A DNA stretch of 64,000 nt from Tetramitus jugosus (taxonomy: Eukaryota > Heterolobosea > Eutetramitea > Acrasida > Vahlkampfiidae): assembly GCA_937625935.1 (NCBI GenBank), contig OW569382.1:310001-374000 (forward strand). Reading direction: 5' to 3'. Numbering within the stretch: the first letter of the stretch is position 1; each line of letters begins with the position of its first letter. The position numbers were made by a program, and so were the translations under genes. Under the pieces are notes generated by a model, which saw only the letters and a program-made list of their open reading frames with translations, did not search any database and was not told where the DNA came from. Below are positions 1 through 64,000 of this stretch, piece by piece.

Positions 1-35
1 GTTCTAACTTTATGTTAACGTCACAAATTCAATAG

Positions 36-3000
36 ACCTTTATTGGATCCTTAGTGGTATCATTTAATCCATTCAAATGGACAATCCCTTCGTACCAAGA
101 TGATCAGATGGTAAACTATATTCAACGGAAAAAGACACTACCTCATGCTTGGTCTGTTGCAGATAGAGCATTCAGAGACATGGTCGAAGGAAATGGTAAC
201 CAAACAATGTTGGTTTCCGGGGAATCAGGGGCAGGCAAAACGGAGGCGTGCAAGACAGTAATCAAATATTTGAGTGAGTTGAGTTGTAGTATGACAACAG
301 ATGAAGCCATTAAGACAACAGCTTCCAACATTGCCCAGAGAATTCAAGAGTCTTCTCCAATTTTGGAAGCTTTTGGAAACGCAAAGACAAAAAACAATGA
401 CAATTCATCTCGCTTTGGTAAGTTTATCAAACTCCAGTTTGATAGAAATGGAATTATCTTGGGAGCGGATATCGTGAATTACCTACTGGAGAAATCTCGT
501 CTGATTATGCAAGGTCCCAATGAGAGGGGTTATCATGTCTTTTACCAACTGTTAGCTGGTGCCACTCCTGAGGAGAAGGCCAAACTGAAATTGACTTGTC
601 CCGAAGATTTTGTCTGTGTGATGAAGGGTCAGTGCACAAGGATTGACGGAGTCGATGATGAAGCAGATTATAAACACGTTCGCAACGCTATGAACATTGT
701 GGGTATGACAGAACAGGAACAAGAAGCAATTTTTAGAGTTGTAGCATCCATTTTACATTTACAGAACATCACATTTGCAGGGAGAGAAGATGCTTCGGTT
801 GTAGAGAACGAAAACGTACTTGCTACAGCTGCTGACTTGTTGATGATTGATAAGGAGGGTCTGCGTTCAGCCCTGACAACAAAAACATACACTATTATGA
901 ATAAGGAATACACATCTCCCTTAATGCCGGACAAAGCTTCAGACTCTAGAGATGCTCTATCCAAAAGTTTATACGATAATATGTTCAATTGGATTATTTG
1001 GAAGATTAACGAGAGAATTTGTGCGAAGGAGTTCGATAGGTTTATTGGATTACTCGACATTTTTGGATTTGAAATGTTTGAAGTCAACAGTTTCGAACAG
1101 TTCTGTATCAATTTCGCGAATGAGTCACTTCAAGGTCATTATAATGCTTACACTTTTAAGAGAGACAAAGAAGAATGTATTGCTGAAGGAATTGACACAA
1201 AAGATGTTTCATTCAGAGATAATCAGCCCTGTATTGATCTGATTCAAGGAAAGTTTGGCATCTTGTCTATGCTTGATGAACAAAGCAATTTTCCAAAGGC
1301 GACAGATATGACCTTCTTAGAGAAGTTAAAGAAGAATTTTGAAAAGAAACATCCATTCTTCCACATGGATCCTCGAAAGAGAGAAGAATTTATCATAGAA
1401 CATTTTGCTGGTAAGGTTGAGTATAATGTCTCCCAATGGCTGGAGAAAAATCGTGACTTGTTAAAGCCGGACTTAATCACTCTAATGAGTTCAAGCAAGT
1501 GTGCTTTTGTCAGCAAACTGATTCCAGACCAAATCGATGGCAAGAAGTTAACAGTAGCAGGATCATTTAAAAAACAACTACTTGATTTATTGGGTGTAAT
1601 TAATTCTACCAACCCTCACTGGATTCGATGTATCAAACCTCATCCCGCAAAGAAGCCTAATATGTTCAGTAGACCAAATGTCATGTCCCAACTGAGATCT
1701 TCAGGAGTTCTCGAAACCATTCGGATCAGAAGAGAGGGTTATAGCGCTCGAATTTTGCTTCAAGAGTTCTGGAAACGGTACCGTATTTTGATAGACGAAT
1801 CAACCACGAATGATTACAGAGCTTCCTGTATCCGCATTATCGAGAAGGTTAAATTCGACAAAGTTAAAGCTCAGATTGGAAAGACCAAAGTATTCTTGAG
1901 ATCCTATGCCTATGCTGAGATTGAACAACTCAAGAACTTAAAACTCCTCAAATCAATTAAGACTCTACAGAGATTCACTCGAGGATGGTTAGCTAGAAAG
2001 AGAGTCTGGTTAATACGAGAAGACCTTAGGTTGAAGCAGGAACAAATCGAATATGAGCTTTATAAGGAGGAACTGCTTCGTCTCGAAAGAGAACGAGAAG
2101 AAAGAGAAAGAGTGGAGAGAGAAAGGCGTGCGAGAGAGGAGGCAGAAAGAAGAAGACTCGAAGAGTTGAGAAGAATTGAAGAGGAAAGACTCCTGAGAGA
2201 GAAGGAGGAGAGAGATAGAATCGAACGAGAACGGAGAGAAATGGAAGAGCGGGAGAAAATGAAATTGGAGGAACTAAGACAAAGACAAGCAGACAGATTA
2301 GCAGAGCTACAAAAATTAGAGCTCGAATTGAAGGAAAAGGAAAGACGCGAGGAGGAAAAGATGGCAGAGGAGAGGAGAAGAGTCGAAGAAGAGATTCGCC
2401 TACAAGAACTCGAGGAGATGGAGCGAAGAAGAGAAGAAATAATGATGAAAGAGAGATTGAGAGTTGAGCAAGAGAAAGAGGACCGAATCTTAGCTCGGCG
2501 CAAGGCATTTGAAAAGCGTCAAAAGGACGCCGAAATGGCTCATCAGAAGAGTCAGCTTAGGAAAGAAGAAGCTGTTAAGAGACTAGAAGAAGAAACAGAA
2601 ATTCGAAGATTAAGAGATACTGAACTTCAAAATCTAGCCCTCCTTGCTCAAGAAAAACTCGAGAGGGAAAAGAGAGCTTGGGAAGAAGAAGAATGGAGAA
2701 AGCTTGAATACGAACTCTTAATCGAGGAGCACAGAAAGGAGGAGAAGATATTGTATGAACGAGAGAAGATTAAACGAATTAAGAATGCCCAAGAAAATAG
2801 AAAGAACAGCCTCGCTGAAAAAACTCGCCAACTCCATGAGAAGATGACTCGAGCAGAGAGAAGGAAGGCGATAATTCACGCAGAAAAGGAGGCCTTTCTC
2901 CAATCAGAGATGGAGAAAAAGGAGGATAGAAGAAGAGAGTTGGAGAGAAGAAAACAAGAACAGGAGGTTTCTTTAATGGAGAAGCAAGCCCAGCTACAGT

Positions 3001-3554
3001 GGGAGATTGATAAAGAAAAGAGAAGAATAGAAATGAGAGCTGAATTGAAACAGAAAATGCAGAATGAGAAGGTGAAGGAATTGTGGCGAGTAGCCGAGAT
3101 TCAGAAGAACACCCTCCAAAATAGAGAAAAGGATGAAAAAGATCAGACAGTTCTCGAAGCTGAGCTGCGGAGAGAGTTTGACGAGTTGCGTAAGTCTCTC
3201 TATTCAGGAAGGGACAGTATTAAGAGTGCAAATCAATATCGAGCTGGACTGGTTAAGAAAGAACAGCAAGACTACGAAGAACAACTCATCAAGCTAAAGA
3301 AGAAGATTTCTGGTGTGTTGAGTACGAGTATGGGCAGTGGCAGTTCTTCTCCAATTCGTTCTCGAAGTTCCTCTCCCATGGCTCAGAACGCCAGTATTTT
3401 TATCACACGCGCTGCTCAAGGCTCTCCACAACCTACAAGACCAACAAGCGCTGGATCATTCAGTTCTTCTCCTTCAAGAAGTTCGAGAGGCTCATTCATA
3501 GCAACTCCAAAAGCAAAACCAGGTTCATTCTCGAATTTGTACCGAATGCCTTGA
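36..3554 (+). CDS. Unconventional myosin heavy chain, 5' partial
   Basis: Actin-based motor ATPase. The gene enters from the left: bases 1-35 end in AATAG and look like an intron with its acceptor, and the exon opens at 36 with T-F-I-G-S-L, matching the conserved start of the myosin head. Visible motor motifs are the P-loop GESGAGKT (219-242), switch I NNDNSSRFGK near 394-424, and switch II DIFGFE near 1057-1074, followed by the relay segment. One IQ-like motif, RFTRGWLARKR, lies near 1970-2005. About 430 residues of extremely Glu/Arg/Lys-rich sequence follow, either coiled coil or a single ER/K helix, and then a Ser/Pro-rich tail to the stop at 3552-3554. No MyTH4, FERM, SH3 or dilute domain is seen, so I cannot assign a class. 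The reading frame is open throughout. The GTG at 54 is internal and not a start. Confidence 0.93.
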   Translation, partial: TFIGSLVVSFNPFKWTIPSYQDDQMVNYIQRKKTLPHAWSVADRAFRDMVEGNGNQTMLVSGESGAGKTEACKTVIKYLSELSCSMTTDEAIKTTASNIAQRIQESSPILEAFGNAKTKNNDNSSRFGKFIKLQFDRNGIILGADIVNYLLEKSRLIMQGPNERGYHVFYQLLAGATPEEKAKLKLTCPEDFVCVMKGQCTRIDGVDDEADYKHVRNAMNIVGMTEQEQEAIFRVVASILHLQNITFAGREDASVVENENVLATAADLLMIDKEGLRSALTTKTYTIMNKEYTSPLMPDKASDSRDALSKSLYDNMFNWIIWKINERICAKEFDRFIGLLDIFGFEMFEVNSFEQFCINFANESLQGHYNAYTFKRDKEECIAEGIDTKDVSFRDNQPCIDLIQGKFGILSMLDEQSNFPKATDMTFLEKLKKNFEKKHPFFHMDPRKREEFIIEHFAGKVEYNVSQWLEKNRDLLKPDLITLMSSSKCAFVSKLIPDQIDGKKLTVAGSFKKQLLDLLGVINSTNPHWIRCIKPHPAKKPNMFSRPNVMSQLRSSGVLETIRIRREGYSARILLQEFWKRYRILIDESTTNDYRASCIRIIEKVKFDKVKAQIGKTKVFLRSYAYAEIEQLKNLKLLKSIKTLQRFTRGWLARKRVWLIREDLRLKQEQIEYELYKEELLRLEREREERERVERERRAREEAERRRLEELRRIEEERLLREKEERDRIERERREMEEREKMKLEELRQRQADRLAELQKLELELKEKERREEEKMAEERRRVEEEIRLQELEEMERRREEIMMKERLRVEQEKEDRILARRKAFEKRQKDAEMAHQKSQLRKEEAVKRLEEETEIRRLRDTELQNLALLAQEKLEREKRAWEEEEWRKLEYELLIEEHRKEEKILYEREKIKRIKNAQENRKNSLAEKTRQLHEKMTRAERRKAIIHAEKEAFLQSEMEKKEDRRRELERRKQEQEVSLMEKQAQLQWEIDKEKRRIEMRAELKQKMQNEKVKELWRVAEIQKNTLQNREKDEKDQTVLEAELRREFDELRKSLYSGRDSIKSANQYRAGLVKKEQQDYEEQLIKLKKKISGVLSTSMGSGSSSPIRSRSSSPMAQNASIFITRAAQGSPQPTRPTSAGSFSSSPSRSSRGSFIATPKAKPGSFSNLYRMP

Positions 3555-3609
3555 ATTAGGAGGATTTATAAATCTTATTGCCTCATTCATGAAGAAGAAT
3601 TAAATTAAT

Positions 3610-6600
3610 TTACTGTGCCATACGTGTGAACAAATAGCCAGGAACAAAGGATTCTAGTGCCTTTTCGGTTGTTGTGTTCGAATACTTGCATATTAATTGC
3701 AAGAAGCGCAATACAAGTGCCACATTTTCTGGTATCTCTGCCTTCTTGCTAGCCACATCGACAACATCTACACTCGCCCTGACAAATTGACCCATGTATG
3801 CAAGGAAGAGTTCGCGTTCAGATCTATGGAATTGTCTGAGTATCGTTGTTATTCCGACAATGAATGGAACACCATCCAAGGAATCATCCTTTTGTCTTCT
3901 GCTGACTATACAATCAATGTTCTTGTCATAGACAAAACGAGGCAATTGTGCAATTACGAACAAAAATAGTACAAGACCAATGTGGGGCATTGCCTCAGAC
4001 GTGATATAAATCTTTTCAAAGGGATTGATCATACCTGATGTCTCCAGATATTGAGAGAGTTCTGGCAACAAAGGATTATCTGGACTTGGGTGAGGCTTTG
4101 TAGTAGGCTTACGGAAGTGATCATGGACATCATTTAACAGTGACTTGTTAATTGCATCTAGAGACAGCGACAAGAGATTTGCATTCAATTTGGAAGAGAA
4201 CTGTCATGGTGTAGAAGTAAAAATTGTGGTCAGTCTTATGAAGTACAAAACAAAACGTGATGAGAAAAACAATAAAGAGAGCACATACATTAAGCTCACT
4301 GGCAATATGCTTCCTGATAAGCTGAATTCTTCCAAGTTTGATAACAGTAGTCTCTAACAAAGGCCATAGCTTGGTCAATTTCGAAATGACTTGCGGATAG
4401 GATCTCATAAGCCCGTTTGGAAGACGATTTGGAGGACCAGAGAATTGTACAAAAGTGTCCAACTCCTTTTTCACCACAAGATTTTTGACAATATCTTGCT
4501 GGAAGCTCTTGTTGAAACGCTCGAGATTGGTGACGTTAATGAAAGATAGGAGAGTATCGATTCCACGAAGACCAAATGTTCCCAAGGAATGATGAAGCAG
4601 AGAGAACGTGTTGATTCCAACAATTTCGTTACCTGCCACATCGAACCATCCACTCATCGTATCGATATAGATGGACTTTTTGGAGTCTGTTTGACCCAAA
4701 ATTTCATTCACCACTCTGCCCATAAAGTTGTTCGCCTTGTCATCGAGTGAAGAAAACTTGGGAATTGGAATGACATTTGATTGATAGGAAGACTGCCAGT
4801 CAAACACCTTTCGCTTCAAGAAACGATTGCATTCCTGTTCCACGTTATAGTTGATAATTCTAGAGAACTCTTCTTGCCAGATCTTCAGACCATACACATT
4901 GACATAATCTTGAATATATTCAAAACTTCTCAGCATACCCTGTAATTTGGCTGCAAGGGAGTTCAATTTCTCTTCAAAGTCCATCAATTTTCCAGTCTTG
5001 AAAACAAGATTGTTCTCAAGAGCAACAGCAATCTGTCTTACAAGTTCCTTTCGAATACCATCCTCCAACAGTTGCTTTGGATCAATTTCAACCACACCCA
5101 TCAATGTTTTCTTCATGGCCAAAATACCCTCCGTGTATTTACTAACTTCGTATGTCGCACTGGCCAACTCGTATCTGTCATCCAATTGAGCAAACTCCTT
5201 CATTTGATCACGAGGCAGACGTGTTGGAATCTCACGCATCTTGTTGGTTTGAAGATCAATAATCTTGTTCAAGATGGAGAACATACTCATTGGAATAATT
5301 TCCAGTGTTCTTCTGACAAATGCCACCAACTCTGAGGAGTAGTACTGAGACACACTAACAATATCAGTGCTCTTGGCTTGAGAGATACGAACAAGTGGAA
5401 GTTCGAGCATACTGGCCAACTTGAGGAAAGTGGAACGAATCTTGATAATGAGACCAGGGTCCTTCTTGATTCTCTTTTGCATAGAATCAACATAGTCATT
5501 GATAATTTCCCATGCATATGAAACATCTGAAATGGTAGCAATAGTCACCATGACAGCCTCCTTAATATTCACATAACGAATCATCTTCTTCAAAAGAAGT
5601 CGCGTATCACTCAGAAACTGTTTGACTTGCAAACTACTTTCAATCTGATGGAACTCCTCAACTTCTTCGAGCGCTGTATTCAATTGTTGAATCTTACGGC
5701 CCGCTAGGGTAGAATCATGATAATCCAATTCGTCAATCTTTGATGCTATATTGTTGAACCATGATTGTAACTGTTCATCCTTCACCTTTGTAAGTGCTTT
5801 CTCACCACTGAAATACTCTGATAGTTCGGTCATTCTCTGTTTTGCATCATTCTTACAATCCGTCCATTTGCTCTCCTTTTGATCCAACAATTCTTGGAAA
5901 ATATTCTTGAGCACAAATTCAAATTGTGAAGTGTTCAACAACAACAGAAGAATGTCCTCAGGATCAGCACCAATCTTCGGATCATGGACCGTATCATATA
6001 TCTTCTTCTGCTCGGATTTTCTATGTAGAATCAACCACCGCAAACACACATTGCAATTTCTCAAACAGTTCAACAGTTTGTTAATATTGTCCAAAATATA
6101 TTCCTCTGTTAAAAATCCTTCAGTTAGGAAACCGTTGACCTCTTTAATCAACTGGTGGACAGCCTCGCTGTGCCTAACAGTCAAATCACGAACGAGAATG
6201 GGCTGTGTGGTGTTCTTTATAGCCATATTCGCAGCTTTAAAGTACTGCCAAACAACACTCAAATCAACAGTGAATCCCATATAGTACGAAATGACCCAAT
6301 TATCAGGGAAATGCTTATCTACAATTTCTCTCATAATCGCCTCCTCCTTCAACAAAATGTTCGGCATAAAAAAGAGAATCACATAGAGCATTCCGGCCTG
6401 ATTCGACAGAGCAACACTTCGGTGCTGAGGCAACGGATAATAACTCGTCTGAAGATAAATATCATCACTTCTCAATCTTCCAATAATCATACTAATGACA
6501 TTCTCTGGCAACTTGAAACGAGCAAAATAGTCCAATGGGTAATTGTCGAGTTGAAAATTCTTGAATCGTAATTTTCGCTCCTTTGGTGACAATTGTTCTT

Positions 6601-7332
6601 CCATGTGAGGTGGCAAATAACCCGTGTTTCTGCAAAGCTTACAAATTTCATCAATGTTTGGAATTTCTCCAGCTCCCTTGTAACGATAGTAGGAAATGAG
6701 CATTCGTTCACGCACAATACCAGGAATCTTCATGTCCAACAACAGTAGCATCACACCATAGAGATGCAATGCTTCAGCAAGCAATTGTTTTCCGTCTTGA
6801 TTCACCAAAATGCTCTATCGATCAAAACAAAAAAATGGCACATACACACAAAAGTGGCATGAGAAAGGAAAATCATTGTTAGCTTTCAAAAAACAACAAA
6901 CAACATTAATAACACATGATCCATCATGCGTGAATGACTCACCTCAAACGTTTGCTGAATAAACAACACTCCATTCTCCAAATCCGTCAAAAACTTTACA
7001 AAATCCTTGACGTACTTGTAAATATTTTCAAAAAGCATATAAAAACGCTCTAGAATAGCCATGTGAGCATCTCTAAACTCATCATCCAAATCAAGCAGAG
7101 CAGAACTTGATTCAATTTTGCCTTCAAACGCATCTGCTTGTTTGAGGTACTTGAAATCGAACAAGACATCAGCGTACTTTATCATTTGCTTGTTTGATTC
7201 ATCCAAATAGAATACAGAGGGAATGTGATTGGAAAGACGCAAAAGCTCAGCAATGATGGCGTTACCACGACTCACGAGACGCAATATCGTTTGACCACAG
7301 TGATTGGTCTCGCTCAGAAAGTCCATTGTCAA
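3610..7332 (-). CDS. WASHC5: WASH complex subunit strumpellin (WASHC5), three exons
   Basis: Core subunit of the WASH complex, which activates Arp2/3 on endosomes for actin-dependent sorting and recycling. Exons on the minus strand are 7332-6943, 6814-4289 and 4200-3610. Introns start GTGAGT and GTATGT and end AG, and the joined protein is 1168 residues, close to the family's usual 1160. Recognisable family segments include CGQTILRLVSRGNAIIAELL near residue 12, MIGRLRSDDIY and PDNWVISYYMG in the first half, and the KIWQEEFSRIINYNVEQECN block in the second. Both junctions are supported because the flanking residues join in phase at conserved family positions. The gene is divergent from the hydrolase at 7554 across a 221-bp spacer. 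It is one of several endosomal genes in the window. Confidence 0.96.
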
Positions 7333-7553
7333 TGTTTGTTGTTGTGAAAAAGCTTTTTCGTGTTGTTGTTTGTTTTGGAGAGTGAGAACGAATTTTTCCT
7401 ACTGGGGAGATAATTTGCCGCCTTCCAACATGAAGAAACTTACAAGGTTGATGGTTCAATCAATCTGATCGGATTTTCAATAACCGCGATACTGCGACAT
7501 CCAAAGATCTTTGAGCAAAAACAACAATCAAAACACTAAACTGACATTATATC
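7333..7553. promoter_or_regulatory. Divergent intergenic region between WASHC5 and HIBCH-like gene
   Basis: A 221-bp spacer separates two head-to-head start codons, so both promoters must lie in it or in neighbouring exons. AT-rich stretches are visible, but I recognise no defined core element. Confidence 0.45.
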
Positions 7554-8699
7554 ATGTTGAAGAGATCCACCGGCCTGATCAACCAATTCTCACGCACCAG
7601 AAGACACTACTCCACCTCAGCTGCTGCTGAACCAGAGGTACTCATCAAGCAAAACATTGATGGAACGAACACAACTGTTCTGGAGCTCAACCGACCAAAG
7701 GCACTCAATGCATTGAACCTCAACATGGTTCAATTGATGACACCAAGCTATCAAAATGCTCAAAACTCAAAATTGTTTATTCTCAAGAGCTCTCCTGCTC
7801 AACAGAAAGCTTTCTGCGCCGGTGGTGACATCAAGGACATTTTCTACACCAAGAATGCACAATTTTTCGATGAGGAATACAAATTGGACAACTTGATTGG
7901 TTCATTGAGTGTGCCACACGTGTCATTGATTGATGGAATTACAATGGGAGGTGGCGTAGGTCTCTCTGTTCACGGCAGCACAAGAATTGCAACTGAACAC
8001 ACGACTTTTGCCATGCCAGAGACTCAAATTGGATTCTTTTGTGATGTTGGTGGTGGATACTTTTTGCCTCGATTGCACAATGGAATGGGCATGTGGTTAG
8101 CTCTCTCTGGAGCTCGATTGAAGGGTCAACAAGTCACTGCTGCCGGTGTTGCCACTCATTTTGTTCCAAGAGAGAAATTGGCAGAGTTGGAACAATTTTT
8201 GAAGACTGAGGCAAACAAGGGAAAGTTGACCAGAGATAATGTGAACTCTGCAATTGATAGTGCATTTCCGCAGGACCGATCTGCTTACTCTGCCACCATT
8301 GAAGATCAAGATGCGATTGCCCACATTTTCAGTCAACCATCCGTGAAGCAAATCTATGAGACACTCAACAAGTCTACACATGCAAAGTTTGCTGAGAAGA
8401 CATTGGCTCAATTGAACAAGATGTCACCTACTTCATTGCGGGTCGTTCACAGACAAATGGTTCTAGGTGCACACTTGAACTTGGAACAAGTGTTTGATAT
8501 GGAGAGAGGCATTGCACATCAAATGCTCAAACAACACGACTTCTTTGAGGGTGTTCGATCCTTGTTGGTTGACAAGGACAACAAATTTGCATGGCAACCA
8601 GCCAACTTGAGTGACGTCAAGCGCTCTGACATTGATGCCTACTTTACCCACGTTCCTTCCTCCATTCAGAGCAAGGTACCATCAGGTGAAGAGTTCTAA
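7554..8699 (+). CDS. HIBCH: 3-hydroxyisobutyryl-CoA hydrolase-like, mitochondrial
   Basis: Enoyl-CoA hydratase/isomerase-fold protein whose likely role is hydrolysis of 3-hydroxyisobutyryl-CoA in mitochondrial valine breakdown. The protein is 381 residues, like known HIBCH enzymes. The first 30 residues are rich in Arg, Ser and Thr without acids (MLKRSTGLINQFSRTRRHY), as in a mitochondrial targeting peptide. Signatures are LNRPKALNALN, FCAGGDIKDI (oxyanion-hole region), DGITMGGGVGLSVHG and MPETQIGFFCDVGGGYFLPR. The last of these separates HIBCH from ordinary enoyl-CoA hydratases. The C-terminal half holds the extra hydrolase segment. The ATG has adenines upstream and no introns are needed. 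A related mitochondrial hydratase-family function cannot be excluded from sequence alone. Confidence 0.93.
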   Translation: MLKRSTGLINQFSRTRRHYSTSAAAEPEVLIKQNIDGTNTTVLELNRPKALNALNLNMVQLMTPSYQNAQNSKLFILKSSPAQQKAFCAGGDIKDIFYTKNAQFFDEEYKLDNLIGSLSVPHVSLIDGITMGGGVGLSVHGSTRIATEHTTFAMPETQIGFFCDVGGGYFLPRLHNGMGMWLALSGARLKGQQVTAAGVATHFVPREKLAELEQFLKTEANKGKLTRDNVNSAIDSAFPQDRSAYSATIEDQDAIAHIFSQPSVKQIYETLNKSTHAKFAEKTLAQLNKMSPTSLRVVHRQMVLGAHLNLEQVFDMERGIAHQMLKQHDFFEGVRSLLVDKDNKFAWQPANLSDVKRSDIDAYFTHVPSSIQSKVPSGEEF

Positions 8700-8796
8700 A
8701 CTATTCCAATATGGAATTCCAAACAAGCTTGGAATAACACAACAAAAATAAACACACAACAAAGGACGAAAAGCTCACACAGCGAAAAAAAACAAC

Positions 8797-9819
8797 ATGT
8801 CACTGAGTGCCACAAACAATGAACTGGATGAGTACATTTCTCCACACAGTGACAACGAAATTGATCACATCAACTATGGAGACGATGACGATGATTATGA
8901 TCCTGCTCTCATCATGACATCATCATCATCAATGTCATCAGGAGCACCACAAAAAAAGGCATCACCTCAGCAACAACAGCAACAACATTTTGATGAGAAT
9001 GTGAACAGCAGAAAGAGAAGCAAATCCTATCACCTCAAAAAATTAACGTCCGTTCTGCCGTCTGTTCTTCCGTCTTCGATTCGCGCCAATCTCTCTCAAA
9101 AATTTCCCGCCACTTTTTACTACAGCTCAAAAAATCGCGCGGATGCAGATGAAGAATATGAACAGCAACACAGTGACTTGTTGGAAGAACATGCCATTAC
9201 TGTTCACGTTTCCAACTCTCCACCATCATCCAATGATCAAGCAACAACCACAACAACAACAACAACATCATCCATAGCTAGCAAGCAACAACAAGAGGTG
9301 AGCACACCTCAGCTCATTAGACTCAAACGCTTCTTTATCATTCCATTCTCACTGGGCACACTTGGCTTAAGCTTAATTGTTCTTTCACTCATGGTTTGGC
9401 TCATTCAAGGCATCAGAGACAAGAAATGGTTCATTAGCTTATTCTCCTGGACAAGCTTTATCATTGGTTTCATCTTGTGCACTGTGGGTACTGTTGTAGC
9501 TTTTGTCTTGTTCAAGAGAATGAAAGTGTTGAAACAAGAGGCTGAATCCTTGGGTATTCAACAATTTTTAAAGTCAATTGATGAGTTGATGGCCAATGAT
9601 ATCAATCGGAATCCAAATCTCAGTGTCTCAAGAGAGATTGAAAAAACAATAGAGTGCTTGCAGTGGGCAGATTCCTTTTCAGAGGAACTATTGAAGAGAC
9701 ATGACTTGGATTTGCATATTGTTCATTTGCAAATTTGGTCGCGGCTTGCTATTCTCTATGATCGTATCGAAGATTATGAAAACTCTCAAAAGTATACGGA
9801 CATGTGTGAGCGAGCATAA
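8797..9819 (+). CDS. Two-helix membrane protein with disordered N-terminus, unknown function
   Basis: Not recognised. The 340-residue protein begins with about 170 mostly low-complexity residues: an acidic patch DDDDDYD, Ser runs, a Gln run and a Thr run. Two strong hydrophobic segments follow at about residues 178-204 (FFIIPFSLGTLGLSLIVLSL) and 212-243, separated by a short polar turn, suggesting a helical hairpin in a membrane. The C-terminal 100 residues are helical and charged and contain no motif I know. There is no obvious signal peptide. The start codon follows AACAAC, a common upstream context in this window. The gene is in the same orientation as its neighbours. Confidence 0.8.
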   Translation: MSLSATNNELDEYISPHSDNEIDHINYGDDDDDYDPALIMTSSSSMSSGAPQKKASPQQQQQQHFDENVNSRKRSKSYHLKKLTSVLPSVLPSSIRANLSQKFPATFYYSSKNRADADEEYEQQHSDLLEEHAITVHVSNSPPSSNDQATTTTTTTTSSIASKQQQEVSTPQLIRLKRFFIIPFSLGTLGLSLIVLSLMVWLIQGIRDKKWFISLFSWTSFIIGFILCTVGTVVAFVLFKRMKVLKQEAESLGIQQFLKSIDELMANDINRNPNLSVSREIEKTIECLQWADSFSEELLKRHDLDLHIVHLQIWSRLAILYDRIEDYENSQKYTDMCERA

Positions 9820-9960
9820 AGATCATTAATAAAGTTCAACAGAGGTCACAAGTTTTAGCTCCTAAACCTCACAAGCGTGACTTGATTCTCCGATTTCAGA
9901 TCTGAAAAACAAGAAAAACGAAGAACAAAAAACAAGAAAAACGAATCGATATCGAACAAT

Positions 9961-10635
9961 ATGAGCACTGAAGCAACACTCTCTTTTCCTTCATTACTCG
10001 AAGAGCACAATGTCACAATCAAGAAACCCATGATGGGTCGACAAGCCGTCCAGAGACAACCTTCAATCGGAGACTATCAGAGAATCGTGTCACCCGAATC
10101 CATTTCACTGCCTGATGACTTTTTGCACTTTTTGGTTCAAGTGGGACCTGGTACACTAGGCAACGTTCGTATCTTTGGTGTCACTCAACCAATCTCACAA
10201 TTTGACTTTCGATTCCATTCGCATCGTCTCAACCAGAAGCGTCAATCCAGTCTGAATGAACTACTAAAGGAATCCTCATTGGCATCGTCATTCGAATCTC
10301 AAGTGCGCCCACTTGTTTTCTTTGCACAGGACGCGAATCAAGAAGATTTGTGGTACGCGTATAAACAGCCAAAGAATAGCGAAGATGAAGCAAGTGTAAA
10401 CTATGATGATATTTTTGTGATTGATACGGATGAGGAGGCAGCAATGTTACCACCACAGAGAATATGCAAAAAGGGATTTGAGCAGTTTGTGCGGGAGGTT
10501 TGTCTGGGAAATCGTTTGGCTGACAAGGATATCGTCAGTACAAAGGTACTAAGAGAGCAGAGCGAGCGAGATTATGAGAGTGAAGAGGAAGACCCGGGAC
10601 GAGTGTTTAGCTTCTTGCCATTCAGTCAACCATAG
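9961..10635 (+). CDS. SMI1/KNR4 (SUKH)-like domain protein
   Basis: A 224-residue protein. The stretch LPDDFLHFLVQVGPGTLGNVRIFG near residue 50, then PLVFFAQDANQEDLWYAY, then DDIFVIDTDEE and a terminal KKGFEQFVREV, follows the order of segments in SMI1/KNR4 (SUKH) domains. In eukaryotes that family includes cell-wall or signalling scaffolds. This is a pattern match by eye. The N-terminal 50 residues and the acidic C-terminus (SEEEDPG) appear disordered. No intron is evident. Its role here is unknown. If the domain call fails it should be treated as hypothetical. Confidence 0.75.
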   Translation: MSTEATLSFPSLLEEHNVTIKKPMMGRQAVQRQPSIGDYQRIVSPESISLPDDFLHFLVQVGPGTLGNVRIFGVTQPISQFDFRFHSHRLNQKRQSSLNELLKESSLASSFESQVRPLVFFAQDANQEDLWYAYKQPKNSEDEASVNYDDIFVIDTDEEAAMLPPQRICKKGFEQFVREVCLGNRLADKDIVSTKVLREQSERDYESEEEDPGRVFSFLPFSQP

Positions 10636-10705
10636 TTATTAAGTCATTTGAGTCGAACTAGAGAAAGAAAAAAATATTTATTGCAGGAATAAATTTGATG
10701 TGTCC

Positions 10706-12382
10706 TTACGACTCGGGAGTTGTATCTTGTGTGTCCGCAGGTCCAGTGTTAATTTCCTTTTGTTCAGAAATCTCCAAGGGTATTGCATCTAGCACTAATT
10801 CACGAACAGAGCTTCTTGTCTTCAAAATTTCATGCACTTCTGCAACGGGTGAACACAGACCAGACATTAGCTCTGTGACGTGAGGGAACCAATTGTGCTT
10901 CTCCATCATTTCTTCAAAATGTGCGTGTGAGCTGAAGAACTTCTTGCAGCTCTCAATGGACACATTTCCCTTCTTATTCACCCTGAATATGCGATCAATA
11001 TTTACACCAACCTTGGCATAGGATAGATCATCTGTTGGTCGATTGCCCCATCCGGCAACATATGGATTACCTGGAAAAACGGATTTGATACAATCGAGTA
11101 TACTAACCTTGAATACGTCCGGTCTCTTGATGATAACTTCACGAACGAGACTCGATGATGTCTTGTTCGGTGCAGTGATCACTGGACCCATTGGTAGAGC
11201 GAGACCTCCCTGCCGCACACTCTCCAAATAGTTTCGAGTTGTTGCGAACAAGCCAATGGACCGAGCCGTGAGATACATAATCTTGTATCCTCTGACTGTA
11301 AAATTTGTGAGAACAGAGGCGACACCTGGTTGTGCATAGTCCATTCCAAGACGAGTAAAAATGTGACCACGCACATCCGATTTCGTAATGGTGCCGTCCA
11401 CATCGCTAATCACAACTTTGGAGTCATGATTCCAGAAGAAGACTCTTCCATCGACTCTCTCTCCATTGAATTCAAAGGAGATGGGTGTGATCTCTTCTGT
11501 CAGATTCATTTGAGATATAAAGTTGGAGTCTGGTGTCACAACAGCATACTCGTACGTTTCTCTCTCAATTGAATCCAGCCATCGTTCACTCCAAGTAGTT
11601 GGAGTCGATGGAGTCGCAGGCGTCGAGGGCGTCGTCGGGCTCGATACATCATATCCACCACTCGAATTCGATGGCGTCATTGGAGTAACCGTGCTATAGG
11701 ACGATGTCGGCGAAGTAGACAAGGTAGATGATTTACTACTGCCGCTCAATGAAAGCCGATTCCAGAAGGAAGTGGACGAAGGTGAATCCACCGAAGAACT
11801 ACCACCACCAGTGCTACCGCCAATGCTGCCTAAATCGCTGTTGTGAGCTGAAGTTGGTGTTTGTGCACTCGTCGGAGAACGAATCAAATGTTCACTTCCC
11901 TGATTTCTGCCCCGTAAATCATCAAACTTCTCCATGGTCATAAACCGCGGATATCGTTGGCCTTTTTCAATCACGAGCAAGCCCTGTTTTTGTTTGATCT
12001 CCCTGTAGATCAACGATGAGAAAACATCGGTGCCTTGCTCTTCTATCTCGTGTGACTCAACAGAGGAGACTGGAGGAGTTTCTTCTTGAGCTTCTTGAGT
12101 AGGTTCACCACTACCATCATCATTAGAAGACGATGAAACTGGTTTGTGAGCTATAGTCTGCTGTCTTGCATCAATAGCTTTCAAGTCTTGAAGCAAAGAG
12201 CTTGGATCATTTTGCACATGTGAGTCACGCTCCACAACAGAAGCACGACTACCTCTACCTAAGAACACCTTGACCAATTGAATCTGATGAGAACGATTAC
12301 CTCGATTGAACCGCACAAAGAAGGGAGAAGATTTGAAGGAGCCATCAGGCTGCTTCACCACAATGATATCTATACATGACAT
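10706..12382 (-). CDS. Lipin-family phosphatidate phosphatase
   Basis: Mg-dependent phosphatidic acid phosphatase producing diacylglycerol for membrane and storage lipid synthesis. The protein is 558 residues. The N-LIP start is clear (IDIIVVKQPDGSFKSSPFFVRF), but the family's usual first 20 or so residues, an amphipathic membrane-binding helix, are missing. The later part of N-LIP is also hard to follow after residue 40. A Ser/Thr/Pro-rich linker (about 85-265) may be a phosphorylation region. The C-terminal LNS2 domain carries the HAD-type catalytic motif DVDGT near residue 327 and the flanking YLTARSIG, with the GFGNRPTD-type motif seen as GWGNRPTDDLSY. The ATG follows AAAAAAC. It converges on the SUKH-like gene with a 70-bp gap. 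Confidence 0.92.
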   Translation of the reverse strand: MSCIDIIVVKQPDGSFKSSPFFVRFNRGNRSHQIQLVKVFLGRGSRASVVERDSHVQNDPSSLLQDLKAIDARQQTIAHKPVSSSSNDDGSGEPTQEAQEETPPVSSVESHEIEEQGTDVFSSLIYREIKQKQGLLVIEKGQRYPRFMTMEKFDDLRGRNQGSEHLIRSPTSAQTPTSAHNSDLGSIGGSTGGGSSSVDSPSSTSFWNRLSLSGSSKSSTLSTSPTSSYSTVTPMTPSNSSGGYDVSSPTTPSTPATPSTPTTWSERWLDSIERETYEYAVVTPDSNFISQMNLTEEITPISFEFNGERVDGRVFFWNHDSKVVISDVDGTITKSDVRGHIFTRLGMDYAQPGVASVLTNFTVRGYKIMYLTARSIGLFATTRNYLESVRQGGLALPMGPVITAPNKTSSSLVREVIIKRPDVFKVSILDCIKSVFPGNPYVAGWGNRPTDDLSYAKVGVNIDRIFRVNKKGNVSIESCKKFFSSHAHFEEMMEKHNWFPHVTELMSGLCSPVAEVHEILKTRSSVRELVLDAIPLEISEQKEINTGPADTQDTTPES

Positions 12383-13044
12383 GTTTTTTCTTGATCTTGT
12401 TGAACCGTTGAGATAAGGCCTTTGTAGCTGGAGATTACAATAGAATAAAAGCTATTACTTGTGTTGGTTGTGTTGGTTATGTTGTTATCTAAAGAAGTCT
12501 TTTGCACAAGCCAAAAAGCTTTTTCCTTTTGAACAATTCTTGAGAGCTCTGAAGCTGCAGCACTGAGTGAGTGGAGGGGAGGGTAGTGAGCCAGCCGTTA
12601 AGATATGATGAGATTGAAACAGCGATTTCAGTTCACCAAAATGACCGCCAAAAGAGGTACTCAGTTCTCAGTACCGAAGGAGGATGTTAGCTTTTGGGGA
12701 GAGTAAGATCCTGGATGCTGAAAAATCAGAGCTAATGCTTGAATTTAGACTTTGGTTAGTTGAACTGAGCCAGAGGAAGGGGTTGGGAACTGGGATGAAG
12801 CTGTAATGAGACACTCAATAATCGCGTTGTTTTTCATCCATCGAAATCTAGGAGAGGAAAAGAAAAAGCTTTTTTGTTGCAGTTCGGAGCACAATTTCAG
12901 CATGATGGGTGTCACTTTTGTTCGGGCGCACAAACAGATTGAAGTCCATCGGAAATCTGTTTATGGAACAACACCAGCGACTGTCAAGGAGATCCCTTTT
13001 GTGACACCATCCGCAACAACAAAAGACTGCAGAACAAACAGATT
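12383..13044. other. Intergenic region, divergent, no gene seen
   Basis: About 660 bp lie between the divergent starts of lipin and the HNH gene. Only short open frames are present, with no coding character, RNA gene or repeat that I recognise. It should contain both promoters. Confidence 0.5.
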
Positions 13045-13581
13045 ATGAGTTACAATTCCCGTAGAGTTTATAAACAGAGTAAAACAACAAACAATCGATA
13101 CTCCACTGGAGGCAGCTCCGCCCAGAATCATTCCAGATCTCGTGATAATCACAATGACAGATATTTGCTCGTTCGCTACAATAACTCTGGTTATCGCCAA
13201 TACCTAGACGCAAGTCCCGATGCAAAGTACCCTTGGAAATTTGTCCATAGAAGAGTCGCAGAGAAGAAGTTGAGTCGCGAGATAGCATCTGACGAGCAAG
13301 TGCACCACATCAATTCGAACAAGACTGATAATCGCCCGAATAATCTCTCAGTTCTCAACACTGATATCCATCAATACATTCATGCGAACAAAGTGGAGAG
13401 TACAGCTTGTTTTCGTTGCGGTAGCACTTCTCACTTCGCTACGGATTGCTATGCCAAACGAGATGTGTTTGGCCGTCACGTGGTCACCCAAGGAAACAAG
13501 ACAGATTACATCGAGAGCGAAAGTGAGGATGAGAGCAGTGATAGTGAGGATGAACAAACTAATGGTTCATGTTTCAGATGA
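13045..13581 (+). CDS. HNH nuclease-fold protein with CCHC zinc knuckle, apparently truncated by TGA
   Basis: The 178-residue product has a basic Ser/Asn-rich N-terminus. An HNH motif of the phage/homing-endonuclease type follows (EQVHHINSNKTDNRPNNLSVL then DIHQYIH, about residues 90-115), with paired His, Asn and later His typical of the metal-binding active site. A zinc knuckle CFRCGSTSHFATDC (CX2CX4HX4C) lies at about 125-140, then an acidic Ser-rich tail. The frame ends at TGA 13579-13581. Reading beyond it gives 21 more codons that clearly continue a second, very similar knuckle, with the TGA exactly where its second Cys should be; the next stop is 13645-13647. The protein may therefore be nonsense-truncated, or the TGA may be recoded. 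Function is unknown: nucleic-acid binding or cleavage is inferred from the domains. Confidence 0.8.
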   Translation: MSYNSRRVYKQSKTTNNRYSTGGSSAQNHSRSRDNHNDRYLLVRYNNSGYRQYLDASPDAKYPWKFVHRRVAEKKLSREIASDEQVHHINSNKTDNRPNNLSVLNTDIHQYIHANKVESTACFRCGSTSHFATDCYAKRDVFGRHVVTQGNKTDYIESESEDESSDSEDEQTNGSCFR

Positions 13582-13658
13582 GGGAGAACCTCCCACTATG
13601 CCAACTCTTGCTATGCAACAACTGATATTTATGGTAATAGATTGTGATACACTTGTAT

Positions 13659-14786
13659 TTATGGTTGTTGTTTTTTCTTCTGTCCAAGAGGTAGAGATGT
13701 TAGACTCAACAGTTGAACGATAATAGACTCTTTCTTGTTGTTGCCTAGAATGAAATAGAGTACTACTCCAATCAAACCCAACAAGAGAGCTGCCATTATA
13801 GGCGATAAGACATAGGAGACAGACATGACAAACGCAACCACAAAGAACACAACTAGTCTCCATAATAGAGTCATCTGATCCTTTGTGTTTGACACTTGTC
13901 TCTGCATGTCATCCACTTGACTCTGCAATCGTTGCAATTGCACTTGAAAATCTCTCTGTTGTTCGACAAGAGTCTTTCCACTGTTCATTGTAGCGCCACT
14001 TCTTCTCGCACTGCTCATCTTCACAAGAGTGCTTCCATTCATGGTCATCGCTGGTTTTGTTGTGACTTGCGACTGATCACTAGCTTTCAATGACGATTCG
14101 TCATTGCTCTTTTCAGCCAAATCATTTTTGTTAGTACTGTTCTGCTTATGAGCGGCTTCCTCTTTAAAATTTTCTTCTGCTTCTTCTTCTTCCTCTTCTT
14201 CTGTTCCCTCGTTGCAACTGTTCCACTCTTGATTCTTCACCAGAATGGACTCCATTCGATCCAGTAGTCTCTTGTCCTTGATCTCATTGTGATGCATCGT
14301 TACATTTTCCAACCTCGTTCGACTCTTGCACTTTTCCATGCACTGAATCAAGTAGAGACATCCATCATCCGATATCAAATTTCCATCAAAGTCCAAATCA
14401 ATAATCTCCAACTCGTTATTCCCATTGATCCACTGATGACTGAGATACTTGATTCCTGCGTCACTAATCTTGTTTTCACCCAGAGTCAAAATACTGAGAT
14501 TGCTCTTGTCTGCCACTGCATCGACAATGCACTTGAGTCCCTTGTCTGAAATTTTGTTGTTGTTGAGCTTGAGACAACCGATTGTAAAGTTTTGAGAGAG
14601 CAGTGAGGCTAGGACTTGACATCCAGAATCACCAAACTTGTTACCACTGAGATCCAGTGAGATGACACTCGTGTTGGACAGCAGTCGATCCACGAGAGCT
14701 TGTAATTGAGTCAGATCAGGGATTTTGAAGGCACAGTCCAGAGATTTGGTATTTAGGTCCAGTTCAGAAATGTTTAGCTTTCCCAT
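13659..14786 (-). CDS. Leucine-rich-repeat protein with C-terminal membrane segments
   Basis: A 375-residue protein. Four to five RNI-type leucine-rich repeats occupy about residues 25-165, for example SLDLSGNKFGDSGCQVLASLL and KLNNNKISDKGLKCIVDAV. A Glu run (EEEEEEEAEE) and a Ser/Thr linker follow, then a heptad-like helix (QQRDFQVQLQRLQSQVDDMQ) and two hydrophobic stretches near residues 307-347. The layout suggests a cytosolic LRR domain displayed on a membrane through a coiled coil and a C-terminal anchor. No signal peptide is seen. Its 3' end faces the HNH gene. LRR proteins of this type usually bind other proteins, and no specific partner can be named. Confidence 0.85.
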   Translation of the reverse strand: MGKLNISELDLNTKSLDCAFKIPDLTQLQALVDRLLSNTSVISLDLSGNKFGDSGCQVLASLLSQNFTIGCLKLNNNKISDKGLKCIVDAVADKSNLSILTLGENKISDAGIKYLSHQWINGNNELEIIDLDFDGNLISDDGCLYLIQCMEKCKSRTRLENVTMHHNEIKDKRLLDRMESILVKNQEWNSCNEGTEEEEEEEAEENFKEEAAHKQNSTNKNDLAEKSNDESSLKASDQSQVTTKPAMTMNGSTLVKMSSARRSGATMNSGKTLVEQQRDFQVQLQRLQSQVDDMQRQVSNTKDQMTLLWRLVVFFVVAFVMSVSYVLSPIMAALLLGLIGVVLYFILGNNKKESIIVQLLSLTSLPLGQKKKQQP

Positions 14787-15241
14787 TGGTTTTTATTTCT
14801 TGTGTGGTTGTGTTGTTATTGTCGTGTTTTTCTTGTTTTGTTCGCAACAAGGGAAGCTTTGGTGTGGTTATGGTGTCATCCATCTTGTTTTGGTCGTGTG
14901 TCGTCGGTAAAGTGAACTGACATCATGAAACGTTTTTCCGCTACTACGTTGAATTTTGAGATAAAATTCTCCACCGTGTGTTGTGTGAAAAACATGTATT
15001 TACTTACTTTCTGACTGAGTCTATCAATATTGCAATAGGGCGAATTGATTGAAAAACTGCGTGTTTTATTGCTCCGTTGATCCAACAGACAACTGTTGCA
15101 AATATCCATTGGGGAAGAATACTCAAAAACACGAGCACACTCACATAGATTAGCCACACGATCTTAATAGGCAAAACTATTGAATTGGATCCACATATTT
15201 TTCCCCTAGAAAATCCAATTTCTATCTCACAAGTACACAAG
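14787..15241. other. Intergenic region, divergent, no confident gene
   Basis: About 455 bp. Short minus-strand frames (for example 15004-15240) include a hydrophobic stretch but have no good ATG or recognisable family. I do not call a gene. A CTAG-ending pyrimidine tract near 15205 could be the acceptor of a 5' UTR intron of the EF-hand gene. Confidence 0.4.
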
Positions 15242-15733
15242 ATGACAACAGAACAACTCCACCGTGCAATTGACTCTCAAGAGATTATTCTAGCTCACTA
15301 CCAAGCTATTCTGAACCTGTTTCGTTGGTTTGACAAGGACAGCGATGGTTTGATTACACTGCATGATTTACAACAGTTTTTCGAAGAGTATCACGACAAT
15401 GAGGAGAAGGGCACGCTCATTTCAATGGAAGAAATGCAGAGTCTGATTCAAGAGATTAACCAGGAGGGAAAAGTATCGTTTTCAGATTTATTGACAGCAG
15501 TGAATAGTGATATACAGTCCAATATGCTCCAACTGTGCGAAAGGCAACAATTATTGAGCAATTCAGAGCTATTGGCAACAGAGATTGAACAGATTTATAC
15601 AACAGCTTTCAATAAGGTGAAGCTTTTGAATCGCATCTCAGATCGATTGCGATGTTTCTACAATTTAGAGCTTCCTGTCGTTGAGAGAGTGATACAGAAA
15701 GAACTGCAAAAGAACCACCTGATGCATGCCTGA
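15242..15733 (+). CDS. Small EF-hand calcium-binding protein
   Basis: A 163-residue protein starting at the ATG at 15242 (the frame is open upstream but has no ATG). One canonical EF-hand loop is visible, DKDSDGLITLHD near residues 36-47, with acidic residues at the coordinating positions and a Gly at loop position 6. A second, degenerate hand (NQEGKVSFSDLLTAV) follows about 45 residues later and lacks the leading Asp ligands. The remaining C-terminal half is helical (SELLATEIEQIYTTAFNKVK) and unassigned. It probably binds one calcium ion. The length and single good hand do not match calmodulin or centrin. Confidence 0.83.
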   Translation: MTTEQLHRAIDSQEIILAHYQAILNLFRWFDKDSDGLITLHDLQQFFEEYHDNEEKGTLISMEEMQSLIQEINQEGKVSFSDLLTAVNSDIQSNMLQLCERQQLLSNSELLATEIEQIYTTAFNKVKLLNRISDRLRCFYNLELPVVERVIQKELQKNHLMHA

Positions 15734-15929
15734 AGCTCTCGCCATTCAAGCTCGAAACCACGGAATAATAAAAAGGAAAATTAACCAAGAATAATCCCGT
15801 AGGATTTCGCGCCAAAAAACTTCGGGCCATTGTGAAAACACACCAACAATCACACCCTTTTCTCATCACACCTCACACAGAAAGAGTAAAGAAGAACGAC
15901 CGAACAATCTCCTCTCAACGTGAAAAACA

Positions 15930-16823
15930 ATGGCACACAATCAAGACGAAATCATCAACAACAACGACAACAATCCGGAGTTACTTCATTCCTCTCACAG
16001 CTCACCGGACCTTGCCGGTCATGGTCCGCTTTCTCCCGCCCAAAATTTACAGCTTGGTTTTTCGGAGATGACCAATGACTCATCACAGGACGATCACAAC
16101 AACAACAACAATAGCACATGTCCTGTCAAGCAACCACATGATCAAGCTCAACCAGAAGCTAAAGCTCAACAAGAACAACCAAAAGCTACACCATCAAAAG
16201 ACAAGGTTGAACCCAAGGATGAGCTACGGTTGAAACCATACGTTTACAAATCGTGCAATGCCATTGTGAGAAAGCATGGATACAAGCATGGTGCCTTCTC
16301 CTTTATTTGGAGACGTTTCTTGAGAGTTCTCTTCACTCAGTCACTGCCCATTTACCTGCCTATTCACTGCCTTCCAATCGTCCTATTCAAGAGGAAGCAA
16401 TTGGTTCAAACTCCAAAAACAGTACTTTGGTCATTGCTCAAGGCCAATGTCAAATCATGTCTCTTTTTGTCTTCTTTCCAGACATTGTTTATTGCTGTGG
16501 TTTGTCTCGGTAATTATTGCCTCAAGAATGATTCTCCGATGACTGCAGTTGTGTCTGGTCTGTTGGCACCTCTGTCCATTTTGTTTGAGAATGAGAATCG
16601 GAGGAAAGAAATGATGTTGTATTGTGTGCCTCGTGTGGGTGAGATTTTGCAGCGTCTTGGTGTCGAGAGTCAATGGTTCAATGAAATGTCATGGGACAAT
16701 GCAGTGCTTGTCTTGTTTTCATTGTCCATGGGTGTTCTCATGTACTATTATCACCGTGATTCAACGGGAAGAACAATCAAGCCATCGATTCGTTCACTGA
16801 TTTCATTGACTCTTGGTTATTAA
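15930..16823 (+). CDS. TMEM135-like multi-pass membrane protein
   Basis: A 297-residue protein. The first 95 residues are Asn/Gln/Lys/Pro-rich and probably disordered. After residue 110 there are about four hydrophobic stretches. The segment MTAVVSGLLAPLSILFENENRR closely follows the conserved ALPAGFLAGLS-type motif of TMEM135 and related Tim17-like membrane proteins, which act in peroxisomal and mitochondrial membrane and lipid homeostasis. A YHRDSTGRTIKPSIRSLI segment near the C-terminus also fits. This is an assignment by motif and layout. The protein is shorter than animal TMEM135, corresponding mainly to its C-terminal half. The start ATG lies in an AACAATGG context. Confidence 0.8.
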   Translation: MAHNQDEIINNNDNNPELLHSSHSSPDLAGHGPLSPAQNLQLGFSEMTNDSSQDDHNNNNNSTCPVKQPHDQAQPEAKAQQEQPKATPSKDKVEPKDELRLKPYVYKSCNAIVRKHGYKHGAFSFIWRRFLRVLFTQSLPIYLPIHCLPIVLFKRKQLVQTPKTVLWSLLKANVKSCLFLSSFQTLFIAVVCLGNYCLKNDSPMTAVVSGLLAPLSILFENENRRKEMMLYCVPRVGEILQRLGVESQWFNEMSWDNAVLVLFSLSMGVLMYYYHRDSTGRTIKPSIRSLISLTLGY

Positions 16824-17185
16824 ATGTGTGTGAGTGAGGTGTGGTGTGGGTATGGACATCATGGTTGGTGGTGGTTGTGTCAAACAATGATTCCTCCGAT
16901 CATTAGTAGAAACCAGATTGGATTCTTCAATGAGAATGGTTGTGCAAGGAGCACAACCATGCAATTTGGGAATATGTACACTGGTTGTCTCTTGGTATTG
17001 AGTTCAGTGATGATATCATTGAGCGAACAACGATCTAATTTAATGGTGACACAGCTCGAAGAGTTGTTATTCCAAAATTATGATAATAAATAAATGTGCA
17101 CTATTCTGGCATGCATAGGGATAATAGAATGGAGACATTGAATGGATTAACCAAAGGGAGATACTCTGAGATTGGGAAACAAGAG
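16824..17185. other. Intergenic/3' UTR region with a perfect 10-bp hairpin
   Basis: 362 bp lie between the stop of the TMEM135-like gene and the 3' end of the convergent small gene. At 16936-16960 there is an exact inverted repeat: ATGGTTGTGC, loop AAGGA, GCACAACCAT. No convincing gene is present. Confidence 0.5.
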
Positions 17186-17686
17186 TCACTGCCCCTTCAT
17201 GGCATTTCGAAGCATCATTGTCATTTGTTCGCTGCTAGTTATCGTCTTACTAAGGTCTAGAGAAAGGTCATACTCCAGCTTGTTGGTGTTCTTCCGCCGG
17301 TGAGACTTTCTATTTGGATTTGGAAAACTACCAGTGTTTCCACTCATAGAGCAGGGAATCAACTCAGGACTTTCGCTCCTGGTCAATGGAGGTAATTGTT
17401 GCTTTTGGTTCTTTCTTTTCTCCTCCCAATCGAACTGATGAGGATCCTTCTGAAAATCAGTCAAGTTCTTTAGCACTTTATTCTCCATGCTCGGATCCAA
17501 CGGCTTCAGTTTTACATTGGTCTTCGTATGAGAATCTTTTGTACATTGTGGAACTGTTGTTGAAGCTACTCCTTGTATGTTGGCAGCAATAGCTTTTGGA
17601 TACTGTCTTCCCTGACCAGAGGAAACAGGAAGAAACTTGCTCTTTTTCTTGTATACTTGAGGAGAGTCAGAAGTACTAGAGTTCAT
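17186..17686 (-). CDS. Small basic Ser/Lys/Pro-rich protein, unknown
   Basis: A 166-residue intact frame with an ATG at 17686. The composition is rich in Ser, Lys, Asn, Pro and Gln, and the protein is probably largely disordered. Short features are a DFQKDPHQFDWEEKRK helix in the middle, an RKSHRRKNTNK basic cluster (a possible nuclear signal) near residue 125, and a terminal helix SSEQMTMMLRNAMKG. No family is recognised. Codon use resembles neighbouring genes, which is the main reason to call it real. It could be a regulatory or inhibitor-type protein, but nothing in the sequence proves it. Confidence 0.6.
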   Translation of the reverse strand: MNSSTSDSPQVYKKKSKFLPVSSGQGRQYPKAIAANIQGVASTTVPQCTKDSHTKTNVKLKPLDPSMENKVLKNLTDFQKDPHQFDWEEKRKNQKQQLPPLTRSESPELIPCSMSGNTGSFPNPNRKSHRRKNTNKLEYDLSLDLSKTITSSEQMTMMLRNAMKGQ

Positions 17687-17897
17687 TCTTTGTTATCTTG
17701 ATAATCTAATTATTACTGTCTCAGTTTAGAGCTAATATATTGAACTCGGAGAACAATGTTTGGACCTTTGATTCTTGTACAGTGGAGCGAGAGAGGAAAC
17801 TTTCTGTTGTTTCCTTCCAGTTGAAACCTTGTAGACGCCTCCACAAGTTCACAAAACGACCACAAACTAGTTCGTAGCGGCGCATAGTAAAAAGTTA

Positions 17898-17968
17898 GGC
17901 TCAACCGAGAATCGAACTCGGGACCCCCAGTTTACAAGACTGGTGCACTACCGCTGTGCTATTGAGCC
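17898..17968 (-). tRNA. tRNA-Thr (TGT)
   Basis: A 71-nt intronless cloverleaf on the minus strand. Acceptor GGCTCAA/TTGAGCC pairs perfectly, the D-stem is GCAC/GTGC, the anticodon stem is CCAGT/ACTGG with loop CTTGTAA (anticodon TGT), and the T-stem is CCGAG/CTCGG with loop TTCGATT. A T-run (TTTTT) follows within 10 nt of the 3' end, suitable for Pol III termination. A retroelement copy starts about 45-67 bp upstream of the 5' end, facing away. Confidence 0.96.
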
Positions 17969-18012
17969 AGTATTTTATCGGCGGTTCTACAAATATTCCA
18001 CCGTAGGTGGGC

Positions 18013-19407
18013 CAAAAAACGCAGAAAAAACGCCGATGAAAAAACGAACACACACCCCTGTTGTTCGCGAGTATGAGAATCCACGCTATGCTGTGTGGAC
18101 CACAGCACCAAGAGGAACTGCTCCAAGCAGCAAGGAGGTCATCATCACTGGAAAGTGTGATGACTCTCCCAAGGCTGCCTTGGCCAAGAAGATTGGCTTG
18201 GATTTTGGTGATTTGCTCACCAGGGTCCAAGTCATCAAGAAGGGCCCCAAGAGGTTTGTTGCGTGGGTAACTGTTGTTGATGACAACATTTACCCATTTG
18301 TTGAATCCTTCAACCGCAACAAGAAGATGAGTGGCTGCAAGGCAGCACTCAAGCACAATGTAGATTGTGCCAAGAAGGTCGTCCTCCACGGTGTCAAAGG
18401 TAAGACGGAGGACGACATCAAGGCCATGCCTGGCACAACAAAGGTCAAGAACGTGCTCAAGAAGCACGACACCGCCTTTGTTGTGATGGAGTCCGAAACG
18501 TATGCCGAAGCTTTGCTTCGGAACGTTCAATCCATGCCAGTGGAGGTGGAAGCAAAGCGCTTCCTTCCACGCCCACGTGATCCGGTCAAGGCTGTCAGCA
18601 AGAGGCTGACCAAGATGTACCAAGAGCTACTGGCTGTGGTGGACGACCTGCGCCACCAAGTCAGTGTGTTAAAAGATATGGCTTCCGTCAACCGGATTCC
18701 CCTCGCATCCCCGTCTCCAAGGACGCCGGAGCGAATCTCCGAATTCGAACCTTCGACTCCGTCTACGACCGATGATTGGGAGTCGATCATGCCGGAGTCC
18801 CATCCCGCCACTCCAACTACGGTCACCCAAGAGCCAACCAACAACACCATTGATGAGGATGCTCGTAACAGAGCAATCCTCGAGCTAGTATTGAACACCT
18901 CCGAGGTGTTCAAGAAAGTCAAGAAAGAGATTGCTGCCCGAGCAATCATGGTGGACCGTGCAAGAAGCACAACCACCGAAGAAGATCCAGTTGAGTTGGA
19001 TCTCAGTAACCCCGACTGTGAGTTACAGAGTCCCCAACTCAACGAACACAAGAAGCGATCAGCACGTGTCACCGTTGGTGACACTGCTGCCAACAAGATC
19101 CCGGCCAGGTTGGCCAGTATCAAGTCAGGTGCTCTCCGGAGGTCCTACCAACTGGCTAGGACTACGGAGCCATCTGACCTCACCAGTGGTGCTCCAGATG
19201 GTAGTGGAGGCCCTCGCAACGAATCCCTGAAGAAGGGATCAAAACAACATTCCAAGAAGAGAATGAATCCTGTTGCGTAGGCCTGTCAATCCACTGGGCA
19301 AGCACCACATCATGTTAGGCAATTGAGAGCAGGCTTGCTCTCACGCAAAAGAAAAATAAAAGTTCCGCAACGTGGTGCGTGAGCACCATTTGTTGTATTA
19401 AAAAAAA
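18013..19407 (+). mobile_element. ORF1-only non-LTR retroelement copy (copy 1), upstream of tRNA-Thr
   Basis: This unit contains the 414-residue frame at 18036-19280 and a 3' region that ends in a run of 8 A (19400-19407). The 3' region has a hairpin GAGAGCA-GGCT-TGCTCTC (19325-19342), an AATAAA (about 19354), a second hairpin TGGTGC-GTGA-GCACCA (19373-19388) and TTGTATT before the A-run. The same order recurs at the 3' ends of the other copies in this window. There is no reverse transcriptase inside, so it appears non-autonomous. The exact 5' boundary is uncertain. A CAAAAAACGCAGAAAAA stretch at 18013-18029 is shared with the copy near tRNA-Leu and may be target rather than element. No clear target duplication was found. 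Confidence 0.75.
18036..19280 (+). CDS. Retroelement ORF1-like protein, intact
   Basis: An intact 414-residue frame from the ATG at 18036. It is related to the broken copy at 33781-34254 and to the 5'-truncated copy at 55688-56380. Shared blocks are LAKKIGLDFGDLLTRVQVIK, FVAWVTV, VLKKHDTAFVVM.SETYA, P.DP.KAV.KRLTKMY.ELL and a C-terminal QSPQLN..KKRS.R.T.GD. The KRLTKMYQELLAVVDDL stretch is a plausible coiled coil. The C-terminal half is Ser/Thr/Pro-rich and ends very basic (KKGSKQHSKKRM). There is no zinc knuckle, RRM or catalytic motif that I recognise. The most likely role is a nucleic-acid-binding first-ORF protein of a LINE-type element. A domesticated gene is possible, since this copy is uninterrupted. 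Confidence 0.75.
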   Translation: MKKRTHTPVVREYENPRYAVWTTAPRGTAPSSKEVIITGKCDDSPKAALAKKIGLDFGDLLTRVQVIKKGPKRFVAWVTVVDDNIYPFVESFNRNKKMSGCKAALKHNVDCAKKVVLHGVKGKTEDDIKAMPGTTKVKNVLKKHDTAFVVMESETYAEALLRNVQSMPVEVEAKRFLPRPRDPVKAVSKRLTKMYQELLAVVDDLRHQVSVLKDMASVNRIPLASPSPRTPERISEFEPSTPSTTDDWESIMPESHPATPTTVTQEPTNNTIDEDARNRAILELVLNTSEVFKKVKKEIAARAIMVDRARSTTTEEDPVELDLSNPDCELQSPQLNEHKKRSARVTVGDTAANKIPARLASIKSGALRRSYQLARTTEPSDLTSGAPDGSGGPRNESLKKGSKQHSKKRMNPVA

Positions 19408-19479
19408 TTCCATGCCGCTGTTTAATTCCGTTGATCAAGTTTAAGCTAAGAATATTGAAATTAATACCCTTTATTTGTC

Positions 19480-20298
19480 TTACGATGGTAAACTGAGCAT
19501 GTGTGGATGCTTCCTTTGGATAGATACTCTATGAGGACCAATGACTGATATAGCAGGATAGTAAATGATTCCTTGAGTAGAAATACCTGATATGGTGTGA
19601 AAGTACGTATTGTTCCTGAATAGATACATCGATGCAGTATTTGAACTACTCAAATTCTTCAAATCGAGCTTGATGGCAATCTTGTCACCTGCATGATAAT
19701 CCGAGCACAGAGCAACATCTGCTCGTACGTGATTAATATGAATTGTATGTTCACCAATGTTGTAACTAACGCCATGACTGCACAATCCAATAATCTTGTC
19801 ACGACCCACTTGTGTAAAAACAAAGGTGCTTCTCTCAATTCCCACAAATATGCGATAACTGTTGAGTTTTTTAATGTCCAGAGACTCTAGAGTGTACTCC
19901 CAACAATGAACCATCCCCATACCAAGTTTTCTACTTGTTCGAATCGTGTCCCATTTGGATCGTCTCTCACATGATATCGTCCTATTGTCGTTGTGCATCA
20001 GAATGTTCGTGTCTGATGTTCTTGACTTGGGATCCCATTTGACCATGCTAGAGCGAACCAATTCTCGCCACACTCTCGCATTGTTCTTGCTTAGGTCGAG
20101 ACTACGAGCCATCAATTTCCACACGCACAAATCGGCCTCAGCACTCAGTACCAAGTAAGCCCCGTGTTGACTAGTCAACGAAATATGATACAAATCACCC
20201 AAGTACAAGAAGTTGAGAATGTACCATTGCAAATCACATGGCAACAACTCAAAAATATTATTACTCGTCACCACTAATTCTTTTTCAGGTGGTTCCAT
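19480..20298 (-). CDS. F-box protein with SPRY-like C-terminal domain
   Basis: A 272-residue protein starting at the ATG at 20298 (MEPPEKEL; the open frame upstream has no ATG). The F-box is FELLPCDLQWYILNFLYLGDLYHISLTS near residues 16-43, the Skp1-binding module of SCF ubiquitin ligases. From about residue 110, a beta-rich region (RRSKWDTIRTSRKLGMGMVHCWEYTLE, then RIFVGIERSTFVF, IGLCSHGVSYNIGEH, GDKIAIKLDL, SMYLFRNNTYFHTI, YYPAISVIG) has the order of SPRY/B30.2 strands. F-box plus SPRY proteins usually recruit specific substrates for ubiquitination. It is head-to-head with another F-box gene, with only 60 bp between start codons. Confidence 0.87.
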   Translation of the reverse strand: MEPPEKELVVTSNNIFELLPCDLQWYILNFLYLGDLYHISLTSQHGAYLVLSAEADLCVWKLMARSLDLSKNNARVWRELVRSSMVKWDPKSRTSDTNILMHNDNRTISCERRSKWDTIRTSRKLGMGMVHCWEYTLESLDIKKLNSYRIFVGIERSTFVFTQVGRDKIIGLCSHGVSYNIGEHTIHINHVRADVALCSDYHAGDKIAIKLDLKNLSSSNTASMYLFRNNTYFHTISGISTQGIIYYPAISVIGPHRVSIQRKHPHMLSLPS

Positions 20299-20358
20299 GA
20301 GTGTTAATGTTTTCTTTTGTTCTCTATCCAAGTTCGAAGCGCCAGAGAACAAAAAAAC
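20299..20358. promoter_or_regulatory. 60-bp shared upstream region of two divergent F-box genes
   Basis: The two ATGs at 20298 (minus) and 20359 (plus) are separated by 60 bp, so 5' UTRs and promoter elements must overlap or extend into the opposing coding sequence. No known core motif is visible. Confidence 0.45.
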
Positions 20359-21402
20359 ATGACTGCCGAACCAACAACAACACTGAGCTGGGATGAACTA
20401 TTTCAGATTCTTCTCTTTCTGCCAGCTTCTGATCTGTGCCACTATGCCATGACCAATTCCACTGCTTATGACGGTATCATGACCAATCAGCACTTGTGGA
20501 CAGTGCTTCTCAAGAGAGACTTCACTGACACGATTGAACATTTGCAACAAGGATCAAACAGAGAGACATTCCAATCTTCTTTGAACATTACCAGTGCCAC
20601 TGAAGTGAGTCAAGACTGTTGTGTTGAAATGAAGGATTACATGTGTCACTACAAGCGATTTTGCCAATTTCCATTCGATCCAGTCATGTCGCGTTCCATG
20701 TATGACCAGGAGTCTAATCACACAATCTCAAAAATCTTGTTCCCTGTGTACAGAGGTCCACTGAATCTGTCAGTGATTGATGCATTGATTAATAGACAAC
20801 TCGTGATACCACCAGATGTTACGCCAAACAACCAGCTGGCTATCGACTTCAAGCTTTTGTGTATGGCTTCGAGACAACCAAAGGTAACTCCAAACTTGAC
20901 ATTTCGACTTTGGATGCTCAATCAGAATCGATTTCAAACCTTAATCAAATGTTACTTCCGTGAGACTCAATGCTTGGTAATCACAGTAGACGCGAACCAT
21001 GCATGGAACGAGGATACTTATGATCCAGTTTATTCATACAGTAATTGTTCAAATTCTCTGACAAATGCTTTGTTTACACTAAAGGAGAGTGTATCATTTT
21101 TAAAGTTTGAACCACCAAAGGCCTGTAAAGGTGTTTTGATTGTCGGTGTTGGTGTTTGGTCAGAAGCTGCACCTATTTCAAAACAGAGATTCCTAAAGGA
21201 TTGTGCTCAAATGTTTGATGCTTTACCTTTGGAATATTTTGAGTTGACTTGTGAGAATGCAGCAGTTATGACTGATGTTATGCTGAGGCGCTTTTACACA
21301 TTTCATCAACAAAGCACTCTAGAGGATGCCATATTAGCTAAAGGACAAGCGGCACCACAAGAACAGTTAGGAGAGACTCCAACAAGATGTATCTTGAGTT
21401 GA
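20359..21402 (+). CDS. F-box protein, unknown substrate domain
   Basis: A 347-residue protein beginning at the ATG at 20359 in an AAAAACATG context. The F-box is LSWDELFQILLFLPASDLCHYAMTNS near residues 9-34, followed by an aromatic HLWTVLLKRDF typical of F-box ends. The rest (about residues 80-347) has no recognised repeat. Fragments such as RLWMLNQNRFQTLIKCYF and ECF/YFELTCENAAVM suggest a folded domain. It is probably an SCF substrate adaptor. It shares a very short intergenic region with the F-box/SPRY gene. Confidence 0.85.
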   Translation: MTAEPTTTLSWDELFQILLFLPASDLCHYAMTNSTAYDGIMTNQHLWTVLLKRDFTDTIEHLQQGSNRETFQSSLNITSATEVSQDCCVEMKDYMCHYKRFCQFPFDPVMSRSMYDQESNHTISKILFPVYRGPLNLSVIDALINRQLVIPPDVTPNNQLAIDFKLLCMASRQPKVTPNLTFRLWMLNQNRFQTLIKCYFRETQCLVITVDANHAWNEDTYDPVYSYSNCSNSLTNALFTLKESVSFLKFEPPKACKGVLIVGVGVWSEAAPISKQRFLKDCAQMFDALPLEYFELTCENAAVMTDVMLRRFYTFHQQSTLEDAILAKGQAAPQEQLGETPTRCILS

Positions 21403-21499
21403 GGCAACATCTTTAGGTTACGATGATTACTATGATACGAAGAACAGGTCTTACCGATCTGATCTTCCACCTCACACGCATTTTCCGCGCTTTTCTAGA

Positions 21500-21619
21500 G
21501 ATAGCGAAACAACAATGACGCTTGGTGACCAAGGGCCATCACTCTTCAGACGATGGCTGAAGAAAACAAAAGACAACAAAGTGAGCAACCGAAATGGTTG
21601 TATTAAAAAAAATAAAAAA
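21500..21619 (+). repeat. Solo 3' tail of the retroelement family (fragment)
   Basis: Contains stem-loop sequences (CTTGG-TGA-CCAAG, GCCATC...GATGGC) followed by GCAACC-GAAAT-GGTTGT, ATT, A8, T, A6. The last part is nearly the same as the 3' end of the ORF2 element at 34271 (AACC, GGTTGTATT, A-run). No coding part of the element precedes it. The left boundary is approximate. Confidence 0.65.
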
Positions 21620-21630
21620 TGTTTCCGTAA

Positions 21631-21803
21631 GAAAGAATATGTTAGGCAGGTATGTTGGGTGAGGAGACGCAAGCAATGAAACAAGTTGCCAAAGGCTCAA
21701 AAAGAGTGGAATCAAGAAAAATATCGCCAATACGAAAGCTAAGCAGTTCATAGAGAATATGTATCGCCTCTTCCCAAGCTCCAAGGAGATGGCCGGTTGC
21801 TGA
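21631..21803 (+). pseudogene. Decayed LINE ORF2 C-terminal remnant
   Basis: The nucleotide sequence aligns by eye over its whole length with the last about 60 codons of the ORF2 fragment at 34403-35157. Shared stretches are ATGTTAG, GAAACAAGTTGCCAAAGG, AATATCGCCAA, CCAAGGAGATGG and GGTTGCTGA. Several small indels put the matching codons in different frames, so it encodes nothing. It lies directly after another element tail ending at 21619, so two insertions are stacked. No tRNA gene is recognisable next to this pair. Confidence 0.75.
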
Positions 21804-22283
21804 TGCTTTCAGGAAGTGATTTTTTTGGTGGCATGGCCTGTCGCTCTTGTGGTATTGTTGACCAGATTTTTGGCCGGAGTCGAACTTCCGAGAAGGAGAA
21901 CTTCTCAGAACCCATACTGCTTTCAACAAGGGTAAACACAATTTCTTTCTTTATTTGCTGACTGTGTGGTTGCTACAATTTCAATGTAAACAATTCCAAG
22001 CGTATTGATTAAGCCTTCACTGTCCAGAGTCACAAAGTGGCTTGTGGGATCGCGCTCTATTCCGAGTTGCTGTCCCATTTTCTTCTAAACAACAGAACAC
22101 TTTTTCTTGCAATTCTCCCCAAGGTTGCATTTCAGACGGAAGAGACTCTTATAGAGCCAGCGGGTCATTGCGAGAGCTGAAGCTACCCATCTCCTCTTCA
22201 CCGTGGGACCGTGTGATACACTATGGTAACGTGCTCATTCTGTTTTCTATGGACAAAAGAAACAAATGCCCTTGAAGGAATTA
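21804..22283. other. Intergenic region, no gene seen
   Basis: About 480 bp between the retroelement remnants and the 3' end of the coiled-coil gene. A short GAGAAG...CTTCTC stem near 21880 and a TCGAA-containing stretch look superficially tRNA-like but do not fold. Nothing else is recognised. Confidence 0.4.
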
Positions 22284-23027
22284 TTACATTTTTGTTGTTC
22301 TCTCTATTTCCGTCAAAAGAGTTGCGCTCATGAGTAGTCTTTCTTTCCTTTGCCTGAGAGCTTCATCGATCATTCTCACGAGAGACAAGTTTAGTTTGAG
22401 TATTAGAAATTGAAGTTGGTCCTTGATATCTTTTTGTCCAAGTTCTTTGAGATTATTCAACAATTGAACAAGTTCCGGTGGATCGCACTGAAATGACTCC
22501 AAACCATGAGTTGAGTCGAGATAGTTCTTAGGGATAGGCTTTTCAACAAGTTAGTAATACTAAACTCCGGTAAGACAAGCCCTTTAGAATCAAGTGAACA
22601 TACTTACCTGAGGATACAAGAGTTTATTCCTATAATCGCTCAAAAAAATCAAGTTGTTGATATCCACTTCTGCATTTTGCTTCATCTTTTTTACAATCTC
22701 CTTGATCAAAATCTTGACTTCCTCTGTCGTGTACAATTGATTGGTTTTCAATCGAAAGAGGATATCTTTCCTTGCTTCAGTCATACAAAAATTCAATACA
22801 TTCCCGTAAATATCAGTGACCCATGTCTTGGGAGCCTTCTGCTCCAGGTCTTCAGATGATCTGTGAACCTTTTGCTCGATCTGAGAGATTTCCTGTTCAA
22901 TTCTCAACCGAGATTGCTCTCGTTTTTTTTGCTTCTCTTCGAGCTGTTTTAGTAGTTCTATCTTCTTTAATCGATCATTTCTAAGTCTCTCGATATCATG
23001 GGTTATCTCATCCAACTTGTTGTTCAT
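22284..23027 (-). CDS. Coiled-coil protein of unknown function, two exons
   Basis: Exons are 23027-22608 and 22526-22284, joined in phase after codon 140. The 81-nt intron starts GTAAGT, contains a TACTAAC-like branch sequence and ends AAG. The joined protein is 220 residues. Residues 1-65 are a long charged helix (IERLRNDRLKKIELLKQLEEKQKKREQ in overlapping heptads), followed by WVTDIYGNVLNFC and a second helical half. No domain is recognised. It could be a small subunit of a larger complex. Convergence on the element remnants at 21.6 kb is the only notable context. Confidence 0.75.
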
Positions 23028-23254
23028 TCCGATTTACAGTAGATTACTTCTCCGATTGTCAGAGTTAAAAATATCCAGATATTGTAAGCGAAATCTTTAG
23101 GAGGAGAAACAGAAACGACGACTGATTTTGCTGAGCGGCAAACAAAAAGCAAAATTTCTTCATCTCCACACAATAACAACAATTTACTTTGATACGCATC
23201 ACAACGAATCATCGTGAAATTCCCATCCACCACACATACACAAGCATCACCATC

Positions 23255-23900
23255 ATGATCCACTATATATTGCTCCAAAACAGAGCAGGAAAGACAAGAC
23301 TCTCCAAATGGTACGAACCATATGAGGACGATGAGAAGGAAAAGATAAAAATTGAAGTTCACAGACTGATCACTGGTCGTGACCAAAAGTTTACCAACTT
23401 TGTAGAGTACAGAAAACACAAAATTATTTATAGAAGATACGCTGGATTGTTCTTCTCTATGGCTGTTGATCCAGCTGACAATGATTTGGCCTACTTGGAA
23501 ATTATTCACTTGTTTGTCGAAGTTTTGGATCACTTCTTTGGTAATGTTTGTGAGTTGGACTTGGTCTTCAATTTCCACAAGGTAAGAAGAGCTTTTTTTT
23601 TGTTGTTTCTAATGTTTCCTGTTGGAACTGCACACATTACCACTGGCACTTTATCGTGTTTATTCTTGTGGTCGTTGTTGTGCTCATGTTCTGGTAGCGA
23701 AACTCAATGTAAGCTTTTTTTGCTAACCACAACCATTTTATTGTTTTTTTGGCGATCTCCAAAATGTCATTTGTGACTGGCGCGTTGCACTATGTTAGGT
23801 GTATATGATTATTGACGAAATGTTTTTGGCTGGTGAGATTCAAGAGACGAGCAAGCCTGTTATCCTTCAACGTTTGCAATTACTAGAGAAATTGGAGTAA
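23255..23900 (+). CDS. AP2S1: AP-2 complex subunit sigma, two exons
   Basis: The small subunit of the clathrin adaptor AP-2, acting in endocytosis at the plasma membrane and helping recognise dileucine sorting signals. Exons are 23255-23581 and 23799-23900, with an intron starting GTAAGA and ending TTAG. The joined protein is 142 residues, exactly the usual length. Diagnostic segments are [64 protein letters not shown] (read in parts) and [15 protein letters not shown]-1 and AP-3 sigma subunits are longer and differ at these places. The ATG at 23255 is the only sensible start. Confidence 0.97.
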
Positions 23901-24242
23901 AAGAACGGAGCTTTTATTCGTGTGTACGACAAGAGCTTTATTTGTTTTTCACTATATTCCAAGTGGTGCATTTCATCTAGTTGGGAGATTCTTGATGGCT
24001 CATCTGACCGTGAGATCTCCCACGTGCCTTCTCTCTTTGTATTCCTCTGATATTTTGTTCCCGCCCACCACATTATTCGAAAAATCTTCTGCGACAGATT
24101 CTTAGTTGACCCTCCGCCTCATTCGAATTTTACTCCGCTATAGGACAAACACGAAATACCCCCGTTTTGGAGAGCTAACGCAACACAAAAAAATCACAAC
24201 GTAAATCACACAACAACAAAAAAGAACACACATAGAAAAAAA
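23901..24242. other. Intergenic region, no gene seen
   Basis: 342 bp between the AP-2 sigma stop and the V-ATPase start, same orientation. It is AT-rich just before the ATG. No RNA gene or repeat is recognised. Confidence 0.45.
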
Positions 24243-25282
24243 ATGGCAGAGACAGACAGTTTGCTCCCACAAGCATTGGAGCGTATTAGACAACCAATTG
24301 ATGATGCTATGCCAGTCTTGAAGATGATTATGTACTCCATCATTGGTTTCGTTGTTTTTGTCGCAGTTGTTCTGCCAGCATTTGGTGGTGCTGTTGGATT
24401 CGATATGGACATGTGGTCCGATATTTTCAATCAAATTGATCCTTACTTATTCGCTGCTCTTGGTGTTGGTCTCGTCATTGGCTTATCCGTCATTGGTGCT
24501 GGATGGTATGTGTCTCAACAACAACATGATGATGCTTTTTTTCTCATCATTGTCATCACCACGTTGGTGAAACGAACTGCGCTGATGCATTTTTGCGCGG
24601 TTAATTTTTTGTGAAAGGAAATTTTTTGTGCTCACACAAAAGCTTTTTGTCATTTTTCTCTTGTTGATGTCATGAATATCAATGTTTGAATAATAATAAT
24701 GATGATGATAATGGAATGATTCACAGGGGTATCACCATTTGTGGTGGAAGTATCATGGGTGCTTGTGTCAGAGCTCCACACATTAAGACCAAGAATTTGA
24801 TCTCTGTTTTGTTTTGTGAAGCTTTGGCCATCTACGGTATCATTATGGCCATTGTGATGAGTATTCAATACAAGTGGTACATTACCAAGACTCACACCAC
24901 TGCTTTCAATGAAGTGGCTGCCTCTGGTTACTCTCTGTTTTCTGCTGGTTTGACCGTTGGTTTGGGTAACGTTGCCTGTGGTGTCTGTGTCGGTATCATT
25001 GGTGCTTGCTGTGCTATTGCTGATGCTGCTAACGGCTCATTGTTTGTCAAGATTCTTGTGATTGAGATTTTTGCTTCTGCTCTTGGTATCTTTGCCATCA
25101 TTGTTGGTATTATCATGCGTATGTATCGTCATTATGATTGTGAAAGCTTGCTTTCACATGTTTTGTTTTTTATGGTTGTGTGATTTATCACATTTTGGGT
25201 TTTCATGGTTTGTGTATATTGACTGACTTAAATTGTGTTTATGGATGTATCAACAGAGGCTCGTGCAAACTTTTTGGCTTAA
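24243..25282 (+). CDS. ATP6V0B: V-type H+-ATPase proteolipid subunit c'' (Vma16-like), three exons
   Basis: A membrane rotor-ring subunit of the proton pump that acidifies endosomes, lysosomes and contractile vacuoles. Exons are 24243-24505, 24727-25118 and 25257-25282. Introns start GTATGT and end CAG, and the last exon encodes only the C-terminal residues. The joined protein is 226 residues. Family marks are GLSVIGAGWGITICGGSI, VRAPHIKTKNLISVLFCEALAIYGII (read in parts; the Glu in FCEA is the proton-carrying position) and GLTVGLGNVACGVCVGIIG. The extra N-terminal hydrophobic helix separates c'' from subunit c. Junctions were placed by family continuity and GT-AG ends. Confidence 0.96.
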
Positions 25283-25494
25283 GTGTCTTCCATCCATTTC
25301 TACTCTCCGGTTTTTGGACTGTGCACTGAAAAGGTGCTTTCTAATGAATCAACTAAAACGAATTTTTTGATAAAATCAAAATTGTATGAATTTGTTTCGT
25401 TTGTTATTGTAATGGATTGCATGTTCCTTCAATTGAAGTTCTTGTCGTATACAATCCTGCTTGTGTCTCGTTCAACAAAATCAAAAAAAAACAA

Positions 25495-27515
25495 ATGCAG
25501 AACGCAGGAGCAACCGAGATCACAGATACGACATTGTCTTTGTTATTGAGACATCTAACGATTTTGTTGTCTCTTGAACCCCAAAAGGATTTAACAACAG
25601 TTGTCCATTGGCTGAAACAATTGTCGACCAAGCAAAGTGGTTGTGATTGTTTATTGCTGACAGAGACAGGACGTTTGTTATTGGACTACCTGATTTCGAT
25701 ATTGTTGATCTCAGAAAATGAATGGACTAAAGGAAAACACTGGCGGTCGCTACATCGGGACATGTTGTCAATATGTGTTCACATTGTGACAAACTATCAG
25801 TCTCGTTTGAAGTATTGTCAAGTGATTCAAGCAATGAATAGACATGTGAACATTGAAACATTTGTGACCAAACTCATTGCTAAATCAGGGCTGCTTGCAT
25901 TGATGACAACAAAGATGCTGCATTACGACCCTGTGGCGAGTAGAGATGATAAGTTAGTTCTGGAGCCGTTGTGCGTTCGAGTACTTGATGGTTTTGATAT
26001 GATGGAAGCGCTATCATACGGACGGATGGACCCTTATCGATTGTTGTACCATAGCTTAATGTCTTCCTTTCTATTGAGAGAATCACTAGCGTATTCAGGA
26101 AGAGGACCAAATCAATGGCGGAAACGAGATACATTATTTGAGAAAATGTGTCACAATTACCTGAGTTTTTCATTTGGCTCTTCTCAAGCAGATCGAATCT
26201 TGTATCGGTTCAGTTTGACGCAGTTTAGGAATGAGAAATTCATTCAACGAGTTTGTTTGCACTTGATGCAGTCGAATAGCGAGTTCATTCTAAAGAAACT
26301 GAACAATACATTCGAGGAAGAGTCGAATATTTCAAACGTGTTAAGGGAAGAACGACAACGACAAGACTTGTTTAATGATATTCTGACCAATTTATTAACC
26401 ATAGGCACTAGTACAACAGTAAGTGTTTCATTGAATTGATGAATCTTCCTTTGTAACACTGAAAACTGAGTCTAACACTTTCTCCACTCTAGAGTCGAAA
26501 TGAGGTAAACACAATCGATTTATCACTACGAATTATTCAAAAGTATCCTCATAGAGAAGTATCATTAGATACAAAACGATTATCCCGATTTTACTTACTC
26601 CTATCACATCTAACAACATGGATAAGTCCTACTATCCAGTACACTACTGTATGTATTTCATTCACATGTTCAAGGATAGATTGTTTTATTTCACTTGCTA
26701 ACCTCACCATGTGGTAGAGCGAGGATATCATATCAGTCGGAGACTTATCCTTGAATATCCTCCATCAGTTTGTAATATCTGGTCAGAATAACATATCAAT
26801 CGAGTTGAAGTCCAATATGATTGAGAAACTGTCATTCACTTTACAATCAATGACGTTATCTTATCAAAGCGCACCAGGAGTGAATGGATTAAATTTAATA
26901 ACAAGTATCTTGCAAAGAATGATGATACTGGAAGAGGGTGCTGTGATTCCAGTGATACCTCTCTCTGTAATGTCTTCGATTGTTAATTCCTTTGTTTTAA
27001 TAACGACTATTGTTTGTAATGACACAAATCTAGAAGCAACTGTGTGTAATTCAATGTTGGAAATGATACCATTGATCGCTCGGGATGTACGCCAGTATTT
27101 GAATAAGAAACATACCTCTCAACAAAGCCAAATCATACCACATGCCCTATTTCAACCGATTGAAGCCCCATTGGAGCATGTTTCTTTGACAAATATGCTA
27201 TTGGTAATGATGACCAAAAGAGACCGTTCTATTCGATTGAAGGCAAAGACAGCAATTCACTCGATACTTTCTTTGGGTCACGCAATTGTTAGAAGAGAAT
27301 CCAAGGTTGTCTTGAGTGCATTGGACAAGTTCCAACTAGAGAAGGATCTATTATCCACTGCTGCTCTTACAAAACAAGTTCTCATATATTTGGATGAATC
27401 TCCGTCTCATCGAGGTTACTTGGGCAGAAGTTTGCTTCACTTGAGCATCTCTAATCATCCTTCAGAGTTTATTGAAGTTTTGAGGGAGATGAAATTGTTT
27501 TTACAAACACTGTAA
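25495..27515 (+). CDS. Large helical protein of unknown function, three exons
   Basis: Exons are 25495-26418, 26493-26648 and 26718-27515. Both introns are about 70 nt, start GTAAGT and GTATGT and end TAG, and joining keeps one frame to give 625 residues. The start is the ATG at 25495, preceded by an adenine run; the frame upstream lacks an ATG. The sequence is strongly alpha-helical with leucine-spaced helices (LSLLLRHLTILLSLEP, GRLLLDYLISILLISENEW, SIRLKAKTAIHSILSLGHAI), reminiscent of HEAT/armadillo folds. I cannot name a family. There are no transmembrane or targeting signals. Confidence 0.8.
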
Positions 27516-27601
27516 CAGGGTTCAACAAAAAATTAACGTGACAAACAAATGGAGTTTATGTACAATTATGTTGATTGGAATCTTTGGGAACAAAAAGTAC
27601 C

Positions 27602-28204
27602 TTATGGATAACTGACAGTGGCGGCATGTGGTCCCACCTTTGTTCTGTACTCTTCTGGCCATGTATCGGGTTTTCCAGAGACGAACACTGGTCCCTCTTT
27701 GAACATTCCTGCAAAGAACTTGATAAATGAATTGGTGCACTCACCCTTCATAATAGGGAAGCCGTGATGCAACTTGCTTGCCATTTGCCAACCGTCAGCC
27801 ATGATCAACACCCACAGTGCAATCAAGAATGGAATTGCAAAGAAACCAATGATGATGAAACAGAAGGCAATCACAATAATGAGTGACAGGTAAAAACCGA
27901 CAAACAACGACAGAGCTTTTCCATTCTGCTTGATCAACAAATGACCAGCACCAGGCAAGAAAAAGTTGATAATGGTGACAATGAGTGGGTGCATGTAACC
28001 TTGGTAACCTTGAATCCATTGGCCTCTCTCCGTCGCGTATCCTCCTGTCGGTTGATAGGAAGTTCCCGTAGTTGTGGTCGTAGTGGACGCTTGGGTATAG
28101 TGAACGTTCTGGGTCATGGGAGGAGGTCCAGCATAGTTGGTGAATCCGCCGGTAGTAGGCATACCGCCGGTGGTATAGTATTGTTGTTCAGCTGCAGTGG
28201 CCAT
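27602..28204 (-). CDS. TM2-like membrane protein
   Basis: A 200-residue protein from the ATG at 28204. Residues 1-70 are Gly/Thr/Tyr/Pro-rich (YYTTGGMPTTGGFTNY). Then MHPLIVTIINFFLPGAGHLL and two further hydrophobic stretches (LSLFVGFYLSLIIVIAFCFI, AIPFLIALWVLIMADGWQM) form a TM2-domain-like helical hairpin. The short C-terminal cytosolic tail contains PVFVSGKPDTWPEEY. TM2 proteins are small membrane proteins of varied or unknown role. Domain assignment is by layout and the GxGHxL segment. Confidence 0.82.
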   Translation of the reverse strand: MATAAEQQYYTTGGMPTTGGFTNYAGPPPMTQNVHYTQASTTTTTTGTSYQPTGGYATERGQWIQGYQGYMHPLIVTIINFFLPGAGHLLIKQNGKALSLFVGFYLSLIIVIAFCFIIIGFFAIPFLIALWVLIMADGWQMASKLHHGFPIMKGECTNSFIKFFAGMFKEGPVFVSGKPDTWPEEYRTKVGPHAATVSYP

Positions 28205-28998
28205 TGTTGTTGGGAACAAGTGGAGAAGGGTAGTGGAGAGATATCGATGTTTGTTTTTTAGTTGATGGAGGAAGTGGGTCAGTTGAATTTTGTTAAGAAC
28301 ACTGAAAGTTAAAAAAAATAGATGGTTGTATTGGTGATTCGTTGGTTAATATTGTAAAAATACATTTTTATCTGGTTGAGCTAGCGGAAATAATTCAACC
28401 AGATCAGGGAATGATCGCTCTGAACTGTGTGATGTGCACTGTCACTCAATAGTTCATTGATTCGTTGTGCTTATGGATGTGGTCTTTCAACCAACTTCCA
28501 TTCAATCCAAAAATCCCTGTCCTCTGCTTTGTAAATGATTCTGCTACTCTTTCTCGAATGTTGGGATCACACCATTGGCTAGCACAGTAACTTCGGACTT
28601 CCCTGTTCTTCTGGCAAGCAGTGTTTCATCGCACAGTTTTCGAATCAATTCCAAGTATTCTTGTACTATTCTGTACTTTGCTGGACCAATCCCTTTCATA
28701 CCGTATCTTATCTTTGCCTCCTTGTAAGGTAAAACCATAACTTCGTTCATCGAAGAAAGTATTGAGATAGGAGACTACAGGCAGTGGAAGATGCAAAGAA
28801 TTGTTCATCTCGAAAAGTCTTAATTAACAATTGTGAACTCAACTCCTATTGAAGCGTGAGCATGAGTACAATGAGAAAGGTATTATCTGTGACTTGCAAT
28901 ATCTCATATCAATAATGATACCAATAGACTGTGGTGCAGTCGCTACACTCGTTCATTTTGGAGCTCTGCAATGTGGCATCTGCACAAACATTTTAATA
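28205..28998. other. Intergenic region with one doubtful 68-codon frame
   Basis: About 790 bp. The minus-strand frame 28544-28750 (ATG to stop, 68 codons, containing KGIGPAKYRIVQEYLELIRKL) is helical and could be a small protein or a last exon, but I find no family or upstream exon. Around 28370 a pair of short inverted stretches (CTGGTTGAGC, CAACCAGATC) is visible. Otherwise nothing is recognised. Confidence 0.35.
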
Positions 28999-31900
28999 TT
29001 AAAAAAGTTCAGGAGAGGGAGTAAAGTCATAGCATGGAGCTTTCTTGTCACCATGCGATATAGGAGTATCAGAGGGTGAGCACGGAGATACTTCAATCCT
29101 TGGAGATGTTGGTGACTCATTGATATCGTTCTTTTGTTCTTCAGAGGACTTTGTTTGCTGTGAATCCTTGATTCCAATTGTCTCAGTATCACCTTTTGTG
29201 TCCTCTGAAGTCGTATTACAGCCATCTGATGATTGGGTTTTATCTCGTAGCAAGGGAGATGCGGTTGGATCCTGACTGAGCATTTGTAAACTGTCTCCTA
29301 ACGTGCTTCCAATTGAGATCGAGGGCAAAGCCGGTCCTAGGTCACTAATCTTATCCAAAATGATTTGTTTGATGCATTTTCTCTTGTTCTTAATATCTCT
29401 ACTGGGGAACCATTTGCGATTTTGAAATGGTAATTCAAAGTTTGGTTTTTCATAATCCTCTGTCATTTCAAGCACAGATTCATCTAGTCCTCGATTGGCA
29501 TGTCTGTAACGTTCTGTCAGTAGCCGATCCGTGTATTCCAACATGTAAACACCACAGTCGCAATAGTTTGATTGTTGAGGAACAGTGGATCGATGAAGTT
29601 TCAAATCCCGTCGCGTGATTGAATAAGTGTTCTCATTGGGTTGTGTGGTGCCGCTTGAGGCGTTTCCGTATTCAATCATGTACCTCTGACTCAGGTAGTG
29701 CCGAATGAGATGTGTGATTTTATGCTGCTGCTCTCTGTCGACCAGATTCAAGGAGTCACAGATGAATATCATTGGATCATCAGGTGATGGATCACCATCG
29801 ATAGATACAATTCCTGCCATGTGATCCTCTATTCTCTCTTTGAGTCTTGGTAATGATGTAACCACAGCCAATGTCCAATGCTCATTCTCGCACATTGGAA
29901 TAAACAACCAATCACACTCAAAGATTTTTACCTTATCAGGTTCTGGGACTCTCTTTGCCGCTCGAGCGGCATCCTTCAATAGCAACGGATAAAAATGACT
30001 ATTAAATATATGGAAGTGATGCTTGCTCATGGCAAACTTGTTCTCATTAATAAATTGATAGTAGAAGTCCACAATATTGTCATTCAAGTACTCTCCTGGC
30101 TCTAAGCGAGCTAAATCTCCTTTTGTAATTGTGATATTATAGAGTCGCAATAGTGGTTCCGCAGCCTCTTTAGGAGTCAGTTTTGGTTTTGGTATTGACT
30201 TTACAGGCACCACGTCCTCATCATCAATAATCTCCATCTGATGTTTAGCATTGGATCGTGTATTTATGCTTGGACTGCTGTACATCCTGGAGCTGCTCCT
30301 TGTAGACGATTTAACAGGTGTCTTTGTGCCAATTAAGTCATCGTAATTAAAGTCAAACTCTTCTTCGTCTTCTTCCTGTGCATCACTGATTGTTTTTGCC
30401 TTGGAAGGCATTGATGATGATGATGTGGAGGACGTTTGAGAACTTGTCTGAAAAGGAGTATTTTGCGAGCCTGTTGTACTACTATTCTGCTGCGAAGAAA
30501 CTGTAGCTGGTTTCTGTGTAATAATTTCCAGAGTGCTGCTTGCAGTAGTAGCAGTGATGGAGTTCGTTTTTGACAATGGTGTCTTCTCATTGGTATCATC
30601 ACTACTCGACCGTTTCAAGTAGCCCGCAGCCTGCAACATGCGCAAACTATGATTCGCTGTCTGTTCCATATCTGCCAACGTATAACAATTTGTATTGCTC
30701 TGCGATTGAATAAAGAAGCGTGTTGGGCGATGCGCATTCCCCACAATGATAATATCAACACACCGATCATCCTCTAATCGATGTTTCAACAACTCATCAT
30801 CGTCAATAATATTGTTCTTTAGAATTTTGAATCCAAAAAACATTTGTCGATCCACAGTCAACGTCCACGGATCCGACATGTGTCTCCTCCGCATCTGAAT
30901 CTCACAAAATCTTGTTTCTCCACTGCGAACAACACTGTGACTCAACCGCATTCGATCAATACTCATCACAACAAGTTCCTCACCGTCGTTTCCAATCGAT
31001 TGATATGTAATTTGATCCAGTAGAGTCATCCATTGATCACCCATCAGTATCACAGCATAACGCTGTGTCATGTTTTGGTCCAATTTGACATAATTGGGTT
31101 CCACCACATGACTACCACTATTACCACTATTACCACTATTTCTACTGCTTTTCACATCATTACTACCAGTCATCATACCACCATGATGATGATGATGACT
31201 ACTACTCTTTTGTGACTGACTACCACTGTGCCTTGTCAGACTAGCAACATTTGAGACTCGAGTATCATTATGGATAGTTTTGGGTGAATGTTTCATCACA
31301 ATTTCCAACAATGGATCATCATTCAATGAAAAATCACTCAATTTTCGTTCATTCAACACTTGTTTTTCCTGAGGAGTAGTAGTCGTCATTATTATCGTTT
31401 GATCACTCTTATGTGTTTCATCCTTTTCATCATCATCCAATACAATCATTGTCATTTCATTGACTTGATCATCACTCTTCTTTTGTTGTTGTTGTTCAAT
31501 CATTCTACGTTTCACAAAATGAGGCATAATACTACTACTACTACTTGTTGTTGTTGATGAACCATGATGATGATTGACATCATCTACTGATTCATCACTC
31601 TTATCACTGCTATTGTTCCATTTTCTCTTTCGATTTTGAATCCTAGTAGTACTTGATATTATTGATGATTCTTTATCATTATGAGTATTGTTATTGTTGT
31701 AATTGTTGTTATTATTGTTATTGTTGTTGGAAATTTTGAGTGGAACGAGAATTGATTTGGCTGCTGGTGATGATGAAAATGGTGGTGGTGGTGGTGTAGT
31801 AGGTGGTGAAGAACGACTATGAATATGACTGTTTCTCGTACCACCATACGTATGAAAAAATGGATTGGGATCAGTGAGTCTAGTCTCTTGAACAACATGT

Positions 31901-32199
31901 ATCACCAAGTCATCTTCATCATCATCATCTTCTTCGTCAATTTTTTTTTCAATGTTGTTATTGTTGTTGTTAGTGATTGTATGAGTTGTTGTTGATGTTG
32001 ATGTTGAAATGGATGATGATGATGATGGTTGTGGTGGATGATGAGTGCTTGTGGTGGGAAAGAGTTGTTTCATGGATTGGACAAATAGATGATGATTCTT
32101 GTGGTGGTGTGAGGAGGAGATTGGTTTGCACTGAATGTTGCGATGTTGCGAATGTTGTTGTTGTTGTTGTTGGTCATGTTGATTGTTGTTGGTGTTCAT
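28999..32199 (-). CDS. Ulp2/SENP6-7-like SUMO protease
   Basis: A 1066-residue cysteine protease of clan C48 that removes SUMO (or a related modifier) from proteins. The N-terminal 400 residues are low complexity (His/Gln, Asn, Thr, Pro and Asp runs). Residues about 375-540 contain a beta-rich segment (RYAVILMGDQWMTLLDQITY onwards) that may be a PH-like domain. The catalytic region is at about 700-915: LEPGEYLNDNIVDFYYQF entry, His in NEHWTLAVV, Asp in MIFICDSLNL, Gln in PQQSNYCDCG and Cys in CDCGVYMLEY, the full catalytic set. A split between conserved blocks (a SGTTQPNENT insert) is typical of the Ulp2 branch. The C-terminus is Ser/Thr/Pro-rich. No introns are needed. Confidence 0.93.
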   Translation of the reverse strand: MNTNNNQHDQQQQQQHSQHRNIQCKPISSSHHHKNHHLFVQSMKQLFPTTSTHHPPQPSSSSSISTSTSTTTHTITNNNNNNIEKKIDEEDDDDEDDLVIHVVQETRLTDPNPFFHTYGGTRNSHIHSRSSPPTTPPPPPFSSSPAAKSILVPLKISNNNNNNNNNYNNNNTHNDKESSIISSTTRIQNRKRKWNNSSDKSDESVDDVNHHHGSSTTTSSSSSIMPHFVKRRMIEQQQQKKSDDQVNEMTMIVLDDDEKDETHKSDQTIIMTTTTPQEKQVLNERKLSDFSLNDDPLLEIVMKHSPKTIHNDTRVSNVASLTRHSGSQSQKSSSHHHHHGGMMTGSNDVKSSRNSGNSGNSGSHVVEPNYVKLDQNMTQRYAVILMGDQWMTLLDQITYQSIGNDGEELVVMSIDRMRLSHSVVRSGETRFCEIQMRRRHMSDPWTLTVDRQMFFGFKILKNNIIDDDELLKHRLEDDRCVDIIIVGNAHRPTRFFIQSQSNTNCYTLADMEQTANHSLRMLQAAGYLKRSSSDDTNEKTPLSKTNSITATTASSTLEIITQKPATVSSQQNSSTTGSQNTPFQTSSQTSSTSSSSMPSKAKTISDAQEEDEEEFDFNYDDLIGTKTPVKSSTRSSSRMYSSPSINTRSNAKHQMEIIDDEDVVPVKSIPKPKLTPKEAAEPLLRLYNITITKGDLARLEPGEYLNDNIVDFYYQFINENKFAMSKHHFHIFNSHFYPLLLKDAARAAKRVPEPDKVKIFECDWLFIPMCENEHWTLAVVTSLPRLKERIEDHMAGIVSIDGDPSPDDPMIFICDSLNLVDREQQHKITHLIRHYLSQRYMIEYGNASSGTTQPNENTYSITRRDLKLHRSTVPQQSNYCDCGVYMLEYTDRLLTERYRHANRGLDESVLEMTEDYEKPNFELPFQNRKWFPSRDIKNKRKCIKQIILDKISDLGPALPSISIGSTLGDSLQMLSQDPTASPLLRDKTQSSDGCNTTSEDTKGDTETIGIKDSQQTKSSEEQKNDINESPTSPRIEVSPCSPSDTPISHGDKKAPCYDFTPSPELF

Positions 32200-32339
32200 T
32201 TCTGCGCATTTTTTGGTGTGAAGCTTTCTTGTTGAACGTTTTTGGTTTTTTTTGAATCAATCATCCTTCTTTTTCGGATGTGCGTGGGCCGCTACGAGTG
32301 ACGAACTTGGTTGCTTTGGTGGAATACATTCGGTAATTT

Positions 32340-33521
32340 TTATGAAGCTTCTTGGATCTTTCTTGCTAGGAAAGCAAAGGCAGATGTCTGGCAGGAAGCA
32401 CTTGTGTTCTCGTGCTTTGTGTGACCGGCAGACAAGCAACAGCATCCGCGAGAGGATGCTGGTTGAATGAGAGTGTCCAATGGTCGATCAGAGGTTACCC
32501 AATTGATTGCATTCTGGCAAATAAAGTCACGCACTGGTTTTGGATCAGATGACATGACAGAGTGCACCGAATCTGTAAATGCAACGCCTCTCAATTTGGG
32601 CAACACTTGAGAGTGACGCGCTTGCAACAGACTCATGGTACAATATCCACCAGCGGAATGCGCTACAATTACAATGTCCTTTGCCTGTGCACGAGAGACA
32701 ATATTGTCCCACACTGAGATTGTGTGAATGGGAGGGCTGTCATGCTCTGGAATATCCGTGTACTGATTTCTGGACAGTGAACTTGGCTTATCAGTCATCA
32801 TGAATCCTTCTCTCGTGTACTGGTGAGGAATAGGTGTCTTGGGTAAGCGGTTCAAATTTGGATTGAACACAATGACACCATACCCTTCCAACAGCGCCTG
32901 CTGGATATAGGGAATCTGAGAACCTGTCTCCAACGATTCATTCATACACAGTGCTCTGGCCCATTGTCCCGCACGAACAGCTCCCGATCCCTGAACCAAC
33001 AACATCAACTTCTCAGCAGTTTGCCAATTCTGAGACACAAACACATTGTTCTTGATCAATGTTTGTTGATCTTGAGCAGTGATGGCACTCGATTCTTGTT
33101 CACTGATCCAAATGGGATCTCTTTGTTCCACACCAGGCAATAAAACTTCTCTCAATCCACAGTCACGAATCATTCTCAACTGAATCTCCCTCGCAATAAA
33201 ATCACCAATGGCCTCATAGTGTCTCTGAGACACGAAATGAAATGGTTCATCTGCTTTTTGCATGTGCCTCAGTTCACCCTTGTCATTGAACTCGTATTGG
33301 AAGTCAGACAATGAACTTGGAGGGTACACTGTTGGAATCGTAGCCATAACGAGATCCAATTGCTTGGATGATCTGTCTGTCAAATGAGATTGAACCGTTT
33401 CGAGGGAAAGAAAAGATGATTGGTTGGAAGATCTTTGGTTACTGTTGGGATCAGGAATCAAGATGGGAGATTTTCTCTTGTTGACAAGTTGATCTTCAAT
33501 GTAATCGCTCAGGTTATTCAT
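32340..33521 (-). CDS. ARB2/FAM172-family protein (Arb2 domain, alpha/beta hydrolase-like)
   Basis: 393 residues from the ATG at 33521 (MNNLSDYIEDQ). An in-frame ATG at 33660 would add 46 residues, but that stretch looks like UTR. Family segments are DFQYEFNDKGELRHMQ, PFHFVSQRHYEAIGD, LMLLVQGSGAVRAGQWARAL, YIQQALLEGYGVIVFNPN, VIVAHSAGGYCTM, GVAFTDSVHSVM and a terminal NWVTSDRPLDT...CLSAGHTKHE. Arb2 domains occur in fission-yeast ARC (Argonaute chaperone) and in FAM172A, with roles in small-RNA silencing and co-transcriptional regulation. The HSAGG motif resembles a hydrolase nucleophile elbow. Whether RNAi exists in this organism is not shown here. Confidence 0.9.
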   Translation of the reverse strand: MNNLSDYIEDQLVNKRKSPILIPDPNSNQRSSNQSSFLSLETVQSHLTDRSSKQLDLVMATIPTVYPPSSLSDFQYEFNDKGELRHMQKADEPFHFVSQRHYEAIGDFIAREIQLRMIRDCGLREVLLPGVEQRDPIWISEQESSAITAQDQQTLIKNNVFVSQNWQTAEKLMLLVQGSGAVRAGQWARALCMNESLETGSQIPYIQQALLEGYGVIVFNPNLNRLPKTPIPHQYTREGFMMTDKPSSLSRNQYTDIPEHDSPPIHTISVWDNIVSRAQAKDIVIVAHSAGGYCTMSLLQARHSQVLPKLRGVAFTDSVHSVMSSDPKPVRDFICQNAINWVTSDRPLDTLIQPASSRGCCCLSAGHTKHENTSASCQTSAFAFLARKIQEAS

Positions 33522-33780
33522 GTTGTTCGTGGCTTTAAGGTTTTGTTCGTGTTGTTTTCCAGATTTTGTGTTCTTTGTGCCCAAAATAAGTTGGAAAATT
33601 TTTTTCCAGAGTCGGGGAAATAGACGTTCATTTTTTTGTGGTAAATGTATGGTCAACATTTTTCGAGTGTGTTCATATTTATTGTATTGGGAGAAGGTCA
33701 GACATCGCAATTTAAACAGATCCCCAGAAGAACAGAAGAACATTTTTACAGATAAAAACATCCATTCACAGAATCAGTAC

Positions 33781-34254
33781 TCAGCAAAGGCATAGGTTTC
33801 ATCACCCATGACCACGAAAGCAGTGTCACCCTTCTTGAGCACACTGACAACCTTTTCAGGCCAGTAGCTTCTTGATGTCGTCCACTGACATGTTCTTCAT
33901 GCCGTGGACGACCACCTTTCTTGTGCAATCGACACTGCGCTTGGGTGCAGCAGTGCTGTTGCCAGTCCTCCTCTCTTTGTTGAAGAACTCAACAAACTCA
34001 TAGAATAGGTCACCCTTGACCGTCACCCATGCAACAAAGCGTTGCTGGCCTTTCCTCTTGATGACTTGGACTCTGTTGAGCCAGTCACCAAACTCCTCTC
34101 CTATCTTTCTTGCCAAAGATGACTGAGAGACACCATTACCGTTGCCAGTAATGACGCCCTCTCTGTCACTTGGCGCAGAGCCTTTCCGGGCAGTGGTTCA
34201 CACTGCGGAACGGCTGTTGCCGTATTCCTTCGCCAATTGTTGAATCACCAGCAT
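33781..34254 (-). pseudogene. Broken copy of the retroelement ORF1 (copy 2), upstream of tRNA-Met
   Basis: Minus-strand sequence starting at an ATG (34254-34252) that matches the ORF1-like protein of copies 1 and 3, for example EYGNSRSAV, SSLARKIGEEFGDWLNRVQVI, QRFVAWVTV and SVDCTRKVVVHG. It has a nonsense TGA where copy 1 has a Trp codon (after SAV) and a +1 frameshift just after DIKKLLA. It then resumes as KVVSVLKKGDTAFVVMGDETYA and stops matching near 33783. The 3' half and A-tail are missing. Ignoring the later LINE insertion, it began about 60 bp upstream of the tRNA-Met 5' end. Confidence 0.85.
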
Positions 34255-34270
34255 GTGATACCGTTTTTTA
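34250..34270. repeat. Target site duplication, left copy (21 bp)
   Basis: Begins AGCATGTG and ends CGTTTTTTA. Identical to 35158-35178 over all 21 bases and directly abuts the LINE fragment on its A-tail side. Confidence 0.93.
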
Positions 34271-35157
34271 TTTTTTTTTAAATACAACCAATGGTTGCGC
34301 TGTTTATTCGTTGTTGATTCTCTTTACATGACGTAACTGTTTCGTTTATGACGGCAGAATGCCGTCACTGTTGCATTGTTTGTTGCTGGTGCTCGCAGAG
34401 CATCAGCAACCAGCCATCTCCTTGGAGCTTGTGAAGAGGCGAAGCATCACCTCAATACATCTCCTCTTAGTATTATCCACGAACTGTTTCGCTTTCTTCT
34501 TGGCGATATCCTTCTTAATTCCATTTTTTTTGAGCCCTTTGGCAACTTGTTTCGCTGCTTGCGATTCCACACCTAACATACCTAACATATATTGTTTCCC
34601 AGTCTTCCTTTGCTCGTTAGTTGTGCGCTTACCGTTGCACCACTGTTGGTTATCAAACCATATGTCCACACATTGTGACTTATGCAGTCCCATTGAGCTC
34701 AGCTTCGCAGCAACCTCCTTTGCGAGCAAAATTCTGGCCATCCTTGCGACTGGGCAGTTGATGAGACAGTGAAGAACCGTCTCTTGCTCGAAATTGCACT
34801 TCGGGCATGACGTATCCATATCCTCCACATTATAGAGGTTCTTCACCACAGCCTTTGTGTGAAGTGTGTGACTTTTAACTTGGGCCACGAACCATTCCAG
34901 CTGTCTGCTCACCCTAAAAGGACACCTCATGAATGAAAAGTCGGTAACACCTCCCAAACACTCTTTTTGAATCCACCAAATCTTCTCCGTCCCTATCAAA
35001 TCTCTGTACTGTCTAGTAAATATATTCCAGATCTGTTTTTTTTCCGTAACTTCAAAGTTATCCTTGCACATAAGTATCGGCGGAGCTGCGCCCCTGTTGA
35101 TCATGTGTAAACACACAGGAGCTTTTTTTGCAGCAGAAACGTGTTTTGTTTTGTGAA
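34271..35157 (-). mobile_element. 5'-truncated non-LTR retrotransposon (LINE), ORF2 C-terminus and 3' UTR
   Basis: Minus-strand fragment flanked by perfect 21-bp direct repeats. It encodes the last about 250 residues of ORF2 (frame open from 35156 to the stop at 34403). This includes the C-terminal zinc motif CPKCNFEQETVLHCLINCP (CX2CX7HX4C pattern, as in zf-RVT regions) and a basic tail KKNGIKKDIAKKKAKQF. The 3' UTR has a hairpin TGACGGCA...TGCCGTCA (34349-34367), AATAAA, a second hairpin CAACC-AAT-GGTTG (34285-34297), GTTGTATTT and an A-run with one T. The reverse transcriptase domain is absent (truncated). The fragment is uninterrupted, suggesting recent insertion. It lies inside the 5' end of ORF1 copy 2. 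Confidence 0.93.
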
Positions 35158-35178
35158 AGCATGTGATACCGTTTTTTA
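35158..35178. repeat. Target site duplication, right copy (21 bp)
   Basis: Identical to 34250-34270. It lies 41-61 bp upstream of the tRNA-Met 5' end at 35219, so it records where the LINE machinery cut. Confidence 0.93.
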
Positions 35179-35236
35179 CGGATAATCCGTCCGGTGTGAT
35201 GCTGAATTATGATAGACAGCGGGTTTGGCGCAGCTG

Positions 35237-35247
35237 CCCGAATAAAA
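35237..35247 (+). repeat. Left terminal inverted repeat
   Basis: CCCGAATAAAA, directly after the D-loop TG of tRNA-Met; inverted copy at 36525-36535. Confidence 0.8.
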
Positions 35248-36524
35248 CGTGGGAACCTGACTATGAGAGATCAGGTCATGAGTCAGGTGCTGCCTAATTC
35301 GACACAAAAGTCGGGAACTGACTCAACAAAAGCTGCTGCCGACTCCGGTGTCAACTCCATCAGAAAGTTGGGAATACAACTCAGGTACTGACTCACACGA
35401 AGTACACCACTGAACCATGAGTTAAGTGAAAAAACAGCAAGTCAACTGAGTCGATATTTTAGCCCGATCTCCCTCTCAACTGCTAATCACAACCAACCGC
35501 TTTGAATTTGTTGAAGTCGGTTTGTTTCCAACAAACCGAACACAACCAACCCAAACGAAACTGCTTCAAGCAACAAAAATTTTTTAAGTTTTCTCTTATT
35601 GAATCCCAAAACGTGTGACCACAAGGCTAAAGAATCATCTGCCAAGAAGCAGATTGTTACTCCTGCGACTCCATCCACTGAGCAAGTTCTGACACAAGGA
35701 ACAGGTGTTGAACAAACAGATCAAGAAAGAGTTGAGACTGAATACTGGTACGTTTGTTCTTTTTCTTTATGTTTCGATCAGTTGTGATTTTCTGAATTTT
35801 CACTTCAATCTGGAGTTATGAGTGATATGGACTTACTTGCTGGAGAATGATGAAGTAATGCCTGCTTTGAACGTTGAGGACAGGATGTTAAACAGTGTCA
35901 AAACAGAAATGAGCATTGTATTAGGTCAGTATCAATTTTCTTTGCTGTTAATTGTTGATGTCACTTACCCTCCTTTTTCACAGTGGAGAGATTCCTATGG
36001 TATGTCGAACTTCGCAGTTTGTGTTTGTACTTGTTACTTACAACTTCTTTCCTGCTCTCGCACCTGCTCAAAATTGTCGGAGAAATAATGATCCAACCAC
36101 TTGACGAGGAGTCTCCTTGATCAAACTTACGGAGATAAAGTACAAAGATCAGTGATGACCCACTTACCGAGTGATGAGAGTTTTCTTTGGAATCTGTCCA
36201 GAAGGGTTGATCTTGATTCACGAAAAATATTCTTAATAAATGTTGTTCTTCATTCTCTCATAAGATTACAAGAATTTTTGGCCCCTCACTCGCCCCTGTT
36301 TCTCCTTGTTAGCCGCCTGATGGTTGACTTGGGTCATGAGTTTGCACAGGACACAATACCTGACTTCAGCAAGTCGGCACCTGAAAATGAATGGCTACTT
36401 GGACCACTGCAGATGGTTGGTTTGTACCTGACTCCAGTGCTGACTCTGAGATAGTCAGCACCGGACTCGATCCGAGTCAGGATCTGGCACAACGAAAGTC
36501 AGGTGCTGGTTGCCTCATGTGATT

Positions 36525-36535
36525 TTTTATTCGGG
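36525..36535 (-). repeat. Right terminal inverted repeat
   Basis: TTTTATTCGGG, the reverse complement of the left end, directly before TG and the rest of the tRNA-Met D-loop. Confidence 0.8.
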
Positions 36536-36593
36536 TGGTAGTCGCGTAGGTCTCATAATCCTAAGGTCGTGAGTTCGATCCTCACAACCCGCA

Positions 36594-37063
36594 TCTTTTT
36601 GAGTTTTTTGTGGTGGCCACGAAGGAAGACCCCAAAAACCACCAAACTCCCATAAATTGTGAAGGTTCTTAGGTAATTGATTCTTGTTTTGCCCCAGCTT
36701 GCAACCACCGTCGTGGCTCTGCCTCGATCAGGGTTGCAAAATATTGCCATTGTCCAAAGACTTAGTGATGTAACCTTCTGATAGCTCCAGAGTTTGCATC
36801 AAAGCCAGTCACTTGAAAGTCAGTTACAATGTAGTGCCTTAATATTAAGATGGCTGACTGGTCCCTCATTCAGAGAACATTCTCACCTTGCCAAATGGTT
36901 TGGACTTGGTTAAACCATGAATGTAGCAAGCAAAGAACGCAAGAGTAACAACGAACAATATGATTGATTGTGTGGTCTTCATCTCTTTGTAAATTGTGTG
37001 ACTTTTTTGGGGAAATCTCTCTGTTTTATTGGAATGATCCAGGCGCGTATGTGACCATTCACC
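36594..37063. other. Intergenic region, no gene seen
   Basis: 470 bp between the tRNA-Met terminator and the 3' end of the ankyrin gene. T-runs at 36596-36600 and after fit Pol III termination. No other feature is recognised. Confidence 0.45.
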
Positions 37064-40000
37064 TCATTTGTTGGTTGTTCTTCTTCTTTTCCGCCGTGGC
37101 CTCCTTGAGCCAATGTCTTCGTCATCACCATCATCAGATTCATCAACAACTTCCTGCCTTTTGCTTCTCTTCTTTTCTGGCTTCTTTCCATCCCTTCTTT
37201 CTATGAATTTCTGAACAATATTGATTGCTGAGTCACTTCTCATGAGTTCCAGAGCTGTGTAACCATCAGAATCTCTAATCTCGGTGTTAGCTCCATAAAG
37301 AAGCAGATCACGCAGAACAACTTGTTTAGAGTTCACTGCGACATTATGGAGACAAGTTCTACCAATCTTATTCTTGATATTGACAAATTGTGTCAAATCT
37401 TCCGTGTTTAGATGATCAAGAGATGGGAGTTTAACCCTCCGTTTTGTGAGTTTAGTTTGTGCAGCCCCTTTCACCTTGAATCGATTAACAATGGATGACA
37501 GGATCGAAGATAAGTCCTGTCCAACGGGTGCTACTTGTTTCTCACTTGTTAACAAGTGCAAGAGAGTGTTGCCTGTTTCGATATCAACAGCCCGCACCGC
37601 GCGATCCAACAGAGGATCATCAGCATAATGCCCAACTAACCAATTGAACGTGTAACTCGCTACCTCTGACACAATTAATTGCAATGTACTTAACGACTTG
37701 ACCTCGGCTCGCTCTTCAGGATCAATTGTCTTTGGTGGAGCTTGCATCAGGATTTCTAGCCATGATGGCTTTGGTTGTTCATCTTCAGTTTGGATCATCA
37801 GAGAAACACACTTGCTCTCATATCCAGTATTAAGTGTTTGTTGAACCAAACTCGATCGAAGAATCTGATGCAATTGATCCTTGGATGGAACTAGTTTGTG
37901 GTGCATGACCACTGATAATGCGAATGAACGATAATTCCGTTCCAAAGCAATTTGAACTGGACAATCAAACTGCGATGCAAAAGCTTTCGTAAATGGCCAG
38001 AGGATAGCAAATATTTCGTATTGATTCGAAGTGCATGCAATCAAAGCGGCATTCCTTGGCTTTCGTCCTTCAATAGCCAAAGAATCCTTCTCAAGCGGCA
38101 TGCTTATCAATTTCGACAACTCTTCCCTGTTTTTATACTTTTTCTTCCAATGCTTGATGATACATTGACAGAGCGAAGAATATTTTTCAGCAGCAGTGTG
38201 TAACAGATTAGGTTTTGTTTCTTGCGTTTCATCCCTTACCAGAAGATTAACAGTGTGAGCCATCAATTTGTCAAACATTGAAAGATCCATTTCACCTTTC
38301 AATGCGAGATACAGTACAGGAATGGGAGCAATCAAACCAGGATCTTTGCTTGAGAATACTGGCTTATTGGCAATATCATCCAACTTTATCGATAAATCAC
38401 TCAAAAGCTGTAAACCTCTAGATGCTTCGAGTAAAATTTGAAGAGGACTAACGCCAGAAATATCCTTCACAGTGTCTTCTATCGATTGTTCAGATCGTTC
38501 ATACAGCATCTCAGGGTAATGCTCAAGACAGAGAAGTGCGCAATGTCTTGCAACAGGATAAGCTCCCAGGTGGAATGCCTTGTTGTTTTTGTTCGTTGTT
38601 GGCACTGATTCGGTTACGTCAACCATCCTCCTAAACAAAAAGTGCAGAGCATTGATTCCATGTTGCATTCGCGGACTCAACAGCCTTGACAATGGTTTGG
38701 AGGAGATGGATGGGTTTTGGACAATAATGTTGATCAGTTCATAATTTGAGTTGTGGAGCGCTGACGTAACAATTGTTCCTCCGTTATTATTCTCAAGATC
38801 AACCTGCGCTCCTGCTTTGATCAATTCATCAGCATGCTCATTGACATAATCTCTTTGGCTGTATATCTCATGAGTCCCGTGAATATGATAGTCGCCACTG
38901 AAAATCCTGGTAGAATAGAACAAGGCGTTTTCGCCCTTCTCATTCAATGTATTAGCATCAAAACCATGCCTTAGTAACCATGGGATCATTGGGATAGTTG
39001 AATTTCTTAAAGCAGAATGGAGTAAAGTGCCACATGATGTTTTGTAGCTTTGCAGCGTTCGATTCTTGAAGCAAGGCAGCTTGGGAACTTGTTCAAGGAA
39101 CTGGATTTGAACAATAGTTTGAAGATACTTAGTTTTGCTGTTGGGACAAAATATTAGCTCGATAGGAGTTTGCTCCTGCTTGTTTCTTTCGAACATTAAA
39201 CTCTCGGGACACACTGAAACAAGATACCTCACCGGATCTATTTGCACGAGGTTACAGGCCGAGTGAAGAATGTTGTTTCCATCCTTGTCCAATTGTGTGA
39301 GTGAAGCTCCAGCCCTTACCAGGTATTTGAAATCATCCAAGCATTCTACACTCTGATATGATCGAGAGAGGAACAACTGGAGAAGCGGGAGATCCTTTTG
39401 TTCATCGTGAATTATTCCGTCGATATCTCCAAGTACTACTAACTCGGGTTTGATAGACAACAAGTATTTCATCAATGCTCTTCGTACAAGCGAGTATGGA
39501 CCATTCATAAGTACCTCCGCAAGATAATTTCGCACTCCGTTAACACTCATCGATGGTTTGTAATCCTCTATGATAGTCTTAATCAAGGTCAATACTTCTT
39601 CATTTGAACAATTGGCTATTAAGGTACTGAGTAGAGTGCCTGGTGTAGAGCTTTCGAGTTGTTCGAATGTGCTATCGATATGCATTACCAAATCAGGGTA
39701 TTTCATTCGGTCAGGATCTATTAGCAACTCCAACGTTCTGAGTGCTGTGCGCACATTATTGAACACGAAACCGGCATTCAGTTTGATGCAGGGAGAGAGT
39801 AGAGCTACATTCTTCGATTCTGGTCGAGAGAGAAGTGGTTGAAAATGGGGATATTCTCGCACAGCAATATCGATTGTAGTTTCCATAATTTCATTGGTAT
39901 CCGTTCTCATAGAACTTCCCATGTGTGATAAGAAAATCCCCTCCTTCTTCGACATATGATTCAGGTAATCAACATATGATACAACAGACATATCTTGAGT

Positions 40001-41086
40001 GGATAAATTATCTGGCTCTACCAATGATATCTCAAAGTGCAAATACATTTCTTTGATGTGTTCCCAATCGAAAATCTGATAGGCCATGCTATGAACCATA
40101 ACATGAGACAACGTAAAACGCTGGATATCGACAGTGATTGGTCGCTGGTTGCCTTGTCGAATAAAGTGATTGAGAGGCATAGTCATGTTTGATCGTCCCT
40201 TCTCTGAAAAAATCTTGAGCATATCTATCACACGATTGTAGTTCAAACATACACCAATAAAGTTAAGGTTCTTGGTTGAATTTGGTAAAGAATGAGCGAT
40301 AAGCTTCAATTCATATTCGTCTATCGAGACCTCGTGTCCCCAATAGTGGTGCTTGAAGTATGATAGCTTCGTGCCCAAAACATCTAACGTTTCCAGTTGA
40401 GTGAGCTTTGATAGCAGAGTCTTCACACAACTCTTGAAATTGGAGCGATAATAAAATGAGCCACTACCCAATCGCAGGTGCTTCACATTGGGAAACACAT
40501 TGGCCAAGAACTCGAAAATAGGAGTACGATTATAAAAACGAATTTCATTCGCTTCAAGTTCACTAAATCGACATCTCTTTCCAGTTGCACCAATGGGCTT
40601 GAACTGAACCAACTGTTCCTGGCCACTGTCACCCCCATCCTTACGGAAATAATACTTTGGCATACCATCGTCCACCAGATTCAAATACGTGACATTTCCA
40701 TAGACTTGTTCTTGAAATTCATAGAGCCACTGAGAGCACACTGATCTCAAATTGAAATAGAATGGAAAGGCAGGCACAAATGACATGATCAAATGAAAAA
40801 TGTCTCTGGGAATGGGTTGACCAGCCATTACAAAAAAGCCCAAAATCTTGTCTCTTTCTCTCTCTGGATCTCTCTGCCAAAAACCATTGAACAACTCACC
40901 CACTGTTGCTTCTTGTTCTTTCTCTTCTTCTGCAGCTGTTGGATCATCATCCACACTATCACTCTTGCCACTATCATTTGATGTGGATAATACTGCTGCT
41001 TGTTCTTTGTCCATAGCTTGGTCATTCTCTTCGTACGAACTACCACCAGAGCTTTCACCAGCGTATTGTTGTGAGTGACTCGACAT
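37064..41086 (-). CDS. F-box-like/ankyrin-repeat giant protein
   Basis: A 1340-residue single-frame protein with its ATG at 41086. After an acidic Ser-rich N-terminus, PIPRDIFHLIMSFVPAFPFYFNLRSVCSQW (about residues 94-123) reads as an F-box-like motif. LRR-like segments (VKHLRLGSGS, LETLDVLGTKL) lie at about 200-250. Ankyrin repeats are scattered from about 580 on (GASLTQLDKDGNNILHSAC, GFDANTLNEKGENALFYS, GAQVDLENNNGG, then KNKIGRTCLHNVAVNSKQVVLRDLLLYGANTEIRDSDGYTALELM read in parts). The C-terminus is a strongly basic nuclear-signal-like tail (RRPRRKRRRTTNK). It is likely an SCF-type substrate receptor or scaffold in the nucleus. The function is inferred from domains only. Confidence 0.87.
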   Translation of the reverse strand: MSSHSQQYAGESSGGSSYEENDQAMDKEQAAVLSTSNDSGKSDSVDDDPTAAEEEKEQEATVGELFNGFWQRDPERERDKILGFFVMAGQPIPRDIFHLIMSFVPAFPFYFNLRSVCSQWLYEFQEQVYGNVTYLNLVDDGMPKYYFRKDGGDSGQEQLVQFKPIGATGKRCRFSELEANEIRFYNRTPIFEFLANVFPNVKHLRLGSGSFYYRSNFKSCVKTLLSKLTQLETLDVLGTKLSYFKHHYWGHEVSIDEYELKLIAHSLPNSTKNLNFIGVCLNYNRVIDMLKIFSEKGRSNMTMPLNHFIRQGNQRPITVDIQRFTLSHVMVHSMAYQIFDWEHIKEMYLHFEISLVEPDNLSTQDMSVVSYVDYLNHMSKKEGIFLSHMGSSMRTDTNEIMETTIDIAVREYPHFQPLLSRPESKNVALLSPCIKLNAGFVFNNVRTALRTLELLIDPDRMKYPDLVMHIDSTFEQLESSTPGTLLSTLIANCSNEEVLTLIKTIIEDYKPSMSVNGVRNYLAEVLMNGPYSLVRRALMKYLLSIKPELVVLGDIDGIIHDEQKDLPLLQLFLSRSYQSVECLDDFKYLVRAGASLTQLDKDGNNILHSACNLVQIDPVRYLVSVCPESLMFERNKQEQTPIELIFCPNSKTKYLQTIVQIQFLEQVPKLPCFKNRTLQSYKTSCGTLLHSALRNSTIPMIPWLLRHGFDANTLNEKGENALFYSTRIFSGDYHIHGTHEIYSQRDYVNEHADELIKAGAQVDLENNNGGTIVTSALHNSNYELINIIVQNPSISSKPLSRLLSPRMQHGINALHFLFRRMVDVTESVPTTNKNNKAFHLGAYPVARHCALLCLEHYPEMLYERSEQSIEDTVKDISGVSPLQILLEASRGLQLLSDLSIKLDDIANKPVFSSKDPGLIAPIPVLYLALKGEMDLSMFDKLMAHTVNLLVRDETQETKPNLLHTAAEKYSSLCQCIIKHWKKKYKNREELSKLISMPLEKDSLAIEGRKPRNAALIACTSNQYEIFAILWPFTKAFASQFDCPVQIALERNYRSFALSVVMHHKLVPSKDQLHQILRSSLVQQTLNTGYESKCVSLMIQTEDEQPKPSWLEILMQAPPKTIDPEERAEVKSLSTLQLIVSEVASYTFNWLVGHYADDPLLDRAVRAVDIETGNTLLHLLTSEKQVAPVGQDLSSILSSIVNRFKVKGAAQTKLTKRRVKLPSLDHLNTEDLTQFVNIKNKIGRTCLHNVAVNSKQVVLRDLLLYGANTEIRDSDGYTALELMRSDSAINIVQKFIERRDGKKPEKKRSKRQEVVDESDDGDDEDIGSRRPRRKRRRTTNK

Positions 41087-41471
41087 GTGGTTCGTTTTCA
41101 GTCAGTTTTGTGAATTTTTCCACCAATCTGGAGTTCAGAAAACAAGTGCTGCAAGAAAAAAGCACCATGGCGGTCACCTTCACGAATTCGTGCAAATGTT
41201 TCTTGCGGACACAATCCCCAATCGGAAATTCACAGCAGATTGCTGTTGTAAGGAAGGTAAATTCAAAGTAAGATAGTTCTCGCGTAGTGTCAATATGAAG
41301 GAATACATACCACCATGTGAATGATCCAGAAATGGATGTCAGAAATTTTTGTTCAACTTTGTAAAAGCTCGAAATTCAAGCGGCAAAATTGACCTTATTT
41401 TGGTTTCGTTTGGGCTATTCTTTACAAAACTCATATACAATCGAAAGTCCTGAACAAAACAAGCAGCGATA
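41087..41471. promoter_or_regulatory. Divergent intergenic region between ankyrin and Ere-like genes
   Basis: 385 bp between head-to-head start codons; both promoters are expected here. Short overlapping frames only, and no defined element recognised. Confidence 0.4.
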
Positions 41472-43115
41472 ATGTGTGATCAATTTCTTCATGACACGGC
41501 CATTAATCGTGTTGCCAACGTACAACCATGCACTCCAGATGGTGATGCACGGATTGTGCAACACTTGTTTGAACATGTTGTCAACCAGGGAGACAATCTT
41601 CGCGTCGTTCTTCTGGGCACAAGCACATTGGGCACCGAACAATTTCTTCGGGTTCGAGCTCAGTTGACCAAGCGTCTCATGCAAGAAAATTCCTTCTCAA
41701 TGTTGGCTCTGGAAGCTGATTATCCCGACACGTATGAAATCAATCAGTTTGTTCAGTGCCTCAACGGCTACTCTTCTCATCATTCGACAACGTGTGCCTC
41801 CCAAACTCAACACCCTCTGTCGCACTTTCAGAGGTTTCCGCGCTGGGTATGGAATAATGACATTACGTTTGAGTTTGTCAACTGGTTGCGCGACTTTAAC
41901 AAGACAAAGGAGCCGGACAAAAAAGTGGGGTGTTACGGATTGGACCTTTACAGTTTACAATCCTCCATTGATGTCATTACGGATTACTTGACAAAGAATC
42001 ATTCCAATTGTTCATTGGCTGACACAGTGAATCAATGTTATGCTGAATTCAATCGGTTTGCTATTGTGGACCAACAACAACAAGAGCAAAATGACACAAC
42101 GTTTGGAGATCGTAAACTTGAAAAGCCAATGATTGACACGGACAAGTACAGTTACAAGGTAGGTCTCGGTCTCAGTGAATCCTGTCAGCATCAAGTAATC
42201 GAAGCACTGCGTGCCATGCTCTCTCATCACCATAGAGCCAACGGTAATGATCACTTTTACTTTCATTGCATGCAGAATGCAAAACTAATCAAGAATGCAG
42301 AGTGTTACTATCGTAGCATGTTCTTGAATACGGAGACTTGTACTCCGAGTTGGAACATTAGAGATCGACACATGTTCGATACATTGATCGATTTAATCAA
42401 GTATCAAGAGGAAAGAACAGGTGTGAGACAAAAGGTGATCATCTGGGCTCATAACTCTCACGTAGGAGATGATTCTCACACGGAAATGTCAAACAATGGA
42501 CAGATCAATCTGGGTCAACGTGTCAAGGAGCATTTCGGAGCTAAAAACACCTTTTCTGTTGGTTGTTTAACATATGAAGGCACAGTAAATGCTGCGTTGA
42601 ACTGGAGAGAAAAGAAGGACCAGGAAGTCGTGTTAAAGGAAGCTGTTGAGGGATCTTATGAACGCATGTTTCATGAAATGTTGACGGCTCAAAACTATAC
42701 TGACCATCAGTTCTCTCTCATCTTCAATCAAAGTCAGTCGGAATTTGATTGGATTCGTCTTCCAGTCAGCAAGGAGAGAAATATTGGTGCAGTTTACAAT
42801 GTTCAGCAACAGGAACAATGGAAAGGTGATGTAAAGCAGTACATTTCGAGCAAGATATCCAAAAGATATGACTCCATTGTATATGTTGATCGAACAAATG
42901 CCATCGGTCCTTTCAGAGTGCCTCCATTCACTTCGAATGTTGTTGATTTCTCCCCGTGTGCTTTCCCCGGACTTGCTCACCCTGAGTTAACACTGAGCAA
43001 GAAAGACATGATGGAAGATGGTTTCTTCGACTTGAAAGCTTACAAGAGTGAAGAGGACAGAAAATGTTTGAGTGAACATTCTCTCCAGTGTTCGAACCAC
43101 AACTCAGAAGCATAA
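41472..43115 (+). CDS. Erythromycin-esterase-like protein, first active-site motif lost
   Basis: A 547-residue protein of the erythromycin esterase (Ere) family, which bacteria use for macrolide hydrolysis; its many distant members have unknown substrates. The fold is recognisable in order: VVLLGTSTLGTEQFLRVRAQLTKRL, FSMLALEADYPDTYEINQFV, WNNDITFEFVNWLRDFN, GCYGLDLYSLQSS and KVIIWAHNSHVGDDSHTEM, then LGQRVKEHFG. In active members the first block reads G-E-x-x-H-G; here it is G-T-S-T-L-G, so both the acid and the His are replaced. The later Glu (LEADYPD) and the WAHNSH His residues are kept. It is probably catalytically changed or inactive. There is no introns and no signal peptide. A bacterial origin is plausible but unproven. 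Confidence 0.87.
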   Translation: MCDQFLHDTAINRVANVQPCTPDGDARIVQHLFEHVVNQGDNLRVVLLGTSTLGTEQFLRVRAQLTKRLMQENSFSMLALEADYPDTYEINQFVQCLNGYSSHHSTTCASQTQHPLSHFQRFPRWVWNNDITFEFVNWLRDFNKTKEPDKKVGCYGLDLYSLQSSIDVITDYLTKNHSNCSLADTVNQCYAEFNRFAIVDQQQQEQNDTTFGDRKLEKPMIDTDKYSYKVGLGLSESCQHQVIEALRAMLSHHHRANGNDHFYFHCMQNAKLIKNAECYYRSMFLNTETCTPSWNIRDRHMFDTLIDLIKYQEERTGVRQKVIIWAHNSHVGDDSHTEMSNNGQINLGQRVKEHFGAKNTFSVGCLTYEGTVNAALNWREKKDQEVVLKEAVEGSYERMFHEMLTAQNYTDHQFSLIFNQSQSEFDWIRLPVSKERNIGAVYNVQQQEQWKGDVKQYISSKISKRYDSIVYVDRTNAIGPFRVPPFTSNVVDFSPCAFPGLAHPELTLSKKDMMEDGFFDLKAYKSEEDRKCLSEHSLQCSNHNSEA

Positions 43116-43399
43116 CGTGAGGTCCGAACAAAGTTTTCACCGTTAAGGTCTAATGCGGCGGAATTTATCCAAACGGTAGTTGACAAACGTTGATACGGTT
43201 CAGTTTTACAAGATTGAGTCAGACATGTTCGAACTTGTTCTTACTGACTCGAGCAATGGCCAAACAGTTAAGATTGGGATTTGTGAGTACGGAACAACTG
43301 TGCAATGTGTCATTTCAAATGGATAAGGTTCTTGAGCGTTCTCCTCGTTGTCATATGAAGATAATGAAGGACAAGTATACTTCCATGTTTATGGTCAAA
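43116..43399. other. Convergent intergenic region, no gene seen
   Basis: 284 bp between two 3' ends. Only a short frame (43190-43426) overlaps it, with no coding signature. Confidence 0.45.
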
Positions 43400-46300
43400 C
43401 TACATTCGATTCAACTTATCCAGTAAATCGTCGATTGGACACTTGAGAAGAGAATCATTAAATTGCTCGTTCTCAGTTCGAATCGTATCCACAATCGTCT
43501 GCTTGGACTTGTTGTCAATTGCATTCCATGTATCAGTTATAAACTCTCCATCGATAACTTGCTTTTGTTGAATGGGTTGATTCAACATTGAACATCTCGA
43601 TCTGTATGCATCGATACCGCCGCTTGTGAGAAGATGTGCTCTCTTGTAGCTTGCATCTTCCAGTGCGAGCACACAAAGCAGTTGTTGCAGTCGTTCCAGT
43701 ATCACATATTCCAAATAGGTGATCTCTAAAAAGTTGATGATACTTCCACACACAGTGATACACGTGACATGTCTATCTCGGATGATTTGATTGTAATTTC
43801 GCTCTCTTTTAGACAGTGGTTTGATCGATAGGGCAATCTCATGCATGTTAAAATACACTGTACTGTCAATGACAGGAGTGGTGTCATCATCCTCATATTC
43901 CACAGCAAAGAAACCACCATCTCTGTCAACACCCACTACCAGTTCTCGATCCACCATGAGCGCGCTCGCACAAGCTCTGGAGGTTCTCTCATTCTCCAAG
44001 AACCGTAAACTTCGTTCGTTTTCATGCAATTGGAACAGAGACACAGAATCGAATCGATCTGTAACTGCAATCACACTCGAATTCGGACACCCACTGATTG
44101 ACTGAACAAAGTGCCTGCATACGTTTTGAGATATCGGTACAAGGGCTTCGTTTTCGAACGTTGTAAGCACAATTCTGTGGCCAGCAGACACAATCAAGTG
44201 CTTGGATGATAAAGCATGAACAGCATAAGCTACACCAGGAAGAGCTAATGAATATTCCTTCTTGCTACTAATCACATGCTTTCTTTGAGAATCTTGTTCT
44301 AACTCAAGCAAGTGTATGTTGCCTCGTGGGTTCTCCTTTTGTGAATCGGTGGGATTCAGAGATGGTTGCAAAGGATTAGACGTCAGCGCCTGTGTTCCAA
44401 CCACTAGAAAATGTCTTGAAGTGTCTCCATGGTTAACTGTCCACTCACATATGCAGAACAGTCTTTCGTCAAGGAATTGTTTCACGACGGTTGTCTTGTT
44501 CGACACGAGACTGATCACCTGGAGATAACAACTACCATCGATGCCATCACATAACACAAATGCCACGGCATTGTATTTCTTGGATAGAATGACTCTTCTG
44601 GCTGCTCCCTCGACAGTGATCGGACGAATATTCATCGATTGAGAGTAATCAAGTATGTAAATATCAATAGAGTAGTCCTCGGCAACCGCAATGAATGATT
44701 CTTCAGAGGAGTCCAGAGTGTTAAATGGCACTAAAAACAGTACTCTGTCCATGCTAGCGACTGTTATATCAAACACACCATGGTTAAACTGAATCAGATG
44801 TGTTGTGTTGGATGTTGCTATAATTTTGTCATAATCAGTCAACAGAACTGAAACTGGCAAAAGTCCGAGTCTCCTTGACAACGCTCTCTTCAGCATTGGC
44901 TGCTGAGAACGCTGTATGGTGAATAAAATCAGAGTTCCATCCCTTAAACCAACATATAAAATACCATTATGTGCCAACATGCTCTGAACAATTGTGACAG
45001 AATCCAGTGTCGTATTTGATAAAGACTCGATGCTCAGTCGTTCCAAAGTGTCAAGTCGGAGTACTTGGATCGTATTCTGGTATGTGCCAATGAAACATAT
45101 TGAGGCATCAGGTAAAATTTCAAATGCAGATGCATCATCAGATAGTGTTACATGTGCTTCTTCAACTACCTTGAGGGTCATGATATCAACACGCAACCGC
45201 TTAATCGTATTACCCTGTGACATGCCCAACAGAAGATGTCCTTCTCTGTAGCAAGCAACAGCAATAGCTCGATCACTTAACCACTCTGATTCTATCTTTG
45301 AACATAATTGATCTTCATTATAGAACATGCGAATAATTCGTACAGTGTTGTGAGTGACTTGAAGAAACATCATATCTCCAATCGTTTCACAAACAAGAGT
45401 TCTCTTGTCAATATCAAAGCTACACAGTGACGAAATGTCTTCAAAGCTGTCCTCACTGCGCAATAATACCCGAGTTCCATTCAAGAAACCAAGCACTACA
45501 ATCATATGATGATAAGCTTGTAAATTACCCTTAAGTGTCCACAGACCATTAATTCCAGAAAAGTGCTCATCGCTGATAGAAATGGCTTGAATACCGACAC
45601 CGCGTCTCACAATACGCATCGCTTCGGATTTACTGTTTGTTGATGTACAAACAAGCGTTTTGCGTTCATTTCTCTCTTCAACAATATCCTTTGGATCAAT
45701 GCTATCTTCCTCAGAGTAATAATTTTGATAATAAGTTTCAAAATCAATTGCTGGGCACAAGTTGGCCTTGGCTGATAGTTGTTGGCCCACGAGTTTCTTC
45801 TCAGCATCTTCAATCAATTCATACATGTTGCCATTGCACATTTCACCAGAACAAAACACCAACTTTTCATTTGGTTTGCTTTGCAAACTAACCACCACAT
45901 TCAATGACGTGTGACTTTGAACGTTGTGGATCTGTCTAATATGAACGCGTTCTTGTTGACCATTTTTTTTGATTGTGCACTCGAACATGGATCCATCTTC
46001 TGTTGTAAGGATCAACGTAGGACATGACTCTCCATCATTGTAACTCTCTCTGCTCCAATTGTAGCCAGCAATGAGCACACATCGACCATTGACACCTTCA
46101 CTCTCCTCTTGATAGGTCTCACGGGACAACAACTGCGGCTGAGACAACACATAACCTTCATTTGTTCTCCACCGCATCAACATGAGTTCCGATCCATGCA
46201 CAATTAATAAACAGTGAGGATTCGATGGCACGAGCAACACATGCTGCGTCAACGCTTCCTCCTTCGGAGAGCCAATCTGCAACCGACACACATCCATGTA

Positions 46301-47131
46301 CTTGGCCACGTCAAACAACGCCACTCTCTCATATTGCTTCTGCTCTAAATTCACACGATAAATCAGAACCGAATTTTGTTTCGGTTGTTGCAGTGGATCG
46401 CTGCTCATTGTCACAACAACAGCCACATATAAATTATTATTGTCATTACTCGAATATAGACATTCGATGTGCCAAATCACTGAAGATTGACCTGCCGTAT
46501 CCTGTATTGTAATCTCCATAGGTTCACACTCGTCGTCCCATAACGGCGCACTGCTATTATCGTCACAATCCTTTAAAAAATACACACGAAACACAGATTC
46601 GACATTGGCCACAACCACTGCTCTTCCGTGCGGATCCACAGACAACAATCGAGGTATTTCACTCATTTTCATAAGATTCTGAGGTTGATTGCTAGGCACC
46701 TCCATCAATTGTCGCTTCGAACACGTTTCAAAGCACTTGTTCTCCCAATTGACGCTCAACAGACTCAATAAACCACGATCCGACAAGATTACAATATATT
46801 CCTTCAAATTGATTGAATTGCGCAGTAGTGCCATTTGAAGCACTTTACCGAACATGGCCTGTTCGAACACTGTGCTAATCACACCATTGATCAAGTGAAC
46901 TTGACACAGTTCCAATAGGGTATCCTTGGCCAGAACCAACAGAGACTGAACGACTGGATTGTTGTCGTGGTTGTTGTCGTTGTTTGTTGTTTGAAGCAAG
47001 AGTTGATCACTAAAGATGGCTTGTTGGATCACATTGTGGTACGAAACGGGCTTGTAATAAAAGTGAGCACTCTTGATACTTTGCCACGATTGTTGTGTGG
47101 GACTGGAAGCACTAGACGCGTCAATGTTCAT
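43400..47131 (-). CDS. CPSF_A/DDB1/SF3B3-superfamily beta-propeller protein
   Basis: A 1243-residue protein starting at the ATG at 47131 (MNIDASSASS; the open frame upstream to 47224 has no ATG). It has the long WD-like beta-strand pattern of the MMS1_N plus CPSF_A superfamily (DDB1, CPSF160, SF3B3). An N-terminal propeller region includes VKSLLVLAKDTLLEL-type strands (VVQSLLVLAKDTLLELCQVH). The C-terminal part includes LVVGVDRDGGFFAVEYEDDD and ends in a helical bundle with FITDTWNAIDNKSKQTI, matching the family's helical C-terminus. It is too divergent to equate with CPSF160, DDB1 or SF3B3 and may be the less-studied fourth branch. The expected role is a scaffold in nucleic-acid or ubiquitin-ligase complexes. 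Confidence 0.82.
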   Translation of the reverse strand: MNIDASSASSPTQQSWQSIKSAHFYYKPVSYHNVIQQAIFSDQLLLQTTNNDNNHDNNPVVQSLLVLAKDTLLELCQVHLINGVISTVFEQAMFGKVLQMALLRNSINLKEYIVILSDRGLLSLLSVNWENKCFETCSKRQLMEVPSNQPQNLMKMSEIPRLLSVDPHGRAVVVANVESVFRVYFLKDCDDNSSAPLWDDECEPMEITIQDTAGQSSVIWHIECLYSSNDNNNLYVAVVVTMSSDPLQQPKQNSVLIYRVNLEQKQYERVALFDVAKYMDVCRLQIGSPKEEALTQHVLLVPSNPHCLLIVHGSELMLMRWRTNEGYVLSQPQLLSRETYQEESEGVNGRCVLIAGYNWSRESYNDGESCPTLILTTEDGSMFECTIKKNGQQERVHIRQIHNVQSHTSLNVVVSLQSKPNEKLVFCSGEMCNGNMYELIEDAEKKLVGQQLSAKANLCPAIDFETYYQNYYSEEDSIDPKDIVEERNERKTLVCTSTNSKSEAMRIVRRGVGIQAISISDEHFSGINGLWTLKGNLQAYHHMIVVLGFLNGTRVLLRSEDSFEDISSLCSFDIDKRTLVCETIGDMMFLQVTHNTVRIIRMFYNEDQLCSKIESEWLSDRAIAVACYREGHLLLGMSQGNTIKRLRVDIMTLKVVEEAHVTLSDDASAFEILPDASICFIGTYQNTIQVLRLDTLERLSIESLSNTTLDSVTIVQSMLAHNGILYVGLRDGTLILFTIQRSQQPMLKRALSRRLGLLPVSVLLTDYDKIIATSNTTHLIQFNHGVFDITVASMDRVLFLVPFNTLDSSEESFIAVAEDYSIDIYILDYSQSMNIRPITVEGAARRVILSKKYNAVAFVLCDGIDGSCYLQVISLVSNKTTVVKQFLDERLFCICEWTVNHGDTSRHFLVVGTQALTSNPLQPSLNPTDSQKENPRGNIHLLELEQDSQRKHVISSKKEYSLALPGVAYAVHALSSKHLIVSAGHRIVLTTFENEALVPISQNVCRHFVQSISGCPNSSVIAVTDRFDSVSLFQLHENERSLRFLENERTSRACASALMVDRELVVGVDRDGGFFAVEYEDDDTTPVIDSTVYFNMHEIALSIKPLSKRERNYNQIIRDRHVTCITVCGSIINFLEITYLEYVILERLQQLLCVLALEDASYKRAHLLTSGGIDAYRSRCSMLNQPIQQKQVIDGEFITDTWNAIDNKSKQTIVDTIRTENEQFNDSLLKCPIDDLLDKLNRM

Positions 47132-47311
47132 TTTCTGTTTCACACAACTGTTTTTTGATTTCGAGTGTTGTTTTTGATCTGTTATGATCTCATCTCCGTT
47201 GTGAACAATAATATCCAAGATCAAGTTGAAGAACTTTTGGCAAGAAATGCTCAGCCGGAATAGCTCTGATGATAATTTATTGAGTTTGTCCTGTTGGTTA
47301 GTTCTTTTGAC

Positions 47312-49972
47312 CTAAAAGTCAAAAGTGGTGAGCTTCTTCATCTTGCTGAACGAATCAGCAACCATTTTGTTCGTGTGTTGAGAGATTTCCTTTGTCTTGT
47401 TCGAGATGTCTGTCACTCCTCCCATGAGGGCACCTGTCGTAGCACCCACAATCGACTTTTTCTTGTTTTGATTGTAGTCCTCGATGATTGCATTTCGCTC
47501 ATTCTTTGGCAGTCCTTGCAATTCCATAATTACTTGCAAATCTTGCACGGATCCATTCTGGATGAGTCCCTTGTATGTTTCAACGAGAGCTTCTGGAGGA
47601 GCGAGCATCACCTTGAGTATACACTCGACTTTGGCGGCTCGTTGTTGTACCTTTTTGGCAAATGATAGCACTTCGTCCTCGTCGAATCGCTCAGGATCAC
47701 CGAGATTGAGAATCAATTTCAAAAAGGCAGTCAGAGAGGTAACGTCCAACAGCAATTGTTGCGTGCCAGGTCCATTGATTCTCTTGTACCGATAAACAAT
47801 GTTTTGGAAATGAGTGAAAATCATGGATGAGAAGTTGTCACACAGGGTCTTGTAGTTTGTCGTAGGAATCTTCTCTGCAAGATAGGGGAATGCATCAGAC
47901 AACAGAGATATGATCGAGTGCATATGTTCAGATTGGTCACCGACTTCAATCATCGTAGCAACAGGCATTCTTTGCATCTTGGTAAACTCATCTTCCAGTA
48001 CGGCCATGAGATTATATACGAGCTGCTCTATGGCTGCTCTTGTAATGACGTAGAATTTGCTGACTTCATCAGAAAAGTTGACTTGACTGGCATAGGCTTC
48101 TTCCATGTTCGAACGCAAGTCTTCCTGCAGGTCGCTCAGATTGTTCTGCCAAAACATGGCAACATGGATCATGTAACAAACCACACTCTCTTCAGATTCT
48201 GATAATCTGGCTCGAGTCGTCGCATTTTCCTTATCGTTCAATTGAATCCATTTGTTGAGATCGATTGATCCTACTTCCTTGCTCTGTGGCACGTGCACTC
48301 TTGGCAGTGAGTTTGACATGAGTGTGGCATATTTGTCCACATACTTTCTCCACACTTCATTCACCAGTTTCAGGAGAACCTTACCCTTGGAGAATGCCGT
48401 ACAACTCTTCATGCTCGACGTAATAAACATGAGCAAATCTTCGTGACTCTTTGTCTCTCCTTCGCCGTTCCAACGCTCTTTCCTGGCCATCTTATCGAAT
48501 GCCTCCTTCAATTGACTCTCCTCATATCGTACATAGGAATCCATGTGATCATCGAATGCAGTCGAAATAAAGCCCAAGAAATTATAACTGTTTCTTGGCT
48601 TCTTTGGCTTCTCTTCCACCAAGTCTTTGATCGTTTTTTGTTGTTGTGCTTTACGTTCGAGTTCACGCAGCTTCACTCTCAATTTGAATAGTCGTTTGAT
48701 CTCATCCGGAGTCTTTGCTTCAATCTTTGACAAATCTTGAATCTCTTCAATGACTTGCTCCTGCTTCGTCTCTACTTCCTTTTGTACATCGGCTTCTGAT
48801 CTCACATGGAACATGTCATGCATCTCTCGCTCAAATTTACTCGTCTGAAGAATGGCTCTATATAGTACAGGTGCGTCCAATGAACTCGCATATTGTGTCA
48901 ATATATTCGTAATGTCCTCTCTCGTCGCCAAACAAAAATCAACCACCAACTCTTCTCTCACGCACCAATAATCGGGGAAAATTTGTGCAAATTTCTGCGC
49001 ATAAGTGTTGAGCAATTTTCGCATCCAAGTAAATCGCTTGTCCACAACGTCGAGACTCGATTTTTTCTTCTGGCTGTAAATCATCTTGTACAGCGAAATA
49101 TTTTGTTTGGTGAATTGTTGAATGACTTGTTCGCGGAACGATTCACCAATGGCATCAACCACTTGACACGCATCACCCAACAATTTTTCTGGAGAAGAAT
49201 CGCCACCTGATGAGTTTGTTCTCTCCTTCAATTTGTCCCAACTCTCAAAATCCTGTAAAATCACCTTTTTCAACATGGTTTCAATCTTATCCAACTGATC
49301 AAACAATTTTTCAACTCGTCTAATGTCCCTGTACTGCTGAAACGATTTCTTGATTGCGTTTGCATTGGTCAAAATGGACGCAATTCTCACATAGTGCTTC
49401 TTCTGAACCAAATCGTTCAACTCTGACACACAACTCACAAAATCCTGCAGTGTACGTATCGTCTCACACGTACTATTCAAATTTCTTTTTCCATAGTCCA
49501 ATGACGTCACATCCTTTGTAATTTTTTGTACCATTGTCTCTGACTGTTCCGATTTCTTCTTAATGTCCTGTATGCGATCATACAATTGATGAATCACATT
49601 TTTGGTGTCTTCCAAGTGCTTCTTGGCATCATCACCAGAGGATGATTGTCTTCGAACCATGCTAGAAATTTCACCTTCGACTCTCGTGACACGTTTCTTC
49701 ACTTTGATGACAAAAGTGTCAATGGCCTCCAGTGATTGTTCATTGGGAAACAGTTGATTCACATAGTCTACACTATCAAAGTGTGGTGAATCAAAAATTT
49801 CATTCGATGGCAACAATTCTTCGAGTGCCTTGTTGACTTGAGCTGAAAATTCAATTTGTTTGGGAGCTTCTGTTAGGTCCTGTCCATAGTCACTGTTGCC
49901 ACTTTTTGTGATTTTGATGCGTGCATTTGTGGTGGTGGTAGTTGTCGATGTGTTGTTGTTGTTGTTGGCCAT
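47312..49972 (-). CDS. VPS53: GARP complex subunit VPS53
   Basis: A subunit of the GARP (and EARP) tethering complex that captures endosome-derived vesicles at the trans-Golgi network. The protein is 886 residues from the ATG at 49972 (MANNNNNTST); the frame extends further upstream only through non-ATG codons. Family segments are DSVDYVNQLFPNEQSLEAIDTFV, VHQLYDRIQDIKKKSEQSETMV (as VIHQLYDRIQ...), TKDVTSLDYGKRNLNSTCETI, RRVEKLFDQL and, at the C-terminus, LPKNERNAIIEDYNQ. An Asn/Thr low-complexity leader is the main addition. Together with WASHC5 and AP-2 sigma it makes three endosomal-traffic genes in the window, though they are not adjacent. Confidence 0.94.
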   Translation of the reverse strand: MANNNNNTSTTTTTTNARIKITKSGNSDYGQDLTEAPKQIEFSAQVNKALEELLPSNEIFDSPHFDSVDYVNQLFPNEQSLEAIDTFVIKVKKRVTRVEGEISSMVRRQSSSGDDAKKHLEDTKNVIHQLYDRIQDIKKKSEQSETMVQKITKDVTSLDYGKRNLNSTCETIRTLQDFVSCVSELNDLVQKKHYVRIASILTNANAIKKSFQQYRDIRRVEKLFDQLDKIETMLKKVILQDFESWDKLKERTNSSGGDSSPEKLLGDACQVVDAIGESFREQVIQQFTKQNISLYKMIYSQKKKSSLDVVDKRFTWMRKLLNTYAQKFAQIFPDYWCVREELVVDFCLATREDITNILTQYASSLDAPVLYRAILQTSKFEREMHDMFHVRSEADVQKEVETKQEQVIEEIQDLSKIEAKTPDEIKRLFKLRVKLRELERKAQQQKTIKDLVEEKPKKPRNSYNFLGFISTAFDDHMDSYVRYEESQLKEAFDKMARKERWNGEGETKSHEDLLMFITSSMKSCTAFSKGKVLLKLVNEVWRKYVDKYATLMSNSLPRVHVPQSKEVGSIDLNKWIQLNDKENATTRARLSESEESVVCYMIHVAMFWQNNLSDLQEDLRSNMEEAYASQVNFSDEVSKFYVITRAAIEQLVYNLMAVLEDEFTKMQRMPVATMIEVGDQSEHMHSIISLLSDAFPYLAEKIPTTNYKTLCDNFSSMIFTHFQNIVYRYKRINGPGTQQLLLDVTSLTAFLKLILNLGDPERFDEDEVLSFAKKVQQRAAKVECILKVMLAPPEALVETYKGLIQNGSVQDLQVIMELQGLPKNERNAIIEDYNQNKKKSIVGATTGALMGGVTDISNKTKEISQHTNKMVADSFSKMKKLTTFDF

Positions 49973-50612
49973 GCTTTTTTTTTGATGGTTGCTGTTCCGT
50001 CGATCAACAGGACGAAATATTTTGTTTGCTTTTTCAGACAACACCTCAAAAAAACGCAAGTGTCTTCTGAGGAGGTGATTTGTTGATGGACCCCGATTCA
50101 AAGATTCATTTTTCGCGGCAAACGGAGATTCAGATGGCGGAGTTGGGTCCGTCACGATTTACAAACAAGGTCATATTGTTTGGTGCACGGACCTGTGAAA
50201 GTTCTGTTGAGAAGGTTGGTTTGAATCTGTTCGGACCACAAGTCCTTGCTCGTGATTACAGGAGATATTTTCATCCGAGTGTTCTTCAGAATGGTTCCCA
50301 ATCTCCTGTAAGGCCAGAAACAAGGGGTATGCATCAGGCAACGACATACTAACATGGGCGTTACGCGACGGTCGCGTTCAAAGAGGGTCTGATACCCGGC
50401 GGACTGCCCAAAAGAATGTGGCTCTAGTAAACGTGCACTGTCAAACAACCATGCGAAATCTTGAGGTCGATCATGTCGTCCGATGTCCCTCCAAGAGTTT
50501 GGGCTCTGCGAGGCTTGGATAGATATCGCCATTGGAGTTAGTGAGGTGGCAGCACTTTAAAAACGAAATATCACAATCAATAACAATAGATAACATAACC
50601 AATAACTTCTAG
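49973..50612. other. Intergenic region with one doubtful minus-strand frame
   Basis: 640 bp upstream of VPS53 and of the first paralog. A minus-strand ATG frame at 50152-50532 (126 codons) is open but has no recognised motif, and its composition is unlike the neighbours. I treat it as unproven. Divergent promoters are expected here. Confidence 0.35.
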
Positions 50613-51191
50613 ATGAAACACAATACCTCTATCCGAACAAGCCATTCTGCAGCTCCTAATCGTAATCGTGGTTGGACGTTTGAGATTCTTACAGATGTTA
50701 AGAAACTGTCTGACTATAACACCATGGCCAGGAGGTCTCGAGGGTCTACCAAGGGTCCAACAAAGTCAAAGAGTAACCAACCTCCAGCAAATGAGGTTGT
50801 TGAAACGAGTGCAGGATTCTTTAGCACATGGCAGATTGACAATACCCTACCAAAATGTCCAGCTCTTCTTCGGTTACCTTCTTCACCTGTACATAGCCAA
50901 CGCTTTCATAGCTCGACTTATCACTCGAAGGTTCCTCCTTCTAAGCTGCCAGGAGCACAAGAGAACTTCGCACACTCCCGACTTGGTAACACCTATCAGG
51001 AGAAGTTCAAACAGGACGGAATACGAAAGGAATCTATGTATCAACGAACGGCTCAACAGGTGTACAGTTCAATGTTTAGTGCTCTTGTAGGGGAAGAAGA
51101 AGTGAACAGGATTGATCAACAGTATCGGGCAAGTCGAAGCTCATCCAAGTCAAGAAGTTTTATCTCGGTTGAGGACATACTCAATATCTAG
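50613..51191 (+). CDS. Unknown protein, member 1 of a tandem paralog pair
   Basis: A 192-residue protein with no known family. It shares three blocks with the gene at 51895: WTFEILTDVKKLSDYNTMARRSR near residue 24, VETSAGFFSTWQI near 64, and a C-terminal VYSSMFSALVGEEEVNRIDQQYRASRSS with a following SRSFISVEDILNI. Regions between the blocks are basic, Ser/Pro-rich and divergent. No signal peptide or membrane helix is seen. The conservation pattern, short islands in disordered sequence, suggests docking motifs for a partner. Confidence 0.8.
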   Translation: MKHNTSIRTSHSAAPNRNRGWTFEILTDVKKLSDYNTMARRSRGSTKGPTKSKSNQPPANEVVETSAGFFSTWQIDNTLPKCPALLRLPSSPVHSQRFHSSTYHSKVPPSKLPGAQENFAHSRLGNTYQEKFKQDGIRKESMYQRTAQQVYSSMFSALVGEEEVNRIDQQYRASRSSSKSRSFISVEDILNI

Positions 51192-51894
51192 AAATGATAA
51201 GTTTTGCTTTCTCCAATGGTGTAATCTTGACAACCAGTCACCAAACTTAATGTTTCGAACGGTTCTTCCTTGATATAATAAAAACAATTTTGATATCGTC
51301 CGACATACAATTTACATGTCACTCACGTTTACCTTATACAGATGTAAAAGCTACCTAGAGCGAGAAGTGGGAATCGGAGTGGTACATGAGGAAGTTGCAT
51401 AAAGTTTTGGAGCTAACACACGTAAACCTTATCCGTTCACCCTGTGCACAGATTAGTTTGGCATGTGTCAATAGTCCAGATAACGAGAGACAATGAGAAA
51501 CAAACATGGAGTGCAAGCTTATTACAGACATATGTCCTGCGTTCTGTGTAGAACGTTGGTGTTGCTTCCAGATCATGGAACTGTCGGAACTTCCCAAAAT
51601 GCTGTGTCTCTAGAAAACAACACAACGGCAACATCTTTTTGATGCACCCAAATTCCCCGTACGAACATCATTCCGCAGAGAGCGCCTTCCGAAGAGTATT
51701 GAGCTTGAGTGGGACAAGGACCCAAATAGTCATTGATTTGACAATCCTCCTTTCACAATACTTTAAAACCAAAACACATAGGCCACAATCTCCACACTCA
51801 AAATCTCTCCATTTTGGCTCATTTATCATACAGTGACACAATTGCACAATTTAGTGAACAAAATCTATCACTTTTACTAAGTAATCCTTTCAAG
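51192..51894. other. Spacer between the two paralogs, no gene seen
   Basis: About 700 bp with only short frames on both strands. No element boundary, tRNA or repeat is recognised. It should hold the promoter of the second paralog. Confidence 0.45.
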
Positions 51895-52509
51895 ATGAAC
51901 CAACAGGACCACGAGAACGAAACACAGCAGCATAACATCAACCGTCGAACAATCTCTTCTGTCTCTCCGAGCAGTAGTCATGGTGGTAACAACCATTGGA
52001 AGTTTGAGATTATGACAGACGTGCAGAAGTTGTCAGATTATAGTGCCATGGCAAAGAGGTCGCGTACACCTTCCTCATCCTCTACAAGTCGGTCTTCTGG
52101 AGAAGAAATTGTGCAAACCAGTGCAGGGTTCTTTAGCAGGTGGCAGATTGGTTCCCCACCAAATTCTCCAGCGTCAGCTTCTTCATCACCCAAGACTTCT
52201 CACCCAATGGCACAACATTGGAGCAATACGAGCCATCACTCTCACCAACGTCATCATTTACAAGTTGTGGAGCGCGAGCAACAAGCGAGACCTGCACGAT
52301 CTCGTGTTCTATCCCAAACAGGATACGATAACTATCTTGGTTTAAGTCAGGAGCATGATCACTCACACACTTTCCATAACGTGTACACCACTATGTTTAC
52401 CGCTCTAGTTGGGGAAGAAGAAGTCAATAGAATTGACCAACAGTACAGAGCGAGCCGCTTATCCAAATCAAGGAACAATATCTCAATCAAGGAACTACTT
52501 AATTCCTAA
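51895..52509 (+). CDS. Unknown protein, member 2 of a tandem paralog pair
   Basis: A 204-residue protein from the ATG at 51895 (CAAGATGAACC context; an open stretch upstream lacks support). It carries the same blocks as its neighbour: WKFEIMTDVQKLSDYSAMAKRSR, VQTSAGFFSRWQIG and VYTTMFTALVGEEEVNRIDQQYRASR, ending NNISIKELLNS. The middle is His/Gln/Ser-rich and poorly conserved. The tandem, same-strand arrangement indicates gene duplication. Function is unknown. Confidence 0.82.
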   Translation: MNQQDHENETQQHNINRRTISSVSPSSSHGGNNHWKFEIMTDVQKLSDYSAMAKRSRTPSSSSTSRSSGEEIVQTSAGFFSRWQIGSPPNSPASASSSPKTSHPMAQHWSNTSHHSHQRHHLQVVEREQQARPARSRVLSQTGYDNYLGLSQEHDHSHTFHNVYTTMFTALVGEEEVNRIDQQYRASRLSKSRNNISIKELLNS

Positions 52510-52638
52510 AATGGTTCTACTATGATCTCGGACAAGCGAGAAGCGGAAACACGGCAGTGGGCATCGGGCACACGATGGGAAGATCTACGAAAATGATTGA
52601 GATACATTGATAATAATTGTGTTCTGCCTTATTCATAT

Positions 52639-55353
52639 CTAGATGTTTCTTGCCTCTTCAAGTGAGAGGCCAATATCGTTACTGCTCATTTTGGGTCCTC
52701 CTCGAGCTCTAATTAACAAGCACACTACAGCGATGAGCGAAATGGAAATTATGATAATCACCATAAATCCGACGATAGCACCGACTGTAGCTCCAATGAC
52801 GACACTCTTGCGGTAGCGAGGAGGACTAGATTGATTCTCGTTAGGAGGATTGGGACCACCTGGCTCTATCGTGGAAGTACCGCAGAATGTTCCAGTAGAA
52901 TTGCTTGAGCAGTTACAAGTGTCTACACCGATACACACACCATGTCCTGAGCATACACTAGCGTTTGTATGGAGTATACCACCACACATGTGAGTAGAAC
53001 AGTCAATTTCACCGTATCCATACTCACATGAACAGTTATCAAAGTGGATACATTGGCCATGTCCTGAGCAACTATTTTCTGAACTGGAGTTGTGTCCAAA
53101 ACATTCTAACGTGGGCGTATCACAGAACTTACCTGCGAAATGGCTTGAACAGTTACAAGTATCTACATCAATGCATACACCATGGCCTGAACAAACGTTA
53201 GTATTGGTATGCAGAATACTATCACACATGTGGATGGAGCAGTTGATACTGCCATATCCATACTCACATGAGCAGCTGTCGAAGCTAAGACAACTACCAT
53301 GTCCTGAACAAACATTGTCTGAACTGGAGTTGTGTCCAAAACATGTCGTGAGCTCACACTCACTTCCAAAGAATTGATCTGGGTGGTTACATATGCAATA
53401 ATCTACAGAAATACAAGCCCCTTTTCCGGAACACACAGAGGAATCATTGCTACTAGTATTGAAGCACATTGTAATATCACACACATCACCGAACCAATCA
53501 GCGTCACACTCACACTGATCAACTCCAACACAGCGGCCATTACCTGAACAAACATCAGCAGAGGTTTCATTGTAACCGAAGCAAGTGAGCATACTGCACT
53601 GTTCTCCAACATAGCCAGTGTAGCAAGAACAATAATCTTCAGACAGGCACGAACCATTTCCTGAACAAGCATTGGCATCGGTGTTGTTCAAACCAAAACA
53701 GGTTGTGTAATTGCATGCTTCTCCCCACCAACCAGCGCTACACGAACAATTGTTAGGACTAATGCAACTACCGTGGTTGGAGCAAACTTCTTTGTTGTCT
53801 TGACTGAAACCGAAACACATTGGTAGTTCGCATTCATTTCCTGTATATCCTTCAATACAGACACAGTTTTCCTTTGATTGACACACACCGTTTTCAGAAC
53901 ACACATGACTACTATTAGCTTCTAAATTAGAGCAGGTGACCACTTGATGCTGTGCAACATAAACATCAAAATCACCAGCCGAAGAAATACCGAATGCACC
54001 GAAGAGAGCACTCGCCTTGAAGTTTCCTGAGGAATAAAGAGTCGATTTATCATTCGCAACCATGATTCGAGAGCTATAATCTTGTTCAATACCACCTCCC
54101 CCAACAGCCCATAATACCTTTCCATCAGTCACATCATAACTCGCAACAAAGGCATCAGTATTTCCTCCTGACGTTAGAGAAATATCAGACGAAAATTGAA
54201 CATTTCCTTCGAACTGTCCAGCCACATACACGGCACCGTTATTACCAACTGAAATAGAATTTCCAATATCTGCTCCCGTTCCTCCACTCTGAACAACCCA
54301 AGCAAACTGACCTGAAGCAGGATCCAATTTGGCAATGAATACATCGCTTAATCCACTAGAGATTAGATGAAAGGATCCAAATGTTGCGTTCCCTGTGAAA
54401 GAACCTGTGACATAGACATAACCGTCTTGTCCCAACGCGATACTCTTTCCTTCGTCATTCGTGATACCTCCTGCTCTTGTAATCCACAAAAACTTTCCTT
54501 CACTATCTAATTTTACAATAAATACATCTGTTCCACCGGAAGAGGTGACAGTGGGTTGTGAATTATCTATCAATGTAACTTGAAAGGCAGATTCAAATCG
54601 GCCTGTGACATAGGCAGAGTTATCAGAGGCAGTCACAATCGATAAACCTCTATCATTGCCACTACCACCCATCTTTATAGCCCAGACACATTTGTAGGCT
54701 GAATTCAACGTAGAATACTTGATAATAGTGATATCTTCCAGTCCCGATGATGTGAGAGCGCATGACCCAAAAGTAAAGCGATCAGAAAGCGTACCTGCAA
54801 TTACCAAAGAATCATCTGTTCTTAAATCGAATGCTCCTCCTAATACTATACCTGTTCCCTGATTCAATAGATAGGAAAATACTGAGCAACTTCCACTGTC
54901 CGTATTGAACCTTGCTTGAAATTGAGCAGTAACCGCTGAGGTATACTTTCCACTGCCACATATTTGGAGATCTCCAGTAAAGTATCCCAAGACAAACAAT
55001 GTTGAACCATCGCTCGAAAGTTTGATATCAGTGGGGCTGGCTTGTGGTATACCACCCATCGATCCCGTTACTACCCAGACAACTTCACTATTGTCCGATC
55101 TGAGTTTCGCAACAAACACGTAAGAATTTCCTGGGCTGCTCGTACTCAGAGAAGTGTTACCAAATGTTGTTGAGCTTGTGAATGATCCAGAAATGTAAAT
55201 GTACTGCTGATCAGGAGAGAGTACCATGGATGAGACAGTGTCTCGATTCGATCCTCCTTGGCGAGTGACCTGTGAGATTTGTTGACTTGGAGAAGATGAT
55301 ACTCGACATGTCAACAGCGTGAAGAGTAGTAGTATGAGGATAAGATAACGCAT
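52639..55353 (-). CDS. EGF-repeat cell-surface protein with SBBP-type beta-propeller repeats
   Basis: A 904-residue type I membrane protein. The start at 55353 gives a clean signal peptide (MRYLILILLLFTLLTCRVSS). Residues about 30-470 are repeated beta segments of the SBBP kind, each with a YVTGSF/VYVAGQF strand and a DVFIAKLD/DAFVASYD strand, about seven copies. Nine EGF-like modules follow (C-x-G...C-S-G-x-G-x-C...C-x-C...G...C), each about 38-40 residues; modules 6-7 and 8-9 are near-duplicates. One transmembrane helix (VGAIVGFMVIIIISISLIAV) and a short tail (MSSNDIGLSLEEARNI) end the protein. It is probably an adhesion or receptor-like surface protein. Confidence 0.92.
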   Translation of the reverse strand: MRYLILILLLFTLLTCRVSSSPSQQISQVTRQGGSNRDTVSSMVLSPDQQYIYISGSFTSSTTFGNTSLSTSSPGNSYVFVAKLRSDNSEVVWVVTGSMGGIPQASPTDIKLSSDGSTLFVLGYFTGDLQICGSGKYTSAVTAQFQARFNTDSGSCSVFSYLLNQGTGIVLGGAFDLRTDDSLVIAGTLSDRFTFGSCALTSSGLEDITIIKYSTLNSAYKCVWAIKMGGSGNDRGLSIVTASDNSAYVTGRFESAFQVTLIDNSQPTVTSSGGTDVFIVKLDSEGKFLWITRAGGITNDEGKSIALGQDGYVYVTGSFTGNATFGSFHLISSGLSDVFIAKLDPASGQFAWVVQSGGTGADIGNSISVGNNGAVYVAGQFEGNVQFSSDISLTSGGNTDAFVASYDVTDGKVLWAVGGGGIEQDYSSRIMVANDKSTLYSSGNFKASALFGAFGISSAGDFDVYVAQHQVVTCSNLEANSSHVCSENGVCQSKENCVCIEGYTGNECELPMCFGFSQDNKEVCSNHGSCISPNNCSCSAGWWGEACNYTTCFGLNNTDANACSGNGSCLSEDYCSCYTGYVGEQCSMLTCFGYNETSADVCSGNGRCVGVDQCECDADWFGDVCDITMCFNTSSNDSSVCSGKGACISVDYCICNHPDQFFGSECELTTCFGHNSSSDNVCSGHGSCLSFDSCSCEYGYGSINCSIHMCDSILHTNTNVCSGHGVCIDVDTCNCSSHFAGKFCDTPTLECFGHNSSSENSCSGHGQCIHFDNCSCEYGYGEIDCSTHMCGGILHTNASVCSGHGVCIGVDTCNCSSNSTGTFCGTSTIEPGGPNPPNENQSSPPRYRKSVVIGATVGAIVGFMVIIIISISLIAVVCLLIRARGGPKMSSNDIGLSLEEARNI

Positions 55354-55546
55354 GTTGTTGGTTTTGTTGTTGATCCGAGTTGACACACCCGCTATCCACC
55401 AACTTAAGATTCGAAAATGACGTATGACACAATATCCCACACATCAAACGTCTAATAAATACTCCTCTCAAATACAACAGCAAAATCGTAAAAAATCAAC
55501 CAATATTACTCCCCGCGAATTCAGCTGCAGACCAAAGCAAAACTCT

Positions 55547-55625
55547 GACGAGGGCGGGATTTGAACCCGCGCCCCGAAGGACTGCGGCCTTAACACAGCG
55601 TCTTAGACCACTCGACCACCTCGCC
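55547..55625 (-). tRNA. tRNA-Leu (AAG)
   Basis: A 79-nt class II cloverleaf on the minus strand without an intron. Acceptor GGCGAGG pairs with CCTCGTC (one G-T), the anticodon stem CTGTG/CGCAG has loop TTAAGGC (anticodon AAG), the variable arm is short (TCCTTCGGGGC) and the T-stem GCGGG/CCCGC has loop TTCAAAT. A TTTT follows the 3' end. Retroelement copy 3 begins about 40-60 bp upstream, facing away. Confidence 0.95.
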
Positions 55626-55663
55626 ATCTTATAGTAAATCTCCGTAAATTTGTATTTACTTAG

Positions 55664-56613
55664 TGTCAAAAACGCAGAAAAATATGCTTGGCCTGTTGGG
55701 TATTGAAACAAGTTGAGATCAAAGGACTGACGAAGGTGGCCAGTGTGCTCAAGAAGCGTGACACTTCATTCGTGGTCATGGGTGATGAAACCTATGCACG
55801 AGCAGTGCTCAGTGGAGAGAACAAGGTAAAGGCCACGGTCACTCGATACGTCGAGAGGCCACATGATCCTCTCAAGGCTGTCAACAAGAGGTTGACCAAG
55901 ATGTACGAGGAGCTGCTGATGGTGGTTGACGCACCGGTCACAGAACTCACCAAGGAGTTAGGAAAGACAAAGGGTCAAGAAGGCAACAAACCGGTTCCAA
56001 TACCGGAACAAGAAGTTGTCCAAGCCACTGCTAGTGAGGAGACTACTCCTGAGTTAGTGGAGGTAGAAGAACAGAGGACTGTAGCAACACCACTGCCATC
56101 AGTGCCTGTTGTACAGCTCACTGCTGAGAACCGGCAAATTCTGGATCAAGTGAATGCCACTTCTCCAGTGTTCGCCAGAGTGAAAAAGGAAATTGCTGCA
56201 TTGGCGCTGGCTGCTGCACGCAAAAGGTATGGTTTGACTGAGGATGAACCAGTCATTGTGGATGTGGATGATGACTCCGAAAAGGAGATTCAGAGTCCAC
56301 AGCTCAATGACAACAAGAAGAGGAGTACTAGGATCACACTGGGTGATCTGATGAGCAACAAGGCCCAAACAAGAAAATAACAACAGATGGCTCTGTGTCC
56401 ATCGACGGTCCTACTACAAGGTTACACCCTTTGATGAAGGACATCAACCAAAACACTCACCAGAGTGATTCTTCCAACCTGTAGATGCACCGTCGGGGAC
56501 AACAAGAGAAGAAGAGTGAATGACGCCCTACGGGTCGTCACTCACAAAACAAGTCAATAAATGAGCAATCATGTGCTTGCTGCGCAAGCACACATGGTTG
56601 TATGGAAAAAAAA
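55664..56613 (+). mobile_element. 5'-truncated ORF1-only retroelement copy (copy 3), upstream of tRNA-Leu
   Basis: Contains the coding remnant 55688-56380 and a 3' UTR with hairpin TGACG...CGTCA (56521-56540), AATAAA (about 56556), a strong hairpin TGTGCTTGC-TGC-GCAAGCACA (56572-56592), GGTTGTATGG and an A-run (56606-56613). The order of 3' parts is the same as in copy 1 and the LINE. The CAAAAACGCAGAAAAA stretch just before the coding part is shared with the site upstream of tRNA-Thr. The 5' boundary is approximate, and no clear target duplication is found. Confidence 0.75.
55688..56380 (+). pseudogene. Retroelement ORF1 remnant, 5' end missing, C-terminal part intact
   Basis: The frame is open for 230 codons but has no initiating ATG. 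It begins at the region equal to residue 125 or so of copy 1 (KVASVLKKRDTSFVVMGDETYA) and then follows it: RPHDPLKAVNKRLTKMYEELL, an acidic variable middle and QSPQLNDNKKRSTRITLGD near the end. The lack of the N-terminal third agrees with 5' truncation during reverse transcription. The frame carries no stops, so the insertion is either young or selected. Confidence 0.78.
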
Positions 56614-56620
56614 TTTACAT

Positions 56621-56791
56621 GTCTTTCGTGGTCATGGGTACTCCACACCAAACCAAATCTTGAGATTGCAGGTCCCATAACTGTTAACTGTTTGTTGCCG
56701 TGTGTCTAGCTTGAAAACATTTGCTCCCGCACTCGGGAACAACAAGATCGAAGGACAAACAATAAAGAGCAACCCGCGTTGTATTTAAAAA
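56621..56791 (+). repeat. Further retroelement 3' tail fragment (copy 4)
   Basis: It begins with TTCGTGGTCATGGGT (56625-56639), identical to a stretch of the ORF1 sequence in copies 2 and 3. It ends with CCCG-CACT-CGGG, AATAAA, CAAC-CCGC-GTTG, GTTGTATTT and A5 (56787-56791). It directly follows copy 3's A-run, so it is a second, stacked insertion or an older one that copy 3 landed on. Non-coding. Confidence 0.65.
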
Positions 56792-56856
56792 TCACTTAAT
56801 CAACCATGGTTGATCCTCTACTTACTTGAAGGGGGTTCAAGATCTAATGATCAGCC

Positions 56857-58971
56857 CTAATATTTCACAGATTTCAGTTTCATGCTGACTGAAACAACGA
56901 GACTCCTGTCATTCTTGTCACAATACTTCTCAAAAGTTCCTGTCGGTATGCAAGCCTCATCGTCCAGTTCGTCTTCCTCACCATCAATGTCACAGTGAAT
57001 GGTTTGTTTGTCAATCAAGAACAGTTGGTCCATATCAGACGCATCATCAGGCTCAATCACTACCACCTCGACTTCCACTCCCACACAAACTGGAATGGTG
57101 TAGTCTGAGATGCACTTGAGTCTACATACAACAACATTTCCGCTTCCTGTGGTTCGCGATGGTTCCAACTCGAGCAACCACTCAAACCCACACAGCTCAA
57201 ATGAAGAGAAAACCTCCTTATCTCCAGTCTTGTATTGTGACATATCCTTAAGTCTAATCGATAACAACATGTCGTTATCAACATCCTTGTTCTGTTTCTC
57301 AATGGCTGACAATAAACGACGTTCATATTTGACCGAGGAATTACTCGCATTCCCTCCTGTTGTACTGCTGTCGAGAGCATGAACCAAATTATAAAGCATA
57401 AATGAACATTCACTCAAGGTCTCAGTTTCTCCTTGACTCAATTCAGGGAAGAGAGAAATCATCACCGGGTAGGACTCAACGTTAGTATTGTCCAGCTCAA
57501 TGGCTTTGTGTAAGCTAGCAAGAATATCCGATCGTTCTCGAACAGGTGCCCATGTCTTTACCTTCGCCCCTTGATGCCACTCGATCGCCTCCACAATTAA
57601 CTTTGACGCGAGGTTCTGGTTCAAGTACCGTTGGTTCTCGTAATGAGCGATCAGATCTGTGAATGCCTTATCTGTAACATTGAACAATTCCTGACTATCA
57701 ACAGAATCTTTAGTTTCAATAATTTTCGTATTGAACTGCTGTACTCGCTCCCAATTCTCCAATTGTGTATTGTATTGAACAAATTCGAGAAGCATAGCTC
57801 GATTCAACACACGTTTGCGCTTGTCCAAAATTTTCGCTGAACAATCTTTGATAAACTGTTCCAATTCATCCGAAGGAGCAATGACCAGTTCTGGAGTGCT
57901 GTTTACAATCTTCATCACATCGAACAACGATTCATAAAACTGCACATCACATCCTCTTGACTCGTGTGTTTGTGTAATGTCCATCTTGAGCTTCAGCATT
58001 GCAACCAGAGGTTTCTGAAGTTTTGCAAACAACTTCAACTTTTCACTCAATAACTCGATTCTTCGTAGTGGAGTCTGCAAATTATTGTTCAACTCTAAAC
58101 ACCGATCAATCAGCTTCTCTACGCAATTCATGGATCTATTCTCGCGGGACCACTTGTTGATCATTTTCATTCCCTTCTTGATGACTCTCTCCTTGTAATC
58201 GTCTAACAATGTCTTGGCAAACACATTGACATAGAATGAACAGCTCTTTAGTTCTTTGCCAGTACTGGGCTCCATACTATGATCCTCCAACCAATTCCTC
58301 AACGATGATCGATCATAAATCTTCTCTGGAGACTCATTGAGAGACACAGGAACCTTGATTAAGCATCTGGAAATACAACAGACAAAATTGGGATCATCAC
58401 TCAACAATTTTTTCATCTTCTTGTCTTCCTTGGCACTCAACTCGTCTTTTGCCAACGTCTTTTTTGGCTCTTCAATGTCAGTCGTAGTAGTTGAAGCGCC
58501 TTGTTGTTGAGCACTTGAACCAACTGAATGCTTCTGCTGCTGCTCATGAGACATCTTGTGCTTCTTTCTCACTTGTTCCAAATGTTCCTTGACCTTTAGT
58601 GATCGCTGTTGAATCTTGGCCTCGCATTCTCTGTCACTCTCCTCACCACTATCATCATCGTCATCATCTTCACTTGTTCTTCTCTTTCTCTTGAGTGCAT
58701 GACTTGGTGTAGTTGTGGTAGTCGTGGCAGCAGTAGTCGTCGTCGTAGTAATATCGACTGTCGTTGTGGCAGTGGAAGTTCCAGCAGTTCCATTGCTGCT
58801 GTTAGTGTTGCTATTGTTAGTGTTGTTGTTGTTGTTAGCAGATACAATGAGAATATCAAACAAGTCTCTGGGGAACATGGGAGTGCTTGGAGATATGTTG
58901 GTGGAGGCTGCATGACGGAGCACCACTTCAGCAGCAGTGCTGTTGCTCACAGGCATATCAGAATCCATCAT
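56857..58971 (-). CDS. U-box E3 ubiquitin ligase-like protein with possible MATH-type C-terminus
   Basis: A 704-residue protein from ATGATG at 58971-58966. The N-terminal 170 residues are Asn/Thr-rich with acidic and basic runs. A U-box is at about 195-255 (FVCCISRCLIKVPVSLNESPEKIYDRSSLRNWLEDHSMEPSTGKEL, read in parts: an uncommon Cys-rich start, then the YDRSSLRNWLE helix and the EPSTGKEL loop). U-boxes recruit E2 enzymes without zinc. A helical middle (about 260-560) follows. Residues about 590-700 (EVFSSFELCGFEWLLELEPS, later RSLVVSVSMKLKS) look like a TRAF/MATH fold. The partner is unknown, and the MATH call is tentative. Confidence 0.82.
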   Translation of the reverse strand: MMDSDMPVSNSTAAEVVLRHAASTNISPSTPMFPRDLFDILIVSANNNNNTNNSNTNSSNGTAGTSTATTTVDITTTTTTAATTTTTTPSHALKRKRRTSEDDDDDDSGEESDRECEAKIQQRSLKVKEHLEQVRKKHKMSHEQQQKHSVGSSAQQQGASTTTTDIEEPKKTLAKDELSAKEDKKMKKLLSDDPNFVCCISRCLIKVPVSLNESPEKIYDRSSLRNWLEDHSMEPSTGKELKSCSFYVNVFAKTLLDDYKERVIKKGMKMINKWSRENRSMNCVEKLIDRCLELNNNLQTPLRRIELLSEKLKLFAKLQKPLVAMLKLKMDITQTHESRGCDVQFYESLFDVMKIVNSTPELVIAPSDELEQFIKDCSAKILDKRKRVLNRAMLLEFVQYNTQLENWERVQQFNTKIIETKDSVDSQELFNVTDKAFTDLIAHYENQRYLNQNLASKLIVEAIEWHQGAKVKTWAPVRERSDILASLHKAIELDNTNVESYPVMISLFPELSQGETETLSECSFMLYNLVHALDSSTTGGNASNSSVKYERRLLSAIEKQNKDVDNDMLLSIRLKDMSQYKTGDKEVFSSFELCGFEWLLELEPSRTTGSGNVVVCRLKCISDYTIPVCVGVEVEVVVIEPDDASDMDQLFLIDKQTIHCDIDGEEDELDDEACIPTGTFEKYCDKNDRSLVVSVSMKLKSVKY

Positions 58972-59287
58972 ATGAATGTGTTTTTTGGTTTAGGTTGAGT
59001 AAAAAGCTTTTAACCGTCTTTAAGCTTTTGAGTGCACTTGTTTTTTCGTGTGCGTTTCGGCAACTGAAAAACCTTCACGAAAAACTGAGTGTTGTGTTTT
59101 TGTTGGTGGTTGGGTGACGCTCACAAAGGGATCTGTAAGCTTTTTCTGAAGCTTACTGGTTCAAGTGCACAGAAAGCCTTTTTCAGCCAGTTCCAGTTCC
59201 AAAGATAACTGGAATTATTTTAGTTAGTTGAACATGCATTTCGGTTACAAAATCACCCAAAAAAGAATTTATTATTCCGATTCTCCT
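58972..59287. other. Intergenic region, no gene seen
   Basis: 316 bp between two minus-strand genes, containing AAGCTTTT-type repeats near 59005-59030 and 59135-59155. It probably holds the promoter of the U-box gene. Confidence 0.45.
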
Positions 59288-60214
59288 TCAAAACGAAGCA
59301 CCAATCAACACGGTCATGAAACCAGCACCCAACAAGAATGACACAATACCGTACCTCAGTTTCATAAAATAGCTCTTTGCTTCATACATGTTCTCCTGTC
59401 TCTCCGCGATATACTTGCCCAGGATCGCCACTGACAACGTGTCCACCAAGTTGACCATTTGCTTTTGTCCTTGTTTCTGTGCTTGATTTCTCTGCGCACT
59501 CAACTCTGCCGTATTGTACACATTAGTCGACAAATTCCTCACAATCTGATCCTCTGTAAAGTGTTGAATCACAAGTTGTCTTTCCTTTGGCAACACCAAA
59601 TGACTCAATGGCGCACCACGCTCATCCAACAATGGTGCCTCAGGATCAAAATACCGCTTCACCTTTACAAAATACACCAAGACTTGTTCTTCCGTCGCGA
59701 CCATTGAGGAACTTTCCAACACTGTAAACGGCAAAATACTTTGTTCGTCCACATCTAACCATAGCTCTTCATTCGCATACTGTACAATTGCTTTTCTAGG
59801 ATCGTCATGCAACTGAGATTTTAACAATAGACTTGGTACCTGTGAAATGTGTGATTGTTGTTTATCAAGATTTTCAGTGCTTCTTTGTTGTTGTTGCTGT
59901 AATTGTGCTTTTTGAATCAATAGAATATTGTTTTGAGGATCACTGAGGAGTAGTGCAACTCTAATCTTTTTGTGAGGTGCGACAGTGTTGGTTCTTGTTT
60001 GAACATGTCGTTGTTGTTGTTGTTGATTCGACACATTGATGTTATTGTTGTTGTTGGAAGAAGTTTGTGTTGTTCGTAGAAAAGGTGTGAAAAGTGGTCG
60101 TTGAATGCTGTGAAATGTTCGTTTGGTTGTTTGGTTGTTGAGCATCATGCATGATGTTCTTGATGCTTGAGCGACCATGAACGATCGTCGAATGAATGCT
60201 GATGACATGATCAT
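59288..60214 (-). CDS. Nudix-like protein, probable mitochondrial, C-terminal membrane helix
   Basis: A 308-residue protein starting MIMSSAFIRRSFMVAQASR. The Arg/Ser/Thr-rich, acid-poor first 45 residues look like a mitochondrial targeting sequence. RVALLLSDPQNNILLIQKAQ near residue 84 and then DDPRKAIVQYANEELWLDVDE near 135 follow the layout of a Nudix domain. The Nudix box is incomplete: the expected R-E-x-x-E-E-x-G is changed to Q-Y-A-N-E-E-L-W. Catalysis is therefore doubtful. The C-terminus ends in a hydrophobic helix (LRYGIVSFLLGAGFMTVLIG), suggesting tail anchoring. Gln and Asn runs are present. Confidence 0.78.
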   Translation of the reverse strand: MIMSSAFIRRSFMVAQASRTSCMMLNNQTTKRTFHSIQRPLFTPFLRTTQTSSNNNNNINVSNQQQQQRHVQTRTNTVAPHKKIRVALLLSDPQNNILLIQKAQLQQQQQRSTENLDKQQSHISQVPSLLLKSQLHDDPRKAIVQYANEELWLDVDEQSILPFTVLESSSMVATEEQVLVYFVKVKRYFDPEAPLLDERGAPLSHLVLPKERQLVIQHFTEDQIVRNLSTNVYNTAELSAQRNQAQKQGQKQMVNLVDTLSVAILGKYIAERQENMYEAKSYFMKLRYGIVSFLLGAGFMTVLIGASF

Positions 60215-60273
60215 GCTGCTTTTTTAAATTGTTGTTTTTTGTGTCCCCAGGTAGATTAGATTTTGTTTGTTGT

Positions 60274-62779
60274 TTATGGTTTCATACTGGATTGCTTTTG
60301 CGTATTGGAGAGCATTTGTATCTCTTTCAATAGCTGGGCAGCTTGTTCTTTTTGCGAGTATGTAGGATATTGTTGCAGCAGCATGAGGCAGTGAATCTTT
60401 GCTTGTTCATAGTCTGGTGGTTTGGCCTCTCTCATGTGATACTTGGTTAGGAACAATAGGATGCCTGCTTCGATTTCGTCGCCCAATATGACATGATCTC
60501 GTTCACTTTGTTGCAAGTTGATGCACTTTGTATAGAAGTGAGCGGCTTGAGCATTATCACCCATCTTTCGATACAGCTCTCCCATCTTGACCAACGATTT
60601 GACTTGTTCTCCATTCTCTCTACTTCGTTGATAGCATCGAAGTGCATCGCGATACTGCTCAAGAGTTTCATAGCATCCTGCCAATGCACTCCACATTCTT
60701 CCATCGTACGGCCTCAGGGCACATGCTTTACTGTAGTAGTACAAGGCATAGTGTGGCATGCTTAGAATTTCATATGTTTGACCCAGACCATACCAAGCTC
60801 TATAATCTCTTGGTTGAATGTCAACAGCTGTTCGGTATGCACTGACTGCAGCTGTCGTGTTCTTCATTTCGACGTACTCGTGACCCATCAGAGTCCATGC
60901 ACTCAAGAATGAAGGATTCAATTGCAGTGCTCGTTTAAAATAAATTACAGCTCGTTCGTGTTCACCTCTCATTGAATAATAATTACCTAGTACACAGCAA
61001 GTTTCTGGCTTGTACTTGTGTGTTTTGTGCAATTCGTGACCCAGCACTGACAATTCTTGTTTCATACCTCTAATGTAATAAATATTGGAAAATGTGTGCA
61101 TGTGTTCATATCGGTATGGATCATGCTTGCGGATCAGCATGAATAATTCCAGTGCCTTATCAAATCGTTGCAAGTGATAATTGGTCAATGCCAATTCACA
61201 GATAATGTACAGCGAGTTTGGCATGGCTTGATTCTTGATCGCAATCAATGATTGAGCCACTTGTTCAAATGTGCTCGTCGTCGCGGGAGCACTCTCACTG
61301 TCATTGATGCCCGTTTGATTCTGTACACCAGTTTGCGAAAAACTGGCTTCGATTTGCAACTTTGCCCGAAACAATTCTCTCACAACAATGAACACTGTCT
61401 TCTTCTGAGAGTCCACCGGATTCAATTGCTTGTACTTTTGATTTAGCAAGTGAAATACCTCCATTGGGCTGATTGTCACAGGTGCCTGGTGATTCGACAC
61501 ACCACCATTATGACTCATGACACTATTGCTCGTTGTAATGTTAGTCTGCAAAATAGTGACAATTTCGTGCCAAGCGCTCCACAGCAACGGGTTGCGAACC
61601 ACAGATTCAACCAACATGAATATTGCCTTTTGAGTTGCCTTTAGTTCTTTCAATACGATTGCAAACCTGATTTTGTTCAAACAACATCAATAGTGTTAGA
61701 AAAGTCCATATTTTGACTTGGCCAAATGATTTGTTACAAACAAGCAAGTGACATACAAGTAAAACAAGTAGGCATCCATTTGTACCAAACCACCTGTACT
61801 CTGTCTCATTGTTCTCTCATGCAATGTCGTTAATTCATTCGATAAATGCAACAATTTTGCATTCTTTGAATTTTCAACCACTGACTTTGCACCGAATCCA
61901 GTCAATTTTGGATTGGTAGCACCACCCTGAGTACCATTGATCACATTCACACCACCACCACCACCAGCATTACTCTGCGACGCAATCTTGACTGCTCTCT
62001 GTTCGAGCTTGTGCCTCTCTTTTGATTGTTCTCCAGACTATCATACATTCACATGCACATTTCATGTAACCAATTCCACATATGAACACACACAAAACAA
62101 ACACGAAAAATTTGTCAATATAAGAACAACAGTGTTATCTGGAGGGGAAAAAGGATGAAAATGCAACACATACGAGATACCGGGAATAAAGTGACAAAAA
62201 CAGCACTTTTCGATTCAAATTTGAATTTTTCAACCGAAGCAATGCATTTTCATCTTTTAACAAATTCATGGATGACATGTTTCGATGATGAAAATGATTC
62301 GATTCATCTCCACCAGTGTTATTGTCCATATTCTGATGATGATGATGATGATGAAGAGCACTAATGGATGAAAGAATGTGAACACATCGATCATATTCTT
62401 TCAAATCAAACAAACTCTTTGCAAACAAAAATTTATCTTGCATAATCCACTCTTCCATATCTATTCCATCCTCACCTTCATTATTATTCATACTATTATT
62501 GTTATTGTTACTATTGATATTATTGTTATTGCGTAACAGTGCAGAAATGGGACTCGTAATTTCATATTCTTCAAAATTGGGTTTGATTTGTGTCGATTTA
62601 CCAATGGATGATGATGGCACAGGCAAACCAATCAATTGTTCACCTAACCACTTGGAACTGTAGAGGAGACCTCTACTCGAACACTCTGTAATGGTGTAGT
62701 GCATCGAAGAACGAAGGTATGATATTTGTTCATCACTTAGCTTTTGATTGTTGCTTGTTGCACTGTTTTGGTGGTTCAT
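60274..62779 (-). CDS. CDC23: Anaphase-promoting complex subunit 8 (CDC23), three exons
   Basis: A TPR scaffold subunit of APC/C, the E3 ligase that drives mitotic exit. Exons are 62779-62174, 62037-61757 and 61666-60274; introns start GTATGT and end TAG or CAG. The joined frame is 759 residues, and the second junction (phase 2) restores ...FYL-FAIVLKELK, matching the family. TPR blocks include RNPLLWSAWHEIV, TFSNIYYIRGMKQELSVLGHEL, TCCVLGNYYSMRGEHERAVIYF, SAWTLMGHEYVEMKNT and YRAWYGLGQTYEILSMPHYALYY (read in parts). It is longer than animal CDC23 because of Asn and His runs in the N-terminal part. Confidence 0.95.
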
Positions 62780-62876
62780 TTATTGATTGTGCTTTGCTTG
62801 CTGCAAAAGAGAAACTCTTTTGACCGCGAAAATGTTTTTGGGCGCCAAACAGAATTACTCCGTATGGTGCATACAA

Positions 62877-64000
62877 TCAGTGGAGCAAAAACCCATCGAC
62901 CAGACCGTGTTTCACTGCTGCATCAAAGAGCTTTGACATGCTGGTGACCGAGAGAGGATCATTATTGTTGTTGTTCGTAGTTGGTGCAGGAGAGTCAGAT
63001 GTTTGGTGCTCGAGCGATGGCTCCCGATCACAAATGTCATATGCTGGGAAATCGAGCCTGTTGAGACATGTGTGAGCCACAGGCAAGTATCTGTTCTTGT
63101 TTTCACTCTTTGGCACTCTGACGCAACAGATTGTGAAATTGGGATAGAGACCTCGGAAGCCCTCGGGAGGTACACAGCTGGTGCCCGTTACAAACTGCAG
63201 GAGCTGAGACCGTTGTGTATCACTCATCTCGCCAACCATCTTCCAGAAATGATGAATCGTGGGATGTGACTCTGAAAAACCTGCCTCATACTTGCAGTGC
63301 TGCTGCCAGTCTCGAACAGAAATTGTTGGCTTTCCACACAGCAATAGCTCCAGCTCTGACTCGGAAAATATGCTAAAATATGGGCGTGGTATAATGCTGT
63401 ACAATCCAGATAAAAACAGAGTTAACTGAGGTCTCACGCTCTCAACGAGCTTCCACCGTGAATACAACTCGACAAATTGTCTCTTGTTTTCATTGGTGAC
63501 TGGTATTTGATCACCGTCGTACACTAGAGGGAAAGTGTTGTTGCTTCCAAAGTCATTCAGCTCAGCACTGAACGTTAGGTACATGTGTTCCACTTGGTCA
63601 TATGACAGAATATTCTTCATTGCCAAAAACATGCTTGGATCACAATACTCCAAATCTTCAAATGTAATGGGTTTTCCAATAATCATTTTGAATATGACTC
63701 TCGAAAAATGAGTATCCATCAGATTCATATCGTACAAACACTTGCCCACAAGCTTTCCAATAAATGTAAAATATTGCAAATGATCTTCATTAACCACACT
63801 AGTTGGATTTGGATGGTAGGTGCCATTCATACCCGTTTTCAAGAACAAGGCATTATTGCGATCCAAAATCTGCTCACTCAATAATTTGTAAAACTCTCGG
63901 GTCACACCACCCATGTCCAAACCAGGTTCATGCGCAAAAAAGATGTACATTGGTCGCCTAAGGTCAGATTGCGTCATTGTAGAAAAGTGCTTACATGCAT
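62877..64000 (-). CDS. HECT-domain E3 ubiquitin ligase, N-terminal part outside the window
   Basis: The catalytic HECT domain is nearly complete: LRRPMYIFFAHEPGLDMGGVTREFYKLLS at its start, NEDHLQYFTFIGKLVGKCLYD, ELELLLCGKPTISVRDW, LLQFVTGTSCVPPEGFR and the active-site block LPVAHTCLNRLDFPAY, where the Cys forms the ubiquitin thioester. The frame is open to the window edge, so ATG 63977 is probably internal. After FPAY an Asn/Ser/Pro-rich insert of about 30 residues precedes the terminal helix (SMSKLFDAAVKHGLVDGF), where most HECT proteins have none. The class is undecidable without the N-terminus. Confidence 0.93.
   Translation of the reverse strand, partial: ACKHFSTMTQSDLRRPMYIFFAHEPGLDMGGVTREFYKLLSEQILDRNNALFLKTGMNGTYHPNPTSVVNEDHLQYFTFIGKLVGKCLYDMNLMDTHFSRVIFKMIIGKPITFEDLEYCDPSMFLAMKNILSYDQVEHMYLTFSAELNDFGSNNTFPLVYDGDQIPVTNENKRQFVELYSRWKLVESVRPQLTLFLSGLYSIIPRPYFSIFSESELELLLCGKPTISVRDWQQHCKYEAGFSESHPTIHHFWKMVGEMSDTQRSQLLQFVTGTSCVPPEGFRGLYPNFTICCVRVPKSENKNRYLPVAHTCLNRLDFPAYDICDREPSLEHQTSDSPAPTTNNNNNDPLSVTSMSKLFDAAVKHGLVDGFLLH

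Follow-up and report, generated by a model that had tools for sequence, protein, structure and literature searches.

A diverse family of non-LTR retrotransposons with an APE-type endonuclease, accompanied by abundant ORF1-only derivatives, very probably targets a slot upstream of tRNA genes in this heterolobosean-like genome of 26.35 Mb. In the window (the whole stretch of 64,000 nucleotides analysed), a first-pass annotation had placed an element copy about 40 to 70 bp upstream of each of three tRNA genes, always facing away from the gene. This arrangement was recovered, with distances of 57 (or 46), 60 and 42 bp, and similar arrangements were found across the genome.

Element copies at the three tRNA genes of the window

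The tRNA-Thr (TGT) gene, at 17897-17968 on the minus strand, was detected by ARAGORN and by Rfam (70.7 bits). The adjoining copy, which we call family A, lies on the plus strand at 18025-19407 and points away from the tRNA. It carries an ORF1 of 414 aa (18036-19280) and a tail (19392-19407), and is an ORF1-only derivative of the full-length elements described below. It starts 57 bp from the tRNA 5′ end, or 46 bp if an extra leader from 18014 is counted, and a clear target duplication is absent (6 bp at best). At tRNA-Leu (AAG, 55545-55626, minus strand, ARAGORN and Rfam), an ORF1-type copy (55668-56613, plus strand) begins 42 bp from the tRNA 5′ end and also points away. The N-terminal part of its ORF1 is absent (ORF 55688-56380). 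Two more tails had been reported at this gene: one further tail-like end, recognised by eye on the plus strand at about 56778-56791, is indeed stacked behind the copy, and the other (56597-56613) is the tail of the copy itself.

The situation at tRNA-Met is more complex. The gene placed at 35219 is real but not intact: its 5′ part (35219-35236) and 3′ part (36536-36593), both on the plus strand, are split by a 1,299 bp insertion (35237-36535), whose terminal inverted repeat of 11 bp, CCCGAATAAAA, is exact, and TG is duplicated. The 3′ part matches eight other places resembling tRNA-Met genes, and the split gene is reported by neither ARAGORN nor Rfam. Upstream, an ORF1-type copy (33783-34270, minus strand) is interrupted in its 5′ region by a 5′-truncated LINE (34271-35159, minus strand), which retains the C-terminal part of ORF2 (matches at 34406-35092) and a tail (34271-34288). 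The LINE points away from the tRNA, with its junction (35159/35160) 60 bp away from the 5′ end of the tRNA. Both sides of the LINE carry the first 19 bp of the ORF1-type copy, as a distal copy (34252-34270) and an exactly matching proximal copy (35160-35178) located 41-59 bp upstream of tRNA-Met. Because the LINE is nested inside these first 19 bp and flanked by their exact duplication, two insertions are supported here, which bears out the initial impression that two different elements had used this site.

Targeting of tRNA genes is not absolute, as two fragments of the window lie without a tRNA. The first corresponds to the element pair noticed at 21.5-21.8 kb, already described as lacking a recognisable tRNA: truncated copies occupy 21597-21800 on the plus strand (tail 21597-21612, ORF2 C-terminal fragment 21649-21800), and Rfam found no tRNA around them at E values up to 5. 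The second is an ORF2 fragment at 28449-28765, on the minus strand, with no tRNA nearby. Direct repeats of at least 60 bp, looked for within the window only, included no long terminal repeats. The window has a GC content of 41-42% and is rich in long ORFs. Mantamonas sphyraenae, with a GC content of 59% (PMC10492846), was rejected as host on this ground. The DDB1/CPSF1-like protein of the window had no relative at E ≤ 0.001; COX1, used in its place, supports the heterolobosean-like nature of the genome suggested in the annotation.

Coding capacity and marks of insertion

Full-length elements consist of ORF1 followed by an overlapping ORF2 encoding an APE endonuclease and a reverse transcriptase (RT), the start ATG of ORF2 lying inside the 4-7 nt overlap. 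In three ORF2 proteins, RVT_1 (PF00078) was found above cut-off (E 1e-24 to 7e-29), together with Exo_endo_phos (PF03372, E 5e-5 to 1e-8). For the latter, with a cut-off of 24.5 bits, L101 (35.4) and L103 (25.2) score above and L102 (23.6) just below. A full-length ORF2 with an endonuclease of the type found in TRE5, the Dictyostelium element to which the annotation had likened these copies, is therefore present. A C-terminal zf-RVT match in one of the three ORF2s was weak (18.4 bits for a cut-off of 27.5), no RNase H family was seen among the Pfam matches of the three, and ORF1 matched no Pfam family above cut-off. In an RT tree combining 12 of our sequences with 37 public ones, of which few are named, ours form one clade on a long stem. 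No Dictyostelium name appears among 63 listed relatives, few of which carry names.

Of 8 copies, 6 have target duplications of 13-21 bp, which occupy roughly -38 to -58; a seventh has one of 27 bp with a poly-A run. In the five copies with an adjacent tRNA, the duplications span from 38-44 to 54-58 bp from it. Tails and target duplications of variable length are expected for APE-type non-LTR elements. Five copies (L047, L049, L052, L060 and L064) have a divergent tRNA too close before the RT, and are thus 5′-truncated. The APE and RT domains of ORF2, the A-rich tails, the target duplications and the 5′ truncations together uphold the initial assignment to non-LTR retroelements.

Association with tRNA genes across the genome

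For family A, 40 5′ junctions, scored out of 110 candidates, were read. A divergent tRNA detected by ARAGORN lies 26-61 bp from the 5′ end in 23 of them (44-61 bp in 22 of the 23), a count that includes the window copy at tRNA-Thr (L001) and one copy whose tRNA was not typed by ARAGORN (L094). All 23 tRNAs are on the opposite strand, and they represent 13 isotypes plus one undetermined. In 13 other junctions, the 5′ end abuts the tail motif of another copy; among these we counted L086, where the tail is a GTTGTTTGG variant preceded by an ORF2 C-terminus. The remaining 4 comprise one at a tRNA-Ile remnant, one at an ORF1 copy, and 2 unexplained.

The ORF1 copies outside family A behave similarly: a divergent tRNA was found at 43-75 bp for 20 of 64, against 0.024 expected (never more than 2 across 20,000 trials, for which contig sizes were approximate). 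This is a lower bound, as the coordinate-only tRNA list used here recovers just 10 of the 40 family A copies. With this incomplete list, 38 of the 64 5′ ends had no assignment. The list held 206 tRNA positions, and another genome-wide count used 187. On the LINE side, 68 of 73 RT rows were taken for measuring distances to tRNAs, five weak fragments being left out. Among 35 near-complete RT matches, 11 lie within 6 kb of a listed tRNA, the tRNA always being upstream and in opposite orientation, and for seven of these the distance is 2.70-3.03 kb, as predicted for a full-length ORF1 plus ORF2. The 30 RTs grouped at 70% identity make five groups, each with at least one tRNA-linked member. At one tRNA locus (L016), element pieces are also present in the other orientation.

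The converse count, starting from the tRNAs, was made on 53 nuclear tRNA genes chosen by covariance score only and regardless of elements; these are the best-scoring genes, so that isotypes are unevenly sampled, and the repeat library was built from element-bearing and tRNA loci. Repeat DNA is present within 600 bp upstream of 36 of the 53 genes, and downstream of 4. When only the 26 tRNAs with 600 bp available on both sides are considered, the numbers are 16 upstream versus 3 downstream. The upstream repeat edge falls at 35-74 bp in 29 of the 53; in five of the 36 it is at 87-409 bp, and in two the match reaches the tRNA itself. The other 17 genes have no upstream repeat within 600 bp. These genome-wide counts exclude chance, and the enrichment near tRNA genes proposed from the window is a property of the genome.

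Could the association reflect a few events only, in which a tRNA and its adjoining element were duplicated together as a segment? Some tRNA genes are indeed near neighbours (C7:317510 and C7:318614), and three RT fragments of the second type share a distance of 459-460 bp to a tRNA. Yet the 13 isotypes, the unlike sequences of the spacers between tRNA and element, and target duplications that differ at most sites indicate locus-specific events; segmental duplication is largely refuted, and we consider it extremely improbable. Another explanation is random insertion followed by selection, which in a compact genome would retain only the copies near tRNA genes. Tolerant places may be few, given the wealth of long ORFs in the window. 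Nevertheless, a slot of about 20 bp, confined to a single side and a single orientation, is hardly accounted for by selection alone, and the copies are alike, 38 of the 40 family A copies being at least 95% identical to the window copy. We regard this explanation as very improbable.

A model for insertion

Position, orientation, target duplications, stacking and coding capacity are all observed, and they suggest the following model. The elements would insert by target-primed reverse transcription some 38-58 bp upstream of a tRNA gene, and be transcribed away from it. Nicks by the endonuclease would fall about 40 bp from the tRNA start on one strand and about 55 bp on the other. A later insertion would reuse the slot and push the earlier copy outward, generating the stacks. 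ORF1-only copies would presumably be copied in trans by the ORF2 of full-length elements.

Since distance, and no evident sequence, defines the slot, and tRNA genes of many isotypes serve as targets, we infer that the insertion complex may be brought by the Pol III initiation machinery assembled on the tRNA gene (TFIIIB loaded by TFIIIC), possibly through ORF1. Alternatively, the endonuclease itself might read a sequence in the DNA close to tRNA genes. A degree of sequence bias is seen in many APE elements, and two duplicated sites (L002 and L005) have in common an A-rich AAAAACGCAGAA stretch; this stretch, however, is the leader motif of older copies, into which both duplications extend, no motif common to the other duplicated sites was evident by eye, and the isotypes differ. 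Sequence recognition in place of the Pol III complex therefore seems unlikely. TRE5 is characterised by dependence on the B box, by an ORF1 that binds TFIIIB and by 5S rRNA genes as an additional target. With 47 5S genes scored out of 772 candidates, a divergent 5S gene at 20-90 bp was found for none of the 40 family A 5′ ends and for 1 of the 64 others (C13:105984, 50 bp).

Comparison with known tRNA-targeting elements

The closest parallel, compared by description, is TRE5 of Dictyostelium discoideum. According to the parts of the literature consulted (PMC5391098; PMC5911963; PMC5006619), TRE5 inserts 44-54 bp upstream of tRNA genes in opposite orientation, encodes ORF1 and an ORF2 with APE, RT and zinc-finger domains, ends with an oligo(A) tail and forms tandem stacks; TRE5-A.2, an ORF1-only form devoid of ORF2, exists beside TRE5-A.1, and TREs are present at 61% of the tRNA genes. 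The elements described here share the slot at about 50 bp, the opposite orientation, the A-rich tail, the stacking, the ORF1-only forms and the ORF1 plus ORF2 (APE, RT) layout, with a weak zinc motif. They differ by their heterolobosean-like host (Discoba), whereas that of TRE5 is amoebozoan, and by the ORF2 ATG within the short overlap, where TRE5-A reportedly needs a -1 frameshift (PMC5911963).

tRNA genes are named among the targets of non-LTR elements in the portion of PMC4640811 consulted, and section 9 of PMC5006619 calls the origin of TREs undetermined. In the literature examined, seen in part, upstream tRNA targeting by LINEs is detailed for dictyostelids only, and no report of tRNA-targeted LINEs in Heterolobosea was recognisable from titles and abstract starts in the open-access literature. 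Tentatively, and with some doubt, we propose that a heterolobosean LINE radiation kept tRNA-gene targeting throughout its diversification, at the same slot as the amoebozoan TRE5. If true, eukaryotic TFIIIB would offer a general docking geometry, found by LINEs more than once, or else the habit would be far older than dictyostelids, and dispersed 5S or other Pol III genes would be targets too. An abundant second case in another eukaryotic supergroup is a natural experiment: a comparison of ORF1 proteins could tell one Pol III docking surface found twice from an inherited one. The case further broadens the idea that elements parking at Pol III genes are favoured in compact genomes.

Other elements resemble ours in part, as far as described in the sections of PMC5911963 consulted. 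NLTR-B of Polysphondylium pallidum sits 39-64 bp upstream of tRNA genes, but its three ORFs are separate and an RNase H domain is present. NLTR-A of D. purpureum and TRE3 of D. discoideum are also non-LTR elements targeting tRNA genes, but the former is found 2-6 bp upstream and the latter 40-150 bp downstream. Finally, the LTR elements Ty3, Tj1 and DGLT-A, which have an integrase and LTRs, also insert a short distance upstream of tRNA genes, at about 1-33 bp, TFIIIB being the route for Ty3.

Elements beside the tRNA genes of the window

A tRNA-Thr gene (17897-17968) and a tRNA-Leu gene (55545-55626), both on the minus strand, were found by ARAGORN and Rfam. The tRNA-Met gene is split: its first 18 bases lie at 35219-35236, and the remaining part, which matches eight other places in the genome, lies at 36536-36593, beyond an insert. 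The insert is 1,299 bp long (35237-36535), ends in exact 11-bp terminal inverted repeats (CCCGAATAAAA), shows a TG duplication, breaks the tRNA near the D arm and matches three further genome places at 89-93%. The first-pass annotation had stated that all three tRNA genes have a retroelement copy directly upstream. As tRNA-Met is real but split, this holds for position, one of the three genes being broken.

At tRNA-Thr, an ORF1-only element (the type called family A below) starts 57 bp from the tRNA, at 18025; its ORF1 is at 18036-19280 and its tail, the 3′ end motif, at 19392-19407. The copy at tRNA-Leu, whose ORF1 lacks its N-terminal part, starts 42 bp from the tRNA, at 55668, and has its tail at 56597-56613; a further tail-like end is seen at about 56778-56791. 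At tRNA-Met, 60 bp separate the tRNA from a 5′-truncated LINE on the minus strand (34271-35159), on whose two sides 19 bp are repeated exactly (34252-34270 and 35160-35178). These 19 bp form the 5′ end of an ORF1-type copy (33783-34270), and therefore the same slot was used by two elements in succession, as had been proposed. For the element fragments at 21597-21800 and 28449-28765, no tRNA was found. Elsewhere in the window, a long minus-strand ORF contains two 240-nt direct repeats side by side (52865-53344) that are 76% alike.

Repeats upstream of tRNA genes in the whole genome

Placement upstream of tRNA genes is confirmed, and the whole genome shows it far more strongly than the window does. 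In the assembly (26,348,746 bases, 56 contigs), where the window occupies C39:310001-374000, a tRNA family search gave 63 matches; the 10 on contigs C54 and C56, which look mitochondrial (identical match places, presence of COX1), were set aside and 53 were used. Repeat DNA, matching other loci, was detected within 600 bp upstream of 36 of the 53 tRNAs, with its edge at 35-74 bp in 29 of them; of the remainder, two have the edge at 0 and five at 87-409 bp. Downstream, it was found at 4 of the 53 (over 600 bp in 26 genes and 200 bp in the other 27). Where both flanks were of equal length (26 tRNAs), repeats were counted 16 times upstream versus 3 downstream, and a protein-level comparison of these tRNAs gave 15 and 2, one of these 2 belonging, by its coordinates, to a neighbouring tRNA. 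At one locus (L016), element pieces upstream of the tRNA are also present in the other orientation. The B-box pattern occurs 534 times genome-wide, versus 86 for the reversed control, suggesting a total of about 450 tRNA genes.

tRNA genes upstream of element copies

The reverse analysis started from the elements. A DNA search with the tRNA-Thr copy was scored for the best 40 of 110 candidates, and the 5′ flanks of all 40 family-A matches (8 loci and 32 stretches) were read. ARAGORN detected an opposite-strand tRNA beside 23 of these 40 ends, its 5′ end 26-61 bp from the nominal element start (44-61 bp in 22 of the 23). The isotypes were Thr, Ala, Ser, Gly, Asn, Gln, Phe, Lys, Trp, Asp, Val, Ile and Leu, plus one untyped. 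Another 13 copies had the tail motif of a different element directly upstream. Among the 4 left over, one (L087) has a tRNA-Ile remnant at its 5′ flank, one (L100) adjoins a copy of the other ORF1 type, and two (L081, L098) fall outside these classes.

Another ORF1 served as query at the protein level; the best 92 of 249 candidates were scored and yielded 95 matches. These 92 places comprise 28 family-A copies and 64 others. By coordinates, a divergent tRNA lies at 43-75 bp from 19 of the 64 with a list of 187 tRNAs, and from at least 20 with a list of 206, while 64 points placed at random (20,000 trials, contig extents approximate) had 0.024 such neighbours on average and 2 at most. Since the 187-tRNA list recovers only 10 of the 40 family-A copies, versus the 23 that have tRNAs, the count of 20 among the 64 should be read as a minimum. 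The other non-A copies comprise 5 that follow another copy, 1 placed 50 bp from a 5S gene and 38 left unassigned; with the 187-tRNA list, no same-strand tRNA was found within 200 bp of the 64. The 5S case (C13:105984) starts upstream of the gene and is divergent, the only such copy among the 47 5S genes listed (best 47 of 772 candidates), which are dispersed over many contigs with no single array.

Reverse transcriptases were compared with the tRNAs for 68 of 73 RT matches, 35 of them near-complete. A listed tRNA lies no more than 6 kb from eleven of these, upstream and on the opposite strand in every case, and at 2.70-3.03 kb in seven. Three same-strand tRNAs were seen among the RT fragments, at 2.0, 3.4 and 4.4 kb.

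Two other sets of RT matches were noted. Fragments of a second RT type (RVT_1 about 59-205) lie at C15:386571-386933, C30:32495-32857, C40:276712-277089 and C35:278212-278583, with an opposite-strand tRNA 5′ end 460, 459, 460 and 396 bp past them, respectively; they may be segmental copies, or may come from a second retroelement linked to tRNA genes, on the 3′ side. Short matches (RVT_1 106-164) at C3:2089, C10:606104, C17:2337, C48:379851 and C9:603492, four of the five within open frames of at least 490 aa, are possibly subtelomeric RT elements; those on C3 and C17 are about 2 kb from the contig start and the other three at high coordinates.

Element structure

In the full-length element L102, ORF1 (463 aa) and ORF2 (1,274 aa) overlap by 7 nt counted from the ORF2 ATG; the overlap is 7 nt in L101 and 4 nt in L103, and the open frame common to both ORFs spans 13-64 nt in the three. 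Their ORF2s all match RVT_1 and Exo_endo_phos in Pfam, and one also zf-RVT, weakly; for ORF1, no Pfam match exceeded the cut-off. Over 227 residues, the window ORF1 and that of L102 share 40% identity. For each of the 8 family-A copies with a known 3′ end, the tail lies 1.15-1.37 kb from the 5′ end, leaving therefore no space for ORF2, and ORF1 is 414 aa long in 5 and shorter in 3. Of the 73 RT matches, the 30 that have loci are linked at 50% identity; at 70% they form five groups, each with at least one member having a divergent tRNA. The closest public relative of ORF2 among 63 listed has 23% identity over 83% of the query, and in the RT tree 12 RTs of this genome are set apart on a long stem.

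Target duplications and stacking

Both ends are known for 8 family-A copies, and target duplications were sought in these. Six have duplications of 13-21 bp, a seventh one of 27 bp, lengthened by a poly-A run, and the window tRNA-Thr copy has 6 bp, i.e. no clear one. In the five family-A copies that adjoin a tRNA, the duplication reaches from 38-44 bp out to 54-58 bp from it; at the tRNA-Met LINE it covers 41-59 bp. Target-primed reverse transcription with staggered nicks would be expected to leave such a footprint. Inspection by eye revealed no motif common to the duplicated sites, apart from L002 and L005, whose sites fall in an A-rich leader belonging to older copies. Ahead of the 5′ end shared by the family, some family-A copies (window 18014-18025, L002, L005) carry an extra AAAAAACGCAG stretch, and a similar leader stands at the start of another ORF1 family; the family-A copies concerned may therefore have inserted into older copies' leaders, or 5′ ends may be variable.

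Beyond the observed position, orientation and duplication, we infer a mechanism in which the slot is measured from the tRNA, so that the newest copy would lie closest and stacks would result. At a tRNA read by eye as Arg, anticodon TCT (C4:342714-342786), AGATTAACGGGCTTTA adjoins the tRNA and recurs between the proximal and distal copies. By analogy with TRE5-A, the distance could be set by the Pol III machinery, because TRE5-A is described as needing a functional B box and its ORF1 as interacting with TFIIIB proteins (PMC5391098 and PMC5911963).

Comparison with TRE5

According to PMC5911963, PMC5391098 and PMC5006619, Dictyostelium TRE5 elements lie 44-54 bp upstream of tRNA genes in opposite transcriptional orientation, have an ORF1 and an APE-RT-zinc-finger ORF2, include an ORF1-only derivative (TRE5-A.2) and form tandem stacks; in D. 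discoideum, TREs are found at 61% of the tRNA genes. The present element is like TRE5 in slot, orientation, ORFs, ORF1-only form and stacks, a likeness of behaviour. In the open-access literature on Naegleria, Acrasis and Heterolobosea, we found no report of tRNA-targeted LINEs. We conclude that this is a new instance of a known, rare kind of target choice, possibly an independent one. As for the host, COX1 of C54 matches Pleurostomum flabellatum at 68% and Acrasis kona at 65%, and metagenome proteins at up to 87%, each among 120 listed of 8,000 proteins; by taxonomy lookup, Pleurostomum belongs to Heterolobosea (Discoba) and Dictyostelium to Amoebozoa.
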